Assembly: GCA_010279815.1 (NCBI GenBank)
Contig: QEOQ01000503.1
Coordinates: forward strand, 471,994 to 535,993
Direction of reading: 5' to 3'
Length of the DNA stretch: 64,000 nucleotides
Origin: Brachionus plicatilis
Lineage: Eukaryota > Rotifera > Eurotatoria > Ploima > Brachionidae
Part shown: piece after piece, positions 1 to 64,000 of the stretch
How the letters are laid out: every line of letters starts with the position of its first letter
Position numbering within the stretch: position 1 is the stretch's first letter
Program-made: the position numbers and the translations under genes
The notes under the pieces: model-generated
Seen by the model: only the letters and a program-made list of their open reading frames with translations
The model's database searches: none
Told to the model about the DNA's origin: nothing

Positions 1-118
1 CGTTTATTTTTGACCGGTTTTTTATACGGTCTAAAATTTTGACCGCCAAGTTGACCGGCCAAATGACCGCTTAAAACCGTTCGCCTAATGGACCGGTTTG
101 GTCTGACCGCATCCAACA
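1..118. mobile_element. truncated end of a hAT-like DNA transposon
   Basis: The stretch is much richer in G and C than its surroundings and carries about seven copies of GACCG/CGGTC. It ends in GACCGCATCCAACACT; read on the other strand this is AGTGTTGGATGCGGTC, a common form of hAT terminal repeat. The other end lies outside the window, so no target duplication can be checked. This is inferred from composition and terminal motif only. Confidence 0.3.
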
Positions 119-454
119 CTAATTTGGAAGAACTTGTGGATGATTATGCTAATAACAATAATAGTTAATATTCTACGGTCAATTTAGTTTTACTAAATTA
201 ACAAAGCAGAACGACTAACGTAGTCCCGCTATAGTAGACAATATTTAAATAATTGGCATTTAATCTAAATAGAAATTAATTATGAAAGTTTTAATAAACA
301 AACTTATATATCATGAATAGATTAGATTCTTTCTAAACTTTTCAGTTAGTTTTCTGAAGGGTGAAAAATTTAAGGAAATGGTCAAGAGGTGAATCGAATT
401 TTTTTGGTCGAGTTGTATATAATTTGTAATGTAATGTAATTTGTGATTTTTTGA
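119..454. other. no gene recognised
   Basis: AT-rich sequence between two repeat fragments. A short run after 121 could code for an acidic/Asn-rich C terminus followed by a stop, possibly transposase debris, but nothing identifiable. Confidence 0.3.
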
Positions 455-600
455 CTAATTATTTTGGTGATTATTTTTTATCATTTAATATATTTCTACA
501 AAAAAATTAACCAATAAAAAATTATCGCTATCTCTTTGTTAAAATTGTCAGAAATGACTTTTTTTCTGACAATCTTGAGCATAATCTTCTTTTTAGAAAC
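455..600 (+). repeat. copy of the Mutator/Ulp1 element 3' tail
   Basis: This shares a long near-identical stretch with 15258-15475: TTTTTATCATTTA, a run ending ATTAACCAATAAA, then ATTATCGCTATCTCTTTG, then the motif TTGTCAGA...TTTCTGACAATCTT...CATAATC. At the second site the stretch lies just downstream of a decayed Mutator-like/Ulp1 coding region, so this is probably the 3' end of a related element in the same orientation. The Ulp1 coding part is absent here. Confidence 0.5.
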
Positions 601-1244
601 TATTCTTAAAAAATTCGGTATTTTTTAATTTGAACCATTATTTCTAATATTCATTTATTCTCTGTGGAATTTTGTGAAATAAAATCAGAGATAAATTCTC
701 TTCATTAAAATGAAAGGGATAATTTTTAAACATGCGTCCCGTACTACAGAGATATTTTTAAATAAAACCTTAGAATTGTTTCTAAAATTGAAGAAAAAAT
801 ATCTAATTAAACTAAAGAGAATTGTGTTTGTTACCCTTTTTTACTCCATTTTACGTTTTTTTTTTACCAATGTATATTCGATAAAATATAACTACCAAAA
901 ATTACGTATAACTATAGTTTAATTCATAGAATCAAAATTGAATAAAATTAAAAATTAGATATATTTACCGATAATTACGAAAAAATGTCAACTATTTGGC
1001 CCTTTTGAGTTTCAGGTAAATTATCGTTAAATTACCTAAAAACCATGCGGCATAGCACTGCTGTATATATTTAAATTAAAAAATTATTTGGAATCAAATA
1101 AAATCTTTCTTTTATTTGAGAAACATTTTTATATCGAAAATATCTGTAATGGATTTTTATGAATTTTATGTTCTTCCAATTATCTTTGTTTCGGTTGAAC
1201 AATCTTTTCATGAAGTTATTTCAGGGCTTTTCAATGTAATTCAA

Positions 1245-1745
1245 ACAAAATGTAAAAAATTCCAAAGCTTAAGTACTGAAAGACCAAAACATCTTCTGTA
1301 AATTGAGGCAACTTATACACCCTTTGTACATCAATAAATTGATTCTGTAAAATTCTGCAAAATTCAGAAAATTGTGAATTTTAGTACAAAAAACAAAAAC
1401 AAGAAATAAAAAGCGTCAGAGCTTTAACTTGGACCTACCAAAACATATTTTGTAATTGTAGCAACTGATACATCCTCTGTACCACCACTTGAATTTGATT
1501 TGGATTTTTAATATAAAATCACAAATTCGCAATTTTCTGAGTTTTGCAGAGTTCGGTAGAACCAGTATATTAATGGTTCAAATGATTTGTCAGTTGCTAC
1601 ACTTTACGCTCGAGTTTTTATTCGTAGCGATCTAAACATGTTCTGTCAATTGTAGCAACTGAAAAACCCTTTGAACCTCAAATATACAATACTCAGAACA
1701 TGTTTTGGTCTTTCAGTACTTAAGCTTTGGCATTTTTTATATTTT
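1245..1745. repeat. foldback element (inverted arms of about 45-50 bp)
   Basis: Arm 1257-1305 contains CCAAAGCTTAAGTACTGAAA followed by GACCAAAACAT; arm 1694-1738 is its reverse complement with few mismatches. Between them lie TGTAGCAACTGA-like motifs and a central TTTTGCAGAGTT. The short ORFs at 1116-1301 and 1646-1837 are both readings of the arms, not genes. It is probably a non-autonomous DNA element; the target duplication is not clear. Confidence 0.6.
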
Positions 1746-2470
1746 GTTTTTTTGTACCAAAATTCATGCCATTGTAACTTCAATATTTTTTTTTTGGAAA
1801 TAGTCTTTGACTTATTTGACTTGGTTGCAAGGTGCATTGTTATGATTTAAATGGCCCAACATGCTCTAGCAGATCCACAGTTAGAAGCAAGTTATTTCCT
1901 GAAATATCAGCATGGATGAATAAAAAGAAATTTTCATGATTCAGTTTTAACTTTGTAAATAGGAATTCATTTTTTTTAAATCTTTTAAAGAAAAATTTCG
2001 ACACAAATGTATATTTTTGAAAATTTGAATTCTATTTGAAAAAAGGATATATAAAATAGCATATTTTAATTTGATTTGTAATACTAAAAGTTTGTTTTAT
2101 AATTTGAATTTTTTAAGAGCTTGAGTTTTTAATTAATTTTCTAAAACTATTACAAAACTGGTATTTTTTTTTAAGCTTATGGAAATAAAAAAATAGCTTT
2201 GCGCTTTAAATTGACATATTTAGCAAATTTTCGAGTTTTATTTACAAATTTATAAAAGCTTAAATCTAACTTTGATTAGTTGACAAACTACCCACGATTT
2301 CACTTAATCAGAATAAATTTACTCGAACCAAACTTTAAAAATTTAAGTCAAATTTAATTTAATAAATACTTTTTTCAAATAAAGAAATTAATTAAAAAAT
2401 TTCCGTTTTTTTGGCGCTTTTAAAACCTATTTCCTGCCGCGTTCTTGAGACTTCAATTTCCCCCTAAAAA
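1746..2470. other. intergenic, no gene seen
   Basis: AT-rich sequence with no long ORF, RNA gene or clear repeat structure, immediately upstream of the formin promoter candidate. Confidence 0.4.
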
Positions 2471-2475
2471 ATGCG

Positions 2476-2483
2476 TATAAATA
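2476..2483 (+). promoter_or_regulatory. candidate TATA box for the formin gene
   Basis: TATAAATA in the context GCGTATAAATAGG lies about 350 bases before the first formin ATG, in a locally less AT-rich patch. In sequence this AT-rich a TATA match is weak evidence; the GC flanks make it slightly better than chance. The transcription start cannot be placed. Confidence 0.3.
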
Positions 2484-2832
2484 GGTTAAACTTTTTATTG
2501 TTTAATTTACATAACATAAACAATTACCCGCGGATTTTTTTATTGTTTAATAGAGTGGAAATTTTGGGTTACACACGTTCTGTGTCAGAGTAGACGTTTG
2601 AACGACGTGACTGATTAGAAAAGCCAAATTAAAGAGATTAATAAGTGATTCACCCAAGGCGATTTAGAATACTATCCACAAACTTGAGTATTATCTTGTT
2701 TTGTTATAAAAGTGTTAAGTCTTGTTACATAATCCAAAAACTTAAGTAAATAGACAAATTTTTTATTTAGAGAAGACTTGATTGAGTCAAGTTTACTTTA
2801 AAAACTTGATAAGCTCTTTAAAATATATCGAG

Positions 2833-5800
2833 ATGTCCCTGTCAATTCCGCCACCACCTCCTCCTTTGCCTGATTTTCGTTTTGAGCTTGTGCGAAAGAC
2901 CGATCTTGCGCACAAAATTGATTCTATTACGCTTCCTCAGCAAATAGTTCCCAAATCAAGCTTTAAACTCAAACAATTCACTTGGTCGAAAATACCACTG
3001 AATAGAATCGCTGGCAAAGACAACATATGGACTAAATATGCAGTTCAAAGTGACATAGTTGCATTTGACGCCGAGTTTTATTCTTATCTGGAGCAGTATT
3101 TTGTTGAGGCAAAAAAAATTGATGACCGAAGACACTCAACTTTAATCAGAGAATTTAAACTAATGCATTCAAGTGACAAAATTAATCTGTTGGACAGCAA
3201 AAAAAGTCTGAACATTAATATATTTTTAAAACAGTTTAGATGGTAAGTTTAAGTAATTTTAATTTTTTTCTTTTTGGTTAAAAATTAATTTTTTTGTTTA
3301 GGTGTTTAAATTCAAAAATTATTTTTGCTTAAAAAAATTTTTAGGCTTTAAAGAGTAAAATCGAAATTAGAAACTAATACAGAAAAAAAATTGTTTAACT
3401 AGAGACTAGTTTAAATAATTTTAATAAGATTTTTTAAAAGGGCTACACTTTTGAAACAAAATGGTTAAAGAAATTGTATATATTGATGAAAAATTCAAGT
3501 AAAAAAAATTAGAGCGTAAGGGTCAAATATTAAAGGAAGGTTACACCTTTTTTTCATCTTTTATATTTTCAATATTTAAAAAGTAAATTGTCTAAAATTT
3601 AAAAAATTCAAACTTAAAGATAATTTTAAAAAATATTAATTTTTTTGACCATTTAAAAAGATCAACATAAAATAATATCCACTTTCAGCTGATAAATTTT
3701 TTATTCTAATTATATTTTTTTGCTCATTTTAAACAGAATGGAACATGAATTAGTACATTATTTTCAATAAATCAATGTACCAATAAATCTCTAAGTTTAT
3801 TTTTAACCAAAATTTTAGATTAAAAATAGAAAGTTTTTTTTTTAACTCAAGTTTATGGTAAATTTTTTTACTTCGATAAAATTTGACATTTTTCTTTTGG
3901 CGACCGTCTGTATAATTTTTAATTGCTTGACTAATTTCTTAATTTTTTGGCAAAACTTGTTATATAAATCTATTTTTTATCATGCAAAAGATCTAAAATT
4001 GGATTAAAAGCGCCTGAATCGACTGAAGTATTGTCCTTAAATTAACAAAACTTTTAATACAGATTTTCTTTTATCTTTTTGTTTTGTTGGTTTATATAAA
4101 TATTTGCAGATTGATTTAAATGCTCATTAAGTGTTTCATAATAGCATTCAAAATTTAAAAATTATTTTAAAAAATACTAACGACACAAATGTATATTTAT
4201 TTTTACTTATATTTATTTTTCTATTCCGACATTTTTTAAAGTTAAAAAAATATCGTCTTTTTATATTTTCAATAGTTTTTTCTAATTTAATTGAATGATT
4301 TTATCTGTTTTAATGCTAAGAGTTAAACTAACTCTACAGTAACGAAACAATAAATTGTTAAATTTTTTTGTAATTTGTTAATTTAATAAGAAAAATAGCA
4401 TAAGTATCTGGCGTAGCATCATTTTTATTTCTTTCTTTTACCTTTAACTTTTTACTTATTTGAAATTTAGTACCAAGAAGAATTAATTTAATTTAGTGAA
4501 CCTCAATTTTTAAAGAAAAAGAATTTAGAAGTTGGAATTTTTGATTCCATTATGCTTTTAAAATCTGGCAAATTAAAATTTTTAGTTTGATAATAAATAA
4601 TCAATACCAAAAAAATCAAAAAATAATGGCTAATTTTTTTTTAAAAAGGCCAACAGACTTTTTGTTTTTAAAATTTCATATTAATATAATTTAAAATAAA
4701 ATTAGATTTTTTTATTAATTGAATAAACAAATCTTATAAAATATATGTTTAATGAATTAATTTTTTTAAGTGATGCAGACGAAATTTGTGAAAATTTGGT
4801 CGGAAAAAATCAGCTTTTCGGCCTCGAAAACTTTGAAGCCTTACTAAAAATACTTCCCGATTCAAATGAAGTAAAATTAATTTAATTAAAAGTGGATTGC
4901 ATTATAATTTTGATTTAGATTGAAATTTTGAATGGATACTCTGGAGATATAGATAAACTAGGCCAAGCGGAAAAATTACTTTTGAAACTAATAAAAATTC
5001 CAAAGTATGGTAAAAAATATTCTAAAATAACTTGTTAATTTTAATCAGTTACAAGCTTCGAATTGAGTGTTTGGTGGTTAAAGAAGAATTTTACAATCAA
5101 GTTTATTTTTTTAACACAACATTCGATTCGGTACTTACCGCTTGCCAGATCGTTTATGAAAACAAAACTTTACCTCAATTTTTATTGTATATTTGTAGGG
5201 CAGGAAATTTTCTCAATCACGTAAAAATTATTTCCATATTTTTCAGAAAAAATTTAATTTTTTTTTATTAAAAGGGATCCTATTCTGGAAATGCCGCAGG
5301 TTTCAAATTGTCCTCACTTAACAAACTATGTGACATAAAGTCAAATCAAAATTCAATCACGCTTCTTCAATTAATAGTTCAAGTAAATTCAAAATTAAAT
5401 TAAATTTTTTATTGTGAATTCAAATTAAAGAGATTGGAAGTCGAAAAAAAAGAACTGCTACTTTTGCCTGATGAAATAATGTCAAATCTTAAGCACGTAC
5501 TAACAGTTCAAACCGAAGTTTTTGTCAGCGATTTTTTTACTTTTGCAGACAAAGTAAAAAATTTATACGAGCAGTTATTTTGTGTAAATTTAATGAGCGA
5601 TTTAAAGGATTTTTTTAAAGTAAAACTTAAAATTTCTTATTTAGAATAAATTATATTTTTTGCTATAGACTGCAGTCAAGAATATCAACGAGCTTAAATC
5701 AAAAGAAAATAAATTTGAAGAATGGAATTTGAAGTTGGCTAATTATTTTTGCGAGGATCCTGTAAGCTTTCGACTCGAGGAATGTTTCAATATTCTCTTT

Positions 5801-7028
5801 GCTTTTGCAGAAAAAATAAAAGTAATTTAAATTAACTTAATTTAGTAAATGCCGATAAAAGTACAAAAATTATGCACATAAAAAAAAACGTTTTTGAAAT
5901 ATCTGTTTCATTTAATTTGGCAATGTAAATTTTGAAAAAAAAATGAATGAAAAAAAAAAATTTACCCACTGGTCGTATTATTTACCAAGCTTCTTTTTGA
6001 ATTTTGGAAAAATTAAATTTACTTTTAAAAAACATTATTTAAGAATCTCGATTTTCAGTTTATTTTTATAGAAATTATTAGTTCTAAATTAATTGATTCT
6101 TGATCATGAAGATTTTTTATTTTATTTAGTATTTTAGTCGAAAAGAAATTTTTGAAAAATTTTTTCAGTTTGATGAAAAGTTTTTAAAATTAGATTTTTA
6201 TTAAACCTATCATTTTTAATGACAATAATCTCATTCTATTAATTTTTCTTCTTATTTTGTTAATGGAAATTATTTTCTATTTTTTGTAAAGTGTTTTAAA
6301 CAAAGTAATTAAGTATTTAAATTTTTTAAAATAACGAGTTAACTTTCAGATCAAATTATAATTTAAGTGAACCTTTTTTGTTTCATTACATAATTTAATA
6401 ATCTTATTCGAAAAATTATCTAATTAATTGGTCAGAGATAACTAGTCTCGATTTTTTTCTTTAAGGCCAAAATTGGTTTTGCATTTTTTTACAGCTAGAT
6501 CTTTGTTCGAAAAAGCTTTACAAATTTTCAAAAATTTTAATGTGTGTGTGTTATTCTTACAGAGAATATAATTAGATTGAATGTATTAGTTCATATGATT
6601 TATTAAAAATAAAATTGTTAATAAATGGTTAAAAAAAATTGAGTGAATCACGCCCAAAAAGTAAAAATAAATTACATTTTTTTTTATATCTAATGGATAA
6701 AATTTTCATAAAATTTTTAAATAATAATTTAGTTGAAAAATCTTTGATCAAAAATTAAATAAAAAAAATTAAAATTGTTCACCTAGTCTAATTAGAAATT
6801 TTTTAAAAGCATTTAAAAAAATTGCTAAAATATCAATTCGTCAATTATCAATGTTTATAAATTGAAAAGATTAATTTGCAAAAAAAAAGAAATAAAAGGA
6901 CTTTTTTTCATATTTCGCTTTTAAAGTAAATTTTTTAGCCCTAAATTCTCAAATTTTCATTTTTTTCAGATTACCTAAAAAATCATAGTTTAAGCCTGAT
7001 TTTTTAATGCATTCGAAGAAACTTTATT

Positions 7029-7059
<31 letters not shown>

Positions 7060-8750
7060 TTTATTCAATGAAGGCCTTGTAGGCGATGTAAAAATAAAAA
7101 AAAATAATAAAATAAAGTAACTAAGCAATTATGACAAAAAAAAATTTATTTATATAATTTTGAATTAAAAACTTCCAAACTTGACTTTCTGAGCATTAAC
7201 ATTTTTCAAATAAATCACTATTTAAAAATTTTTTTTTAGTGAAATGAATGAATGAATAAATGAGTGATCGATTCAAAATTTTGAGTGAATCACTCACACT
7301 CATTCGTTGATTTCATAGCAATCATGTGAAGTTTACCATTTTTCAAAATTAAAAATCTTATATTTTATTTTATATATTGTCTTTTAGATTCTCATTATTT
7401 ATGATTATTCCTATCTCTCTCAAACGTTTGGGTGGTTGATTAAAGAGTGTTTGTCTTTAAAATAAATAATTATTTTAAAATGAATTCGAGTTCGGATTGA
7501 AAGAATTTTGAAAAAAATTCAAAAGTGAAAAAGATATTTTCTTAGAGAAAACAATCAGGATATTTCTGAAATAGGAAACAAAAAATAAAATAATTCAAGA
7601 AAAAATTTCTTACTTTTGCTAGCATGTGAATTTTATGACTTAAACTTTTATTTTGAACTAGAATGTCAAATCTACGAAAACAGAAATTGTTGCGACTGTA
7701 AAAATTAAAAAGACACCAAAAGCTAACTCGAACTATTATGATACGACCAATTATTTGGAAGAATTGGATGGAGTTGTGGTAAATTATCGAAATAGTCGAG
7801 CTAGGCCTTCCACCAGACTTTCTCATCCGGTTTCTAGTTTTGTCCGATTTTTGCATGATGATGCCGAAACAAATAGAGAGTTGATGAACACTTCACGCGA
7901 TTTCGATTCAGTAAAATCAAGAAGAAGCTTGTCAAGCTACCAGTTTGATGTGTCCAAGCTAGACAATAAAAAGGGTAAATCGATGAGCTTATTAGAAGAA
8001 AATGAAAATGAGAATCCGGATCAAAAAAAGTCAAACCGCCTGTCAGGACTTAGAAAAATGGAAGAATTTCAAAAATTGGCATCAATGTACAAAAATTTTG
8101 AGCAAGAGGATTCTAATATTTCTGTCAGAACAAAATCTCAAGACCAAAAGATTAATCTTGAGGAAAAATTGGCATTTTTTGAGAACATGTCTAGCGATCA
8201 AAATTCCAAATCAAAAATTGACAAACAGAATCATTCTAGTTTTGTATTTCCTAAGAAATGTCAAGAAACAAAAGTCTGTGAGGTTTTGAGAGACGAAGGC
8301 TTTGAGACTCAGTCTAATTCTTCCATGTCTAATACTAATGAGATGGAACATAAAAAGGAATATGAGAGGAAAGAGATGAAGAGACGGTCGGTTTGTCCGA
8401 TTATTGGTAGAACCAAGTCTTGTTCCAAGCCAATAGTTGATACGAGACATTCAGTGTACATTACATATAATGATGGCCAAAATATTAAGTCAAATAATTC
8501 ATTGTATATGAATGAAACAGTATCTACCAAAGCAAAAAAGACAAGCATAAAACTAAACCAAAAAAATGCGCTCCAATGTCAAAGCAAGACTAAATTTTCA
8601 TCAAAAACAAATTCAGAGTCTCCACTGACAAAGCCTAGAACAATTTCATCGTCCAGCTCATCAACATTAGGCTCTCAGAAATTAACAAGAAAAAACAAAA
8701 CAATAAATGAAAAATCAATTCTCACTAAAATGACAACTATCAAAATTTAA
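2833..8750 (+). CDS. formin, FH1-FH2 protein, FHDC1/INF1-like (8 exons, about 768 aa)
   Basis: Formins nucleate and processively elongate unbranched actin filaments; FH1 recruits profilin-actin and dimeric FH2 caps the barbed end. Exons, joined in phase: 2833-3242, 4771-4870, 4919-5004, 5049-5220, 5275-5382, 5431-5619, 5669-5821, 7662-8750. I see a minimal FH1 (six prolines then LP, residues 6-13), FH2 from about residue 44 (FKLKQFTW; LLDSKKSLNINIFL near 121-134) to 405, including the canonical GN-FLNH/GSYSGNAAGFKL signature at 251-268. The tail (407-768) is basic, Ser/Thr/Lys-rich and low complexity. There is no GBD/DID regulatory region upstream, so it resembles FHDC1 rather than Diaphanous formins. 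The first ATG sits just before FH1; a more 5' coding exon cannot be excluded. Donor of exon 3 (GTATGG) was chosen because only it keeps FH2 in frame. Confidence 0.88.
3243..4770 (+). other. formin intron 1
   Basis: AT-rich intron of about 1.5 kb with GTAAGT donor and TTTTTTTAAG acceptor. No gene, RNA or clear transposon inside. Confidence 0.6.
5822..7661 (+). other. formin intron 7
   Basis: An intron of about 1.84 kb separates the FH2 exons from the tail exon. It holds a (TAA)n tract (next entry), a TGTGTGTGTG run near 6541, and an imperfect inverted repeat at 7240-7310 built on GAGTGATCGATTC/GAATCACTCAC. No coding sequence was found. Confidence 0.6.
7030..7095 (-). repeat. (TAA)n microsatellite with probable retroelement 3' tail
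   Basis: About ten TAA units are followed by TTTATTCAATGAAGGCCTTG. On the minus strand this reads CAAGGCCTTCATTGAATAAA then (TTA)n, i.e. an AATAAA-containing 3' end running into a microsatellite tail, as in several non-LTR retrotransposons and SINEs. The element body is not recognisable. Confidence 0.4.
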
Positions 8751-8793
8751 GTCTTTTTTTTATAAGTTTAATTTTTTAATTTTATTTAATTTC

Positions 8794-8799
8794 AATAAA
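8794..8799 (+). terminator. formin polyadenylation signal
   Basis: AATAAA 44 bases after the TAA at 8750; further AATAAA-like copies follow within 10 bases. Confidence 0.55.
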
Positions 8800-9039
8800 T
8801 AATAAAATAAGATTTCAGAAAAAAATCATCTTTCAATGGTTTTAGTGACATGTCACTAATCTTGATCTTTGTATCCAACTACAAGGACAAGGACAACTAG
8901 ATGATATCCTTAAAACTAAAAATAACAAAATTTATAAGCTATAACAGTTAACAATACAGAACAGAAACTAAATGGATTTATGTTTCTATTGAGACCCATG
9001 TCTTGACATATCTTTACGTTATTTAATTTTGGATTAACT

Positions 9040-9341
9040 GCAGGTGGAAAATGCGTGCGACCAGCGTTTGCAATGAGTATAAATAAATCTCAAGAACAAA
9101 CTTTAGAACACGTAGGGGTTTAGTTAAACGAACCTGTTTTTACTCATGGGCAATTATATGTAGCCTTTTCAAGAGTGACAAATAATAAAAAATCTCAAGA
9201 TTTGCATGAATCATCCAAATAACTTAACAAAAAACATAGTTTATACTGAGGTTTTTCATTAAATTTTTTAGTGTGTTCTGCAATTTTTTTTCTTAATTTT
9301 ATTTAAATTCCCCCGGCAGCGAAGCAACGGGTATCTACTAG
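9040..9341 (+). mobile_element. Helitron 3' end with decayed PIF1 helicase C terminus
   Basis: Reading + frames at about 9049-9230 gives RPAFAMSINKSQEQTLEHVGV, a stop, then FTHGQLYVAFSRVTN: the conserved last motifs of Helitron Rep/PIF1 helicases. The sequence continues to a short stem (CCCG...CGGG, 9312-9331) and then ends GTATCTACTAG followed by T. A hairpin a few bases before CTRR, with T immediately after, is the defining Helitron 3' terminus, so I place the end at 9341. Only the 3' tail is present; the Rep domain and 5' TC end are missing, and an in-frame stop makes it non-functional. Confidence 0.75.
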
Positions 9342-9540
9342 TAAACCATTAACTTTTTGTTTAAAGTTAGAATTCCAATAAAAGATTTACAATTAAAAAA
9401 TAAAAGAATAAATAAAACTACATATTCTTAAATAGAACAGAAAGTCAAATGGCGTTTAAAAATTCAAAAAGTATATTAAAAATCTTATATAAATTTTAAG
9501 TAAAAAAATAACATAATATTTTTGAAGGAATTTAAAATTT

Positions 9541-9830
9541 TAGTAGTAGTAGTAATAAAAAAACCGCGACATGAATTTGATCATTCAGAGCCGGTCAACA
9601 GTAGATGAGTCCCTGTAGCGTTGGCCAGATGCTTGTCAAAAGTTTTCTTGAATGAGTTCACTGTAGTTGAGTTGATGACATTTTCTGGTAGGCTGCTCCA
9701 AATGTTAACAATTCTATTATTGAAAAAATTGTACTATTTTGTACTATTGTACTATCTTAGTATTTCGCGCCTGAAATTTCCTCTGTGACCTCCTACGAGC
9801 GAAGCGGTTTAGCGTACCAGTAGTGTTATG
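9541..9830 (-). mobile_element. 3' fragment of a non-LTR retrotransposon (ORF2 C terminus)
   Basis: Minus-strand translation upstream of the stop at 9578-9580 gives RFARRRSQRKFQARN, then FFNNRIVNIWSSLPENVI and NSFKKTFDKHL, the pattern found at the C terminus of many CR1/Jockey-type ORF2 proteins (NR-V-N-WN-LP...V...S-N-FK--LD). A frameshift lies near 9725. The short 3' UTR ends in ACT/TAC trinucleotides (9541-9550 on the + strand), a microsatellite-like tail. It is 5'-truncated, as usual for LINE copies. Confidence 0.6.
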
Positions 9831-10480
9831 ATGTAATTTTTATACACTTCCTTTAAAATATTTTTTTAAACGTAAAACAATCTTTTTTTGTTTTAGAGTT
9901 TTTAATTACCAAACAGGTATTTGTAAGTAATTCAGATTTTTTGCTGGTTACCCGCGAAATTTGCACAAAAGGTAGAAATTTTTTGAAAAAAAACTGATTG
10001 GATTTGCCATGTCTCGATTCGGATTCCTCAAATGCATTGTCACTAGCAAAGAAAATTAAAATTTTTTCTGCAAGATTTTGTGTTTTTTTTGATTTTATTC
10101 CAAATGTATTTATTTTGTTGTTTTACAAATACTAATTTAATCAGTTAAATAATTAATTTATAAATTGTAAAAAAAAATGTTTTTTCATTGACTTTTTTCG
10201 ATTTTTTTCCAATAAAAATTTCGAAAAATTTAAAAAATTAAAATTCGAAAAAATAATGACATGTTTAAACAGAATATTTCTTTTTTCATTTACAAAAATT
10301 TTTCGAAAATTTTAACCAATTTTTTTTCAAAATTTCGAATTTAAAAATTTGGAATTTTTTCATCAAATTTTGGTCATTATTTTCATTTGGGAGGTTATGA
10401 AATATTCAAAGATTCGATATATCGATTCGGCATAGAGCGAAAATATTATCAAACCACAAAAATAGCAAGAAATACCATAA
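9831..10480. other. intergenic, no gene seen
   Basis: AT-rich sequence with many AAATTTTTCGAAAAATTT-type words; no gene or element boundary could be defined before the assembly gap. Confidence 0.4.
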
Positions 10481-10759
10481 NNNNNNNNNNNNNNNNNNNN
10501 NNNNNNNNNNNNNNNNNNNNNNNNNNNNNNNNNNNNNNNNNNNNNNNNNNNNNNNNNNNNNNNNNNNNNNNNNNNNNNNNNNNNNNNNNNNNNNNNNNNN
10601 NNNNNNNNNNNNNNNNNNNNNNNNNNNNNNNNNNNNNNNNNNNNNNNNNNNNNNNNNNNNNNNNNNNNNNNNNNNNNNNNNNNNNNNNNNNNNNNNNNNN
10701 NNNNNNNNNNNNNNNNNNNNNNNNNNNNNNNNNNNNNNNNNNNNNNNNNNNNNNNNNNN
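10481..10759. other. assembly gap (279 N)
   Basis: Run of N. The apparent ORF spanning it (10387-10788) is an artefact of translating N and is not a gene. Confidence 0.99.
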
Positions 10760-10931
10760 TTAATAAAAAAATATCAAAAGAAGTATAAACAAAATAAAAA
10801 CTGGTGTGAAGTTTTCATATGAGTTTAAAAAAATTGAATTAGATAAAAAAGATATTCAATGAAAAATATTTTTTATTCAATTTTTTTTGTATTGAAAATA
10901 TTGAACAAAAAATTTTAAAAAAAAATGAATA

Positions 10932-11078
10932 TCCTATTCCCTCGTTCGATTATGCTGCACCATAAATTAAGCTACCAGCTTTCGGGATATGGACCTAAGT
11001 ACATCTCACTCATTCTAAAATATTTTTAATTTGATTTTTCAATTTGCATGTCTTAGCTTGTAGTGCGAGGGAATACGG
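10932..11078. mobile_element. TA-flanked MITE, family A copy 1
   Basis: Left end TCCTATTCCCTCGTTCGATT, right end GCGAGGGAATACGG, flanked by TA on both sides, which suggests a Tc1/mariner-type element. The core (TATGCTGCACCATAAATTAAG, CTACCAGCTTT, TACATCTCA) matches the better-preserved copy at 61988-62147. The right terminal repeat is shortened here. Confidence 0.65.
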
Positions 11079-11229
11079 TACAGTCAAATTCTGTATTTTA
11101 AAATTTACCTAGATATGAAATTTACCTGATTTTACCTAGATAAACCTTAATTCATCTTTTAAAGAATGTGTGAAAACTTTTCTTCGATACATATCTTGCT
11201 ATATTTTTCTAAATTAACACTATTTGCAC

Positions 11230-11521
11230 CAGAGTTGTTTGAAAGTCACAAGTCTCAAAAGTTAAGTCCAAGTCCGGACTTTTTTTTTTAATTTTCATTC
11301 AAAATTCCAAGTCTAGGCTTTTAAATTTTGAATACTGAAGAAGAAATTTATGCTAAAATTGCAACAAAATTCTGATATATGGCAAATCAATTGCATTAGA
11401 CAACCCAAGAGTAAATAAATTTTTTGATATGAAGCCTGATCTAGCAAATTTTAAAAAATAAGTCCGGACTTGAACTTTTTTAAATGACTTGGACTTTTTT
11501 TGGGACTTTTAAACAACTCTG
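11230..11521. mobile_element. hAT-type MITE with 8-bp target duplication
   Basis: Terminal repeats CAGAGTTGTTTGAAAGTC and, inverted, CAGAGTTGTTTAAAAGTC. Perfect direct repeats ATTTGCAC lie at 11222-11229 and 11522-11529. CAGNG-type termini plus an 8-bp duplication identify the hAT superfamily. No coding capacity. The interior contains AAGTCCGGACTT palindromes. A partial second copy is at 48885-49000. Confidence 0.8.
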
Positions 11522-11583
11522 ATTTGCACTGAAGCGATAAGAACATAAAGGCTTAAATAAAACTATTACCACGAATTTAAATA

Positions 11584-11944
11584 GTTTTGTGAAGTTCAGT
11601 ACAAAAGAACAGAACAAAGTTTAAAAAAATTGAATAACTTTTTTTCTAAAAGTTTAAAATTAATTCTGTAAATGCAGAATGGTGCAACATTCAAAGTTGC
11701 ATCAACTGTAAAAGTCTGCTAATGATGTGCAAAATCTCTGCAAAATGCACCACGCTCGATTATATTGATATTTAATTTCTGCTAAACTCTGCAAATTTAG
11801 CAGACCTTGATATTTGATGCAACTTTGAATGTTGCACTAAGTTGCATTTACAGAATTAAGTTTGAACATTTAGAAAAAAAGTTTTTCAATTTTTTTTAGA
11901 TTTTTTCTTTTCTTTTTATCATTTTGTACTGAATTTCACAAAAT
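11584..11944. mobile_element. MITE family B, copy 1 (about 361 bp)
   Basis: Begins GTTTTGTGAAGTTCAGTAC and ends GTACTGAATTTCACAAAA, imperfect inverted termini. A pair of inner inverted repeats (GCAACATTCAAAGTTGCATC and GATGCAACTTTGAATGTTGC) makes the whole unit fold on itself. Two more copies lie in introns of the giant EGF gene (23780-24142 and 44984-45335). No ORF. Confidence 0.8.
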
Positions 11945-12736
11945 CCATTGAAATTTGAAAACATAAATGTTGAAATTTTAATTCAATTTTTAATATTATT
12001 TAATATTCGGTTTTGTTTTTATTCACCTTTTATCCAAAAAAAATTTTTTTAATCAATTCACTTTTTTTTACAATCACTCTCATTACAGTCGATCCTCCGT
12101 ATAACGAACTCCTCTATATTACGAATATGAATCCAGGAACCGATTTTTTATAAAGGAAAAAGATTGCTAATTTTCTTTGATACAACGAACCTCTTTATAA
12201 CGAAATCCCGATATAACGAACTAAGAAAAAAATACGAGTAATACTTTTCTTAAGAAAAAAACCTTTATATAACGAATTTTAAAAAAATTACATTCGTTAT
12301 TTAACACATCTTGAGTGAATTCAATGTAAATTGAGCGGAATTTTATTTTCGTTTTACTTTTTTTTTAATTTGATATAAATAAAATTATAATAGATTATTC
12401 AATCTTTCACTCCAAAATTGCAATATTTTTTCATATTTTTAACCAATAAAATTTTATATTGATTTCTAAAATTTCGCTCGATTCACTCACTATGACCTTG
12501 ATAATAAAAAATAGTAAATAAATACTTGACAATTACTAATTGTTGTTTATCTAAAATTTCTAATTGATAAAAATGAATGAAAAACAAGTTTGCAAAAAGA
12601 GAAAATGTATATCTCTTGAAGTCAACTTGGCTGCGCACGGAATGCTCTCAGAGGCAGAAATCATCGATTCAATAGCAACAAACAATCCAGTAGAGCAAGA
12701 AAGTGAAATTGAAGAGCAACAAGATGCTAATAAACA

Positions 12737-13547
12737 GGCTGGCAGACCTATCCGACAAAGTCACTTCCGACAAGTCATTTCCGACAAATCACGATCCGAC
12801 AATGCCTTTTCCGACAAAATAATTTCCGATAAGTCACTTCCGACAAATCCCGATCCGACAATTTTTTATTTAACAATTAAATAAAAAGTTACTTTTCCGA
12901 CAAAGATTTTAAGTAATATCAAACAAAAATTGTCCAAAAAAATAGTATTGTCACCAAATTAATTTTATAACTGATATGTCTCAAAGTCAAGATAATACTT
13001 TTATTGAGTTTTAAACCACCAAAAGGAAACTATGTATTGGTTACTTAACTGAAAAGTATCGATTTAAATATGAATCGAAGTTAATTGGATACAAATCTTG
13101 AATTAGTAGTGAAAACGAATCTTCTGGTTGCCTAGCAACCATTAAAAAATTTGAAAATACCATTACCAAACAACCAATTACCGATTTTGGTCACCAAATA
13201 GGCAACAAAAAAATTTTAGAAATTAAACCAGATCTTAAAACAAGGACGATTATGAAGGAAATTGAATAAGGTGCAATGAACGCTGCTAAAACCTTTTTAA
13301 TTAATTATTTTTTATTTAATTGTTACTATTTTTTTGGACAATTTTTATTTGATATTACTTAAAACCTTGTCGGAAAAGTAACTTTTTATTTAATTGTTAA
13401 ATAAAAAATTGTCGGATCGGGATTTGTCGGAAATGACTTATCGGAAATTATTTTGTCGGAAAAGGCATTGTCGGATCGTGATTTGTCGGAAATGACTTGT
13501 CGGAAGTGACTTGTCGGAAGTGACTTTGTCGGATTGGTCTGACTACC
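12737..13547. mobile_element. non-autonomous hAT-like element inserted in the pogo remnant
   Basis: Perfect 8-bp direct repeats AATAAACA flank it (12729-12736, 13548-13555). Its termini share CAGACC-N-ATCCGACAAAG and continue as long inverted arms (about 200 bp, 12737-12960 and 13330-13547) packed with roughly nine copies each of TCCGACAA/TTGTCGGA. The unique middle (about 13000-13300) contains a short coding-like stretch (13102-13269). The 8-bp duplication favours hAT; the terminal bases are not a canonical CAGTG. Confidence 0.75.
13102..13269 (+). pseudogene. transposase-like fragment inside the nested element
   Basis: An open stretch without ATG reads LATIKKFENTITKQPITDF and continues basic to a stop at 13267-13269, after which the same frame remains protein-like. 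The KQP-[IV]-TDF motif resembles both the C terminus of the host pogo remnant and the linker found after BED fingers in hAT transposases. Too short to assign. Confidence 0.3.
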
Positions 13548-13988
13548 AATAAACAAGTGATTAACTCAAAAGAAGCGATTGATAGAATAAATGAACTGAA
13601 ACAATTTTTTTTAACCAAAAAAGATGATAATTCTAATGTAATTAATTTTTTATTTAATATTGAAAATTTAATAATTGAAAGTAGCTTTACCAAGCAACCA
13701 TCTGTTACCGATTTTTTTCCAAAAAATTAACTATTTGTTTTATTTCGCATTTTTTATTTTAGATTTTTTTATCAATAAAATTTGGTTTAAAAATTTTTTG
13801 GTCCCTATCATTTTATATGGGAATTTCGATATATCGAATACCGAATTTTCCGCCCAAGTAGTTCGTTATACCGAGGATTGACTTTATCTTATTCAAGAAA
13901 TATTCAATACAATTTGATATTTTTTGAATTGAATAAAAAAAAATTGAATATTTTTCTAACTAATTCACGTGAAAACTTCACCCAGTAT

Positions 13989-14364
13989 AATAAAAATACT
14001 ATTGCTTGAATTTATTCAAACAAAAACATATTTTTTTTCATTTGTGTGTCACAAATTTTACATTTCTTGATATTTCCGAATCTTTTATCATTATAATCAA
14101 TTTTTAATCCATTAAAATAATAAATTTTAGAGAATTAAAAATATTTAATCTTAATAAAGATTATTCAAAATTGTTTATTTTATCATCTTTCAAAAATGAG
14201 TCAGTTTCAAGCCAGTTTAAATTCAAAATTAATAGATAAATGTTTTTTTTAATATACTTATTTCTGATTCTAATATTAATTAAATTAAATTGAATCTTAA
14301 TTTATAAAAGTTAATGAACATCAATAATAAAATTTTTTATTGAAATTTAATTAAAATAGGTATT
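13989..14364. other. no gene seen
   Basis: AT-rich sequence between the transposon nest and the Mutator-like remnant; it may be the undetected 5' part of the latter. Confidence 0.35.
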
Positions 14365-15235
14365 TTGATATTCATTTCACCAATAGGTATGAAAATTTTA
14401 GAAAGCGCTACAAGATGGCATTTTGATGGTACCTTCAAGACTTTTCCGACTCATTTCCATCAGATATTGTCAATTCATTGTCTTTATCAAAATAGAATGG
14501 TTCCAGCAGCTTACATTTTGCTCCAAAACAAAGAGCGAGAAACTTATATTAAAGCTTTTACAAGCGTAAAGGAAATTTTAGTGATCAATAATTATACGTT
14601 TAGCGTACAGGATACTCTCACAGCTAGTTCCTCGACTTTGAGCGGGTTCCTATTTCTCTAAATCTTTTAAAGCTCGATAAAAACCAAGAATTAAATAATT
14701 TTCATATAACAGAATTCCAAAACCTTATATTTAAAAAATATGGTTCAAATGATTTGTTTATGCCCGATTATTTTCAATTGAGGGTCCTCCTTTTAATCCT
14801 GATGTACTTGATGAATCACTTTTTATCCAAGTTGCTCATGCTAAAAATCACTGGGTCGTCATTTCAAATTATAATCCAAGTGAGCCTGCTTGTTCAAATA
14901 ATTGGTACATTTACGATAGTTTAAATAATCCCTGTTACTATTTATTCACTATTAAAAATGTACTAAAAAGAATAAATGGTGGGTCTAGATTTATCAAAAT
15001 TAATCATATTCCAGTCTCTAAACAAAATGGGTCGATTGACTGTGGTTTGTCTGTGCTTGGTTATGCATTGGCTCTAGCAATGGATATTGATCCTGGTAAA
15101 TTAATTTTTGATCAAAAAAAAATTAGAGATGAGTTAAATTTTATAATTCAAAATAAATCTCTTACTTTATTTTCTTATTCATTAATTGATAATTATGTTT
15201 TTACAAAAAATGAAATTAATTTCGACTTAAATTAA
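14365..15235 (+). pseudogene. decayed Mutator-like transposase piece followed by a Ulp1/C48-type cysteine protease
   Basis: The first part (14365-14661) reads WHFDGTFKTFP, FHQILSIHCLY, PAAYILLQNKERETY: the region around the first catalytic Asp of MULE-type DDE transposases. After frameshifts, 14786-15235 reads as a Ulp1-like protease core: NHWVVISNY (catalytic His), WYIYDSLNN (Asp), then KQNGSIDCGLSVLGYA with the oxyanion Gln and the Cys of DCG. Order His-Asp-Gln-Cys is as in SUMO/deneddylase proteases (family C48). Known MULE relatives in plants carry Ulp1 domains, so one mobile element encoding both is likely. At least one frameshift near 14660-14770 and no start codon make it a pseudogene. 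Confidence 0.65.
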
Positions 15236-15254
15236 TATTTTATTTCTGATTTTT

Positions 15255-15480
15255 TTAAATAATAATTTTTGTGATCTTTTTTTTCATTTATTATATTTCT
15301 TTAAAAAAATTAACCAATAAAAAAATTATCGCTATCTCTTTGATAAAATTGTCAGACCTGACAATTTTTTTTCAAACTTTTTTTTTTCTGACAATTTTTT
15401 TTCTGACTTTTTTATTTCTGACAATTTTACTCTGACATTTTTGATTCTGACAATCTTAACCATAATCGTTAATATTGCAA
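15255..15480 (+). repeat. 3' tail of the Mutator/Ulp1 element with tandem TTTCTGACAATTTT
   Basis: Directly downstream of the protease stop. Contains ATTATCGCTATCTCTTTG shared with 455-600, then five to six degenerate copies of TTTCTGACAATTTT on one strand. Such subterminal arrays typically bind transposase; here that is inference. Confidence 0.5.
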
Positions 15481-15681
15481 ATATGAAACAAAAACTTGTT
15501 TTTTTTTAATTTTGACTTTGGATTTGTGATATGATGATATCTAAGATAATATTTTTAGTTTAAATAACTATCTACGCTCTGTTTTCGATTTTTTATAAAT
15601 TAAGTTTTTGCTAAAATTGATCAAATGAACGTCAATTATGACTAAAGTCAAAATTTATAAAGAAAAGAACAAAGTTTTTCG

Positions 15682-15800
15682 GGTCTAGTCGGTCAGGTGA
15701 ACTATGGTTCATCAATTACTGGAACAACCCTTGTTCTCAGGTTTTTTGAATTATATGAACTATTAGTTCACCTAATCTATTTTTCATCTTTTTAGAAAAA
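15682..15800 (+). repeat. dispersed repeat, family C copy 1
   Basis: GGGTCTAGT, CTTGTTCTC-GG and AACTATTAGTTCA occur in the same order, inverted, at 24205-24455. TGAACTATTAGTTCA is itself a palindrome. Probably a MITE fragment; ends not defined. Confidence 0.45.
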
Positions 15801-16545
15801 ATACTAAATCTAACATTAAATAAATAATAATTCAATTGATAAATAAGAATTAAAAAACAATTAGATAAAAAATTTAAATTTGGGCGGAGTAGGTAAAATT
15901 TGCGAAATAGATGAATCTTTGTATCCCAAAGTCAAACACTTGAAGCATGATAAATTAATTTTAATTATCTTTAATTTTTATTATTTATGTTATTTAATAT
16001 GGTAATACTAGGTCAACTAGATCAGAGCAAATTCTATTTCTTCTAAAACTCCTTAAAATTAAAAAAAAACAAAATACAACCTCTTTGATTGAAACCTTTT
16101 TCTTATATTTTGTTTTTTGGATGTTATCATATAACAAAGTAATATTGAAAAAGACTGTTTTTATAAAAACAAAATAAAAAAGAAAAAGTTTAATTTCGTA
16201 TTAATTTCTAAAATTAAAAAAAAATTATTTTTGATTGCAAGTAAAGAAATATAAAAAGAAATTAAACATTTTTATGTTAATATTTATTTAAAATTTTTTG
16301 AGTTTTATTTTGGTTATAAAATGGCTGAAATTACTCTCATCTCATGATAAATTTACTTTAAAATTTTCTTTCCTTTGTCTTCCTTTCCGCAATAATATGA
16401 TGTAATCTTACCCATTATACAGTATAACTTTAAACACTGTATATATTTCTAAAATTTTTATTATATATTAGCATTATTATATTAGCGATATTAAATTTCT
16501 TTTAATTTTAATTTTTAAAGAAAGATTAATCAAAAAAAATTATTA
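15801..16545. other. intergenic, no gene seen
   Basis: AT-rich, no long ORF and no repeat boundary recognised. Confidence 0.4.
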
Positions 16546-16553
16546 AAAGCCCT

Positions 16554-16958
16554 GGCCCTAAATATGAATTACCAAGAGTGAAATACGATGGACACAACCA
16601 AGATGAGATGATCACACACACATAATGGGACGAGAACTGAAACTATTGGGAACGCTGCCAATACTATCAGATTTGAACAAGGACAAGAAAAAATTTACAA
16701 TAATTATATATTTTGTTTGGTCAGTATTGAATTTGGCTAAAAGTGTGATAATATTCAGCTTAATCGGACTTATATTATCGATTTTTGCAGTGAAATTTTC
16801 ATTAAAAGTGAGAAAAAAAATATTCCAATGATCCATCAGTTTTAAAATCTTATTCAAGAATGGCACTAATAGTGAATGTATTAGCCACAATAATTTTATT
16901 AATTTCTTTGGGGATTCTCATATATTATATCATTTATATTGTAAACTTATATTCCTAA
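16554..16958 (+). pseudogene. two-TM small protein remnant, possibly CD225/dispanin-like, frameshifted
   Basis: Frame from the ATG at 16625 gives a first hydrophobic segment (IYFVWSVLNLAKSVIIFSLI) followed by GLILSIFAVKFSLKVRKK; a shift of one base at the A8 run near 16810 opens a second frame reading NDPSVLKSYSRMALIVNVLA and then a second hydrophobic segment to a stop at 16956-16958. TM, short basic loop (S-KVR), D...YSR-A, TM is the layout of CD225 (IFITM/PRRT/dispanin) proteins. Upstream, another frame reads KYELPRVKYDGHNQDEMITH, which may be the N-terminal part. Either a pseudogene or a sequencing error at the homopolymer; the family assignment is tentative. Confidence 0.4.
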
Positions 16959-16959
16959 A

Positions 16960-19014
16960 TTTCTTAATTTATTTCGCTCGCTTCATTTCAATTTGAAAAA
17001 AATATTCTCTAAAAAAAAAATATTTAAAATATTACCTTGCTTTAATTAACTTTAACATTTTTTTTTAATTATTAATTTTTTAGCATTATTTTCAAAATTT
17101 GATATAAAATTGTTGTAAAAAAAATAGACCGTACTGTGATCGAGATCTATATTAGAAAATTTATCCAAGAAAAATATACGAATTTTAAAATAAAAATTTA
17201 GTGTAATTTTAATTACAGTATTAGTATAGTTTAATTTCAATTTTTTTCAAAATTAAATAGGCTTTAAAATAACTGCGAATCGCTTTTATTGAGTTGAATA
17301 ATGTGCTGATGATAACTTGTAGAAAATTGTATGGGATTATTCTTTTGATTTAGAATTTTCTATTCCATTAAATCAAATTAAAATCACTTCTTCTTTTGGT
17401 GTCTAGAGACATCAGCTTTAACTCAGGCAATATTTCTTCATATTCTACACTATATAGACCGGAAAGGATTTTAAATATTTATCGAGAATGGAAAATTTGA
17501 GATTGGGATTTTAAAAAACTGAAAGCCTGCTAATGACCAAAAATCCAAATTGTTCAATTTTTTTTAATTGACACCTTTTTATAAAAATAATTAAACAAAT
17601 ACTTTTTTAAAATAATCTTAAAAAATTAAATTGCTTTTGAGACTAAATTCTTATTTAAACTTCTAAACGGTGTCCTTTTAATTAAAAGGATAGAATCAAA
17701 GTTTACTTGCTTCACTTAAAAGGAAAATCGAAATCGAAAATATGAAATGAGTTGAATAAATCTAAATCATGAAAAAAAATTATTTAAGATATATTAACAC
17801 GTTTTCTATTTTATTTTTGAATTTCAATGCCTGTTTTTTCAAAGTTTAAGTGCTTTTTTCTTAATTTAATTTAAAATAAAGCCTTCCAAATTAGAAATGA
17901 ACTTAAAATCATATTATAAAAACCTTAATTAAAAACATTAATAATTTTATTTTTTTCAAGATTAGTTTTATTAAATCATCATTTATTGATCTACTCGATG
18001 TTTTTTTTTCTACATTTTCTTTGAACTATTTAGTTATTAAACGAATCTAAATTTCAAAATTATGGATTAAGTCTTTTTTTGAAGAATTTTTCTGCTATTT
18101 TTTGCTAGCGATTTTTATTTTTTGTTATTTTTTTTAAGACTTAAGGGCTTTTAAAACTTTTAAGTTAAATTTTTTTTCACTTTGTTTTCAAACAGTTCAA
18201 ATCAATTTTAGAAGCTAATAATCACTAAATAAAAACTCTTCTTAAGAAATTTAATAAAAACTCTTTGTGAAAATATGAATTTAAAGCTAGAACTTGATTT
18301 TTCTCGCTAAATTTTGAAAAAAAAAACTATTTTTTTAAATTTCAGGTAATTATTTTTTGCAGTTTGGTAAAAAAAAACCTAAAACTTAAAAATTATATAA
18401 CATGGGCACTTTTAAAAATAAATTTTTTTTTTAAATTTTTAAAGATGAAACAAAACTGGAATCTATATCAAGTTTTGTCCAAGATCCACTTGATCCAGGG
18501 CTTCAATGAACCAATAGATAGAAAAGGTCCAGTTAGTACCGCAAACAATATAAATGCGCGGCCATGATTCAAAACCAAACAAAATTTATTATTTAAGTAT
18601 TCCTAAAGGTAATAACAATTTTTAGGATTTCAATTATTCTGAATAAAACAAAACTTTTTCTTTTTGTGTTAAACAATTTTGAATAATAGGTTTGAAAAGA
18701 AACTAAAGCCTTTTAAAAAAATCTTGTTTTGTATAGTTGTGTGATATCGGTCCAAATTCAGGTAATCAAATCACTTTTAAAAATAGCTCTTGGAAATTCA
18801 GTTGTGTGATCAGCTTGGAATGAAAAAAATTCAACAATTTCACAAGTGTTAAGTTCAAAGTAGCGGTTTTAGGACCCACATTGCACAATATCCATTAAAT
18901 AGCGCCTTCTTGACTAAAAATATACAAACTTAAAGTCGTGGTTGTGTTCACCTTAAAATAAACTTAAATTTTTTTCTTTAAATCAGGTACAGAATTTTTT
19001 TAGATTTAAATTGC
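16960..19014. other. upstream region of the giant EGF gene
   Basis: Mostly AT-rich. Near 17335-17400 one frame reads WDYSFDLEFSIPLNQIKITS, coding-like but unrecognised. At 18480-18570 a more complex patch contains CAATATAAATGCGCGG, a possible core promoter; a GGTAATAAC donor-like site follows at 18608 and a TTTTTTTAG acceptor-like site at about 19001, so a 5' UTR exon and intron are possible. None of this is firm. Confidence 0.3.
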
Positions 19015-22000
19015 ATGAGTTTGGCTCAGAGACAAACAATTATGATTGAGTTACACAAGCTTATGTTGGTAGGCTTTTTGCTGGGTTGTACCAGCGCCCA
19101 GCAGATAAACCCGTGCTTGAATTCAGCATGTGCCAATTTGGCAAAATGTGTGCCACTCAACGAATACAATTACACGTGCGAGTGCAACTCGACTTACTGG
19201 AGCGGCCGGTTTTGCACCGAGCCGACGGTCAGCAACCCGTGTTTCTCGCGTCCGTGCCGCATGAACTCGTCTTGTCTGTTCGACGAGGCGTTCAGCGCCT
19301 TCAAGTGTGTGTGCCAGCGCGGGTACACGGGCGTTCAATGCGACCAGATAATAGACGTGTGTCAGTCGTACCCGTGCAAAAACCGCGGCCTTTGCTCCAA
19401 CATAAACAGCAAAGGTGTGGTACAGGCCGACTTCTATCAGTGCTCATGTCAGCCAGGCTACACCGGCAACAATTGTGAAATAATAATAGACCAATGTTCT
19501 TCCAATCCTTGTCTCAATTATGGCATATGCATCAATCGAGTGGACAGATACGAATGCATTTGCTTGCCGTTCTTTAATGGTACGCGGTGTGAGAACGACT
19601 TTTCGCTCAACAGCTACACATGCTCGTGTGCACTTGGATTTTTTGGAGACAAATGCGAAATAGAGTTGAATCAATGCGCCGGACCGGTAAACCCGTGTGG
19701 CGACTTTGGTGTGTGCACTCTGGTGCCTAGTAATGGTCAACAGTACACTTGTATTTGTTTGCCGGGCTTTACTGGTCTCAATTGCCAAATTAAGCTCGAT
19801 CTGTGTGCCAACAACCCGTGTAAATTTGGCGGCACATGCACTACGCCTTCTCCTTTTCAGTATCAGTGCCAATGTCCCGCCGGCACCAGAGGGGTCGACT
19901 GCGAGGAGAACATCGACGAGTGCCAGTCCCAGCCATGCATCAACAATGGAACATGCATTGAAACAGCGCTTAATTCCTACATCTGCCTATGTCCTGACAG
20001 GTTTGAAGGTGTCAATTGTGAAATAGTCAATCAGGTGTGTACACCCGAGTCTTGTCTAAACGGTGGTCTGTGCTTAAATAGCCAAAATGGTCCATTTTGT
20101 CTGTGTTTGGATGGTTTTTCGGGGGTCGATTGTGCCATAAGTTTGAGTGCATGCAATTCAGATCCGTGCTTGAACAATGGCACATGCATCAAGGGGCTAA
20201 ACAACACGTACAGATGTGCATGTCGACCTCCATTCACAGACACCAATTGTCAGAGTACGTATGACCCGTGTTTGTTGTATAACCCGTGCACAAACGGAGC
20301 TACTTGTGAGTCCGATGGTGGTTTGACAAGGTGCAGATGTTTGTCCAACTCGACAGGCACCTTTTGTGAGAACAGAGTTAGTGTGTGCGAGAGTGGACCG
20401 TGTGGAAATAATGGAAAGTGCTATGAACAAGCGGATGGATCGTACCGGTGCTTCTGCAACCGAGGCTTCACTGGACACAATTGTTCGGCTGTCATAGATG
20501 CGTGCTTGTCCAATCCGTGCAAAAATGGAGCCCCATGCCGACCATTGTTAAATGACTACGAGTGTAGCTGTCCAGTTGGATACACGTCTAAAAGATGTGA
20601 GCTCGAGATCAATTCTTGTGAGAGTGATCCGTGCCTGAATGGCGGCATTTGTTTTAATAGATTCAACTTTTATAATTGTTCGTGTCCGCCGGATTTCACG
20701 GGGCCGAACTGCGAGGTATCACTTGACCCATGCTTGTTCTTGAGCAATTGCTCGGGAAAAGGTATTTGTGAGAATCAATTTGGAATTGGAGTGTGTAGTT
20801 GTAATCAGCCCTCTTATGGCGAATTCTGTCAATTTTCTTTTGATTACTGCCTAAGCAGACCATGCCAAAATGCCGGAAATTGTCGATCGGTAAGTTCAAT
20901 TTTTTTTTTCATGTTTATTTTGGCAATTTTTATTAAGAGGAATTTAAGTAAAAAATATAAAATATCTTTAATATTTTATTATGTAATTAAAACACTAATA
21001 TTTATATTAATATTTTATTTAATTAAAACACTTTTTAATTTCACAATTTAAGAAAATCAAAAATTATATAACTTGGTCCTAAAAACAAGTTTATTATGTC
21101 ATTGATCTGCTTTGTTTATTGTTTCCAAGAAACTCATCAAGTGTATTATTTTTCAAAAACATTGACGGTATAAAGTTTTTATCAAATTTTGCTAGATCAG
21201 TTCTAAAGGAAAAGTGCAATTTATTTTAAATTATCAAGACTCAAATTATCAACTAGCTCATAAATTTGTAGAAAAAAGCAAATTCTTTAGTTATATATTT
21301 TTTGTGTTTTAGTTAAAAACTCTTTTTGTTTGTAAAAGACAAAAATTTATAAAAATTGACAGATAAGAGATTAATTGTAAACTTATCAACTGAGCAAATC
21401 AAAAATTCATTCATTTTTTTTAAATTTAAAACATCTAGCTTAAATTATGCAATAGTCATTTTATTTTGAAATTTTCAATATAATATAAGTTTAAAAAATA
21501 AAAACTTAAAAATTGCTTTTTTCTAAATTAAAATATAATTAAATAAATTTGAACAATCCTATTAACTTTATTTCTGCAGCATATTTTAATGATCTAAAAT
21601 TTGATAATTTAAATGCAATTTTAATTGATTAGCACATGTTTTAATTCAATCGATTTAAATTATAATAAATTTAAAAACAATTAATTTTTGGGTTAAATTA
21701 ATATGATAAAATTTATAAACAAATATGGTTTTTAATTAAATGATTCGTTTATGAAGAATTATTTGTCAATTTTTGAGGTAGTATTTTATTTTTTTGCGGC
21801 ATTAAATTTCCATTGGACGTAGTAGTCTCAAAAATTTTAAAATCTTAAAAGTAATCAAAACATGAATTACAAATCCAAAGTTTATTCTTAAAAATAAACA
21901 TTCTTTTTATCTTCGCTATTGATCCGAGGTTAAAAAACAGGAAAATTAATTTTATTTAATTTTGAGTACAGATATAAATTTTCATAAATGTTATAAAAAC

Positions 22001-25000
22001 TAATTTGTTTTTTAAGTTAATTTTTTGTTAGTAACTAAAATTTTATCAAAACTGGTAGAATTTATTATTCCAACATAAACAAAAAACAGACTCTTTAGTC
22101 GATTTTTGAAATAAAAAAAAAAAACCTTTTTGTTAGAAAAAAATAATACAATTAAATTCAAATATGTATAAGTTTTATGTTGAAATTAAAGTCTCTAGGA
22201 TTCCTCTAGAATGCCTAGAACAGAGTTTTATTCAAATTACTACAAATTTTCATTTTCGTATGAAAAAAATTAATCAATTAAATAAAATAAAATAAAATTT
22301 ATTTTTTGTTAATATTTTCAGGTAATGGTCTTTTTAGGGATTTTTCTCATTTACTATCTTGACCTTGATTTTTTATCTTTAGTCCGATATGTTTATTTTT
22401 GTCAGCTCATAAAGTATCAAATTCAAATTTAAGATAAATTGATTTAAAAACACCAAAAAGATTTTCAAGCAAAAGAAATAAATGAATTTAAATTACTTTT
22501 AAAAAAAAAATTTACTCAAATTTACTCCACTCTGACTTGAGTTAAGACTTGTGATAAACAACTGTGATTAGTACTCCTAAAAAGATATTTTTTCTTGATA
22601 ACATTTTAGATAAATTCAAATTAGACTTAATTATTTTTATTTTATTCATTTTAAATTTCATGTATTAATCGTTCCTGAAATTGTAATATTTTCATCAACA
22701 AATGTATAAAATTACTTTATTTTGAAATTTTAAAAAACAAAGAAATCAAGTAACAATTTAAATTTTGACATTTTACTGTGTTTATTTGAGTGCCAAAATT
22801 ATTAACATCTGCTCATAACTTTGAATAAAAATTGTTCTTTTTAAGAATTCAACATCATATTCATGTAGTTGCACAGCCGGATTCACAGGAGCAAATTGTG
22901 AAATTGTGATTGATCCGTGTGAAAGTTATTGTATGAATGGAGGCAGCTGTTTTACGGACGCAACCTTAATGATCGGATGCCAATGTCCATGTGGATATGA
23001 AGGTTTGAGATGCGAGACAAAAATAAACTTCTGTAATGCTTCGTCACTTTGTGAATTTGGACGTTGTGTCGAAAGCAGTTGTGGATACGAATGCGAGTGC
23101 GATTGCGGATATACGGGAAGATATTGCGATGTGCCAATAGACCAGTGTTTGCCTTATGCCGATGGTTCTTCAAAATGCCTCAACAACGGTCTATGCATTA
23201 ACAATGGATGCAACTTTACTTGTAATTGCACTCAAGGATTCACCGGAAGCATTTGCCAGATCAAAAGAAATTTATGTGACTTCAACACTTGCCTGAATGG
23301 GGGTTTTTGTAACGAGCTCACAAATGACTACTACTGTTCCTGTCCATGCAAATATTACACAGGAAAAAATTGTCAAGTAAAATTCAATTAAGAAATTTGT
23401 TTTTAAAAAAATTATTTAAAAAAACAAATTAAAGAATTACACTGATATTTGCTCAGAAAAACAAAATGAATGTCTAAACGGGGCCACTTGTGTGTCAAAG
23501 GGATGCGACTTTGAATGTGTTTGCTCAGCATTTTATACTGGTAGCAGATGTGAGACAAAAATTGATCCTTGCTTGAACAATCCATGCTTTAATAAGTAAC
23601 TAAAATTATTTTTTTTATTTTTTTACCAAAATAACAAACCTAATAAGAAAAAGTAGATTAATATCTTCGATTAAAAATTAGAATCATTATATTAAAAAAA
23701 AACAAAAATATAAGTTCTTTTTTAAATTATATAAATTTCATCAACCAAGAGCGATAGCATATATTTTTTTAAATTTTAAGGTTTTGTGAAGTTCAGTACA
23801 AAAGAACAGAACAAAGTGTAAAAAAATTAAACAACTTTTTTTCTAAAGGTTTAAAATAAATTCTGTGAATACAGAATAGTGCAACATTCAAAGTTGCATC
23901 AACTGTTAAAGTCTGCAAATGATGTGCAAAATCTCTGCAAAATGCACTACGCTCGATTATATTGAAATTTAATTTCTGCTAAACTCTGCAAATTTAGCAG
24001 ACCTTGATATTTGATGCAACTTTGAATGTTGCACTATGTTGCATTTACAGAGTTAAGTTAAAACCTTAAAAAAAAAAGTTATTTAATTTTTTTACATTTT
24101 TTTCTGTTCTTTTTATCATTTTGTACTGAATTTCACAAAACCAATTTTAAATAGGTATAACAAATTTCATGTCATCTTATGTAATTATCAACCATTTCGG
24201 GGGTAAAAAACATAACCCAAAATTAAATGAACAAACTTTAAGGTTTCTTTTTTGTGATCTAATCAGTCACAATTCTTATTCTACGGTTTGTAAACTATTA
24301 GTTCGTCTAATTTTTTTGTGAAAAGATGAACCAAAATAGAATTAGGTGACCAAATTTCAAATTAGGTAGACAATTTTTAGATTAAATGAACTAATAGTTT
24401 ACTAAACCCGAGAACAAGAATTTTTCCCATACTAGACCCCTTTTTTATGAAGGAAAAGTTTACCAAGTAATGCTTTTGACATGACAATAAAAAAATTTGA
24501 AAATGATTTTTAAATGATTCTAAATCGAGTAGAACTAGTTAAATTTAATAAAAATATGTTTGATTTCTGAAACTTTTTTTTACAACCCTTGAATCAATTG
24601 TGAAAACTTGCTTCTATTTAGTCGTTTGATGACAATTGATGTTCATGAATTTAATGAACAATGCCAAAGCATTTATTAGCTCAGATATCAGATGGTTTTT
24701 AAATAAAAATAAATCAATCAAACAAGAAAAAAAAGCTAAGTAAGCACATTTAATTCAGAAATTGTATAAAGATTAGGTCGTTCCAAAGGTTCAAAATTAA
24801 AAAGACAAAATCATTTAAGTAATGTGAAGTTTATTTTAAATTGACTCATTTTAATTTATATATGCTTTAATTATCTTTTAAAGAAAAATGATAAATCGAT
24901 TCTGCGAATTTTGCGAAAGCTGACTTTTGAAATTTTAATCTTTAAAGGCAAAACACAATAGAACAAGTCAAAATTATAAATAATAGGAAAAATTTTTGAA

Positions 25001-28000
25001 TAGTTATTCAAATTTATTAGATTAGATTGGAACTTAAATTTTTAATTTTTAGTATTCATCACATCAAAGCATAAATATTTTTAAGGTTTCATCAATTTTA
25101 ATGAATTGAGATTATAAATATTTTTCTTAATTTAAATTAAACGCCATAGATGTTCTGAAAAGTAAATTAAAAAAGAAGAAAAATTACAGTCACAGTTATG
25201 ACCTGTATTTGTGACATTAATACAATTATGAGGGTTGGATTTAAAATAAAATTTTATTAAAATGATGACCTTAGACTTTAAACACGGCTTGGAAGATTAA
25301 ATTAAGAATATCTAGGCATGTGTGAGAGACGAGATGGTAATTTCCTTTGTCTTAGTTGTGTTTTGGGTTAATGACCATAATCTTTTAATAAATTAAAGAA
25401 ATAAAAACCTAAATAAAATGAAACTAAATTTTTTTGTTAATGATCTATAGTCTCAATTATTTTTTTAAATTTATTAAAAATCTTCCATTTATTTAATAAA
25501 CTTTTTTTTAAAGTGGAATATGTGTATCAGACGAATCGAAAGGAAATTTTAGTTGTATTTGTTCAAATGAATACACAGGATCTGACTGCTCCACTTTAAT
25601 TGTTCAAAGTCCTTGCGTTTCATCACCGTGTGAAGGATTTAAACTATGCATCGATAGAAATTCAACTTATAGCTGTGAATGTCCACCTTTGTTCACCGGT
25701 GATAGATGTGACATAAGACTACGCCTTTGTGCTAATTCGCCATGCAATGGAGGACAATGCATTGAAAATTTGAATAGTGGAAGTTTCAAGTGTAATTGTC
25801 CAGTTGGTCTGACTGGTGACCGATGTGAAACAATGATCGATTCATGCCAGAGCTCGCCATGTTTAAACAACGCAACATGCTCGCAATCGAGACCAAATTC
25901 TTTCACTTGTGTTTGTCCACCAGGTTTTACGGGAACTCTTTGTCAACTAAAAATTAATCCTTGTCTGTCTTTTCCATGCTTAAACAATGCAATTTGCTCA
26001 ACTGATCCAATCAATCCAGACAAATGGACATGCAATTGTAACGCGACTTGTTTCAGTGGTGAGAGATGCGAAACTGAAGTAAACCCATGTATGAACAATA
26101 CATGTAATTCTAGAGGCAGTTGTATCAACTTGGGCTCATGTAATTCCAGATGTTTGTGTCAAGCAGGTTGGACTGGTGAAAAATGTGAAATCCGATTGAA
26201 CATTTGTGACAGTCAGCCCTGTATGAATGGTGCCACTTGTATTAATAATGAAAATTCGTGGAGCTGTAGATGTAGGCCGGGATTTACTGGAGCACGATGC
26301 ACAAACTATATACTTGCTTGTTCTAGTTCTCCGTGTGAAAATGGTGGATTATGTACAGAAGATCAAAATTCTTTTTCTTACTCATGTACTTGTCCTCCTG
26401 GGTGGACAGGAAGCTCGTGTGAAATAGACATTAACGAGGTAAGAATGCTTTAATTAAACATAAAGTATCCATTAGGTAAATTTTGACTAATTATTATATT
26501 AAAAAAAATTGACCGATTTTTTTAAAAATCAGTTTACTTTGGAAATTTTTCAAAAATCAAATCTTAAATTTATGCATTAATTTTTTAAGATTTGATCACA
26601 GAATTTTTCATAAAATATTGAATAATGGATTATCGAACTGATTTTTAATTTAGTTAAAATTTAATTTCCTTTTCTAAAAAAAAGATTAATTTGTTCTGAA
26701 AACAATTTGCAGAATTTGTACTTCAATTTAAAAAAAGTCGTCTTAAGAGAACATTTAGGTAAAATTTTCAACATCAGAATATAAGTTTTATTAAAATTCA
26801 CGTTTCAGTTGTCTTAAAAATCTAGCAAGTTTTTTATTGTTGTTGTTTATTTATTGGTAGAACAGTGGAATTTTTATGGTAAAGTCTGACAGAGCTTTTA
26901 AAAAAAAATTTATTTTTTCTTTTAATTAAATTTTTGACAAAAAAAATTTTCAATATTATAGTTTTTTTGTTTTTCAATTTCAAGATTAATCAACAGGCTA
27001 GTGCCCATATCTCTTTCGAGACTGATTAAAATTAAAAATTGAAAAATCAAACATATTAAAACGTAGAAAGGTAAAAAACGAAGATTACAGATAAAAAAGT
27101 AGAAAGTGCTAATTGATAGAATTTTTTAATGTAGAAAAATATTTTTAGAAAAACAAAAAGGTAGAAAAACCAAAAAAATGAAGAACTAAAAAATACTAAA
27201 TAATTTTTTAAGATAATAATGTCACTTTTAAAGAATAATGCAAGACTTTATTTTACATACTTTAATATATTAAAACTTAAATAAAATAATAAAACTAAAA
27301 TTTTTAAAAATGAGTCAAAATTCTCCGTTAATTTTGAAATTGAGATCGAAGATAAATAATTTAATAAATGTGTATAATAGTGAAATGCTTGAATTTTTTT
27401 TAGATGGATTCGCTTCGATTTTAGATGAGCACTAATTAATTAATTATTTAAAATAAAAAATTTTATTTAAATAAATAGTTTTCGAAAAGTTAAGAATTGA
27501 TTCTCACTTTTTTATACCAATTATGAATTCTACTTTTTCTTATTCTACGTTTTTAGTTTCTACGTTATCAATTATCCACATTTTTTTTCTGCATTGTTTT
27601 CTTCAGCCATTTATCGCTTCTCTTTTTGTTTATACGTTTTGAGTGTCCCCCTAAAAATTGTCATCTTTCTCTATGATTATTAGGTTAAAAATTAATGAAT
27701 TATATTTTTTTGAGAGGTTAAATTTTAAATAATCAAAATTAAATGAAATCATAATTTAAGTAGCTAATTTATGAAACGATAATATTCCTATTTGAAAAAA
27801 AAATTTTTTTAAATAATACCTTTTTTGGGGATCAAATCATTTAAAAAGTGTCATGTGGATAAATGAAAGAATAAAAAAATTATATATAAAATTAAATTAA
27901 AACTAAAAATAATTGTAAGCTTGAAAATTGGATTTGCATAAAATGGTTTATTTTCATTTGCATCCAGTTTGCTAAAAATTGAAACAGACTTCTACTATAT

Positions 28001-31000
28001 TTCTATCTATTGCATTTTAGTGTCTCCGATGAACTCATATCTTTTATTATTACTTTCTTTAGATCTGTCAAACTAAGTCTTCTAGTGTTAATGGTTTGGA
28101 CAAATTATTGTAATTTATTTTTCTTGCCAATATGTGCAACGTTGTATATGGAAACATTTAGTTCATTCAGTGCATCCTATCTTTTAGACGGATTAACACT
28201 TCATTTATTTAAATCCTTCATTAATAGAGGAATTCATTTAAAATTTTATAAAACGAATGCAAAATAATTTGAAAAAATTTAACAAGAAGATATTCGTTCT
28301 AGTAAAACAATTCGATTAAATGTTGAAAACTTCAACATTGATCTTTTAATCATAAAGATTGAAGTAAATTAATGCTGACATCTACCTAGTTTGATCTTAT
28401 GATGAAAATTAAGTCATTTTTTTTCAGCGAAATCATGGAATTTAAAATCTATTATTTTATTTAATTAATTAAAATCAAAAATAATTTAAACATTTTTTAC
28501 TCGATATCATTTTTCTTAAAAAATGTTTTTTGTTTTCAGTGTGAATCAAGCCCATGCATGAATAGTGGTACTTGTGTAGAGGACAAAATCGGCTCATTTA
28601 GATGCATCTGCTCGAAAAATTTTTCGGGCAAATTGTGTGAAACATTGGTAGAAATATGTTTGAGTCAGCCTTGTCTAAACTCAGCTGTTTGCACATCAAA
28701 TTTGAACGGAACTTATACTTGCACATGTCCGAGTGGTTTTTACGGACCCCGTTGTGAATTCGAATCAAATGAATGCTCCTCAAATCCGTGCCTTAACCAA
28801 GGTATATGCACAGACAAAGTCGATTCATATGAAGTAATTTAAATTTTTTCATTTGAAATAAACAAATCTCATAAAAACTATCTTAATTTAATAAAATAAA
28901 TTTTTTTCAAAAATTTTTTTCAGTGTCGATGCCCGCCGGAATTTACAGGCACCAACTGCAACATATCATCTTGCACTCATTATTGTCTTAATGGTGGAGT
29001 TTGTATTTCAGACCAAAATGGTTCAAACTTATGCAACTGTCAGTCTGGATTCACTGGCTTACGGTGCGAGCTAATTGCCAATCCATGTAGTTCTAACCCA
29101 TGTCGATCTGCCAACAGCCAATGTGTTAGCCGATTCTTCGGCCACTTTGAATGTCTATGCAACTACGGATACACTGGGCGCTTCTGCGAATTCAAAATAG
29201 ACTCTTGTGCCAACAATCCATGTGTAAGAGGAAATTGTTACACCACTAATTTTGGTATAGTTAAATGTCTGTGCCCATCTGGCTACACAGGCCGGTATTG
29301 TGAAATCAACTTATCCATTTGTGAACCGTCCAACCCGTGTCTTAATGGTGGCACATGTCAATTTTCCACTTCATACAACTCATCTGTGTGTCCCCAAGGT
29401 GTAACTGGAACTGATTGTGACATGCCCATAGACGTGTGTGCTTCGAATCCTTGCCGTTCAAACAATGCTATTTGCATCAAAAACAACCTTTTTTCATTCC
29501 AATGTATTTGTCCGCCCTATGAGACAGGCCGATTTTGTGAAACTACCATTAATCTGTGCGTGCCAAATCCATGTCCGTCTAACATAAGATGCAATCAAAT
29601 TTCCTTTACAGAAACTAAGTGTGTTTGTCCGCCTGGCTTCTCTGGTCCAAAGTGCACTGAAAGATACGATGTGTGTCAAAGTAATCCGTGCATAAATGGA
29701 AATTGTGTGTCGCCTCTGCCAGGTGTTTTCAGGTGTAATTGTCAACCAGGATACAAAGGAATGTATTGTCAAGAGTCAATAGTTTTGTGCGATCTAGTCA
29801 CTTGTCTCAACGGAGGCTATTGTGTCGGCAATTCTTCTTTGTCGACCGGCTTTCATTGTTTGTGTCCGCGCAGCTTTACCGGAGTGTATTGTGAAACTCC
29901 GGTGAATCCGTGCCAATCAGGAGTTGACTTGTGCGGCAACAATGGCATGTGTATGTACGTTGCTCCTGGTGACTTTGTTTGTAAGTGCAGAAGTAGTTGT
30001 TTTTATGGAAAATTTTGCGAGTTGACTTACAACCCATGTACTGAAGGCTTTTGCAAAAATGCCGGTCTTTGCACTTTCAACGAGTCTCAATGTTCATTCA
30101 GATGTCAATGTCCGCCTGGTTTTAGTGGAACTAATTGTGAACATACCATAAACCCATGTCTGGCAAAAACAACTCCTTGCTTTAATGGAGCTACGTGTGT
30201 TGCAAACTCAACTGATGAGTAAGTTTATAAAAAATTAACCAAAAATAAACCAAGTCCCATTTATTGCCAATCAAGTCATAAAAATCCAGCATCTAACTTT
30301 ATTTAATAATAAGGTTGCTTTATGTTTTCTTTGTGGTCATCAAAATTACCGTAAATTTCATGTACTTTATGTAGTTTTCTGATTGAAAAAACTTTAAAAT
30401 TAAGGACTTTATGTATCCTTAAAGGACAGTTTGAGAAAATAAATAAATTAAAATTATTAAAGAAAAATTGCCATAAAATAAACTATAGTTCGTCAAGTAA
30501 GGATTTATTTTAGGCTATGCTTTGTTTGGACAAAATGGAGAAAAAACGGGGTACGGGGCGCAGTTACGGCAAGAAGTATAGATTAATTATGAATGAAGAG
30601 ATGTCTTGATAATTTTAATTAAAATTGTACAAAAGATTACATACTCGGAATAGAGATACATGGTTTTATATGGCATAAAGTGCATTAAGTACATAAAAGT
30701 CAGTATGAAGGGGATAATTTAAAAAATTAAGGCACACATAAATTATATACTTTAATTCGGAGCCAATTTTTTTTTTTTTTTATTTAAAAAAAGTTATTCA
30801 AATTTAGCTGAACTGGAAAGACCAGATTGAAAAAACCATTCTTTGCGTTTTTTTGTCGGAAAAATTAGATATTATGTGCAAAAAAACACATTGATAGAGT
30901 TTTGAAATTTCATAATTATAAATTCAAGACATCATCTTGTATCAATTTTTCAAATTCAAGAAAAATTGAGACAAGATGTCTCAATTTTTCTATACCTTAG

Positions 31001-34000
31001 AAATGTTAATTACCAGTCCAAACAAAGGTATCTCATTTTGGCATCTTGAATTTGTAGATCAATTCAAAATATCATTTCAATTCAAAGAGTTTATCTTTAA
31101 ATATTAAAATCAATCTTTAAATTTATTTAAATAATTTTAATGTAACATCCTTTGCATGTTATGTAGATTAAAAAAATTAAATAATTAAAAAAAAAAATTT
31201 CTAAATCCATTGATAAAATCGATTTTTAAATTGAAATTTTTTTAAATTGATTTTTTATTTTTTAAATCTACATAACATGTAAATCATTTTACATTAAAAT
31301 TATTTAAATAAATTTAAAGATTGATTTTAATATTTAAAGATAAACTATTTGAAATGTTTTATTAATAAATAGAGCTCTGCAAAGAATTTAAAATTTTTTG
31401 AATATTTTAATTAGATGATATTTGTGAAGTTCATTTTACAGAAATTTGCAGAGTTTTTGCACAGCTTAAAATTTGTTTGAATGCTAACCTATACCAAAGA
31501 ATAAATTACAAGCCATTAAGTCAATGCATTAAGAAGTTACACAAAAAGATCGACTTGAGTGGAAATCAAAAATAATGACCCTATGCTCCGCAAGAAGTGA
31601 AATTTGTTTGTAAAAATTTGAACAATATTGTGCTATTTGCAGAACCATTTTTGCTCAATTAGTAAAAAAAAATATAAAATTTTTTCTTTTTGTACTAAAA
31701 TTTCACATTACCAAATGTTGTGTCCTTATGTTCAATTAAAAAGACGCTGTAATCTTATATCTATTTATTTCTAAATTCAAAAGGGAAACGGCCGTCTAAT
31801 GACAAAGCCAATAAGTATCGAAAAGTTTTAAGTTTTAAGCTTAAGAAGTAAAAAAAAAGAACAAAAAAGATTTTCATAAAATAAAATATCTCACAAGTTT
31901 TCTTTTTTATTTAATATTGGTTTCGACAAACATTTTTAAGTAGTTGTGTTTCTAACCAACAACTTGCCAATCCAAGATGTAACTTTAATTTACAAACATC
32001 TAAAAATAACATTTAATACAACATGTAAATTAAATGACAGCTAAATAATATTATGAACTAAATAATGTGCTTTTTAAACACGTGATGTAACAACATCACA
32101 CCAAATTTTAAAATAAAAAAAAATCTTGAAATATGCAGGCAATTATCTTATTCCCTTATTAATGCATCATTTTAATTTTTTTTTAATCAAGCTATTATTG
32201 CCAATGTGAGCCTAATTTTTCTGGTCGCTATTGCGAAAACTACATAGATCCATGTTTTAATAGACCATGTTTAAATGGAGGCATGTGCATAATTGATGCA
32301 TTCTATTCCCAAGCAACATGTGTTTGCCAACATGGTTATACTGGCTTAGACTGTGCGAACCGCATTGACTTTTGCTCCAATTCGCCATGCTTCAACAACG
32401 CAAACTGTGTAAACTTGAACACAACTTTTCTCTGTCAGTGTCCAGTGGGTTTTGCAGGTAAATACTGTCAAGAACAAATTGACACTTGTAAACTTCTAAA
32501 TCCTTGCGTCAATGGCGACTGTTTCAGAACTGAGCCAGGCAACTACACTTGCTTCTGTGTGAACGGGTGGACAGGAAAAAACTGCGACACAGAAATTTCC
32601 TATTGTGTATCGAACCCATGTGCCAATGGAATGTGTATAGACCACATCGGCGGATACTCTTGTCAGTGTTCTAGCGGCTATACTGGCTATGACTGCTCAT
32701 CTCTGATCGACACTTGTTTGTCAAATCCTTGCCGTAATGGCATTTGTCTTTCGGTCCTCAATCCACTCACTGCTAATCCTGAGTATTTGTGTCTATGCGA
32801 TAGTGGCTTCACAGGAACTGAGTGCGATGTGCAACTAGACTTGTGTGCCAACAACGCAAACTGCACCAACAACAGCACTTGTACGCAGTTGTCAAATTCT
32901 TTTGCTTATTGCGACTGTCCGATCGGCTACGAAGGAGCTAAGTGTGAAATAGTGACCAATCTTTGCAGCCAAGTGACTTGTTTTAACGGTGGCACATGTC
33001 AATTCGAAGGTTTGAACAAATTTAGTTGTAGTTGCTTGCCCGGATTTACCGGAACCTATTGTCAAATTCAGAATAATGCATGTGTTCCTAATCCATGCCA
33101 AAACAGCGGCAACTGTTCGTCAACAAATGGATTTTATATTTGCCAATGTCCGACCAATTTTGGAGGCTTAAATTGCCAATTTTCTCAAACATGTGATGTC
33201 AATCCATGTGAAAATTCAGGTCTGTGCTCAAAGCTCTTCGATGATACAGTGATATGCGAATGTCAGCCAGGCTTTACTGGTGTCTATTGTGATCGAATAA
33301 TAAATGCGTGTGAGTCTAATCCATGCTTTAATGGCGCCACCTGTCTTCGCTATGTAATTTTTTTATTTTTTTTGATTTAATATTTATTCCAATTTTAATT
33401 TTTTAAAAACATTTTTTTTAGAATTTCACTGGATACTTGTGTGCATGCGCCTCGGGTTATACCGGAGCTAGATGCAATCAAGATGTTGATGAGTGTGCAT
33501 TGAATGTGTGCAAAAATAATGGGCGATGTGTAAATACATTTGGTTCGTTTCAGTGCAACTGCCAGCCTGGTTTTACCGGAGTCGACTGTTCGGAAATAGT
33601 TGTTGATGCCTGTCTGAACAATAATTGTTCTAGAAATGGAACACAGCGCTGTATACAGAGCAGTTTTGGAAATTTTGCCTGCATCTGTAATAGTGGTTAC
33701 ACTGGACACTTTTGCGAGCAAAGAGTGTTGCCTTGTCAATCTTCGCCTTGTTTAAACAACGCAGCTTGTGTCGATAATCCAGGTAATTGAAATTTAGAAG
33801 TCATTTTTTTTCAATTTTGAAAATATTTTGGATTAAAATTTTTTTTTTTTTTTTTTTTTTATCGAAAAAAAATTATTTTAAAGTTATCGTAGTATGTCGT
33901 CCAACATTATGTGTGACATTAGCAGGGATAAAAAAGATATTTTTATTTCATTTATCAAAGAGAAAAGAAAATATAAAAATGAAAAAAAATTATACTATGA

Positions 34001-37000
34001 ACAATTTTTTTGATCTAAATTTTGCATCTTTAATAACTTATTATGAGGTTGTGAAGATCGTTTTATTCGATCATTTCAATTCAGAAAAACTTGAATAACT
34101 TTTTTACTTTAAGGAAAAATTTAGTTCTGTAAAAAGCTTAATTTTAAGCAAATTTATTTAATCCGAAAATATATGTCTGCAAAAACTCTGCAAAGTAATT
34201 GCATAATTGATTAGGATACTTTTGGCGTGCAAAATGCAGAAAATTGCAGAGTATTTTGAAGACCTATTTTACTGCATTAAGCAAAATTGATTATAAATTA
34301 AGCATTTTACATTTCATAACCACATTCATTTATTATTAAAGTATTCAAAAATTCTTATTCAAAGACAAGTTTAATTAGAGATGTTAAAATATGACAAAAA
34401 AATTTGATTTCGAATTGATTTTTATTTTATTTTCTCTTAGTTCAAATCTTCCGATAAATTTAATTTGAAAAATAAAGAAACTTTATACTTTTAACTAAAG
34501 AAAGAGCATCTTGAAGTATAAGATCAAAAAAATCAGATCATATGGTATTTTCTTTATAATTTTTGAATGGCAATTGATTAAATATCTCTGCAGAATGCTA
34601 AATAATGCAACAAACATATTAAATTTTAGATGAGCTTCTGCAAAAACTCTGCAATTAAATTACGCAGTTGAATTAAATACTTTTTAATTACGTGCAATTG
34701 ACTGCAAAATTGCAGAATTTTTGCAGAGGCTCATCTAATACTTAACATGTTTTTGCATTATTTAGCATTCTGCAGAGAGAATTAATCAAATACCATTTAT
34801 AAGTTATAAAAAAGATACTATTTGATCTGATTTTTTCGATCCTAAACTTTAAGATGTCCATAAAAGACCACTGGTTAATCATCAAAAATTCTATTAATGA
34901 ATTTTATTTGATATCACTTAAGTAAAACTTATTAAATACAAATTTCAATAAGCTTTTATATTGGTTAATCAGTGCATTTTAATTAAATCAATTTCTGAAA
35001 TTTTTATCTTATCATGCAAAATATTAATACTTTCGATTCAAATTTTCAGCTTACAAAATACTAAGAATAACTAAAGGATACATTTTTTGTTTGTATTTTA
35101 TCTAAAAATAAGAATCTACAATCCATCTTTCATTATACTGAGAAGATTTTTTAATTTTAGGTTTAGGTCATTGAGTTGGATCAAGAATTTTGCAAAAAAA
35201 AATTATAAAATACAATTTTATCTTTATTATATTGAATTTTGAAAATTTTGATTGCTAGTTAAATGACTAGTTTAGTATTAAGAGTATTTACTAAAAGAAA
35301 ATGATCTAAAATGATTTTTTTATATAAATCATTAGAAATTTTTATTTTTTTACTATTTTTAGTTCCAAAATACTTCTAAAAGATACATTCTCTCAATTTT
35401 TTTTAATAAAATTATTAAAAGATCTAGATTCATTCAGCTGTATTTGTTTACCACAATTCTTCGGAAATAGATGTGAAGTAAGTGCTGATTATTGCTCTGC
35501 TTTTAGACCATGCGGTCCATTCGGTACTTGCCGAAACGTCAATTCTAGTGACTTTGAATGTGATTGTCAACCAGGAGTTACAGGCAGAAAGTGATTAATT
35601 AAAAATTGTAAAATAAGACCAAAAATTTATAATTTTTTTTTAGTTGTGAAATTATAATTGATACCTGTGAGTCTAATCCGTGTTTAAACTCAGGTACCTG
35701 TGTATCTTCAATAAATTTTTATTCTTGCCAATGTTTACCGAGTCATTTCGGTTCGAACTGTGAAACACCAGTAGACAGATGTAGTCAATTTCCATGCTTC
35801 AATAACGGGACTTGCATAGCAACATTTAATGACACTGTTTGTCAATGCCAGCCGGGCTTTACTGGATCACAATGTGAATTTAGACAAAGCTGTTTGGTAC
35901 AGTGCCAAAATGGAGGATTATGTAACTCAACCGGAAATGGATGCATCTGCCCGAGCAATTTCAATGGCACGGACTGTTCGAATGTGGTAAGCCAATGTTT
36001 ATTTAACCCTTGCAAGAATGGCGCACTATGTGTCGACATTCCAAATGGTTTTTCGTGCGATTGTACTCCAGGATTCTCAGGTCAGAATTGTGATATTCAA
36101 TTAACTCCTTGTGATTCTAATCCATGCCAAAATGGATTATGCACAGCTCTAAACTCAACTGGTTATACATGTCAATGTTTCTATCCTTATTCTGGTCAAA
36201 ATTGCGAAACACAACTTACTCTATGCGATTTTATTAATTGTGGTCAAGGTGTCTGCAAGCCGAGCTCAAATGATAGCTTTACTGCTACATGCGAATGTTT
36301 GCCTGGTTATGCCGGTGACTATTGTAACGTTAGGCTTCAGGCATGTCTTTATTCTCCTTGCAAAAATGGCGCAACTTGTATCGATGGACCGAATGGAACT
36401 TTTACTTGTTTGTGTGCACCTGAATATACTGGACCTAATTGTGAAGAAAGTAAGCTTATTAAAAGAAAAAAAAAATTTAAATAGAATTTTTTATTTTCTA
36501 ATTTAAAAAAAAATAATTGACGGATATTTTGAATAGTCACTTAAAAAAAAAAGTTAAATTAAATAAATGTGAATCTTGAATTTGGTTATTAATTGGGAGT
36601 AAATGAGCCTTGAAAATGATGAATATTCTAATAATTAGGCTAAAAATCTATTTCAAAGAAAGGAGATATTATTAATAAGGACTTGCATAAAAGATTAGCA
36701 TGTTTGATACAGGACTAATTTATTGGGATTAAGTCAATTTTTCAAAGAGAATTTAATTTCTTTTAGAAACTAAGATCCAAAAAATTCAAATTAAATTTGA
36801 GTTTCAATTTCAAAATTCTAAAATTCATAATCATAATATAAATACTAATTAGCTACTGCAAGAAACTTGCGGAGAAGTCTTACACGGAAGACTCCTATGG
36901 CAACCTATTCACCGTACATACAACTCACATAAGACTAATATCTAAGATAAATAACAAGACACAAGCCAAATAAAAAATAATTAATATTGTCCAGAACTTC

Positions 37001-40000
37001 ACAAAATTCTTCCTTTAAATATGGTGTTTTAATTTGATTTTACTCATGTAATTTCTTAAGTAAAATTGTAAATTTAGCGAAAAATATTTTTAATGTACAT
37101 TTCATTTATTTTATAGTAATTTCATCCTAAATGGCAATAACATGAAGAATAAAAAATTTATTTTAAATGGAAAAATTTAAGTTTAATGACCGTTATTTTT
37201 ATATGATATTTCAGAGTAATTTTTAAGTCCAAAATACTTGAAAATATGAAAATGAATTGCTTTATTTCAGCTCTGAATTTTTTATTAAAATATTCATTCT
37301 TTGTAAAAAAGTAAATATTTAAGAATTAACTATATTTATTAGATTAAGTATTGGAAATATGATGATGGAAATTTTTCTTCCTTCAAAAAAACTATTCTTA
37401 TTTAAAATTTTATTTTCATAAAGGATCAATATTATTAGAATATTATTTAGTTTCTAATTAGAAAAAAAAATTATGATATAATGTAGTGTTTGTAATTAAG
37501 ATTTTTTCAATGATAATTTAAATTTTTTGAATACTTATAAAAATACAGGTTGTATATCTTTTTAAAAAGATGTAACTTGTACCGGTTCTAGCGAAGTGAG
37601 ACAGAGGCCCTCTGTGGTCTCTTTATTAAAGTACCGGTACTTCGAGTTTCGATATAACATATATTTTTTGTGTAAAAGATTATTGTTCTGATAATTTTTT
37701 GATTCTTTTAAAGACAACAAATTAGTGTTGGTAAACGGGAATAAATGACTCCGGCAATGCCACTGTCACTCCTTTTCCCAACACTTCATGTAATCAGAAA
37801 GTTTCATGACAAATCTACATTTCAAGCTTTTTCTTGCATCTAATTTGTATTATTTTTAAGAAAAAATTTGTGTTGACACTTTTGATTATTGTTCCAGTTT
37901 ACCTTGCTTAAATGGTGGAACATGCATTCCCAAGGCCAATTGTACATTTGCATGTAATTGTAGTTCAGATTTTTACGGTGATTTTTGCCAATTTTCGCGT
38001 CAAGAAAGCGTTTTTTCCACTCGTGATTCAATAAATCTACTCCTTCCATGTGAAACCCAGCTTGATTTTAAAATGGAACTTCAGCCATGTCTGGTTGAAG
38101 CGTGGAAACAAGCCAATCCTCAATTTTCATGTCCAGTAGGATACGAAAACATTCCTGGCATAAGTGACAGATGCTTTTTGGCTAAAGGGGTACCAACAGG
38201 AGTCGACAAACTAACTGCAGATTACGAGTGTCAAATAAATGGAGCTTCTTTGATTATTTTTGAGAATGAACAGAAATTAAATGCTGTCGTTGAATGGTTA
38301 GATGCCAAACAACTTGGTCAAAATAAATACTGGACATCGTCAGCCGTGTTCAGAAATGGAACTCAAAATGAAAGCAATTGGTCTTGGGTATGGGCCTCGA
38401 AGCTCTCAAACACAATTCACCCAATTGAGTATGACAATTGGGGCGCGTTCCAAGAAAAAAATTTCAATGGTGATTCACTCTATTTAGATAAACAAGATAA
38501 CAGATTTTATGTGATGTTAAGTCGCAATAATTTGACTGGATTTATATGTGAATCAAAAATAAATGGCCTCACAGACCTGAACATAAATATCAATGAGCTT
38601 GGTCAACAGCAATCATTTACAAATATTGGAGGGACAGCACTTACAATTCAATACTCGGTTGATATAACTACTAATGAGACTAGTAGTGTTAAAAATGAAG
38701 TTCGCAGTCCAAACTCAAGTTTAATAAAAGATATAGTCAGAGATACATGTTTCAAACAAGTTTTTATTGATAGTATAGATGGCAGGATATATTCATTTGA
38801 CAATGCATTTTCAATAGATATTTGTGGAGATATAAATCCGACTCATACGGATTTTATAAAAAAAGCTATATTCGATTCGTGGCTAACAGCTAGACCAGGT
38901 ATTAAAATTTAATTTTTAAAAAATATTGAAATTTGAGAATTTTCATTTTTAAGAATTTTCATGGTGTAGTGTCCAACGAAATTGTCTAAAAATTGAAATC
39001 TTAAATACTAAACAAGTGTTTTTCAATAATTGGTAAGAAATATTTTAAAATTGATTTTTTTTAATGTGGATACTAATTTATTAAAATTATTGTTATATTT
39101 AAAAAAAATTAAAAAATTCTTTAACTCGAAAATCTTCTTTTTGATCATCTTTGTTGCTGACATGATTTCACGCATTTACATGGATTGTAAATCGCTCAAT
39201 AATGCATTTGATTTAGATGGGTGTTTGTCTAAAATCTTAGATTTTTATTAAGCCCACGAAAGAAATATTAAGAAGTCGAGTATTCGATTTTTTAAATCTA
39301 AAAATTAATTAAATTAATTTAAATAATAAAATTATTTTAGCAAAATTAAATTGTTAAAATTTTAAAATTTCTCGAAATGTTTATTTTTATAAATTAATTA
39401 ATTTTTCTCTTAAAGGAACAGATTTACTCGTTTGGATTATTCTGTTTTTGTAAATGATGTTTTAATCAGTCCAAATGATGCGAGTGCAACTCCAACTAGT
39501 GAAATAATGCGTCAAAATATTGAAAAAGTTAGAAAAAATTTCTACTCAAGTTATTTATTGTGTGGAATATTGGAAAGATCAGGAGTAAACCAATCTTTTA
39601 TTGACACGCCAGGTATTAAATCTCAATATTTTCCGATTGTTCTCAAAAATTTTGCTTTATCAACTTCAATATTCACTCGATCACAAATTGAGACTGGAAT
39701 TAGAAATGCCTTCTATTTGACATCTGGCATTGATCCGTCACTATTCCCAATCCAAAGTGAACTTCTTGACAATTATCGTGATGTCTTAGTTTTGTCTCAG
39801 TTTTACTCTAACATCCCCATTAACAGGTTTAACATAAATCCATCTCAAGTTGTTTTTCCAACCAGTCTTCTCATGTTCAAGTTAACCATAAATGGAACAA
39901 ATTTGTCGCCAGCTGTACAAGCACTCTTGGATGAGAATCAATTTTATTTCGCTATTCAGCAGCAAATATACGCCAATAGTCAATTGAGTTCTCTGTCGTT

Positions 40001-43000
40001 GACTTCATTTTTGTTGAATGAAAATCAGCGATACTTAATTCCAGGCGATAACTTTTGGCGCGTTACTTTTTCAACCCAAGTTATTGAAGAAGATATTAGA
40101 TCGATTGAAAATGTTCTTAAAAATTTCATTACAACTTTTAAAATTGAGTTCAAACACTGCACCAACTGTTGGAACGACAGTATCTCTTCCTTTACTGTAC
40201 GATACATCTACACTAACCATTTAATTGACAATAGAGCGTAAGTTAAAAAATTATTTATACTAATTTCAGGACCATAATATTTTAAGAATTTTTTAATCAG
40301 AAAAATTTGTACGTGCTTTTAATTTAATTTCAAAGTTAATCAACGGAATAATGCCCTTACCATAAAAGACCTATTAACACTTCTTATATTTGATTTTTAA
40401 AATCTTTTACAAATTAAAAAAATGTTGTTTATAAAATCATTTAAAATTTTTCACCATTTGCTGTTTTTGATGCTAGTTCAATCAGATTCTCACTATTCCT
40501 TAAATTATATTTCAAATTTCATGAGTCATTTTCTTTAATTTCTATCTTAAACTATCAGGTGAATTATTTAAAAAAAAAAAGAATTTTAGAAGCAAAAGAC
40601 AACATTCTTTCCATTAATCTATGCTGAAATGCATATAAACCACAATTTTCTAGAAAATTGTTAATTTCATTAAAGTTATTAACTTTGAATTTAAACTTAA
40701 ATAATTTAAATATCGAAAAATAATAACTTTTAGCTAGTTTAATAATTGTCTCTTTTGGAAAATAGCACAAGAGATTAATTAAAATAAGGCAAAGTACACG
40801 TCTTAAAAAAATTATTATCCTAGAAGAATATAGTCTCTTAATACAATTAATCAATTATTTTTTTAAGAGATAATTCAAATTAATTTGCCTAAATAAAAAA
40901 TCATTTAATTAAAATGAGAAAATTGTTTTTAAATCAACCTTTAATCAAGTTTTATTTAATTGTTTAGAATTTAAGGCTTGATTTTAATTGTATCTAAATC
41001 AAATAATTCTTTTTATCGGTGAGAAATACATTTCTGTCATTTTTTTCCTAAACAATATACCTAAAATAAGGTAAATTGACCTTACTTTACGTATATTTAC
41101 GAATTCATAAAAGCAGAAACTCGACAAAAATTAAATAAAATTAGATATTTCAAGTTTAAATATAGCAGTATTTCAATTAAATTTAAATTTCATCTTGCCC
41201 TAATTTTACTCTTTTCTCCGTTTTCAAATAAAAACGCCATTTTTTATAAATAAAAATAAATGTTTTTTAGCAAACATTTTCTTCTATCTACGTAAAATTA
41301 GGAAAATTTATATTTTTTATATTGGTTAATTTAGGTGATTGTCTAAGCTTTGGTTTATTGAATAGAGTTTTTTTATTACAACATAGAATTTTCAAAAATG
41401 ATCTCTCGACTTAAAGATAAATTGGTCCTTAAAAAAACATGAAATGTCACTTGCATAGAATAGTTATTTTCTTGATTTCAATAAAATGAGAATATTATTT
41501 TAACTCATTTTTGAAAATCTAGTATTAGCACTTTAGAAGTACTTAATAATTCTATTTCACTGTAAATTACTTGAAAAAACTTTTTTTAATTAATAATCGC
41601 TTTTCAAAATGTGCCACTAGAAAGTTTGTTTAATATTCATGAGAAAAATTTGAGCCAGACGTAGGCTCTGCATAAAACTCTGCTATTTAATTTAAAAAAT
41701 ACATAAAGTACATAGCATACTTGCAGAGATTTTTGCAGAAATTAAATTTGAATGATACCAACTTTCTATCAACTGGATTATGTAGAACGATTTTTAAATC
41801 TTAAAAAAAGGCATTAAAATAGGTAATCTAAATTTTATTTGTTTCAAACTCACTATTATGATTCTGTTTATGGCGTGTTAATTTTTATTAACTCTAATTT
41901 CTGATTTTATAAATAATTTTATTAAATGATTTTATTTTTACAAATAACATGTAAAAAATTCTTATTTTATTTAATAATATTGATTGACACTATAATTTAA
42001 GATTTAACTCAATTCTATTTAAAAAAATTAAAAAAGAATTAAATTGTATTGCATCCCAAGTGATGGTCTTTTTTCCTATTTAGTTTCGGCTTTTGACAAA
42101 TAATCTTATTTACCGAAATTAGTAAACAGGGAAATTTTTGTTTGATTTTATAAATTATTAAAAAAAGTTAAATGTTTTGCAAAAATAAATTTATTTTAGC
42201 AAAACATGATTTCTCAGCTTTTGTTGAGCTTCTTCATCATCATTGCATAGTTTACTGCGATATATTATTATATACCATCGCCAAAAGCTGCTTAGCCATT
42301 TTTGGCTTTTGCAGTCCTTATTTTATCATTTAGATTTCATGAACAATTCGAATTTTGAAACGATTGATTGTTTTGGCTGATATTGTTTCCCTGTAAAATT
42401 AAACACAAACAAAATTTGTTAAGAAAATTACAAAAAATATTTTTTTGGCTCTGTGCTTTTAGTGATTTTATTTATTTTATTTAATTAAATAGTTTGAGGG
42501 TAACCCTCAGGCTGTGTAGAATGGGTATTATCCTTCTTTTCAGCCTAACGAATAAAAAAAAAAAAATTAAAATTAAATTATTATGAGTTAAGTATTAAAA
42601 ATGTAAATGTAGGAATTAAAGTTTAAAATAAATAAAAAAGTAAAGATTACAAAAATTTAAGTCTGTTTAAGTTTTAGAGAGGAAAAAATTTCAAGGTTAA
42701 AAACTAATAAATTTCCAATAACATGACCGAATTCCGCTTTAGTCGCGGACTTCCTCTAATGACCCATTCCGAACTTGGCTGAAGTTGTAGTATAACGATT
42801 TAAACTTTGTTTCTATTTGGGAATTTGATTCAAATTCATTCAATTCTTCGATTAGCTGATTGTGGTGTAGCCTGCTTTTTAAATAGTTTCTTAGTAATTT
42901 TTCGGTTCGTGTTGAGATCATGTTTAACTCGAACTTTTTATGAATCTCTGATACTCTTGTTATTAAGGGGAAAAAATGTATGTGTCTGAGAATATTGTTC

Positions 43001-46000
43001 TGGGTTATTTGTAGGTCCGACATAAATCTTTGTGTAGCTTTTAGTGATGCAGTCAAAAATTAAGATAAAAAAAAATAATCGCCATTGTTCATTAAAATAA
43101 GTTAAATAGGGATATTTTTTTCTGAAAATATTTTGGTTTTATTGAAAACATTTTAAATTAAAATAAAAAATAAATTTGAATACAATTTTTAAGAAATATG
43201 TATTATGAATTATGGTTTGTAGTGGTGGTTAGGAACCAAATGGAGAACAATCGACTAAAAATGGTTGAGTTGGGTGAAGAAAGCGATTTCTTGAGCAAAA
43301 CCCAAATGAATAGACAAGCTTTATACAATAGCTTGAATTCTGTGCCAATTTCTTATAATAATGGAAATAAATTCTACACTTTGTCCCAAACTAGCGCAAA
43401 AACAAGACAAAAAATTAAAGCTTTGACAATTAATTTGAATCAATCAATACTTCACGAAGACATAGACCCGATTATAACCACACTTAAATCCTCCATTGGT
43501 CTAGTTTCGAACAGTAAAGTGAAAAATGACGACAAGTTCGAAGTTGATTACTGGGGACAGAGAGAATTTATAAGACAAAATTCAGATCACAGTTTTGACA
43601 CCTATTGGCAAGCTTTTTTCTTCATTCGACCAGAGAACAATTCCCACGAAATTTTCGATCCTACATACGACTATTTAATCAACACCATTAATATAGACAA
43701 CTTTTTTAAAGTCTACATATCAGCCAGATCTAACTATTTCATAAACACAATCGAGACTAGTCCAGGCTCGGACTATTCGACTTCAAGTGACCTGTTCTAC
43801 TTGCCCTGCTTTGGCTCCATAAGTCTACAAAATCAAATACTAATTTCATTTTTGCTCAGAAATGTTTGGCTAAATGTTTATTCAAATGATGAAATTGTTA
43901 AAAATACCTTACAAATAGAGTCGCTGAGCTCATTGATAATTCCGTATGTGAATGAGAAAGGCTCATTTTCAGTAATTCCGTACGCTGTGCGGGCATTTGA
44001 TCAGCAAGCGTTGTTGAAGCGAGGCTTGTACAAAGAGCCTTCGCTTAACGAGCTAAAGGCAGCGCTGAGTGGAGTATGTGATGTCCAAGATGGTATAGAC
44101 AACTTGTTTAGAGAGGACAGTCTGAATTACATAGAAGTAGTGGGCACCATAAATATAGACCAGGCTAAACAGTACTTGCCAACAATTACATTTGCGTACA
44201 TTTCCTATTTTGCATCCATGAACCAAAAGTATGAGCCCAGCGTCATAATTACTAAGCCAAGCGAGATAATTGTTATTGAGAACTATTTGGTTAATATGAT
44301 TATTGTGACCAAGATATACTACAGGGTGTTTGCGAATACAACATTTGAAATGAATTCCTTCAATTATGATATCAAGAAAACACAATTTAAAATTTCGTCA
44401 CCGGACTTGAGTGCTTTGACTACGATTTTATCGCGAAAAATGAGCAAAAGTTTTGCTCGAATCGATTTGTTTAGAGCCAGTGCTAGAGTGGAAAATATTA
44501 ATTTGATTCTGGCATGGTTGCCTCAGATTACAATTGAAATGGAATTTGGAAAAGAATTGTCTCTTGATGAGAAAAGAAGCATCGAAACGGTGCTTGTCAA
44601 TTTTTGGACTGAATGTAAGATATTTATTTTTAGTTTGAAAATTGGATTAAATAATTTATGAAAAAAAGTTAGATTTTAGAGCGGAATTTTTGAGTCAATA
44701 TTTTTATTTAGCCAAGAGGCTGGCTTTAATTATTTATTTCTTACCTCGGTCTACAAAAAATTAATTCGAAAAAAAGTTTTTTATTTCTTGGTCAAAATTT
44801 TAAATTATTTTTTTATGGGTCATGTCGACTATGTGATCAAGTGTTCTTGAAGTTTAATTTGATAACTAATTTATAACTATAGAAACTTGCTAAGACTAAA
44901 ATTGAAAATTAATTTTCTTATTATTTTACTCTTGGTTAAGAACAACAAAATTATTTTTTTAAAAAAAAAAATAAATATTTTTTGGTTTTGTGAAGTTTAG
45001 TACAAAAGAACAGAACAAAGTTTAAAAAAATTGAATAACTTTTTTTCTAAAAGTTTAAAACTAAATCTTTAAATGCAGAATGGTGCAATATTCAAAGTTG
45101 TATCAACTGTAAAAGTCTGCTAGTGATGTGCAAAATGCACCACGCTCGATTATATTGATATTTAATTTCTGCTAAACTCTGCAAATTTAGCAGACCTTGA
45201 TATTTGATGCAACTTTGAATGTTGCACTAAGTTGCATTTACAGAATTAAGTTTGAACATTTAAAAAAATATTTATTCAATTTTTTTACATTTTTTTCTGT
45301 TCTTTTTATCATTTTGTACTGGATTTCACAAAACCATATTTTTCCGATTCTTTTTCATTTAATTTACTCAACAAGTTTTAAAAAAATGTGATCACGGATA
45401 TCATGTCTAGAATGTGATCATTTTGATCAAAATAGAATTAAAGAACTTTATGTGATCATATAAATCATTGACTTTTTTTTCAAAATAGATTGATGCCGAT
45501 TTAGATGCATTAAATTCGATTTTTCAATCCTTTTGCATATTCTTGGCAAGTTCTAAGCAACATTTTAAGGTGATAATAAGACTATATCGTCACAGTAGGC
45601 AAGAATGGATAAATTAAACTCACCAATCTTTGCATCAACTTTCAAATCATTACATAGATATAATATTTGATCGATGAAAAAATTTAATAAGTATTGAGAC
45701 AATATCCTCCTTGTTTGATCCCTTCAGTTATTGGAAATGGAGTACTTTTTTCTTCACCAAATTTGACGATCCCTTTAGAAATTTCATAATATCTGTATAA
45801 TATTCTCCACAGATAATTATTCATTTTACCATTTAGTTCGTAGTAAAGCCCAGAACGCCATATATTATAAATACAACTAAAATATTTTGCAATTAAAAAA
45901 TTTTCGATCACCAAAAAAATTTTCAAATTTTAGTACCTATGATCGCATTTTTTGTAAATGCTTGATCACATCATGCATGACTCTTTTTATGTTATTGTCA

Positions 46001-48253
46001 AAATGATTGATTCGAGCTTTTTTTTGATTGAATTTAAAATAAAAAATTGTAAGGAATGCAAGGATTTATCTTTTTAAAATCTAATTTTAAATATTTTGGA
46101 TTAAATTTTTTATTTAAAATTTTTTTAACGATCTTTTTAAATATTTTCTGTTTAAAAAATCAAAAGTCTTTAAAGAGTTTCCAAAATTAAGATTTTTATT
46201 TTAAAATTTTTGAATTCCTTAAATACTTAATTATACTGAACAAATTTTATTTTTCAAACCATTTATCAATCTTTTTAAATTTTAGCATTGAAAAAATCGA
46301 ATAATTCATTCAAAACAATCGAAGTTGAGCTAGCATACTCGAGAGGCCTCTACAATCTCAATACAGAGATTAATTCAGCTCTTATTCATTACATAATAGC
46401 AATAGATGGTCTGGTAAAATATGAATCGGAGCTTTCCGGTTCTTTGACCAAGTCCACTTTGAGTCAAGAACTTGCTAAAATAGGCTTTAAAACAGTAGAT
46501 AAAGACGCTTATTACCGCTTGCGTTCAATATATATAGACACTAATGACCGACCAGCTGAATTCAATCATGAGCTATTAAGTTCAATCTTAAAGCAAAGCT
46601 GGACTGACCACATAAAAACCAGTGGAATTATTCTCTTCCAGTCAAAGCCTTTGCAAATAATTGTCAAAGTGATCAGACAAAGCCTCTATTACTCCGATGA
46701 GTAAATTTTTAAAAAATTTAAATTCTCTAATTTTATAATTAATTTATTTAGAAAACAAGTTGTTGGCATAAGTTACGCAGTTAGCGTTGATGGACGAGAT
46801 CCATTCGACTTTTTGATTTCAGACTTGCCTTCTGCCATTCTTCAACCCAAAATAAGCCCATTCACTATTGTTTCAAATAGCTCTCTTTTGGCAAGACGAA
46901 TGTATGTATACAGCGCTAGGCTTACAGACGAAATGCAACTCATTAATTCAGCACTCATGAAAGAGAAGATATCCAATTTATGGCAGGATAAAAACATCCA
47001 TCCAAACAATTTACAATCAATTAATGGTAAAAATCATTTTTTTAAAATTAAATTGAAATTTTTTTTTAATTTAACTAAAAAAATTTTTTCCTAAAGTGGT
47101 TTACAAAACGGGCTATTACAAAGCCGAAAGTAGAAATTTTTACAGCAATTTTTTGGATGTGTCATTTTACCGAATAACTTATACCCAGTCAATAAACGGA
47201 ATAGAGCCATCTCACTTGTTCTACCAGTCTCCTAATGAGGCTGACTTTGATAAGCAATTTTTGAAAAGTCTAGACCAAAATCTAATGGGTTTTTGCTTCA
47301 AAGACTGCTTCAATTACAAACAAAGCGGAATTTTGATTAAGCCAACTTATGCCACTAGTCCTGATCTATTAAATTTAATAAAAAATACTTGGATGAATGC
47401 TAATCAAATTGGATCAAATTTATTAAATTCAAACAACATTGAATTGTCTTATATTACAAATAAAAGATCTTTCAAGTCAATGGACACCCAGACTGGTCTA
47501 TCTATTGTGCTTTTCAATGTCAAATTGAACTCAAAATTCAACCAAATCGATTCACTTGATTTGATAGAACCAAGCAAAGAAGATTACTTGAAAGAATTAG
47601 CCTCGGTCTATCAAAACATTACTCCCAAAGACTTTTACCCTATTCTAGATTTGTCTGTCATCAAAGAAAAATTGGTGTCTACAACTCAGCAACCAGAGCC
47701 TACAACTGAGCAATCAAAGCCTACAAATGCTCAAATTAAAACTACATCCGCATCCAAAAATGATGAACAAGATTTGCCTAAAGAACAAAGTGCCAATACA
47801 GAGTGGTGGGTGATTTTTTTGATAGTTCTAAGTGTTTTGATAATTTTGATGCTGATTGCTGTGGTTACAATTGTTTGTATTGTATTCAGAAATAAGAATT
47901 CTAAATTTTCTTCCAAAAAACACCTGTTGAGGAGCGATAACGACTCGGAGTATTCGTCTAGAGGCATTGAGAACCCGTTTCCGAGAGATTTCGATGAAAA
48001 TGAAGATCTTGATTACACCAGGTCGGTTATTAATCCGAATATAAGTATTCAAGAGCCTAATTTCAATCAAACGATCTCAAAAGGCGTAATTAGCCGACAA
48101 AGTGATAGAATTGTGTATCCCGGGTTAACTATTGAAGAATTAGTGCCCAATCCGATTTATACTAAGGTAAAAACTGATGAAAATCTAGTTTCGAATGTTT
48201 ATGTTACAGGAAATATGAAAGAGATGACAGCCAGCCCAAGCTCACAGGACTAA
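19015..48253 (+). CDS. giant EGF-repeat / C-type-lectin-like single-pass membrane protein (17 coding exons, about 4,261 aa)
   Basis: Likely a cell-surface receptor or adhesion protein. Exons, all joining in phase: 19015-20889, 22846-23376, 23435-23595, 25514-26438, 28540-28833, 28924-30218, 32192-33353, 33422-33782, 35422-35590, 35644-36449, 37861-38898, 38954-39032, 39416-40237, 43194-44614, 46286-46700, 46752-47026, 47097-48253. Signal peptide (ATG at 19015, or M10 at 19042 before a Leu-rich core and SAQQ); about 64 EGF-like modules to about residue 2562; C-type lectin-like domain 2617-2757; about 1,300 residues of unrecognised repeated modules; Thr/Pro/Gln stalk; TM 4113-4140; cytoplasmic tail of about 121 residues with NPIY at 4228. 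Many EGF modules carry C-x-S-x-P-C and C-x4-T-C, the O-glucose and O-fucose consensus sites known from Notch. No LNR, ankyrin, DSL or laminin-G domain, so it is not Notch, Delta or Crumbs. Exon 12 (79 bases) is inferred from phase and a GTAAGA donor. Confidence 0.85.
20890..22845 (+). other. EGF gene intron 1
   Basis: GTAAGT donor, TTCTTTTTAAG acceptor. About 1.96 kb of AT-rich sequence with no recognisable element; the ORF running into it from exon 1 (to 21051) is read-through past the donor. Confidence 0.6.
23780..24142. mobile_element. MITE family B, copy 2, with 8-bp target duplication
   Basis: GGTTTTGTGAAGTTCAGTAC at the left, GTACTGAATTTCACAAAACC at the right. Perfect AATTTTAA repeats flank it (23772-23779, 24143-24150). 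Body nearly identical to 11584-11944. The 8-bp duplication suggests hAT mobilisation, though in AT-rich DNA an 8-bp AT word is weaker support. Confidence 0.8.
24205..24455 (-). repeat. dispersed repeat, family C copy 2
   Basis: Carries GAACTAATAGTTTACTAAAC, CGAGAACAAG and ACTAGACCCC, the inverted form of the motif order at 15682-15800, plus an internal inverted pair around AACTATTAGTTCGTCTAAT. Ends not fixed. Confidence 0.45.
26439..28539 (+). other. EGF gene intron 4
   Basis: About 2.1 kb. From 27060 to 27190 many GTAGAAA words occur, and from 27530 to 27600 their complement (TTCTACGTTTTTAGTTTCTAC), suggesting a degenerate foldback. A coding-like 85-codon ORF at 28010-28267 (hydrophobic, two Cys) resembles nothing I know and lacks splice context; I do not call it a gene. 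Confidence 0.4.
30219..32191 (+). other. EGF gene intron 6
   Basis: About 2 kb. Contains a foldback at 31085-31352 (separate entry), a smaller inverted pair around AATTGAGACAAGATGTCTCAATTTTTC (30960-30990), and a locally GC-richer island at 30530-30600 that reads [20 protein letters not shown] but has no context. No gene called. Confidence 0.5.
31085..31352. repeat. foldback with about 90-bp arms
   Basis: Arm 31085-31175 (TTTATCTTTAAATATTAAAA...ATGTTATGTAGATT) is the inverted copy of 31265-31352 (AATCTACATAACATGT...TTAAAGATAAACT). Probably a MITE; no target duplication identified. Confidence 0.65.
33783..35421 (+). other. EGF gene intron 8
   Basis: About 1.6 kb. Starts with a poly-T run (33841-33862). 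Holds a large foldback (34506-34858) and, at 34130-34275, a related smaller unit with CTGCAAAAACTCTGCAAA facing ATTGCAGAGTATTTTG. No coding exon found. Confidence 0.5.
34506..34858. repeat. foldback with about 155-bp arms
   Basis: Left arm from GCATCTTGAAGTATAAGATC through CTCTGCAGAATGCTAAATAA and CTTCTGCAAAAACTCTGCAA to about 34665; right arm from about 34700 (TTGCAGAATTTTTGCAGAGG) to the complement GATCCTAAACTTTAAGATG at 34858. Only about 35 bp lie between the arms. Confidence 0.7.
36855..36970 (+). other. coding-like island of unknown origin
   Basis: GC content jumps and one frame reads [19 protein letters not shown] then a hydrophilic run to a TAA. No splice signals match the EGF frame, so it is probably a captured retroelement or gene fragment. 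Unrecognised. Confidence 0.25.
37724..37785. mobile_element. 62-bp hAT-like solo unit
   Basis: Begins AGTGTTGGTAAACGGGA and ends TTTTCCCAACACT, short inverted termini of the AGTGTTGG type also seen at the start of the window. GC-richer than its intron. Target duplication not seen. Confidence 0.35.
40238..43193 (+). other. EGF gene intron 13
   Basis: Nearly 3 kb, the longest intron. It contains a LINE fragment (42470-43056, minus), a small CTCTGCATAAAACTCTGC / GCAGAGATTTTTGCAG inverted unit at 41655-41745 related to those in intron 8, and otherwise AT-rich sequence without features. Confidence 0.5.
42470..43056 (-). mobile_element. non-LTR retrotransposon 3' fragment
   Basis: The minus ORF 43056-42739 reads [26 protein letters not shown], then [19 protein letters not shown]: the pattern at the C terminus of Jockey-type ORF2 proteins (Q-N-LR-I...P...R...IH--L-I...L--Y--R...H-N-LI--L). 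About 250 bases of 3' UTR lead to an AAATAAAATAAATAAAAT-type tail (42470-42490 read on minus). 5'-truncated. Confidence 0.55.
44984..45335. mobile_element. MITE family B, copy 3
   Basis: GGTTTTGTGAAGTTTAGTAC to GTACTGGATTTCACAAAACC. Same body as copies 1 and 2, with a deletion of about 12 bases (one CTGCAAAAT unit). Flanks ATATTTTTT (left) and ATATTTTTC (right) agree with an 8-9 bp duplication. Confidence 0.8.
45490..45926 (-). pseudogene. non-LTR reverse transcriptase fragment
   Basis: The minus strand reads [19 protein letters not shown], then in another frame [20 protein letters not shown] and, at 45598-45587, YCDD followed by IVLLSP. These are RT motifs: GV-QGG-LSP-LFN and the catalytic Y-x-DD. 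A frameshift near 45695 and stops after the YCDD block show decay. Confidence 0.65.
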
Positions 48254-48338
48254 ATTTAAAAAAAAGCATATTTTTTATTAGCTTTAAATGTATTAGTTTT
48301 TTTTTAGACTTTAAAATTATTTATTTAGTAATTTTTAA

Positions 48339-48344
48339 AATAAA
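48339..48344 (+). terminator. EGF gene polyadenylation signal
   Basis: AATAAA 86 bases after the TAA of the giant EGF/lectin gene. Confidence 0.5.
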
Positions 48345-48359
48345 ATTTTTGATTAATTT

Positions 48360-48884
48360 TTTTCGTCACTCTTTTTTAATCAGACATTAGAGAAGCTTAA
48401 TTTGAAAGATTTTTTTCATGAGAAGCAAATTTTTTGTAATTTTTAGTATTTAATATCTTATGTCCAATGAATTTTAAATTTGATTTTTATAAAAGAAAAT
48501 TATTTTTAAATATTTCATTAAACCATAAAAAAACGGATCTAAAAACATTGAACTAAGACGAATTTCTCGGCCACAAAAACACAAATCAATACAGAACCAA
48601 GCTGAAATAAGTTAGCAGCATGACTCAAAATGTCTAAAAAGGCTTATAAAAATTTTCAAAAATCTTTTGGTTTATTTTCAAGCATCTATTAAAAATTTTT
48701 GAACATTGAACAACACATGTGTTCAAGGCAATATATTTTGTGTTGTGCGATTCTCTTCCGATGACTGAGGCGATGATGTTAAGTGCTGTGAAGAAATTGG
48801 TATTATATCGTCTGTTTATGTTCTAGTTGGATATGTTTGATCATCAAATATAGTTTCGCTGTTCGGAGCGAACCCTTCAATTTT
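48360..48884. other. intergenic, no gene seen
   Basis: AT-rich. A TTCGCTGTTCGGAGCGAA hairpin at about 48856-48873 could be a transposon terminus, but no partner end was found. Confidence 0.35.
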
Positions 48885-49000
48885 ATTTAAAAGTTGTTTA
48901 AAAGTCACAAGTCTCAAGTCAAGCCCAAGTTCAGACTTAAAAATTAAAAAAAAAAAATAGTTAAAAAAAAGTCCAAGTCTGGACTTTTTTTTTAAATTTT
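48885..49000. mobile_element. partial hAT-type MITE (same family as 11230-11521)
   Basis: AAGTTGTTTAAAAGTCACAA, AGTCTCAAGTCAAG and CCAAGTCTGGACTTTTTTTT match the left half of the complete copy. The right terminus is missing. Confidence 0.55.
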
Positions 49001-49575
49001 AAACTTGATAAAATAAATTAACAAATTTTACAGGTATTTTTGTTTATTAATAAATTCGGATTTTATAAAATTTTAAATAAATTGCCATGCTCCAGATTAA
49101 CAAGTTTTAATCATTTTAAATTTTTTTTCTTTTTCAATTTTTAAAACCGCACCATAACTCAAAAACTTGAATTTTTGAGCATCATATTTTTTTTATTTCC
49201 AATTTTTATGTCATGTTAGAATTTTTGATTTTTAACCCGACGTTATTGCAGGTTTTTTGAGTTTTAAACATGAAAAACGCATTTTTGTGCACGTACCACA
49301 TGGGGGCCGATTTCAATAAGTGGTCGATGGCCACTTATGCGTGCACTAAAATCAAAGATTCTAAATTTATCCCACGAATGATTTTGCAAGGGTTTTGGTA
49401 TTTAAAAAATCTCAGTGTGAAAAAAGTAAACTCTAACGTGGAGCACCTTTCATTATTTACATTTTTTCACTGTTTTTTTTTTTTAAATTTTTGATTTTTT
49501 CGATCTAGAGGGTCATTAGCTCAGATTAAACAATAAATAAAACAAAAAATTCAAAATTATTTAAAAAATTCTAAA
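49001..49575. other. intergenic, no gene supported
   Basis: A 74-codon ORF at 49270-49494 starts with a real ATG and has a normal-looking first half (two Cys, HMGADFNKWSM) but ends in a Phe-rich low-complexity run, has no homologue I recognise and overlaps an imperfect inverted pair of GTGCACG. Probably repeat-derived. Confidence 0.3.
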
Positions 49576-49580
49576 TTTTT

Positions 49581-49921
49581 ATTAATTATTTTCAATAGAA
49601 ATCAGCAGATAACTAAGATATAATCTAATATTTTAATTAAATCTGAATTTCGAAAATTGTACGCGTTTTTTTTTCAATTATTACAGAAAATTTTAATTTC
49701 AATTTGTACAGGTTTTCAATTATGCTACACCATAAGCTAAGCTACCAGCTTTTGGACCATGTAGCAAAGTGCATCTCATCCATGCAAAAAAAATTACAAA
49801 TTGAAATACAAATTTTCTGTAATAATTGAAAAAAAAACGCGTAAAATTTTCGAAATTCATATTTAATTAAAATATTAGATTATATCTTAGTTATCTGCTG
49901 ATTTCTAATGAAAATAATTAA
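49581..49921. repeat. foldback with about 127-bp arms around a family A MITE core
   Basis: Left arm 49581-49708 and right arm 49795-49921 are near-perfect inverted copies (share ATCAGCAGATAACTAAGATA and its complement, and AACGCG next to a long A/T run). The 87-bp loop contains TTCAATTATGCTACACCATA, AGCTACCAGCTTT and CATCTCATCCATGC, i.e. the core of MITE family A without its terminal repeats. Confidence 0.75.
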
Positions 49922-49924
49922 TGA

Positions 49925-50710
49925 CTTGTTAAATAAACACTATTTTAGAATCTAAAACGATTTTAAAAATCTCGGCGGTGAAGCTCGGAGCAAAACCTAC
50001 TGCAAAATATGTTTAATTAAATTGATCGCCAGTTTTTATTCAATTATTAGTAATTTTTTTAAAAATAAATCTTCAGAATTTTAAAACATAATTTGTTCTA
50101 TGTCAACAAAATTCGAAGAATAAAAAATCGAAGAATTAGAATTAAATTTTAAAAAATGTTATTCAAAATCTTTAATAAGGCTTCGGTAAAGAAATGTCGG
50201 TTTGTATAATTGAAAAAATTAGTTCTTTTAGAAAAAAATTCACCAAAGATTTTAATTTTTTGTAAAAATTATTTGAAAATTGTTCTTTTAACATTGAGTA
50301 AAAGATGTTTTGATGCACAGTTCCAGTTTTGCCTTAATTATCTATTCTGATCCTATTTTTCTAAGGTGTTTTTTCTTTAAATAGCTCTTTTAGATCAAGT
50401 GACATCAATCTTAGGAAAAATTATGAAAAAATAAAACGACAGAAAACTATTGCAAAATAGCTTTATTTGTATATTAAAATTAAAAAAAAAAGTAAATTTT
50501 TTACCTTTTCTAAATTACTTCAATAAAATCGTATTTGATTAAAGGCAAATTTATTATTTTTAAAATTTAATAGACTTTTTTCGATTACTTAAATGAAGCT
50601 CAAGATTTTCAACAACGTTTAATTATCGATAAATAAACAAAATTTAATTTTAATGTCTAAATTTATTTTATTTCATCTACTTGAATCCAATTTTTCTTAA
50701 TTTCAAGCAT
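49925..50710. other. upstream region of the CAP gene
   Basis: AT-rich; no promoter element, ORF or repeat that I can support. Confidence 0.35.
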
Positions 50711-50713
50711 AAA

Positions 50714-51505
50714 ATGTCTGAAATTGGTTATACCAATGCTTGGCTTCAATTTTGGTATGTTTTTGTTGCACTGGGCGTCGGACTTCTTTCAATAATCTTG
50801 TTCAACGCCATCACGTTTTGTTACTTCATTAGACGAAAGCCCATAGACCCAGTGCGATTATTTACCGATCTGAATGATGAAGATGAAAGTCTACTCCAAA
50901 AAGAAGAGGAATTCATCGAAAATTACATAGGTGCAAATCCAGGATTTGAGGAAGATGAAAATTTCGAAGAAAATTTATCTCCTGAGAATTATGATCTTAA
51001 CCAATTTAGAATGGAAGCACTAGAGGTTCATAATGACTATAGGGCAAAGCATTACGCACCGCCCCTTCAGTATTCTGAAGAATTATCTCAGTACGCTCAA
51101 TACTGGGCCGAAAACATGGCCAAAGTCAACAAATTGGTTCATTCACCGAGTGAGTGGAGATTGAAATTTAACGGCGAACCACTTGGAGAAAATGTTGTTC
51201 TTACAAATGGATTTAAGCTTGGTGGCAAAGGAATGAGCGATATGTGGTACAGTGAATCATATAAGGTACAAAAGACATATTTTATTTTTGATTTTAAATA
51301 AAGTTATTTTTTTAAGCATAGTTATCAAGAACTTCAAAAAGAGACGAAATCTTACACTCAAATGATTTGGGCAAGTAGTAGAAAAGTTGGATTTGGACGA
51401 GCGAAATCGGAAGACGGAAAATGGTATGGATGTGCACAATATTATCCAGAGGGAAACATTATTGGTTTATTTAGAAATAATGTCTATCCTTTGCAGCAAC
51501 TTTAA
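50714..51505 (+). CDS. membrane-anchored CAP (SCP/GAPR-1-like) domain protein, 246 aa, 2 exons
   Basis: CAP-superfamily proteins (SCP/Tpx-1/Ag5/PR-1) are sterol/lipid-binding or signalling proteins; the role of this one is unknown. Exons 50714-51265 and 51317-51505 join in phase after ESYK. Residues 14-38 form one TM segment followed by RRK, so the CAP domain is probably on the side opposite a short N terminus; an acidic linker (53-90) follows. CAP from about 100: EVHNDYRAKH (His106), VHSPS (His143), GEN (Glu159), YTQMIWASSRKVGFG (197-211) and WYGCAQYYPEGN (220-231), the two PROSITE-type CAP signatures. The usual His directly before [FY]-T-Q is Ser196, so the CAP tetrad is incomplete. ATG at 50714 is chosen because it precedes the TM; an upstream TTG start is unlikely. 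Confidence 0.85.
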
Positions 51506-51559
51506 TGCTTTTTACAGATTTAAAAACTTTAATTAAATTAAAATTACCTTTTATTTGAA

Positions 51560-51565
51560 AATAAA
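51560..51565 (+). terminator. CAP gene polyadenylation signal
   Basis: AATAAA 55 bases after the stop codon. Confidence 0.5.
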
Positions 51566-51569
51566 ATTT

Positions 51570-53835
51570 CTGCGAAAATTAAATAGACCATCATCAAATA
51601 TTTGATGATTTATTTAAGTCATTACAAGCAAATTTTAATTGCTTTGTCGTTTAATTTTGAATGCTAGAAAATTTTTTTGTAACCATGAAAGTATTGAGAA
51701 ATTTTTTGATAAAAATTAAGAATAATTTTAAACCATGGATAAGCTGTAAGTTTTTGTTGACAACCTAAAATTAGATTCAATTTTTTTTAATTTTTCAAAT
51801 GTTCCAAAAACAATTCTCATTCACTTGATAATTTTTTTACCAAGAGTATTTATAAATGATATTAAGACACAAATGTATTGAAATTATTCTGAGTCTCATC
51901 GATAAAAAAAAATTTCACTGATTTTGGCACAGAAAATGAGCAGCATCATTTAGTAGTATCTTTTTAAATTTTCAAAATCTTAAATAAAAATTTATTCCAA
52001 TCTTTACATTTACTAAGAAACTAAAACTAGACAAGGTATCCATCAAAGTTCTGCTTAAATTATTTCTTTAATAAAAGAGAAAATCTTTTAATTTTTAGAA
52101 TTATTTATCATCTATTAAGCATAATAAAATGAACTAGAAAAAATTGATCTTTTCGCAAAAAAAGCTACACTGCGGTTTTAAGCGTGATTTATTTCTTAAA
52201 ATAATAAAAAATCTTATTACCTTCTTTATTAGAACCATGTGTCCTCAATATAGGGACATAATTTTTTTTTTAAAGATTAAATCCTTATTTTGGAATTCTT
52301 GATTATGAATCTTAATTTTCATAAGTAAACCAAAATTTAGTCAAGTGGGTAATAAAATTCATTTGATATCGAAAAACAGGATTTAACTTCAAATGATCTT
52401 ACACAAGACTTGGGTTTACGGTATAAAAACATTGAGACACAAATTTATAAAAAATCGAACCACTTTTATGAATTTTTTTAGCAAAACAAAAAGAAAAATA
52501 CTTTTTTGTTTTTGTTTTTTAAGCTAACAAGTTTACGATGAATTTCCAAATTTTTGATGGATATTAATTTCTGCTTTATTGATCCTTTTTTTATTTGACT
52601 TGAAAAAATTAAAAAATAAAAGAATAAGAAGATAAAAAAAACTTATATAATTTTAGCATATTCTTTCGAGTCTTGGATAATATTTCTTCTTGATTTAGTA
52701 CAAGTTTGTGTCAATGAGCGTATTGAGTTTGAGATTAAATTTAGCCTCTTAGATAAATTCGAAAAAAGTTTAATCCCGAAATTCAACTTTTATAACTTTT
52801 TCAGTATTTAATTTATCATTTATTTAAATGTGGTATAATAGGGGGTCTTTATTTTTTAAAAGCATAAGCTTATTTGCTTAAATAAAAAATTTATCTTAAT
52901 ATGCGGTTATTTTCGAAACTTGCTCAGTCACTATTTTAATTTTATTTTTGGTTGCAAAATTATTCAAAAAACTTACGTTTTACAATATTTTTAGCTCAAC
53001 ACATATAACTTATTTAATAAAAGAATGTTTTTAAATGGGCGTTTTCCAATTTGATGGTTTCTTTATATGATTTGCCTTAAAAACAATAAAATAAAAAAAA
53101 ATTTATTTTAAAATTCGGAATTTTAATTTATTTTAAATAAAATCAAGCTTAACATTGAAATTAATGTTAAGAAAGGTATATGTAGATAAGAATTGTTTAA
53201 AATTCAAAGGTCAATCATGATTTGGACTTGACTTTAAAGCGACTTTTTTCGAAGGGTTTGAAATTTTATTCAAATCTGCGGTAGATCTTGAATGCTTGTT
53301 TGAAATTTTTTGAAAATTTTCAAATTAAATGATTTCATTTGATTGTTTTAGATATTGTTTGTAGCATATCAGAAGTTTAATGATTTCTTTTTATTATTTC
53401 AAGCAGTTTTTCTCAATTAATTGTTTATAAACTCAACAAGACTAAGGTATTCGGCTACTTTGTCAACTTTTTGTTTAATATGTAAAGCTTCCATAGTTAT
53501 AAGAAAATTTTCTAGTTTCATTAAAAATTTTTATGGTCTAATTCACTCTCTCTGGACATTAAGCTTTGTAAATCTTTAATTGGATCGCTATATGATTATT
53601 GCTTTTTAAAATTAATTGAATTTGAAAAAGTCAATAAACATAAAATACCAAACAAAATCTTTAAAATCATTAAATATTTTCTTATTCAAAAATTTATTCA
53701 TGCTCAGAATTTTGAAACTCAATACAATTGAAGAGAGCACTCATACTAAATTTAACAATTTTGAATTTAGGTTATTTTTCAGGTAAAAAAGAATTATAAT
53801 TTTTTCTAATTTGATTAAACGAATTTATTTTGTGT
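51570..53835. other. intergenic, no gene seen
   Basis: About 2.3 kb of AT-rich sequence without a supportable ORF, RNA gene or element boundary. Short inverted words such as CATCAAATATTTGATG (51590-51606) occur but nothing larger. Confidence 0.4.
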
Positions 53836-53839
53836 TTTT

Positions 53840-54145
53840 TTGATTCATTTTAAAATCTATCAATCATTAAAGCTCAAAGTTTCTCAAGGATCAGCCCTTG
53901 ATCCACTCTTTTTTCTAATATTTATTTATGATCTGCCTTTTAGCATTTTTAAAGCCTTTATTGAGCATTTTCCTAATGATACAACTCTAATTATATCTGG
54001 AGAAAGGCGATATTCTGAAAAATTTGAGTGTGTTATTGAAGAATTGACCTTATGGTGCAGCTTCAGCAAAGGAGATATTAACTATAGAATAAGACTTTTT
54101 TCATTAGTTTTGTTAAAGAATTTTAAAGGTTTTACCATAGATTAA
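53840..54145 (+). pseudogene. non-LTR reverse transcriptase fragment
   Basis: Reads KVSQGSALDPLFFLIFIYDL, then FIEHFPNDTTLIISG and ECVIEELTLWCSFSKG. This is the RT block V-QGS-LGPLLFLI-INDL ... F-ADDT-L with the catalytic ADD changed to PND, so it is dead. The fragment ends in unrelated sequence. A different LINE lineage from the minus-strand fragment at 45490-45926. Confidence 0.65.
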
Positions 54146-54394
54146 AAATAAAATCTTATGAAGCTAGTATCAGAAACATGTCTAGTTGTAAATCGAAAGC
54201 TCTTTTCGTTAATGAGAATTTTCTATCTATGGCTTCCTTTAAAAATTCTGCTTTTAAACCATTTATATTACTATATTTTTTTATGTGTTCACTTTTAATT
54301 GTTATTTTTCCAAAAAGCTATTCAAAGGCTGGCAAATTGTTTCTATTTATGTAATTTTAAGCTTCTAAAACTAAGAATTGTAATGGTAATGGTC

Positions 54395-54625
54395 GATGGG
54401 GTGAACTATCACAAAAGAGAAAAATTAAAATAGAGAAAAACAATTAGAGAAGAGAAAAATAGAGAATGTATAAAAAAAAAGAAAAAAAATAGAGAAGAGA
54501 AAATAAGTTTATAAAACTAATTTCAAACGAATTATTTATTCGTGAATTTGCCATTCTATTAATTGATTAATTAGTGCCGTTGTATAAAGGCACTAAAATA
54601 AAAATTCTCTAATTTACTTTCTTTA
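54395..54625. repeat. AGAGAAAA-rich tract with palindrome
   Basis: About ten AGAGAAAA/TAGAGAA words at 54415-54510, complementary TTCTCTAAA words downstream, and a perfect stem TTAGTGCC...GGCACTAA at about 54570-54596. The style recalls the GTAGAAA tract in EGF intron 4. Probably one degenerate element family. Confidence 0.35.
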
Positions 54626-54752
54626 ATATCAATTTTTTTTGTTTTGGTTTTATGTCCTTTACAATATTTACTTATTTATTGATTAAAAAAATTTAAATAT
54701 TGATAGAATCATCTTCAAGTTTCGAATATATAAATACTCAATAGCTAATTCT

Positions 54753-55066
54753 CTATTTTATTAACACTTAATTATCTATATTTTTTCCTCTAAAATAAAA
54801 ATTCTCTAAAAAAAATTTTCTATAATATGAACGTTTACTGCCGATGGTCTTTTTGCGTTTCGACATCGAACTTTGGAGAGAATGCTATCCTTATCTTACA
54901 AAATTATTTCTATTTTATTAACACTTAATTATCTATATTTTTTCCTCTAAAATAAAAATTCTCTAAAAAAAATTTTCTATAATATGAACGTTTACTGCCG
55001 ATGGTCTTTTTGCGTTTCGACATCGAACTTTGGAGAGAATGCTATCCTTATCTTACAAAATTATAA
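54753..55066 (+). repeat. tandem duplication, two 157-bp units
   Basis: Both units run from TCTATTTTATTAACACTTAA through AACGTTTACTGCCGATGGTC and TTTCGACATCGAACTTTGGA to CTTACAAAATTAT with no differences that I can see, implying a recent duplication or an assembly artefact. Confidence 0.85.
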
Positions 55067-55356
55067 TATTTGATAACCCCCAAACACAACTCAAAGAAGA
55101 TCTAATAAATAATCATTAATGAGATTGAATACAAATTGAGGAATAAAAATGATTTTTGGTATCAAGTTCCAAAACAAGGAGCTGTGAGAAAAAATTTGGA
55201 CATGAGTATTCAAAACAAGCTAATAAGTTCATTGTTAAAAAATAAGTCCTAAAATATACTAAATTCAAGCTGTCAATTTTCAACAATATCAATACATTTA
55301 AAATTTAAATTATTTTATTTTTGAAATTAAAATTTTTAAAATTTTTATATTATATA

Positions 55357-56198
55357 CAGTGAATTCTCGATTATCGAGACTCGAGACTTTATATATAAAT
55401 TTTTGTTTCCCGAATTTTTTAAATCCTTTTACACGTAAAAAAAAATTGATTATCGATAATAAAAATTGATTATCGATAATAAATCGAGACTCGAGTCTCG
55501 ATAATTTTTTTATTATCGAGACTATATTTTATAATAAAACTGAGACTTTTAATGTAAAGTTTGCTTAATTTTCGAGACCTAAATTATGTCTTATTGAATA
55601 TTTTTTCAAATGTCAATTTTCTATGTTATATATAACATATGTTATATAGAAAAATTGATAATTAAAAGCACCATTTTTATTTCTTTTATTCTTTGGTATT
55701 AAATTGCTCTTTTAGTAGACAATGCTGGTGGTCACAATCTTTCTGCTGAATTTGTAAAAAAGCTAACACATATAAAAGTTTTTTATTTAGCCCCAAATTG
55801 TACATCTGTAATTCAACCATGTGATGCAGGCATTATAAAAGAATTTAAATCTAAGTATCGCAATAAACTAATTAACTAATTAACCCATTCTTCAGATTCT
55901 GAAAGCTATGAAAGTGATTTAGATCACCTTGCTGCGATAAAAATCAGATTGGATAGCTTGAAAGAAACAAACAAATCTCAAAAATTGATAACTTCATTTT
56001 TTGATTTTGAATCTAAATTATATTAATTTGTATAATATACTTTAAATTTTTTATTTTTTTTAAATAATGTTTTTATATAAAAATTTTCGAGACTTTTATT
56101 TAAAATTATAAAAGTCTCGAATATCGAATAAAGAGACAAAATTATCGAGACTAATATTTTTGTTTCCCAAACGAGTCTCGATAATCGAGAATTCACTG
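55357..56198 (+). mobile_element. second pogo/Tigger-like transposon, 842 bp
   Basis: CAGTGAATTCTCGATTATCG at the left and its exact complement CGATAATCGAGAATTCACTG at the right, both flanked by TA. Subterminal GAGACTCGAGTCTCG palindromes repeat inside (55470-55530). Perfect 20-base termini suggest a young non-autonomous copy. It carries a transposase remnant. Confidence 0.85.
55700..56026 (+). pseudogene. Tigger-type transposase remnant
   Basis: Reads ALLVDNAGGHN, KVFYLAPNCTSVIQPCDAGI, IKEFKSKYRNKL, then an in-frame TAA (about 55878) and continues to a stop at 56024-56026. The DNA-GGH and P-N-TS-IQP-D-G-I--FK--YR motifs are the second half of the Tigger/jerky DDE domain. The C terminus contains QKLITSFF, a match to the PIP-box consensus. 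The N-terminal half is deleted. Confidence 0.75.
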
Positions 56199-56443
56199 TA
56201 TACAATTTTATTTTTTTTTAATTAAAAAAAAAAATTTATCAAATTTAATTTTAAGTTGTTTTTCAAGTTTAATTGACATTTTACTATTTTGATTAAACGA
56301 ATTTATTTTGTTATTTTGATTAATTTTTACTCATTTTGTCGTTTACAGATAATGTCATTTTAATCAATTTATTTATCCATTTTGATTTTATTTTTACCGG
56401 CTTAATTTTTAAGAAAAAATATTTTTTTTGAAAAATGATGTCT
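56199..56443. other. spacer between pogo element and GUF1 3' end
   Basis: AT-rich, no feature seen. Confidence 0.4.
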
Positions 56444-56449
56444 TTTATT
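56444..56449 (-). terminator. GUF1 polyadenylation signal
   Basis: TTTATT on the + strand, i.e. AATAAA on the minus strand, about 20 bases after the GUF1 stop. Confidence 0.4.
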
Positions 56450-56467
56450 TTTTCATTGATAAAAAGA

Positions 56468-59400
56468 TTATTTTCTTAAAATATTTATTAGGACATTTTT
56501 GCTGATTTCAATTTTGGCCGTTTCTCTTATTCGCCTTTTGCCCTCAGCCTGTTGTTTCAAAAGCTTTAGCTTTCTAGTTTGATCTCCACCATAACATTTG
56601 GCAGTGACATCTTTTCTCAGTGCTTTTATGTTCTCTCTTGCAAGTATCTTACCACCAATCTTAGCCTGAATAGCTATTTTGAATTGTTTTGGAGGTATTT
56701 CATCTTTAAGCTTTTCAACAAGCGCGCGGCCAATAGCTCCAGCTCTTTTTCGGTGCACAATCTGAGTCAGCTCTTCTATTTCCACGTCATTTAGGCAGAC
56801 AATTAACTTGACTAAATCAGACAATTCATAAAATATTTCCTCATAATCAAAGCTGGCATAACCCGAGGTCTCTTTTTTTAAACGATCAAAAAAATCCAAA
56901 ACTATTTCATTCAACGGTAGCTTGTACTTTAAAATAATCCTATTTCCACTTATTTCCTGACGTGACTCAAACATACCTCTTCGGCTTAAGCATAACTGAT
57001 TAACTTGTTTAAAACTTTCATCTGGACAAACAATGGTACCAATCACGATTGGTTCATGTGCTTCGTCAAAATTGTGAACTTCTGGCCACTTAAAATAAAA
57101 TTGTCTCTTAAACTAAATATAAAATCAAAAGCACTAAGCTATAATTATTCATGCATTGATCTCTTAAAATCAAAAAAAATAAAATTAAACTTTTTTTTGA
57201 TATTTTACAGGAACTATTGCCTATTTATATCATGCTTTATCTATGAAAAAATATACAGCATATTTAGTAATTTACAAATATTGTCTTATTAAAGTGTTTG
57301 TCTTTTACTACATTTTTTTACAGTGCTGATTTCTACCTTAAATTTTACGTAATTTAACGTAAATTAAAAAATTTTAAAAATAACAAAAAATTGGACTTGA
57401 TTTTCGCATTTTTTAAAAAAATTAGATTTTAATTATTTTAAGAAAAACTGTTAAAAAAACTTTATAAAAAATAAATAACAAAATTTTTAGCTCTTAGCTT
57501 TTATTTACAGTGGTGATTTGATAACAGTATTTTACGAAAATTTACGTAAAATACCGTAAATTAACCAAATTTTACCACATTTTACGTAAATTAACGTAAA
57601 ATCCGAAAATTGAAAAAGAAATATTTTACGTAAAATTACGTAAATTTTCAGGATTTTGAGATAATTTTGGTAAAATATGGTAAAATTAAAAACGGCCAAT
57701 TCAAAATTCAAATTTTTTTGAAAAAATGTCTTTTTTTTCCAAAAATCGAAAATTTAAGAAAGCATTTTTATAACAATTTAAAAGTAACTATTTTTTTGAC
57801 CAATTTATGAAAAAAAAACTGTCTTAAATTTTCGATTTTTGGAAAAAAAAGACATTTTTTCAAAAAATTTTGAATTTTGAATTGGCCGTTTTTAATTTTT
57901 CGCAAGGAATCACAATTTTTTGTTTTATTAAGTGTTGTGAAGTTTATTTCAAAATTTAATAATAAAAATCAATATTAATTTTTTATATTTAACCTTTCTT
58001 GACTGACATCAAAAAAAATTTCTTTAAATTGAATTCTCTAAAAGCTTACCAGAGTTGGATTAACAATTGTTATTTCGGTAGTACCATGAAATTTAATCAA
58101 TTTTTGATTGCTAAATTTTATTTTGTAAGGCACATTTGGAGACGTAATTATGACTGACTGACTGAACTCTTTTTCTAGACGCTCTTTGAAAACCTCCATG
58201 TGCAGGAGACCCAAAAAGCCTAATCGGTAGCCCTGACCTAGTGCCGGCGAGCTATCTTCGGCAATAGAAACACTTGAGTCATTGATGCACAATTTTTCGA
58301 TTGATCTGCGCAAAAGAGAAAAATTCTCCGAATCCTCGGGAAAAAAACCTGAAAAAACCTAATTTAATTAGAAATTTGATTTTTTACAAGATGAATAGGT
58401 GAATTTTTTACCATTGGTTTTGGCGATTTAAAGCCTGGAAAAGGTTCAACTTTAGCCTTATCTAAATAAAAAGTGTCGCCTACAAGAGCTTCTTTTATGC
58501 TTCGGATATTACATACCATGTATCCAACTTGGCCAGCGTAAAGCTTGTTTGTAATCATAAAATCAGGTCTAGCTATTCCAACTTCTTGCACTTCATATGT
58601 CTTATTGTTAAAGTAAGACCTGACTTTGTCTCCTCGCTTTATTTCGCCATCCTTACAGGCTACATAGATAATAGCGCCCCTTCTCAAATCGTAGAAAGAA
58701 TCAAAAACCAATGCTTTAAAGGGCTTATCTTTATTTATAGAAGGACTAGAAGTAAATAATTAAACAATATTTAAAAAATAAAAATAAAAAATTTTACGGC
58801 GGTATCTGTTTTAAAATAGCATCTAAAATATTTTCACAATTAAGACCTGTTTTGGCACTTATAAAAATAATGTCTTGTCTATTGAACTCAAGAGTTTGGT
58901 TCATTTGTTCAACTGTTGACTCAATGTTGGCTGTTTTAAGATCTATTTTGTTAATAACTGGAATGATTTTGATTCCAGCTTCGAATGCAAGAAAAAAATT
59001 GGCGATGGTTTGAGCTTGTACACCTTGAGTGGCGTCTACAACTAAGATGCAGCCTTGGCATGCTCTTAAAGAGCGCGAAACCTCATATGTAAAGTCTATA
59101 TGTCCTGGAGTATCAATTAAATTTAGTAGGTATTTGTTCTTGTAAAACATCGATGCTGTTTGAGCTTTAACAGTGATTCCTCTTTTGCGTTCTACCTCTA
59201 GTCTATCAAGCACTTGCTTATTATTAGTTTTATCATTTTTTTCAATTGTTCCTTTAGAATTTAAAAAATTTTTTGTATTGATATTTAATTGGATTGCTGG
59301 AAAAATTTATTAAAATTTTTTTGCTTAAATAAATAAATACATGCAGAAAATTCTAATTTTGTCACAGTTTCTGAAAAAAAGAGTTGAAAATGAATAAAAT

Positions 59401-60569
59401 AAATTACCAGCTAAAATTTCTCAGAAAAAATATACACTTTAAGCAGAGACTTCATGAATTGAAGTTAAAAATTAAAAGTAAACATGATTTATCAATTAGT
59501 AAATAAACTAATTCTTAAAAAATTAATAAAATTGTATAAAATTAAAAAAAATTTTTTCAATATAGGTTATTTTTAAAGGAAAAATATTTAATGAGAAAAA
59601 TTTAAAATTTGATATTTGATTAGATTTAATTTATAAAAAACATTTTTTAGAACAAATTTTAAATTGATTTGTGAGTATTATTTTAATTTGTTCATCTGTA
59701 TAAAGCTAAAGTCTATTCTGATGATTTCTGAAAAAATCTAATACCGTAAACTTGTGTTCAAGACTCTAAGAGTAAAGCCCAGATCCAACCTTTTTTCTTG
59801 TAGAGTTGATTACACCGTTTCTATGTTATAACAATTAAAATTTAATTTGCTAGAAAATACCCTGAATATGGGATATTTTCTAAAAATAAAGCCCAAATTT
59901 AACTTTTACTCTAACAAAAAAATTGTCTTTGCTCTCATAAAAAAAAATAAAAATTAAAAAAATTGTAGAGTTAATTAAAAAATAGAAAAAAAGTCAAATA
60001 CTTAACTCTAATAGCATTTTCAATATTTTTAACCATAAAATTTTTCCATTATACCTTTCATAATTTGAAATTTGAAATTAATATTTGATACTTTTATCAC
60101 AAAAATCATTTTAAGTGATTATGAAGATGCTAGGGAGCCTAACAACTTTTCTGTCACAGCAAAATTTAGAGATTCAAGAAAAAAGAAAAAGACAAGTTAA
60201 GCACTATATGTCCATAACATTTTTAAATTACTTTTTTTATTCGTTTAATTATTTGTTAATTTAAAAATTTAAATATAAAATAATTACTGAAAATATATAA
60301 TAGTATTTAATATTTTCATAAAAAAGTTAATAGTGATCCATTCAAAAATTCTATTTGAAATTTCTTTTTTCAAAAGAAGCATTTTTTTTTAATTTACCTG
60401 TAATTTCAAGTAAACGGTCAGCTAGAGTCGACTTTCCATGGTCCACATGAGCAATAATACTAAAATTTCTGATTTTATCATAAGAAAAATGGCTCAAATC
60501 AAACACTTTATCACTCAAATTTCGACTAAATACTTTTAAGTAATCACTGTGTATTCTAAGCAAACGCAT
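56468..60569 (-). CDS. GUF1: GUF1, mitochondrial translation factor GTPase (LepA/EF4 family), 5 exons, about 629 aa
   Basis: LepA/EF4 proteins are ribosome-dependent GTPases; GUF1 acts in mitochondria and promotes fidelity of protein synthesis, probably by reversing faulty translocation. Exons on the minus strand: 60569-60398, 59251-58798, 58745-58412, 58358-58050, 57088-56468, all in phase. G motifs: AHVDHGKST (40-48), RGIT (81-84), DTPGH (104-108), NKID (158-161), SAK (189-191). Then the EF-Tu-like domain 2, EF-G-like domains ([19 protein letters not shown]) and the LepA-specific C-terminal domain with [14 protein letters not shown]...EGKRR. The N terminus ([18 protein letters not shown]) is Arg-rich and fits a mitochondrial presequence. 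Length is close to the usual 620-670. Exon 4's acceptor is the distal AG at 58359-58360; a nearer CAG would break the frame. Confidence 0.93.
57089..58049 (-). other. GUF1 intron 4 with repeats
   Basis: About 960 bases. 57300-57660 has at least eight TTTACGTAAA-type words and two TTACAGTG-[CG]-TGATTT starts (57318, 57508), probably a degenerate transposon. A foldback follows (separate entry). Confidence 0.5.
57689..57895. repeat. foldback with about 75-bp arms
   Basis: AAACGGCCAATTCAAAATTC at the left faces GAATTTTGAATTGGCCGTTT at the right; arms continue through CCAAAAATCGAAAATTTAAG and its complement. Loop about 55 bp. Lies inside GUF1 intron 4. Confidence 0.75.
59252..60397 (-). other. 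GUF1 intron 1
   Basis: About 1.15 kb separating the P-loop exon from the rest of the GTPase domain. AT-rich, with no exon, RNA or element recognised. Confidence 0.5.
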
Positions 60570-60679
60570 CTTTCAAAAATTGTAAAAAATAATTATGAAC
60601 CTTATTTTTTTTTAAATTATATTTCACCTAACCAAAGGTGAGAGATTAATTCAGTAATTTTAAACTCTATACCAAACTA

Positions 60680-60685
60680 TTTATT
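60680..60685 (-). terminator. CYFIP polyadenylation signal
   Basis: AATAAA on the minus strand about 46 bases after the CYFIP stop codon and about 111 bases before the GUF1 start. Confidence 0.45.
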
Positions 60686-60730
60686 AGAAAAATTCATCTA
60701 AAAAAATTTAAAAATAAGCTTTGTAAAAAA

Positions 60731-61495
60731 TCAATTTATAATATTATTATCAAAAGGTGGCTGAAAACATTTAATCTGTTGAATGTTGGTCATTTGGGCC
60801 GAATCCACTGGTTCGTTCAAATTTTGTTGACCCATGGTCGATGATTTTATGTATTTGTTCAGAATAGCGAATATTTCTTGGTTGAGCACCTGATGTTTAC
60901 GAATTCGGTTCATGAAATTTGGTAAAGGTATCTGATTGACTTTTTCTGATTGTCCGTCAACTTGATTAACTTTAAACAAATGGTAACAATGATCAAATGC
61001 CTCGAAGCGCTGCTGTTGTCCGAGTAGACTTATAATTGAGCATCCGGCCCAGATTAGTCCATCACCGAATAATTCTTCGACCAGATTGGAATTAGCCTGA
61101 CGCGGTAAACAATACACAAACTGCATAGCGCTCCATAGTCGATGAAACTCGACATTTTCGTCTACATTCATAACACCGTTTGAAGGTGGTTGCTGGTTGA
61201 AATCGAACCAAATAGAGTCTTGTAACAAAAATGACTTGATCTTGGTCAAAACGAATTCGAATATGCTTAGACCGCAGCACAATCTCTCTCTGGTAAGAAG
61301 CTCACTTTCATGCACCAAATTAACCTGCTGCTCTGATCCAAGTTTTTCTATTATCTTTACAATTTGTAAAGAAGCAAACTTCTGCTCCAATTTCTTTATC
61401 TTCATTTCAATGTTTTCGTTTTCTTTGCAGAATGGCTTAGGCAGCCAATTTAAATATATTGATGCATGTACCAAATCGATTACTTCATCCCCGGT
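60731..61495 (-). CDS. CYFIP: CYFIP (Sra-1/PIR121) C-terminal exon, partial gene
   Basis: CYFIP is a scaffold subunit of the WAVE regulatory complex that binds Rac1 and controls Arp2/3-driven actin assembly; it also links to FMRP/eIF4E. This exon encodes the last 254 residues after a TTTAG acceptor. I see FHRLWSAMQFVYCLP, FGDGLIWAGCSIISLLGQQQ, RFEAFDHCYHLFKV, RIRKHQVLNQEIFAILNKY and the terminal KCFQPPFDNN, all characteristic of CYFIP C termini. The preceding exons (about 1,000 residues) must lie beyond 64000: no further CYFIP coding sequence is visible between 61496 and the window end. The minus-strand intron is therefore more than 2.5 kb and contains two transposons. GUF1 follows in the same orientation 161 bases downstream. 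Confidence 0.92.
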   Translation of the reverse strand, partial: TGDEVIDLVHASIYLNWLPKPFCKENENIEMKIKKLEQKFASLQIVKIIEKLGSEQQVNLVHESELLTRERLCCGLSIFEFVLTKIKSFLLQDSIWFDFNQQPPSNGVMNVDENVEFHRLWSAMQFVYCLPRQANSNLVEELFGDGLIWAGCSIISLLGQQQRFEAFDHCYHLFKVNQVDGQSEKVNQIPLPNFMNRIRKHQVLNQEIFAILNKYIKSSTMGQQNLNEPVDSAQMTNIQQIKCFQPPFDNNIIN

Positions 61496-61987
61496 CTAAA
61501 GATATTAAATTAAAATTAAAAAAAAATTTTGAAGCTTTTAAATTCTCAATAATTTGTGATTACATGATGTTCGGGTCAAATTAAAAGTTAAGAAGTGTAA
61601 CCCACCTGTTTTATAAACTTGAACTTTTTCTATTTCCACTTTAATTAGAAAAATTTTAGACAAATTTACAAAATTTTTTCAACAAAAAGCTCGATTTACG
61701 AGATTACAATAACCGAAAAATCTCTAAGATTTTATGATTTTCAGTAAAAATATATATTTTTTAATATTTATATTTTATAAAATATATTTTTATGAATGTG
61801 AAAATTTTGACATTTAGTTGGCATCCGGGATCACGGATTTTCATCTTCACTTTTTTAAGCCTTGAAAATTCAAATTTTTTTGAGGCACTACAATCAAGTT
61901 TTAAGGATTTTAGTTTGGCGTTAAAAAACAAATATTCATGATAGGATTTTCAGCATACAATTGATCGCATTTTTTAATTTGTATGTA
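61496..61987 (-). other. start of long CYFIP intron
   Basis: AT-rich, no exon or repeat recognised before the MITE at 61988. Confidence 0.45.
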
Positions 61988-62147
61988 CCGTATTCCCTCG
62001 TTCAATTATGCTGCACCATAAATTAAGCTACCAGCTTTAGGACCATGCACAAAAGTACATCTCATCCATGCTAAAATATTTTAAATTTGATGTTTTTATT
62101 TGCATATCTTAGCTTGTTGTGCAGCACAATCGAACGAGGGAATACGG
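61988..62147. mobile_element. TA-flanked MITE, family A copy 3 (best preserved)
   Basis: CCGTATTCCCTCGTTCAATT at the left and AATCGAACGAGGGAATACGG at the right, about 30-bp terminal repeats (extending to ATGCTGCAC / GTGCAGCAC), flanked by TA. 160 bp, no ORF. Tc1/mariner-type by target site. Lies in the presumed CYFIP intron. Confidence 0.8.
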
Positions 62148-62517
62148 TAGTATGAGACTCAATAGAAAACTCTATCTTTTTGCAGCTATTAATACTTATT
62201 CTGACAGTTTTAAGAAAATTATTGGATAGTTCGTATATTTAATTTTAATAAATTTTTTAAAAAAACTTTAATAATTTACCAAATTGCGTGCTAAAATTTT
62301 TTAATGTAAAATTACGAAAAACTACATATTCTATGTAAAATAAAAAAAAATCAGAAATCATTAAAATTTTTGCAAAAAAAAGCACATTTTGACATTTAAA
62401 ATAATTTTTTACTTAACTATTTTATCAAAATATTCTTTACTCTAGCAAAAAAAAATGTGTAAAATTTGCAAAAAACAGAAAAACTAACGCTAGAAACAGA
62501 AACTAGAAACATTTTAA
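62148..62517. other. CYFIP intron, no feature
   Basis: AT-rich sequence between two transposons; nothing recognised. Confidence 0.4.
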
Positions 62518-63118
62518 CACTAGAAGCACCAACGAGTCAAAATGATTCTTTTACGATTTTTGGCCGCTAAAATCAAAGTCAATTTTTGTTATTTGAGCAT
62601 AATATTTTTTTTTCCACATAAAAATAAGAATAACTTTCTAAATTAACTAAATTTAAATTCAAAAAAATTTGTGGTTGTGCCAAATAAAGTATATACTACT
62701 AGAAGCACCAACGAGTAAAAATGACTCTTTTTTCGGTATTTGGCAGCTAAAATCTAAGTATTTTTTTGTTATTTGCATAATATTTTTATTCAGCATTAAA
62801 AATAAGAATAACTTCCTAAATTCAAATAAAAAAAATTTGTTCAAATTCGTTTATGAGGTAATTATAAAGCGACAAATTTTTGTTCGAAATGGAAAAAAGC
62901 AGGGTTTGGATATTGTACAAAAGAAATAGAGAGTATTTGTAAGAAGTGTGATTGACCATGGATATTTTATAAGGCCTAAGAAAAGACTAAAATTTATTAA
63001 TTTACTATTTTTATTCAATTAATTTAATAATTTAAATAAATTTGAACATAAAATATATATTATTTGTTCCTTAATTTTCATAACGAGTCAAAATGACTCG
63101 TTTTGGTGCTTCAAGTGT
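62518..63118. mobile_element. piggyBac-like non-autonomous element, 601 bp
   Basis: TTAA flanks both ends (62514-62517, 63119-63122). Left terminus CACTAGAAGCACCAACGAGT; right terminus, inverted, ACACTTGAAGCACCAAAACG. TTAA target duplication is the hallmark of piggyBac. About 180 bases of the left end are repeated directly (62518-62690 and 62699-62870). A CKKC-containing stretch near 62938 might be a trace of the piggyBac Cys-rich C terminus, but this is weak. Confidence 0.7.
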
Positions 63119-63122
63119 TTAA

Positions 63123-64000
63123 TATTTGATGCGTTCCATAAATTTTGACTCAGATCCTATTTTAACATGTGCAGAATTATAAATTTAAGTATTTTAAATT
63201 TCAAAAATTGCAGAAAATTCCTCTAAATTCAAAGAAAAACTGAAAAATATTATAAAAGTTTTCTACAAAGCAGTTTAAATCATCATCCAATATAAATAAA
63301 TAAATTTTTTAAAAATTCTTCCAAAAGATGCTTCAAAATTGTTTATTAATTTAAAAATGATATGAATTTATTTGCTTTGCTTTTGAGACTAAAAAACCAA
63401 TAAAAATTTTGATCAAGTCTACTAAATTGTAGTCAAAGTTGAATTTTTTTAGATAATCTAAACCAATATCTCGGACAAAAAAACTAGTAATTATGGTCGA
63501 ATTTTTTTCCTTTAACAATAACAGAGGAAACAAATTTTATTTTCAACTGTTCAAATAAATAGATCTTTTTTAATATGTCAATCATTTTGCTTTTGTTTTT
63601 AGCCTGAGTTTATTTGTTTCTAATCCTAATCCTAAAAAAAACTCAACCATAGTCTAAATTTTTGTTTGACTTTTTTTTTTCAATAAAATATTTCATAGAC
63701 TAAATTATTTTATTTTTTGAAAGTTTAAATTGGTCTTCTATTAAAAAATATTTGTCCAAGACTTAAAAAAACGGTTCCAAAAAAAAGAGAAAAGAAAAAA
63801 GAGAATCATTTAACATCTTACTCGATCAACATTGCTAAATTAGCATTTAATCTTTAGAACGATTGAACGAGTTTAGACCAAGTCTCATTGTTTTGACAAA
63901 ACCTTGCTTAAAGTATAAACTTACGGGGGGAGAGATTTAAATAAGATAATGAAAAAATAATCTTTGCTTATCAAAATTGGCATGCACTTGATATATTTTA
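63123..64000. other. no feature recognised to window end
   Basis: AT-rich, presumably still CYFIP intron. The longest minus-strand ORF (63351-63533) shows no CYFIP similarity or splice context. Confidence 0.4.

Follow-up and report, generated by a model that had tools for sequence, protein, structure and literature searches.

A predicted giant EGF-rich surface protein of the rotifer Brachionus plicatilis, with a lectin-like domain and an array of candidate new modules

The stretch of DNA analysed here (the window, 64,000 nucleotides of Brachionus plicatilis, located at G000:C52:471994-535993 in the 102.9 Mb covered by our genome searches) displays a long succession of EGF-coding exons followed by a lectin-like domain and by coding sequence of unfamiliar type. 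The locus raises the question whether all these exons belong to one gene and, if so, what kind of protein would be encoded and to which known families it could be related.

Gene model and the single-gene question

The coding sequence was assembled using a dynamic programme that scores codons and GT-AG splice sites. Under its strict setting, 17 in-frame exons were obtained on the + strand (19015..48253). Two looser settings of the intron penalty produced 19 and 28 exons, the extra ones being short, and the strict model was adopted. In the first run, an additional intron in exon 17 removed the transmembrane (TM) segment; introns were then barred at 47200-48253. The start of exon 13 at 39416 was chosen by eye from the frame, the programme having picked 39470 in the same frame, and it agrees with the B. 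calyciflorus protein described below. The start of exon 14 was shifted to 43194 by orthologue comparison. The resulting window gene model comprises 4,259 aa with one terminal stop. The preliminary description had proposed 17 exons joined in phase and a protein of 4,261 residues; the joining was re-derived by the programme and by the end-to-end orthologue, and the giant size stands, with a length two residues shorter in our own model.

Exon 1 (19015..20889) carries the start, a putative signal peptide and EGF modules, the latter matched by the Pfam EGF profile in 13 stretches. The signal peptide was recognised by eye and was not flagged at a hydropathy cut-off of 1.6. Exon 2 (22846..23376) encodes EGF modules of which several display extra cysteines, according to the model and the cysteine patterns, and those of exon 3 (23435..23595) align with the orthologue without gaps. 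Further EGF modules are placed by model and orthologue in exons 4 (25514..26438), 5 (28540..28833), 6 (28924..30218), 7 (32192..33353), 8 (33422..33782), 9 (35428..35590) and 10 (35644..36449). Exon 11 (37861..38898; model and Pfam) is a single open frame containing the last EGF module, a split module designated module 0, the lectin-like domain and the beginning of the module array. This array continues with module sequence in exons 12 (38954..39032), 13 (39416..40237), 14 (43194..44614), 15 (46286..46700) and 16 (46752..47026), again by model and orthologue. Exon 17 (47097..48253) encodes the last modules, a stalk, the TM segment, the cytoplasmic tail and the stop, as indicated by the model, the Pfam scan and the orthologue.

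The orthologue is a predicted 4,265-aa protein of Brachionus calyciflorus (P0001) that matches the window protein end to end. Identity extends to 2679/4229 aligned residues (63%), and 414 of the 417 window cysteines align to cysteines. By region, the EGF array (68%) and the lectin-like domain (66%) are the most alike, followed by the modules (58%); the tail reaches 44% and the TM segment 32%. When the C-terminal region of the window protein was used, P0001 was retrieved with E=0, 56% identity and 99% coverage among 1708 scored candidates. It was the sole relative found in a set of 5.8 billion proteins, by a search that reaches only relatives sharing short exact words, within length limits, and whose hits did not include the window's own protein. 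The protein is probably lineage-restricted, its only relative found there belonging to one other Brachionus species, in keeping with the earlier suggestion of a lineage-specific molecule. A strict six-cysteine pattern detected 58 EGF modules in each of the two species and about 6-7 atypical ones per species were counted besides, one being a half module and several bearing extra cysteines; the initial estimate of about 64 is thereby reproduced. Among the 58 strict modules of the window, 25 contain an O-glucose motif and 17 an O-fucose motif, and 2 match a strict calcium-binding pattern.

Because P0001 matches end to end, a chance joining of separate genes is very unlikely, and the locus is very probably a single gene, as first described. 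That two or three neighbouring genes, namely an EGF gene and a lectin-module-TM gene, were wrongly joined could be argued from eight introns of 1.4-3.0 kb and from a joining that is wholly computational, but this reading was rejected as having hardly any probability left, since exon 11 holds EGF, lectin-like domain and first modules in one open frame, EGF modules cross splice sites in frame and one B. calyciflorus protein covers the whole length.

Several other elements were recorded in and around the gene. Part of the exon 11-13 region, introns included, recurs over 4.3 kb at G000:C59:32728-36985, matching window positions 36468-40811 in blocks 88-96% identical; this copy contains frame-breaking indels and one stop and is either a degenerate duplicate of part of the region or a stray fragment of a haplotype. 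An intronic element whose inverted-repeat arms measure about 120 nt occurs twice (23773-24148 and 44977-45341, 88-93% identical) and is probably a short transposon. Downstream of the gene, a CAP-domain open frame with a hydrophobic, apparently transmembrane, N-terminal segment occupies 50654-51301 (+). The neighbouring genes recognised in the window through Pfam are a formin FH2 fragment at 2782-3246 (+), a LepA/GUF1-type translation GTPase at 56468-59306 (-) and CYFIP (FragX_IP) at 60731-61495 (-). An open frame at 14753-15235 (+), with a weak Ulp1-type protease match below the cut-off, is perhaps transposon-derived, and an assembly gap of 279 N is present at 10481-10759.

The lectin-like domain and the repeated module

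The C-type-lectin-like domain spans 38127..38549 (+). Its assignment, already made in the preliminary description, was secured by Pfam Lectin_C, which matched the isolated domain with E=6.7e-6 and 27.2 bits for a cut-off of 22.6, and exon 11 with 25 bits. The isolated lectin-like domain of the C24 gene, a paralog presented in the next section, reached 34.5 bits. Pfam scans of P0001 as a whole and of the long C24 piece nevertheless omit Lectin_C and, given the score of the C24 domain alone, such scans of long EGF proteins must be regarded as missing weak domains. The window and C24 domains possess four cysteines each, which we interpret as the N-terminal pair together with C1 and C4, the C2-C3 pair being lost. 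C-type lectins that bind sugars in a Ca2+-dependent manner are characterised by EPN/QPD and WND motifs and by the C2-C3 disulphide. No EPN/QPD or WND motif could be read by eye in the window domain. A calcium-dependent sugar site is therefore unlikely, the second disulphide and both motifs being missing. A PDB sequence search with the domain retrieved no relative.

According to module scoring, the domain apparently interrupts module 0, whose first half occupies 37995..38126 and second half 38550..38684 (+). Scored separately, the window segments before and after the domain obtained 3.2 and 6.1 bits, respectively. Joined after removal of the domain, they obtained 14.8 bits (1/400 shuffles), compared with 1.6 when it was left in. 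The same operation on P0001 gave 15.8 bits joined (3/400 shuffles) and 2.4 with the domain left in. The corresponding position is uninterrupted in the C47 gene, a second paralog, and scored 12.3-15.0 bits depending on the third strand (15.0 with the strand of its own gene model, 12.3 with that of a skipped frame), most of the signal being due to the helix part, which alone gave 11.1 bits. In C24 the joined segment scored 1.1 bits and was equalled in 157/400 shuffles. Nesting is thus supported by the scores of the two orthologues, and the C24 score gave it no support. The order initially proposed, a lectin domain followed by uncharacterised modules, is retained, with the amendment that the domain seems to sit within the first of them.

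The C-terminal region of about 1,300 residues consists of about ten tandem copies of one module of ~110-135 aa (38805..47668 when spliced, + strand; borders set by eye), whose units display a beta-alpha-beta-beta-alpha pattern when aligned by eye. Pfam scans of the modules as exons, as the joined C-terminal part and as 15 units gave no family above noise, and a PDB sequence search gave noise only. The region had been described as about 1,300 residues of unknown modules; no known family was indeed found, but the modules are copies of one repeated unit. For two candidate identities no match was obtained: the SEA profile matched 0/15 scanned units (a genome search with PF01390 gave no match either, its control also matching nowhere), and a KIAA1549-like module gave no match in the general Pfam scans. 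As regards a SEA-type fold, AF2 structure prediction of one module reached a pLDDT of 39, with weak alpha-beta-beta-alpha order only, and prediction of exon 14 a pLDDT of 38.

BLASTP comparison of the module region with itself returned no match, and self-comparison of a window-P0001 profile gave at best E 0.06 with a probability under 1%. A test in which unit ends overlapped was leaky and inflated. With non-overlapping units, trained on the window and P0001 only, 19 or fewer of 400 shuffles matched three of ten units, namely e (0), c (8) and i (19); five more ranged from 25/400 to 83/400, and units d and f were unremarkable. Before the paralog was brought in, results were thus weak or negative. 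Training on either C24 or the window and scoring the other placed 6/10 window units at 20/400 or below (a and i at 0) and 7/10 C24 units at 17/400 or below (C1, C6, C8 and C9 at 0). In a strict test, the same position was left out in window, P0001 and C24 and the shuffles preserved hydrophobicity. The threshold of p<=0.05 was passed by 8/10 window, 9/10 P0001 and 8/9 C24 units, with a Fisher value of about 5e-10 for the window and likewise for C24. Window units 2 and 4 and unit 4 of both P0001 and C24 failed; unit 10 was only 56 residues long, its end having been placed too early, and the tenth unit of C24 was left out. C47, which was outside the training, was examined through eight open frames lying beyond its EGF array or at the end of it: 6/8 of them were at 19/400 shuffles or below and 2/8 were not, for 0/3 controls. 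We conclude from these scores that the repeated module is real, the main caveat being that its borders were drawn by eye from the very data that were scored.

Paralogs and the heads of Notch ligands

By its sequence, the window gene is a member of a family of at least three genes in this genome; a tandem module array before the TM segment is common to the window, C24 and C47 genes. Protein searches of the genome using the window or C24 query returned only these sequences themselves, the C59 fragment and weak CTLD matches. Distant paralogs were not recovered in this way, and family counts are consequently lower bounds.

The C24 gene runs from EGF modules through a lectin-like domain and modules to a TM segment. 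Its alignment to the window-P0001 profile is colinear along 1271 columns that take in the lectin-like domain, at 23% identity and E=3.1e-6, against E=0.17 for the reversed control; alignment of window and C24 in global mode yielded nothing sensible. Its head contains an MNNL domain (E=7.8e-14) and two DSL stretches. The ab initio model has 38 exons and about 6,481 aa, remains in frame from MNNL/DSL to the TM segment and displays 115 EGF pattern matches with no internal TM. The predicted tail has only ~24 residues, without NPxY. A minisatellite-like tandem array with three open frames on the other strand is found in an intron of this paralog (G000:C24:357173-358572).

The C47 gene likewise contains MNNL (24.8 bits), two DSL stretches, EGF, modules and a TM segment, with 38 EGF matches in a partial gene model. 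This model skips several module frames and the TM, for which open frames were used instead. The C47 TM begins EWWMILIII, much like that of the window gene (EWWVIFLIV). No Lectin_C match was listed on C47 in the genome-wide search. Among the 24 matches listed for the genome, 10 form a C-type lectin domain cluster at G000:C22:657667-677211; on C57, an open frame of 4,758 aa that contains a CTLD was discarded as mostly N run.

Over the whole genome, MNNL (PF07657) gave three matches, at C24, C68 and C47, and DSL (PF01414) four, at C24 (two), C68 and C47. Neither was found at C52 by this profile search, nor in the Pfam scan of P0001. The C68 locus (G000:C68:11585-12213) is a separate MNNL-DSL gene resembling an ordinary Delta. 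Delta had been set aside at the outset. No such head was indeed found in the window gene, but Delta becomes relevant to it because two of its paralogs carry MNNL and DSL.

Proposed function and comparison with known systems

A single strong TM segment was located by hydropathy (on a 4,246-aa model) at 47798..47866 (+). It is followed by a tail of about 125 residues in which YPG-T-VPNPIYT and VYVTGN are kept in both species. The NPIY motif (48149..48160, + strand; residues 4226-4229) is part of a conserved stretch and is kept although tail identity is only 44%, and the TM segment and NPxY tail of the preliminary description are thereby upheld. NPxY motifs are short and common, and recruit PTB-domain adaptors. 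As both stretches are kept in the two species, such recruitment is the most likely cytoplasmic function.

The reading that we favour, with moderate confidence, is that of a single gene encoding a giant type I single-pass surface protein with about 65 Notch-like EGF modules and a degenerate lectin-like domain. In these rotifers it would serve as a receptor of long reach, for adhesion or for endocytosis. The EGF array would act as an O-glycosylated spacer or contact surface and the module array as a membrane-proximal rod displaying the lectin-like domain. The latter would bind protein rather than calcium-bound sugar, and the NPIY tail would engage PTB-domain adaptors, either for endocytosis or to anchor the protein to the cytoskeleton.

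EGF-rich single-pass receptors are a known type, and it is the module that is a candidate novelty. The gene corresponds in full to none of the family definitions tested, in agreement with the earlier statement that its architecture differs from the classic long EGF proteins. EGF adjoining a C-type-lectin-like domain is a feature of lecticans and selectins, and several CTLDs in a row that of the mannose receptor. Unlike in lecticans and selectins, the lectin-like domain of the window protein is apparently embedded in a new module, and no CCP was found in exons 11 and 13-17 or in the joined C-terminal part. Like the Notch ligands Delta, Serrate and Jagged, the window protein is of TM type I and carries Notch-like EGFs in an array; no MNNL or DSL was found in it, its EGFs are far more numerous, and a lectin-like domain and module array precede the TM segment. 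LNR and ankyrin repeats of the Notch receptor were not found in Pfam scans of P0001 or of the window C-terminal part.

The nearest counterpart is Uninflatable (Uif) of Drosophila, described in the available text of PMC3340373 as a large single-pass TM protein with 18 EGF-like repeats, a C-type-lectin-like domain, CUB, CCP, FA58C and HYR; EGF array, lectin-like domain and single TM are shared with the window protein, and that text mentions no module array for Uif. CUB, CCP, FA58C and HYR are absent from the scanned window exons, the window C-terminal part and P0001, in scans where exons 2-10 were not taken singly and where P0001 failed to show Lectin_C, so that weak domains could escape. In the literature retrieved, as far as its text was available, no description of the window protein or of any DSL-EGF-CTLD protein was found.

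These comparisons bring up a second reading, possible yet doubtful, in which the window protein is a headless relative of Notch ligands that modulates Notch, for instance by cis-inhibition or competition. Two module-array paralogs bear MNNL and two DSL, the window EGFs carry Notch-like O-glycan motifs, and overexpressed Uif antagonises Notch in Drosophila according to the text available (PMC3340373). Against it, C52 and P0001 gave no MNNL/DSL match, EGF arrays and O-glycan motifs are widespread, and what ties the three genes together is their modules and EGFs rather than the head. We infer a possible Notch involvement from the paralog heads and the EGF glycan motifs only. A more ambitious version, which we consider unlikely, would assume that Brachionus rotifers evolved a family of giant proteins derived from Notch ligands, with two DSL, >100 EGFs and up to about 6,500 residues, mounted on a rod of new modules with a nested lectin-like domain; the window member would have lost its head and gained an NPIY endocytic tail, and would influence Notch-type contact signalling as a decoy or as a regulator at long range.

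An improbable view is that the protein is mainly a structural part of the apical or integument extracellular matrix, TM and tail being an anchor only. Its length, cysteine-rich array and repeated modules would suit such a part, as would the short tail of the C24 relative, but the window protein has a long tail in which the NPIY and VYVTGN stretches are conserved. In secreted Brachionus lectins, a single EGF-like domain directly precedes the C-type lectin domain, and the available part of PMC8878817 describes neither a giant array nor modules or a TM for them. The same source refers to a thesis of 2010 whose subject is a mannose receptor-like molecule bearing a transmembrane domain, a membrane-bound C-type lectin regarded as mate-recognition receptor; that the window protein is a receptor of this kind is, judged by description, very improbable, the mannose receptor being built differently.

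The adhesion or endocytic receptor proposed here would give an under-studied phylum a candidate new protein module together with a candidate new family of giant surface proteins. Should the C24 model hold, its product combines a Notch-ligand head with >100 EGFs and a lectin-like domain. Setting the window gene beside C47, in which no lectin-like domain was found, suggests a way for one domain to become inserted inside another repeat unit.
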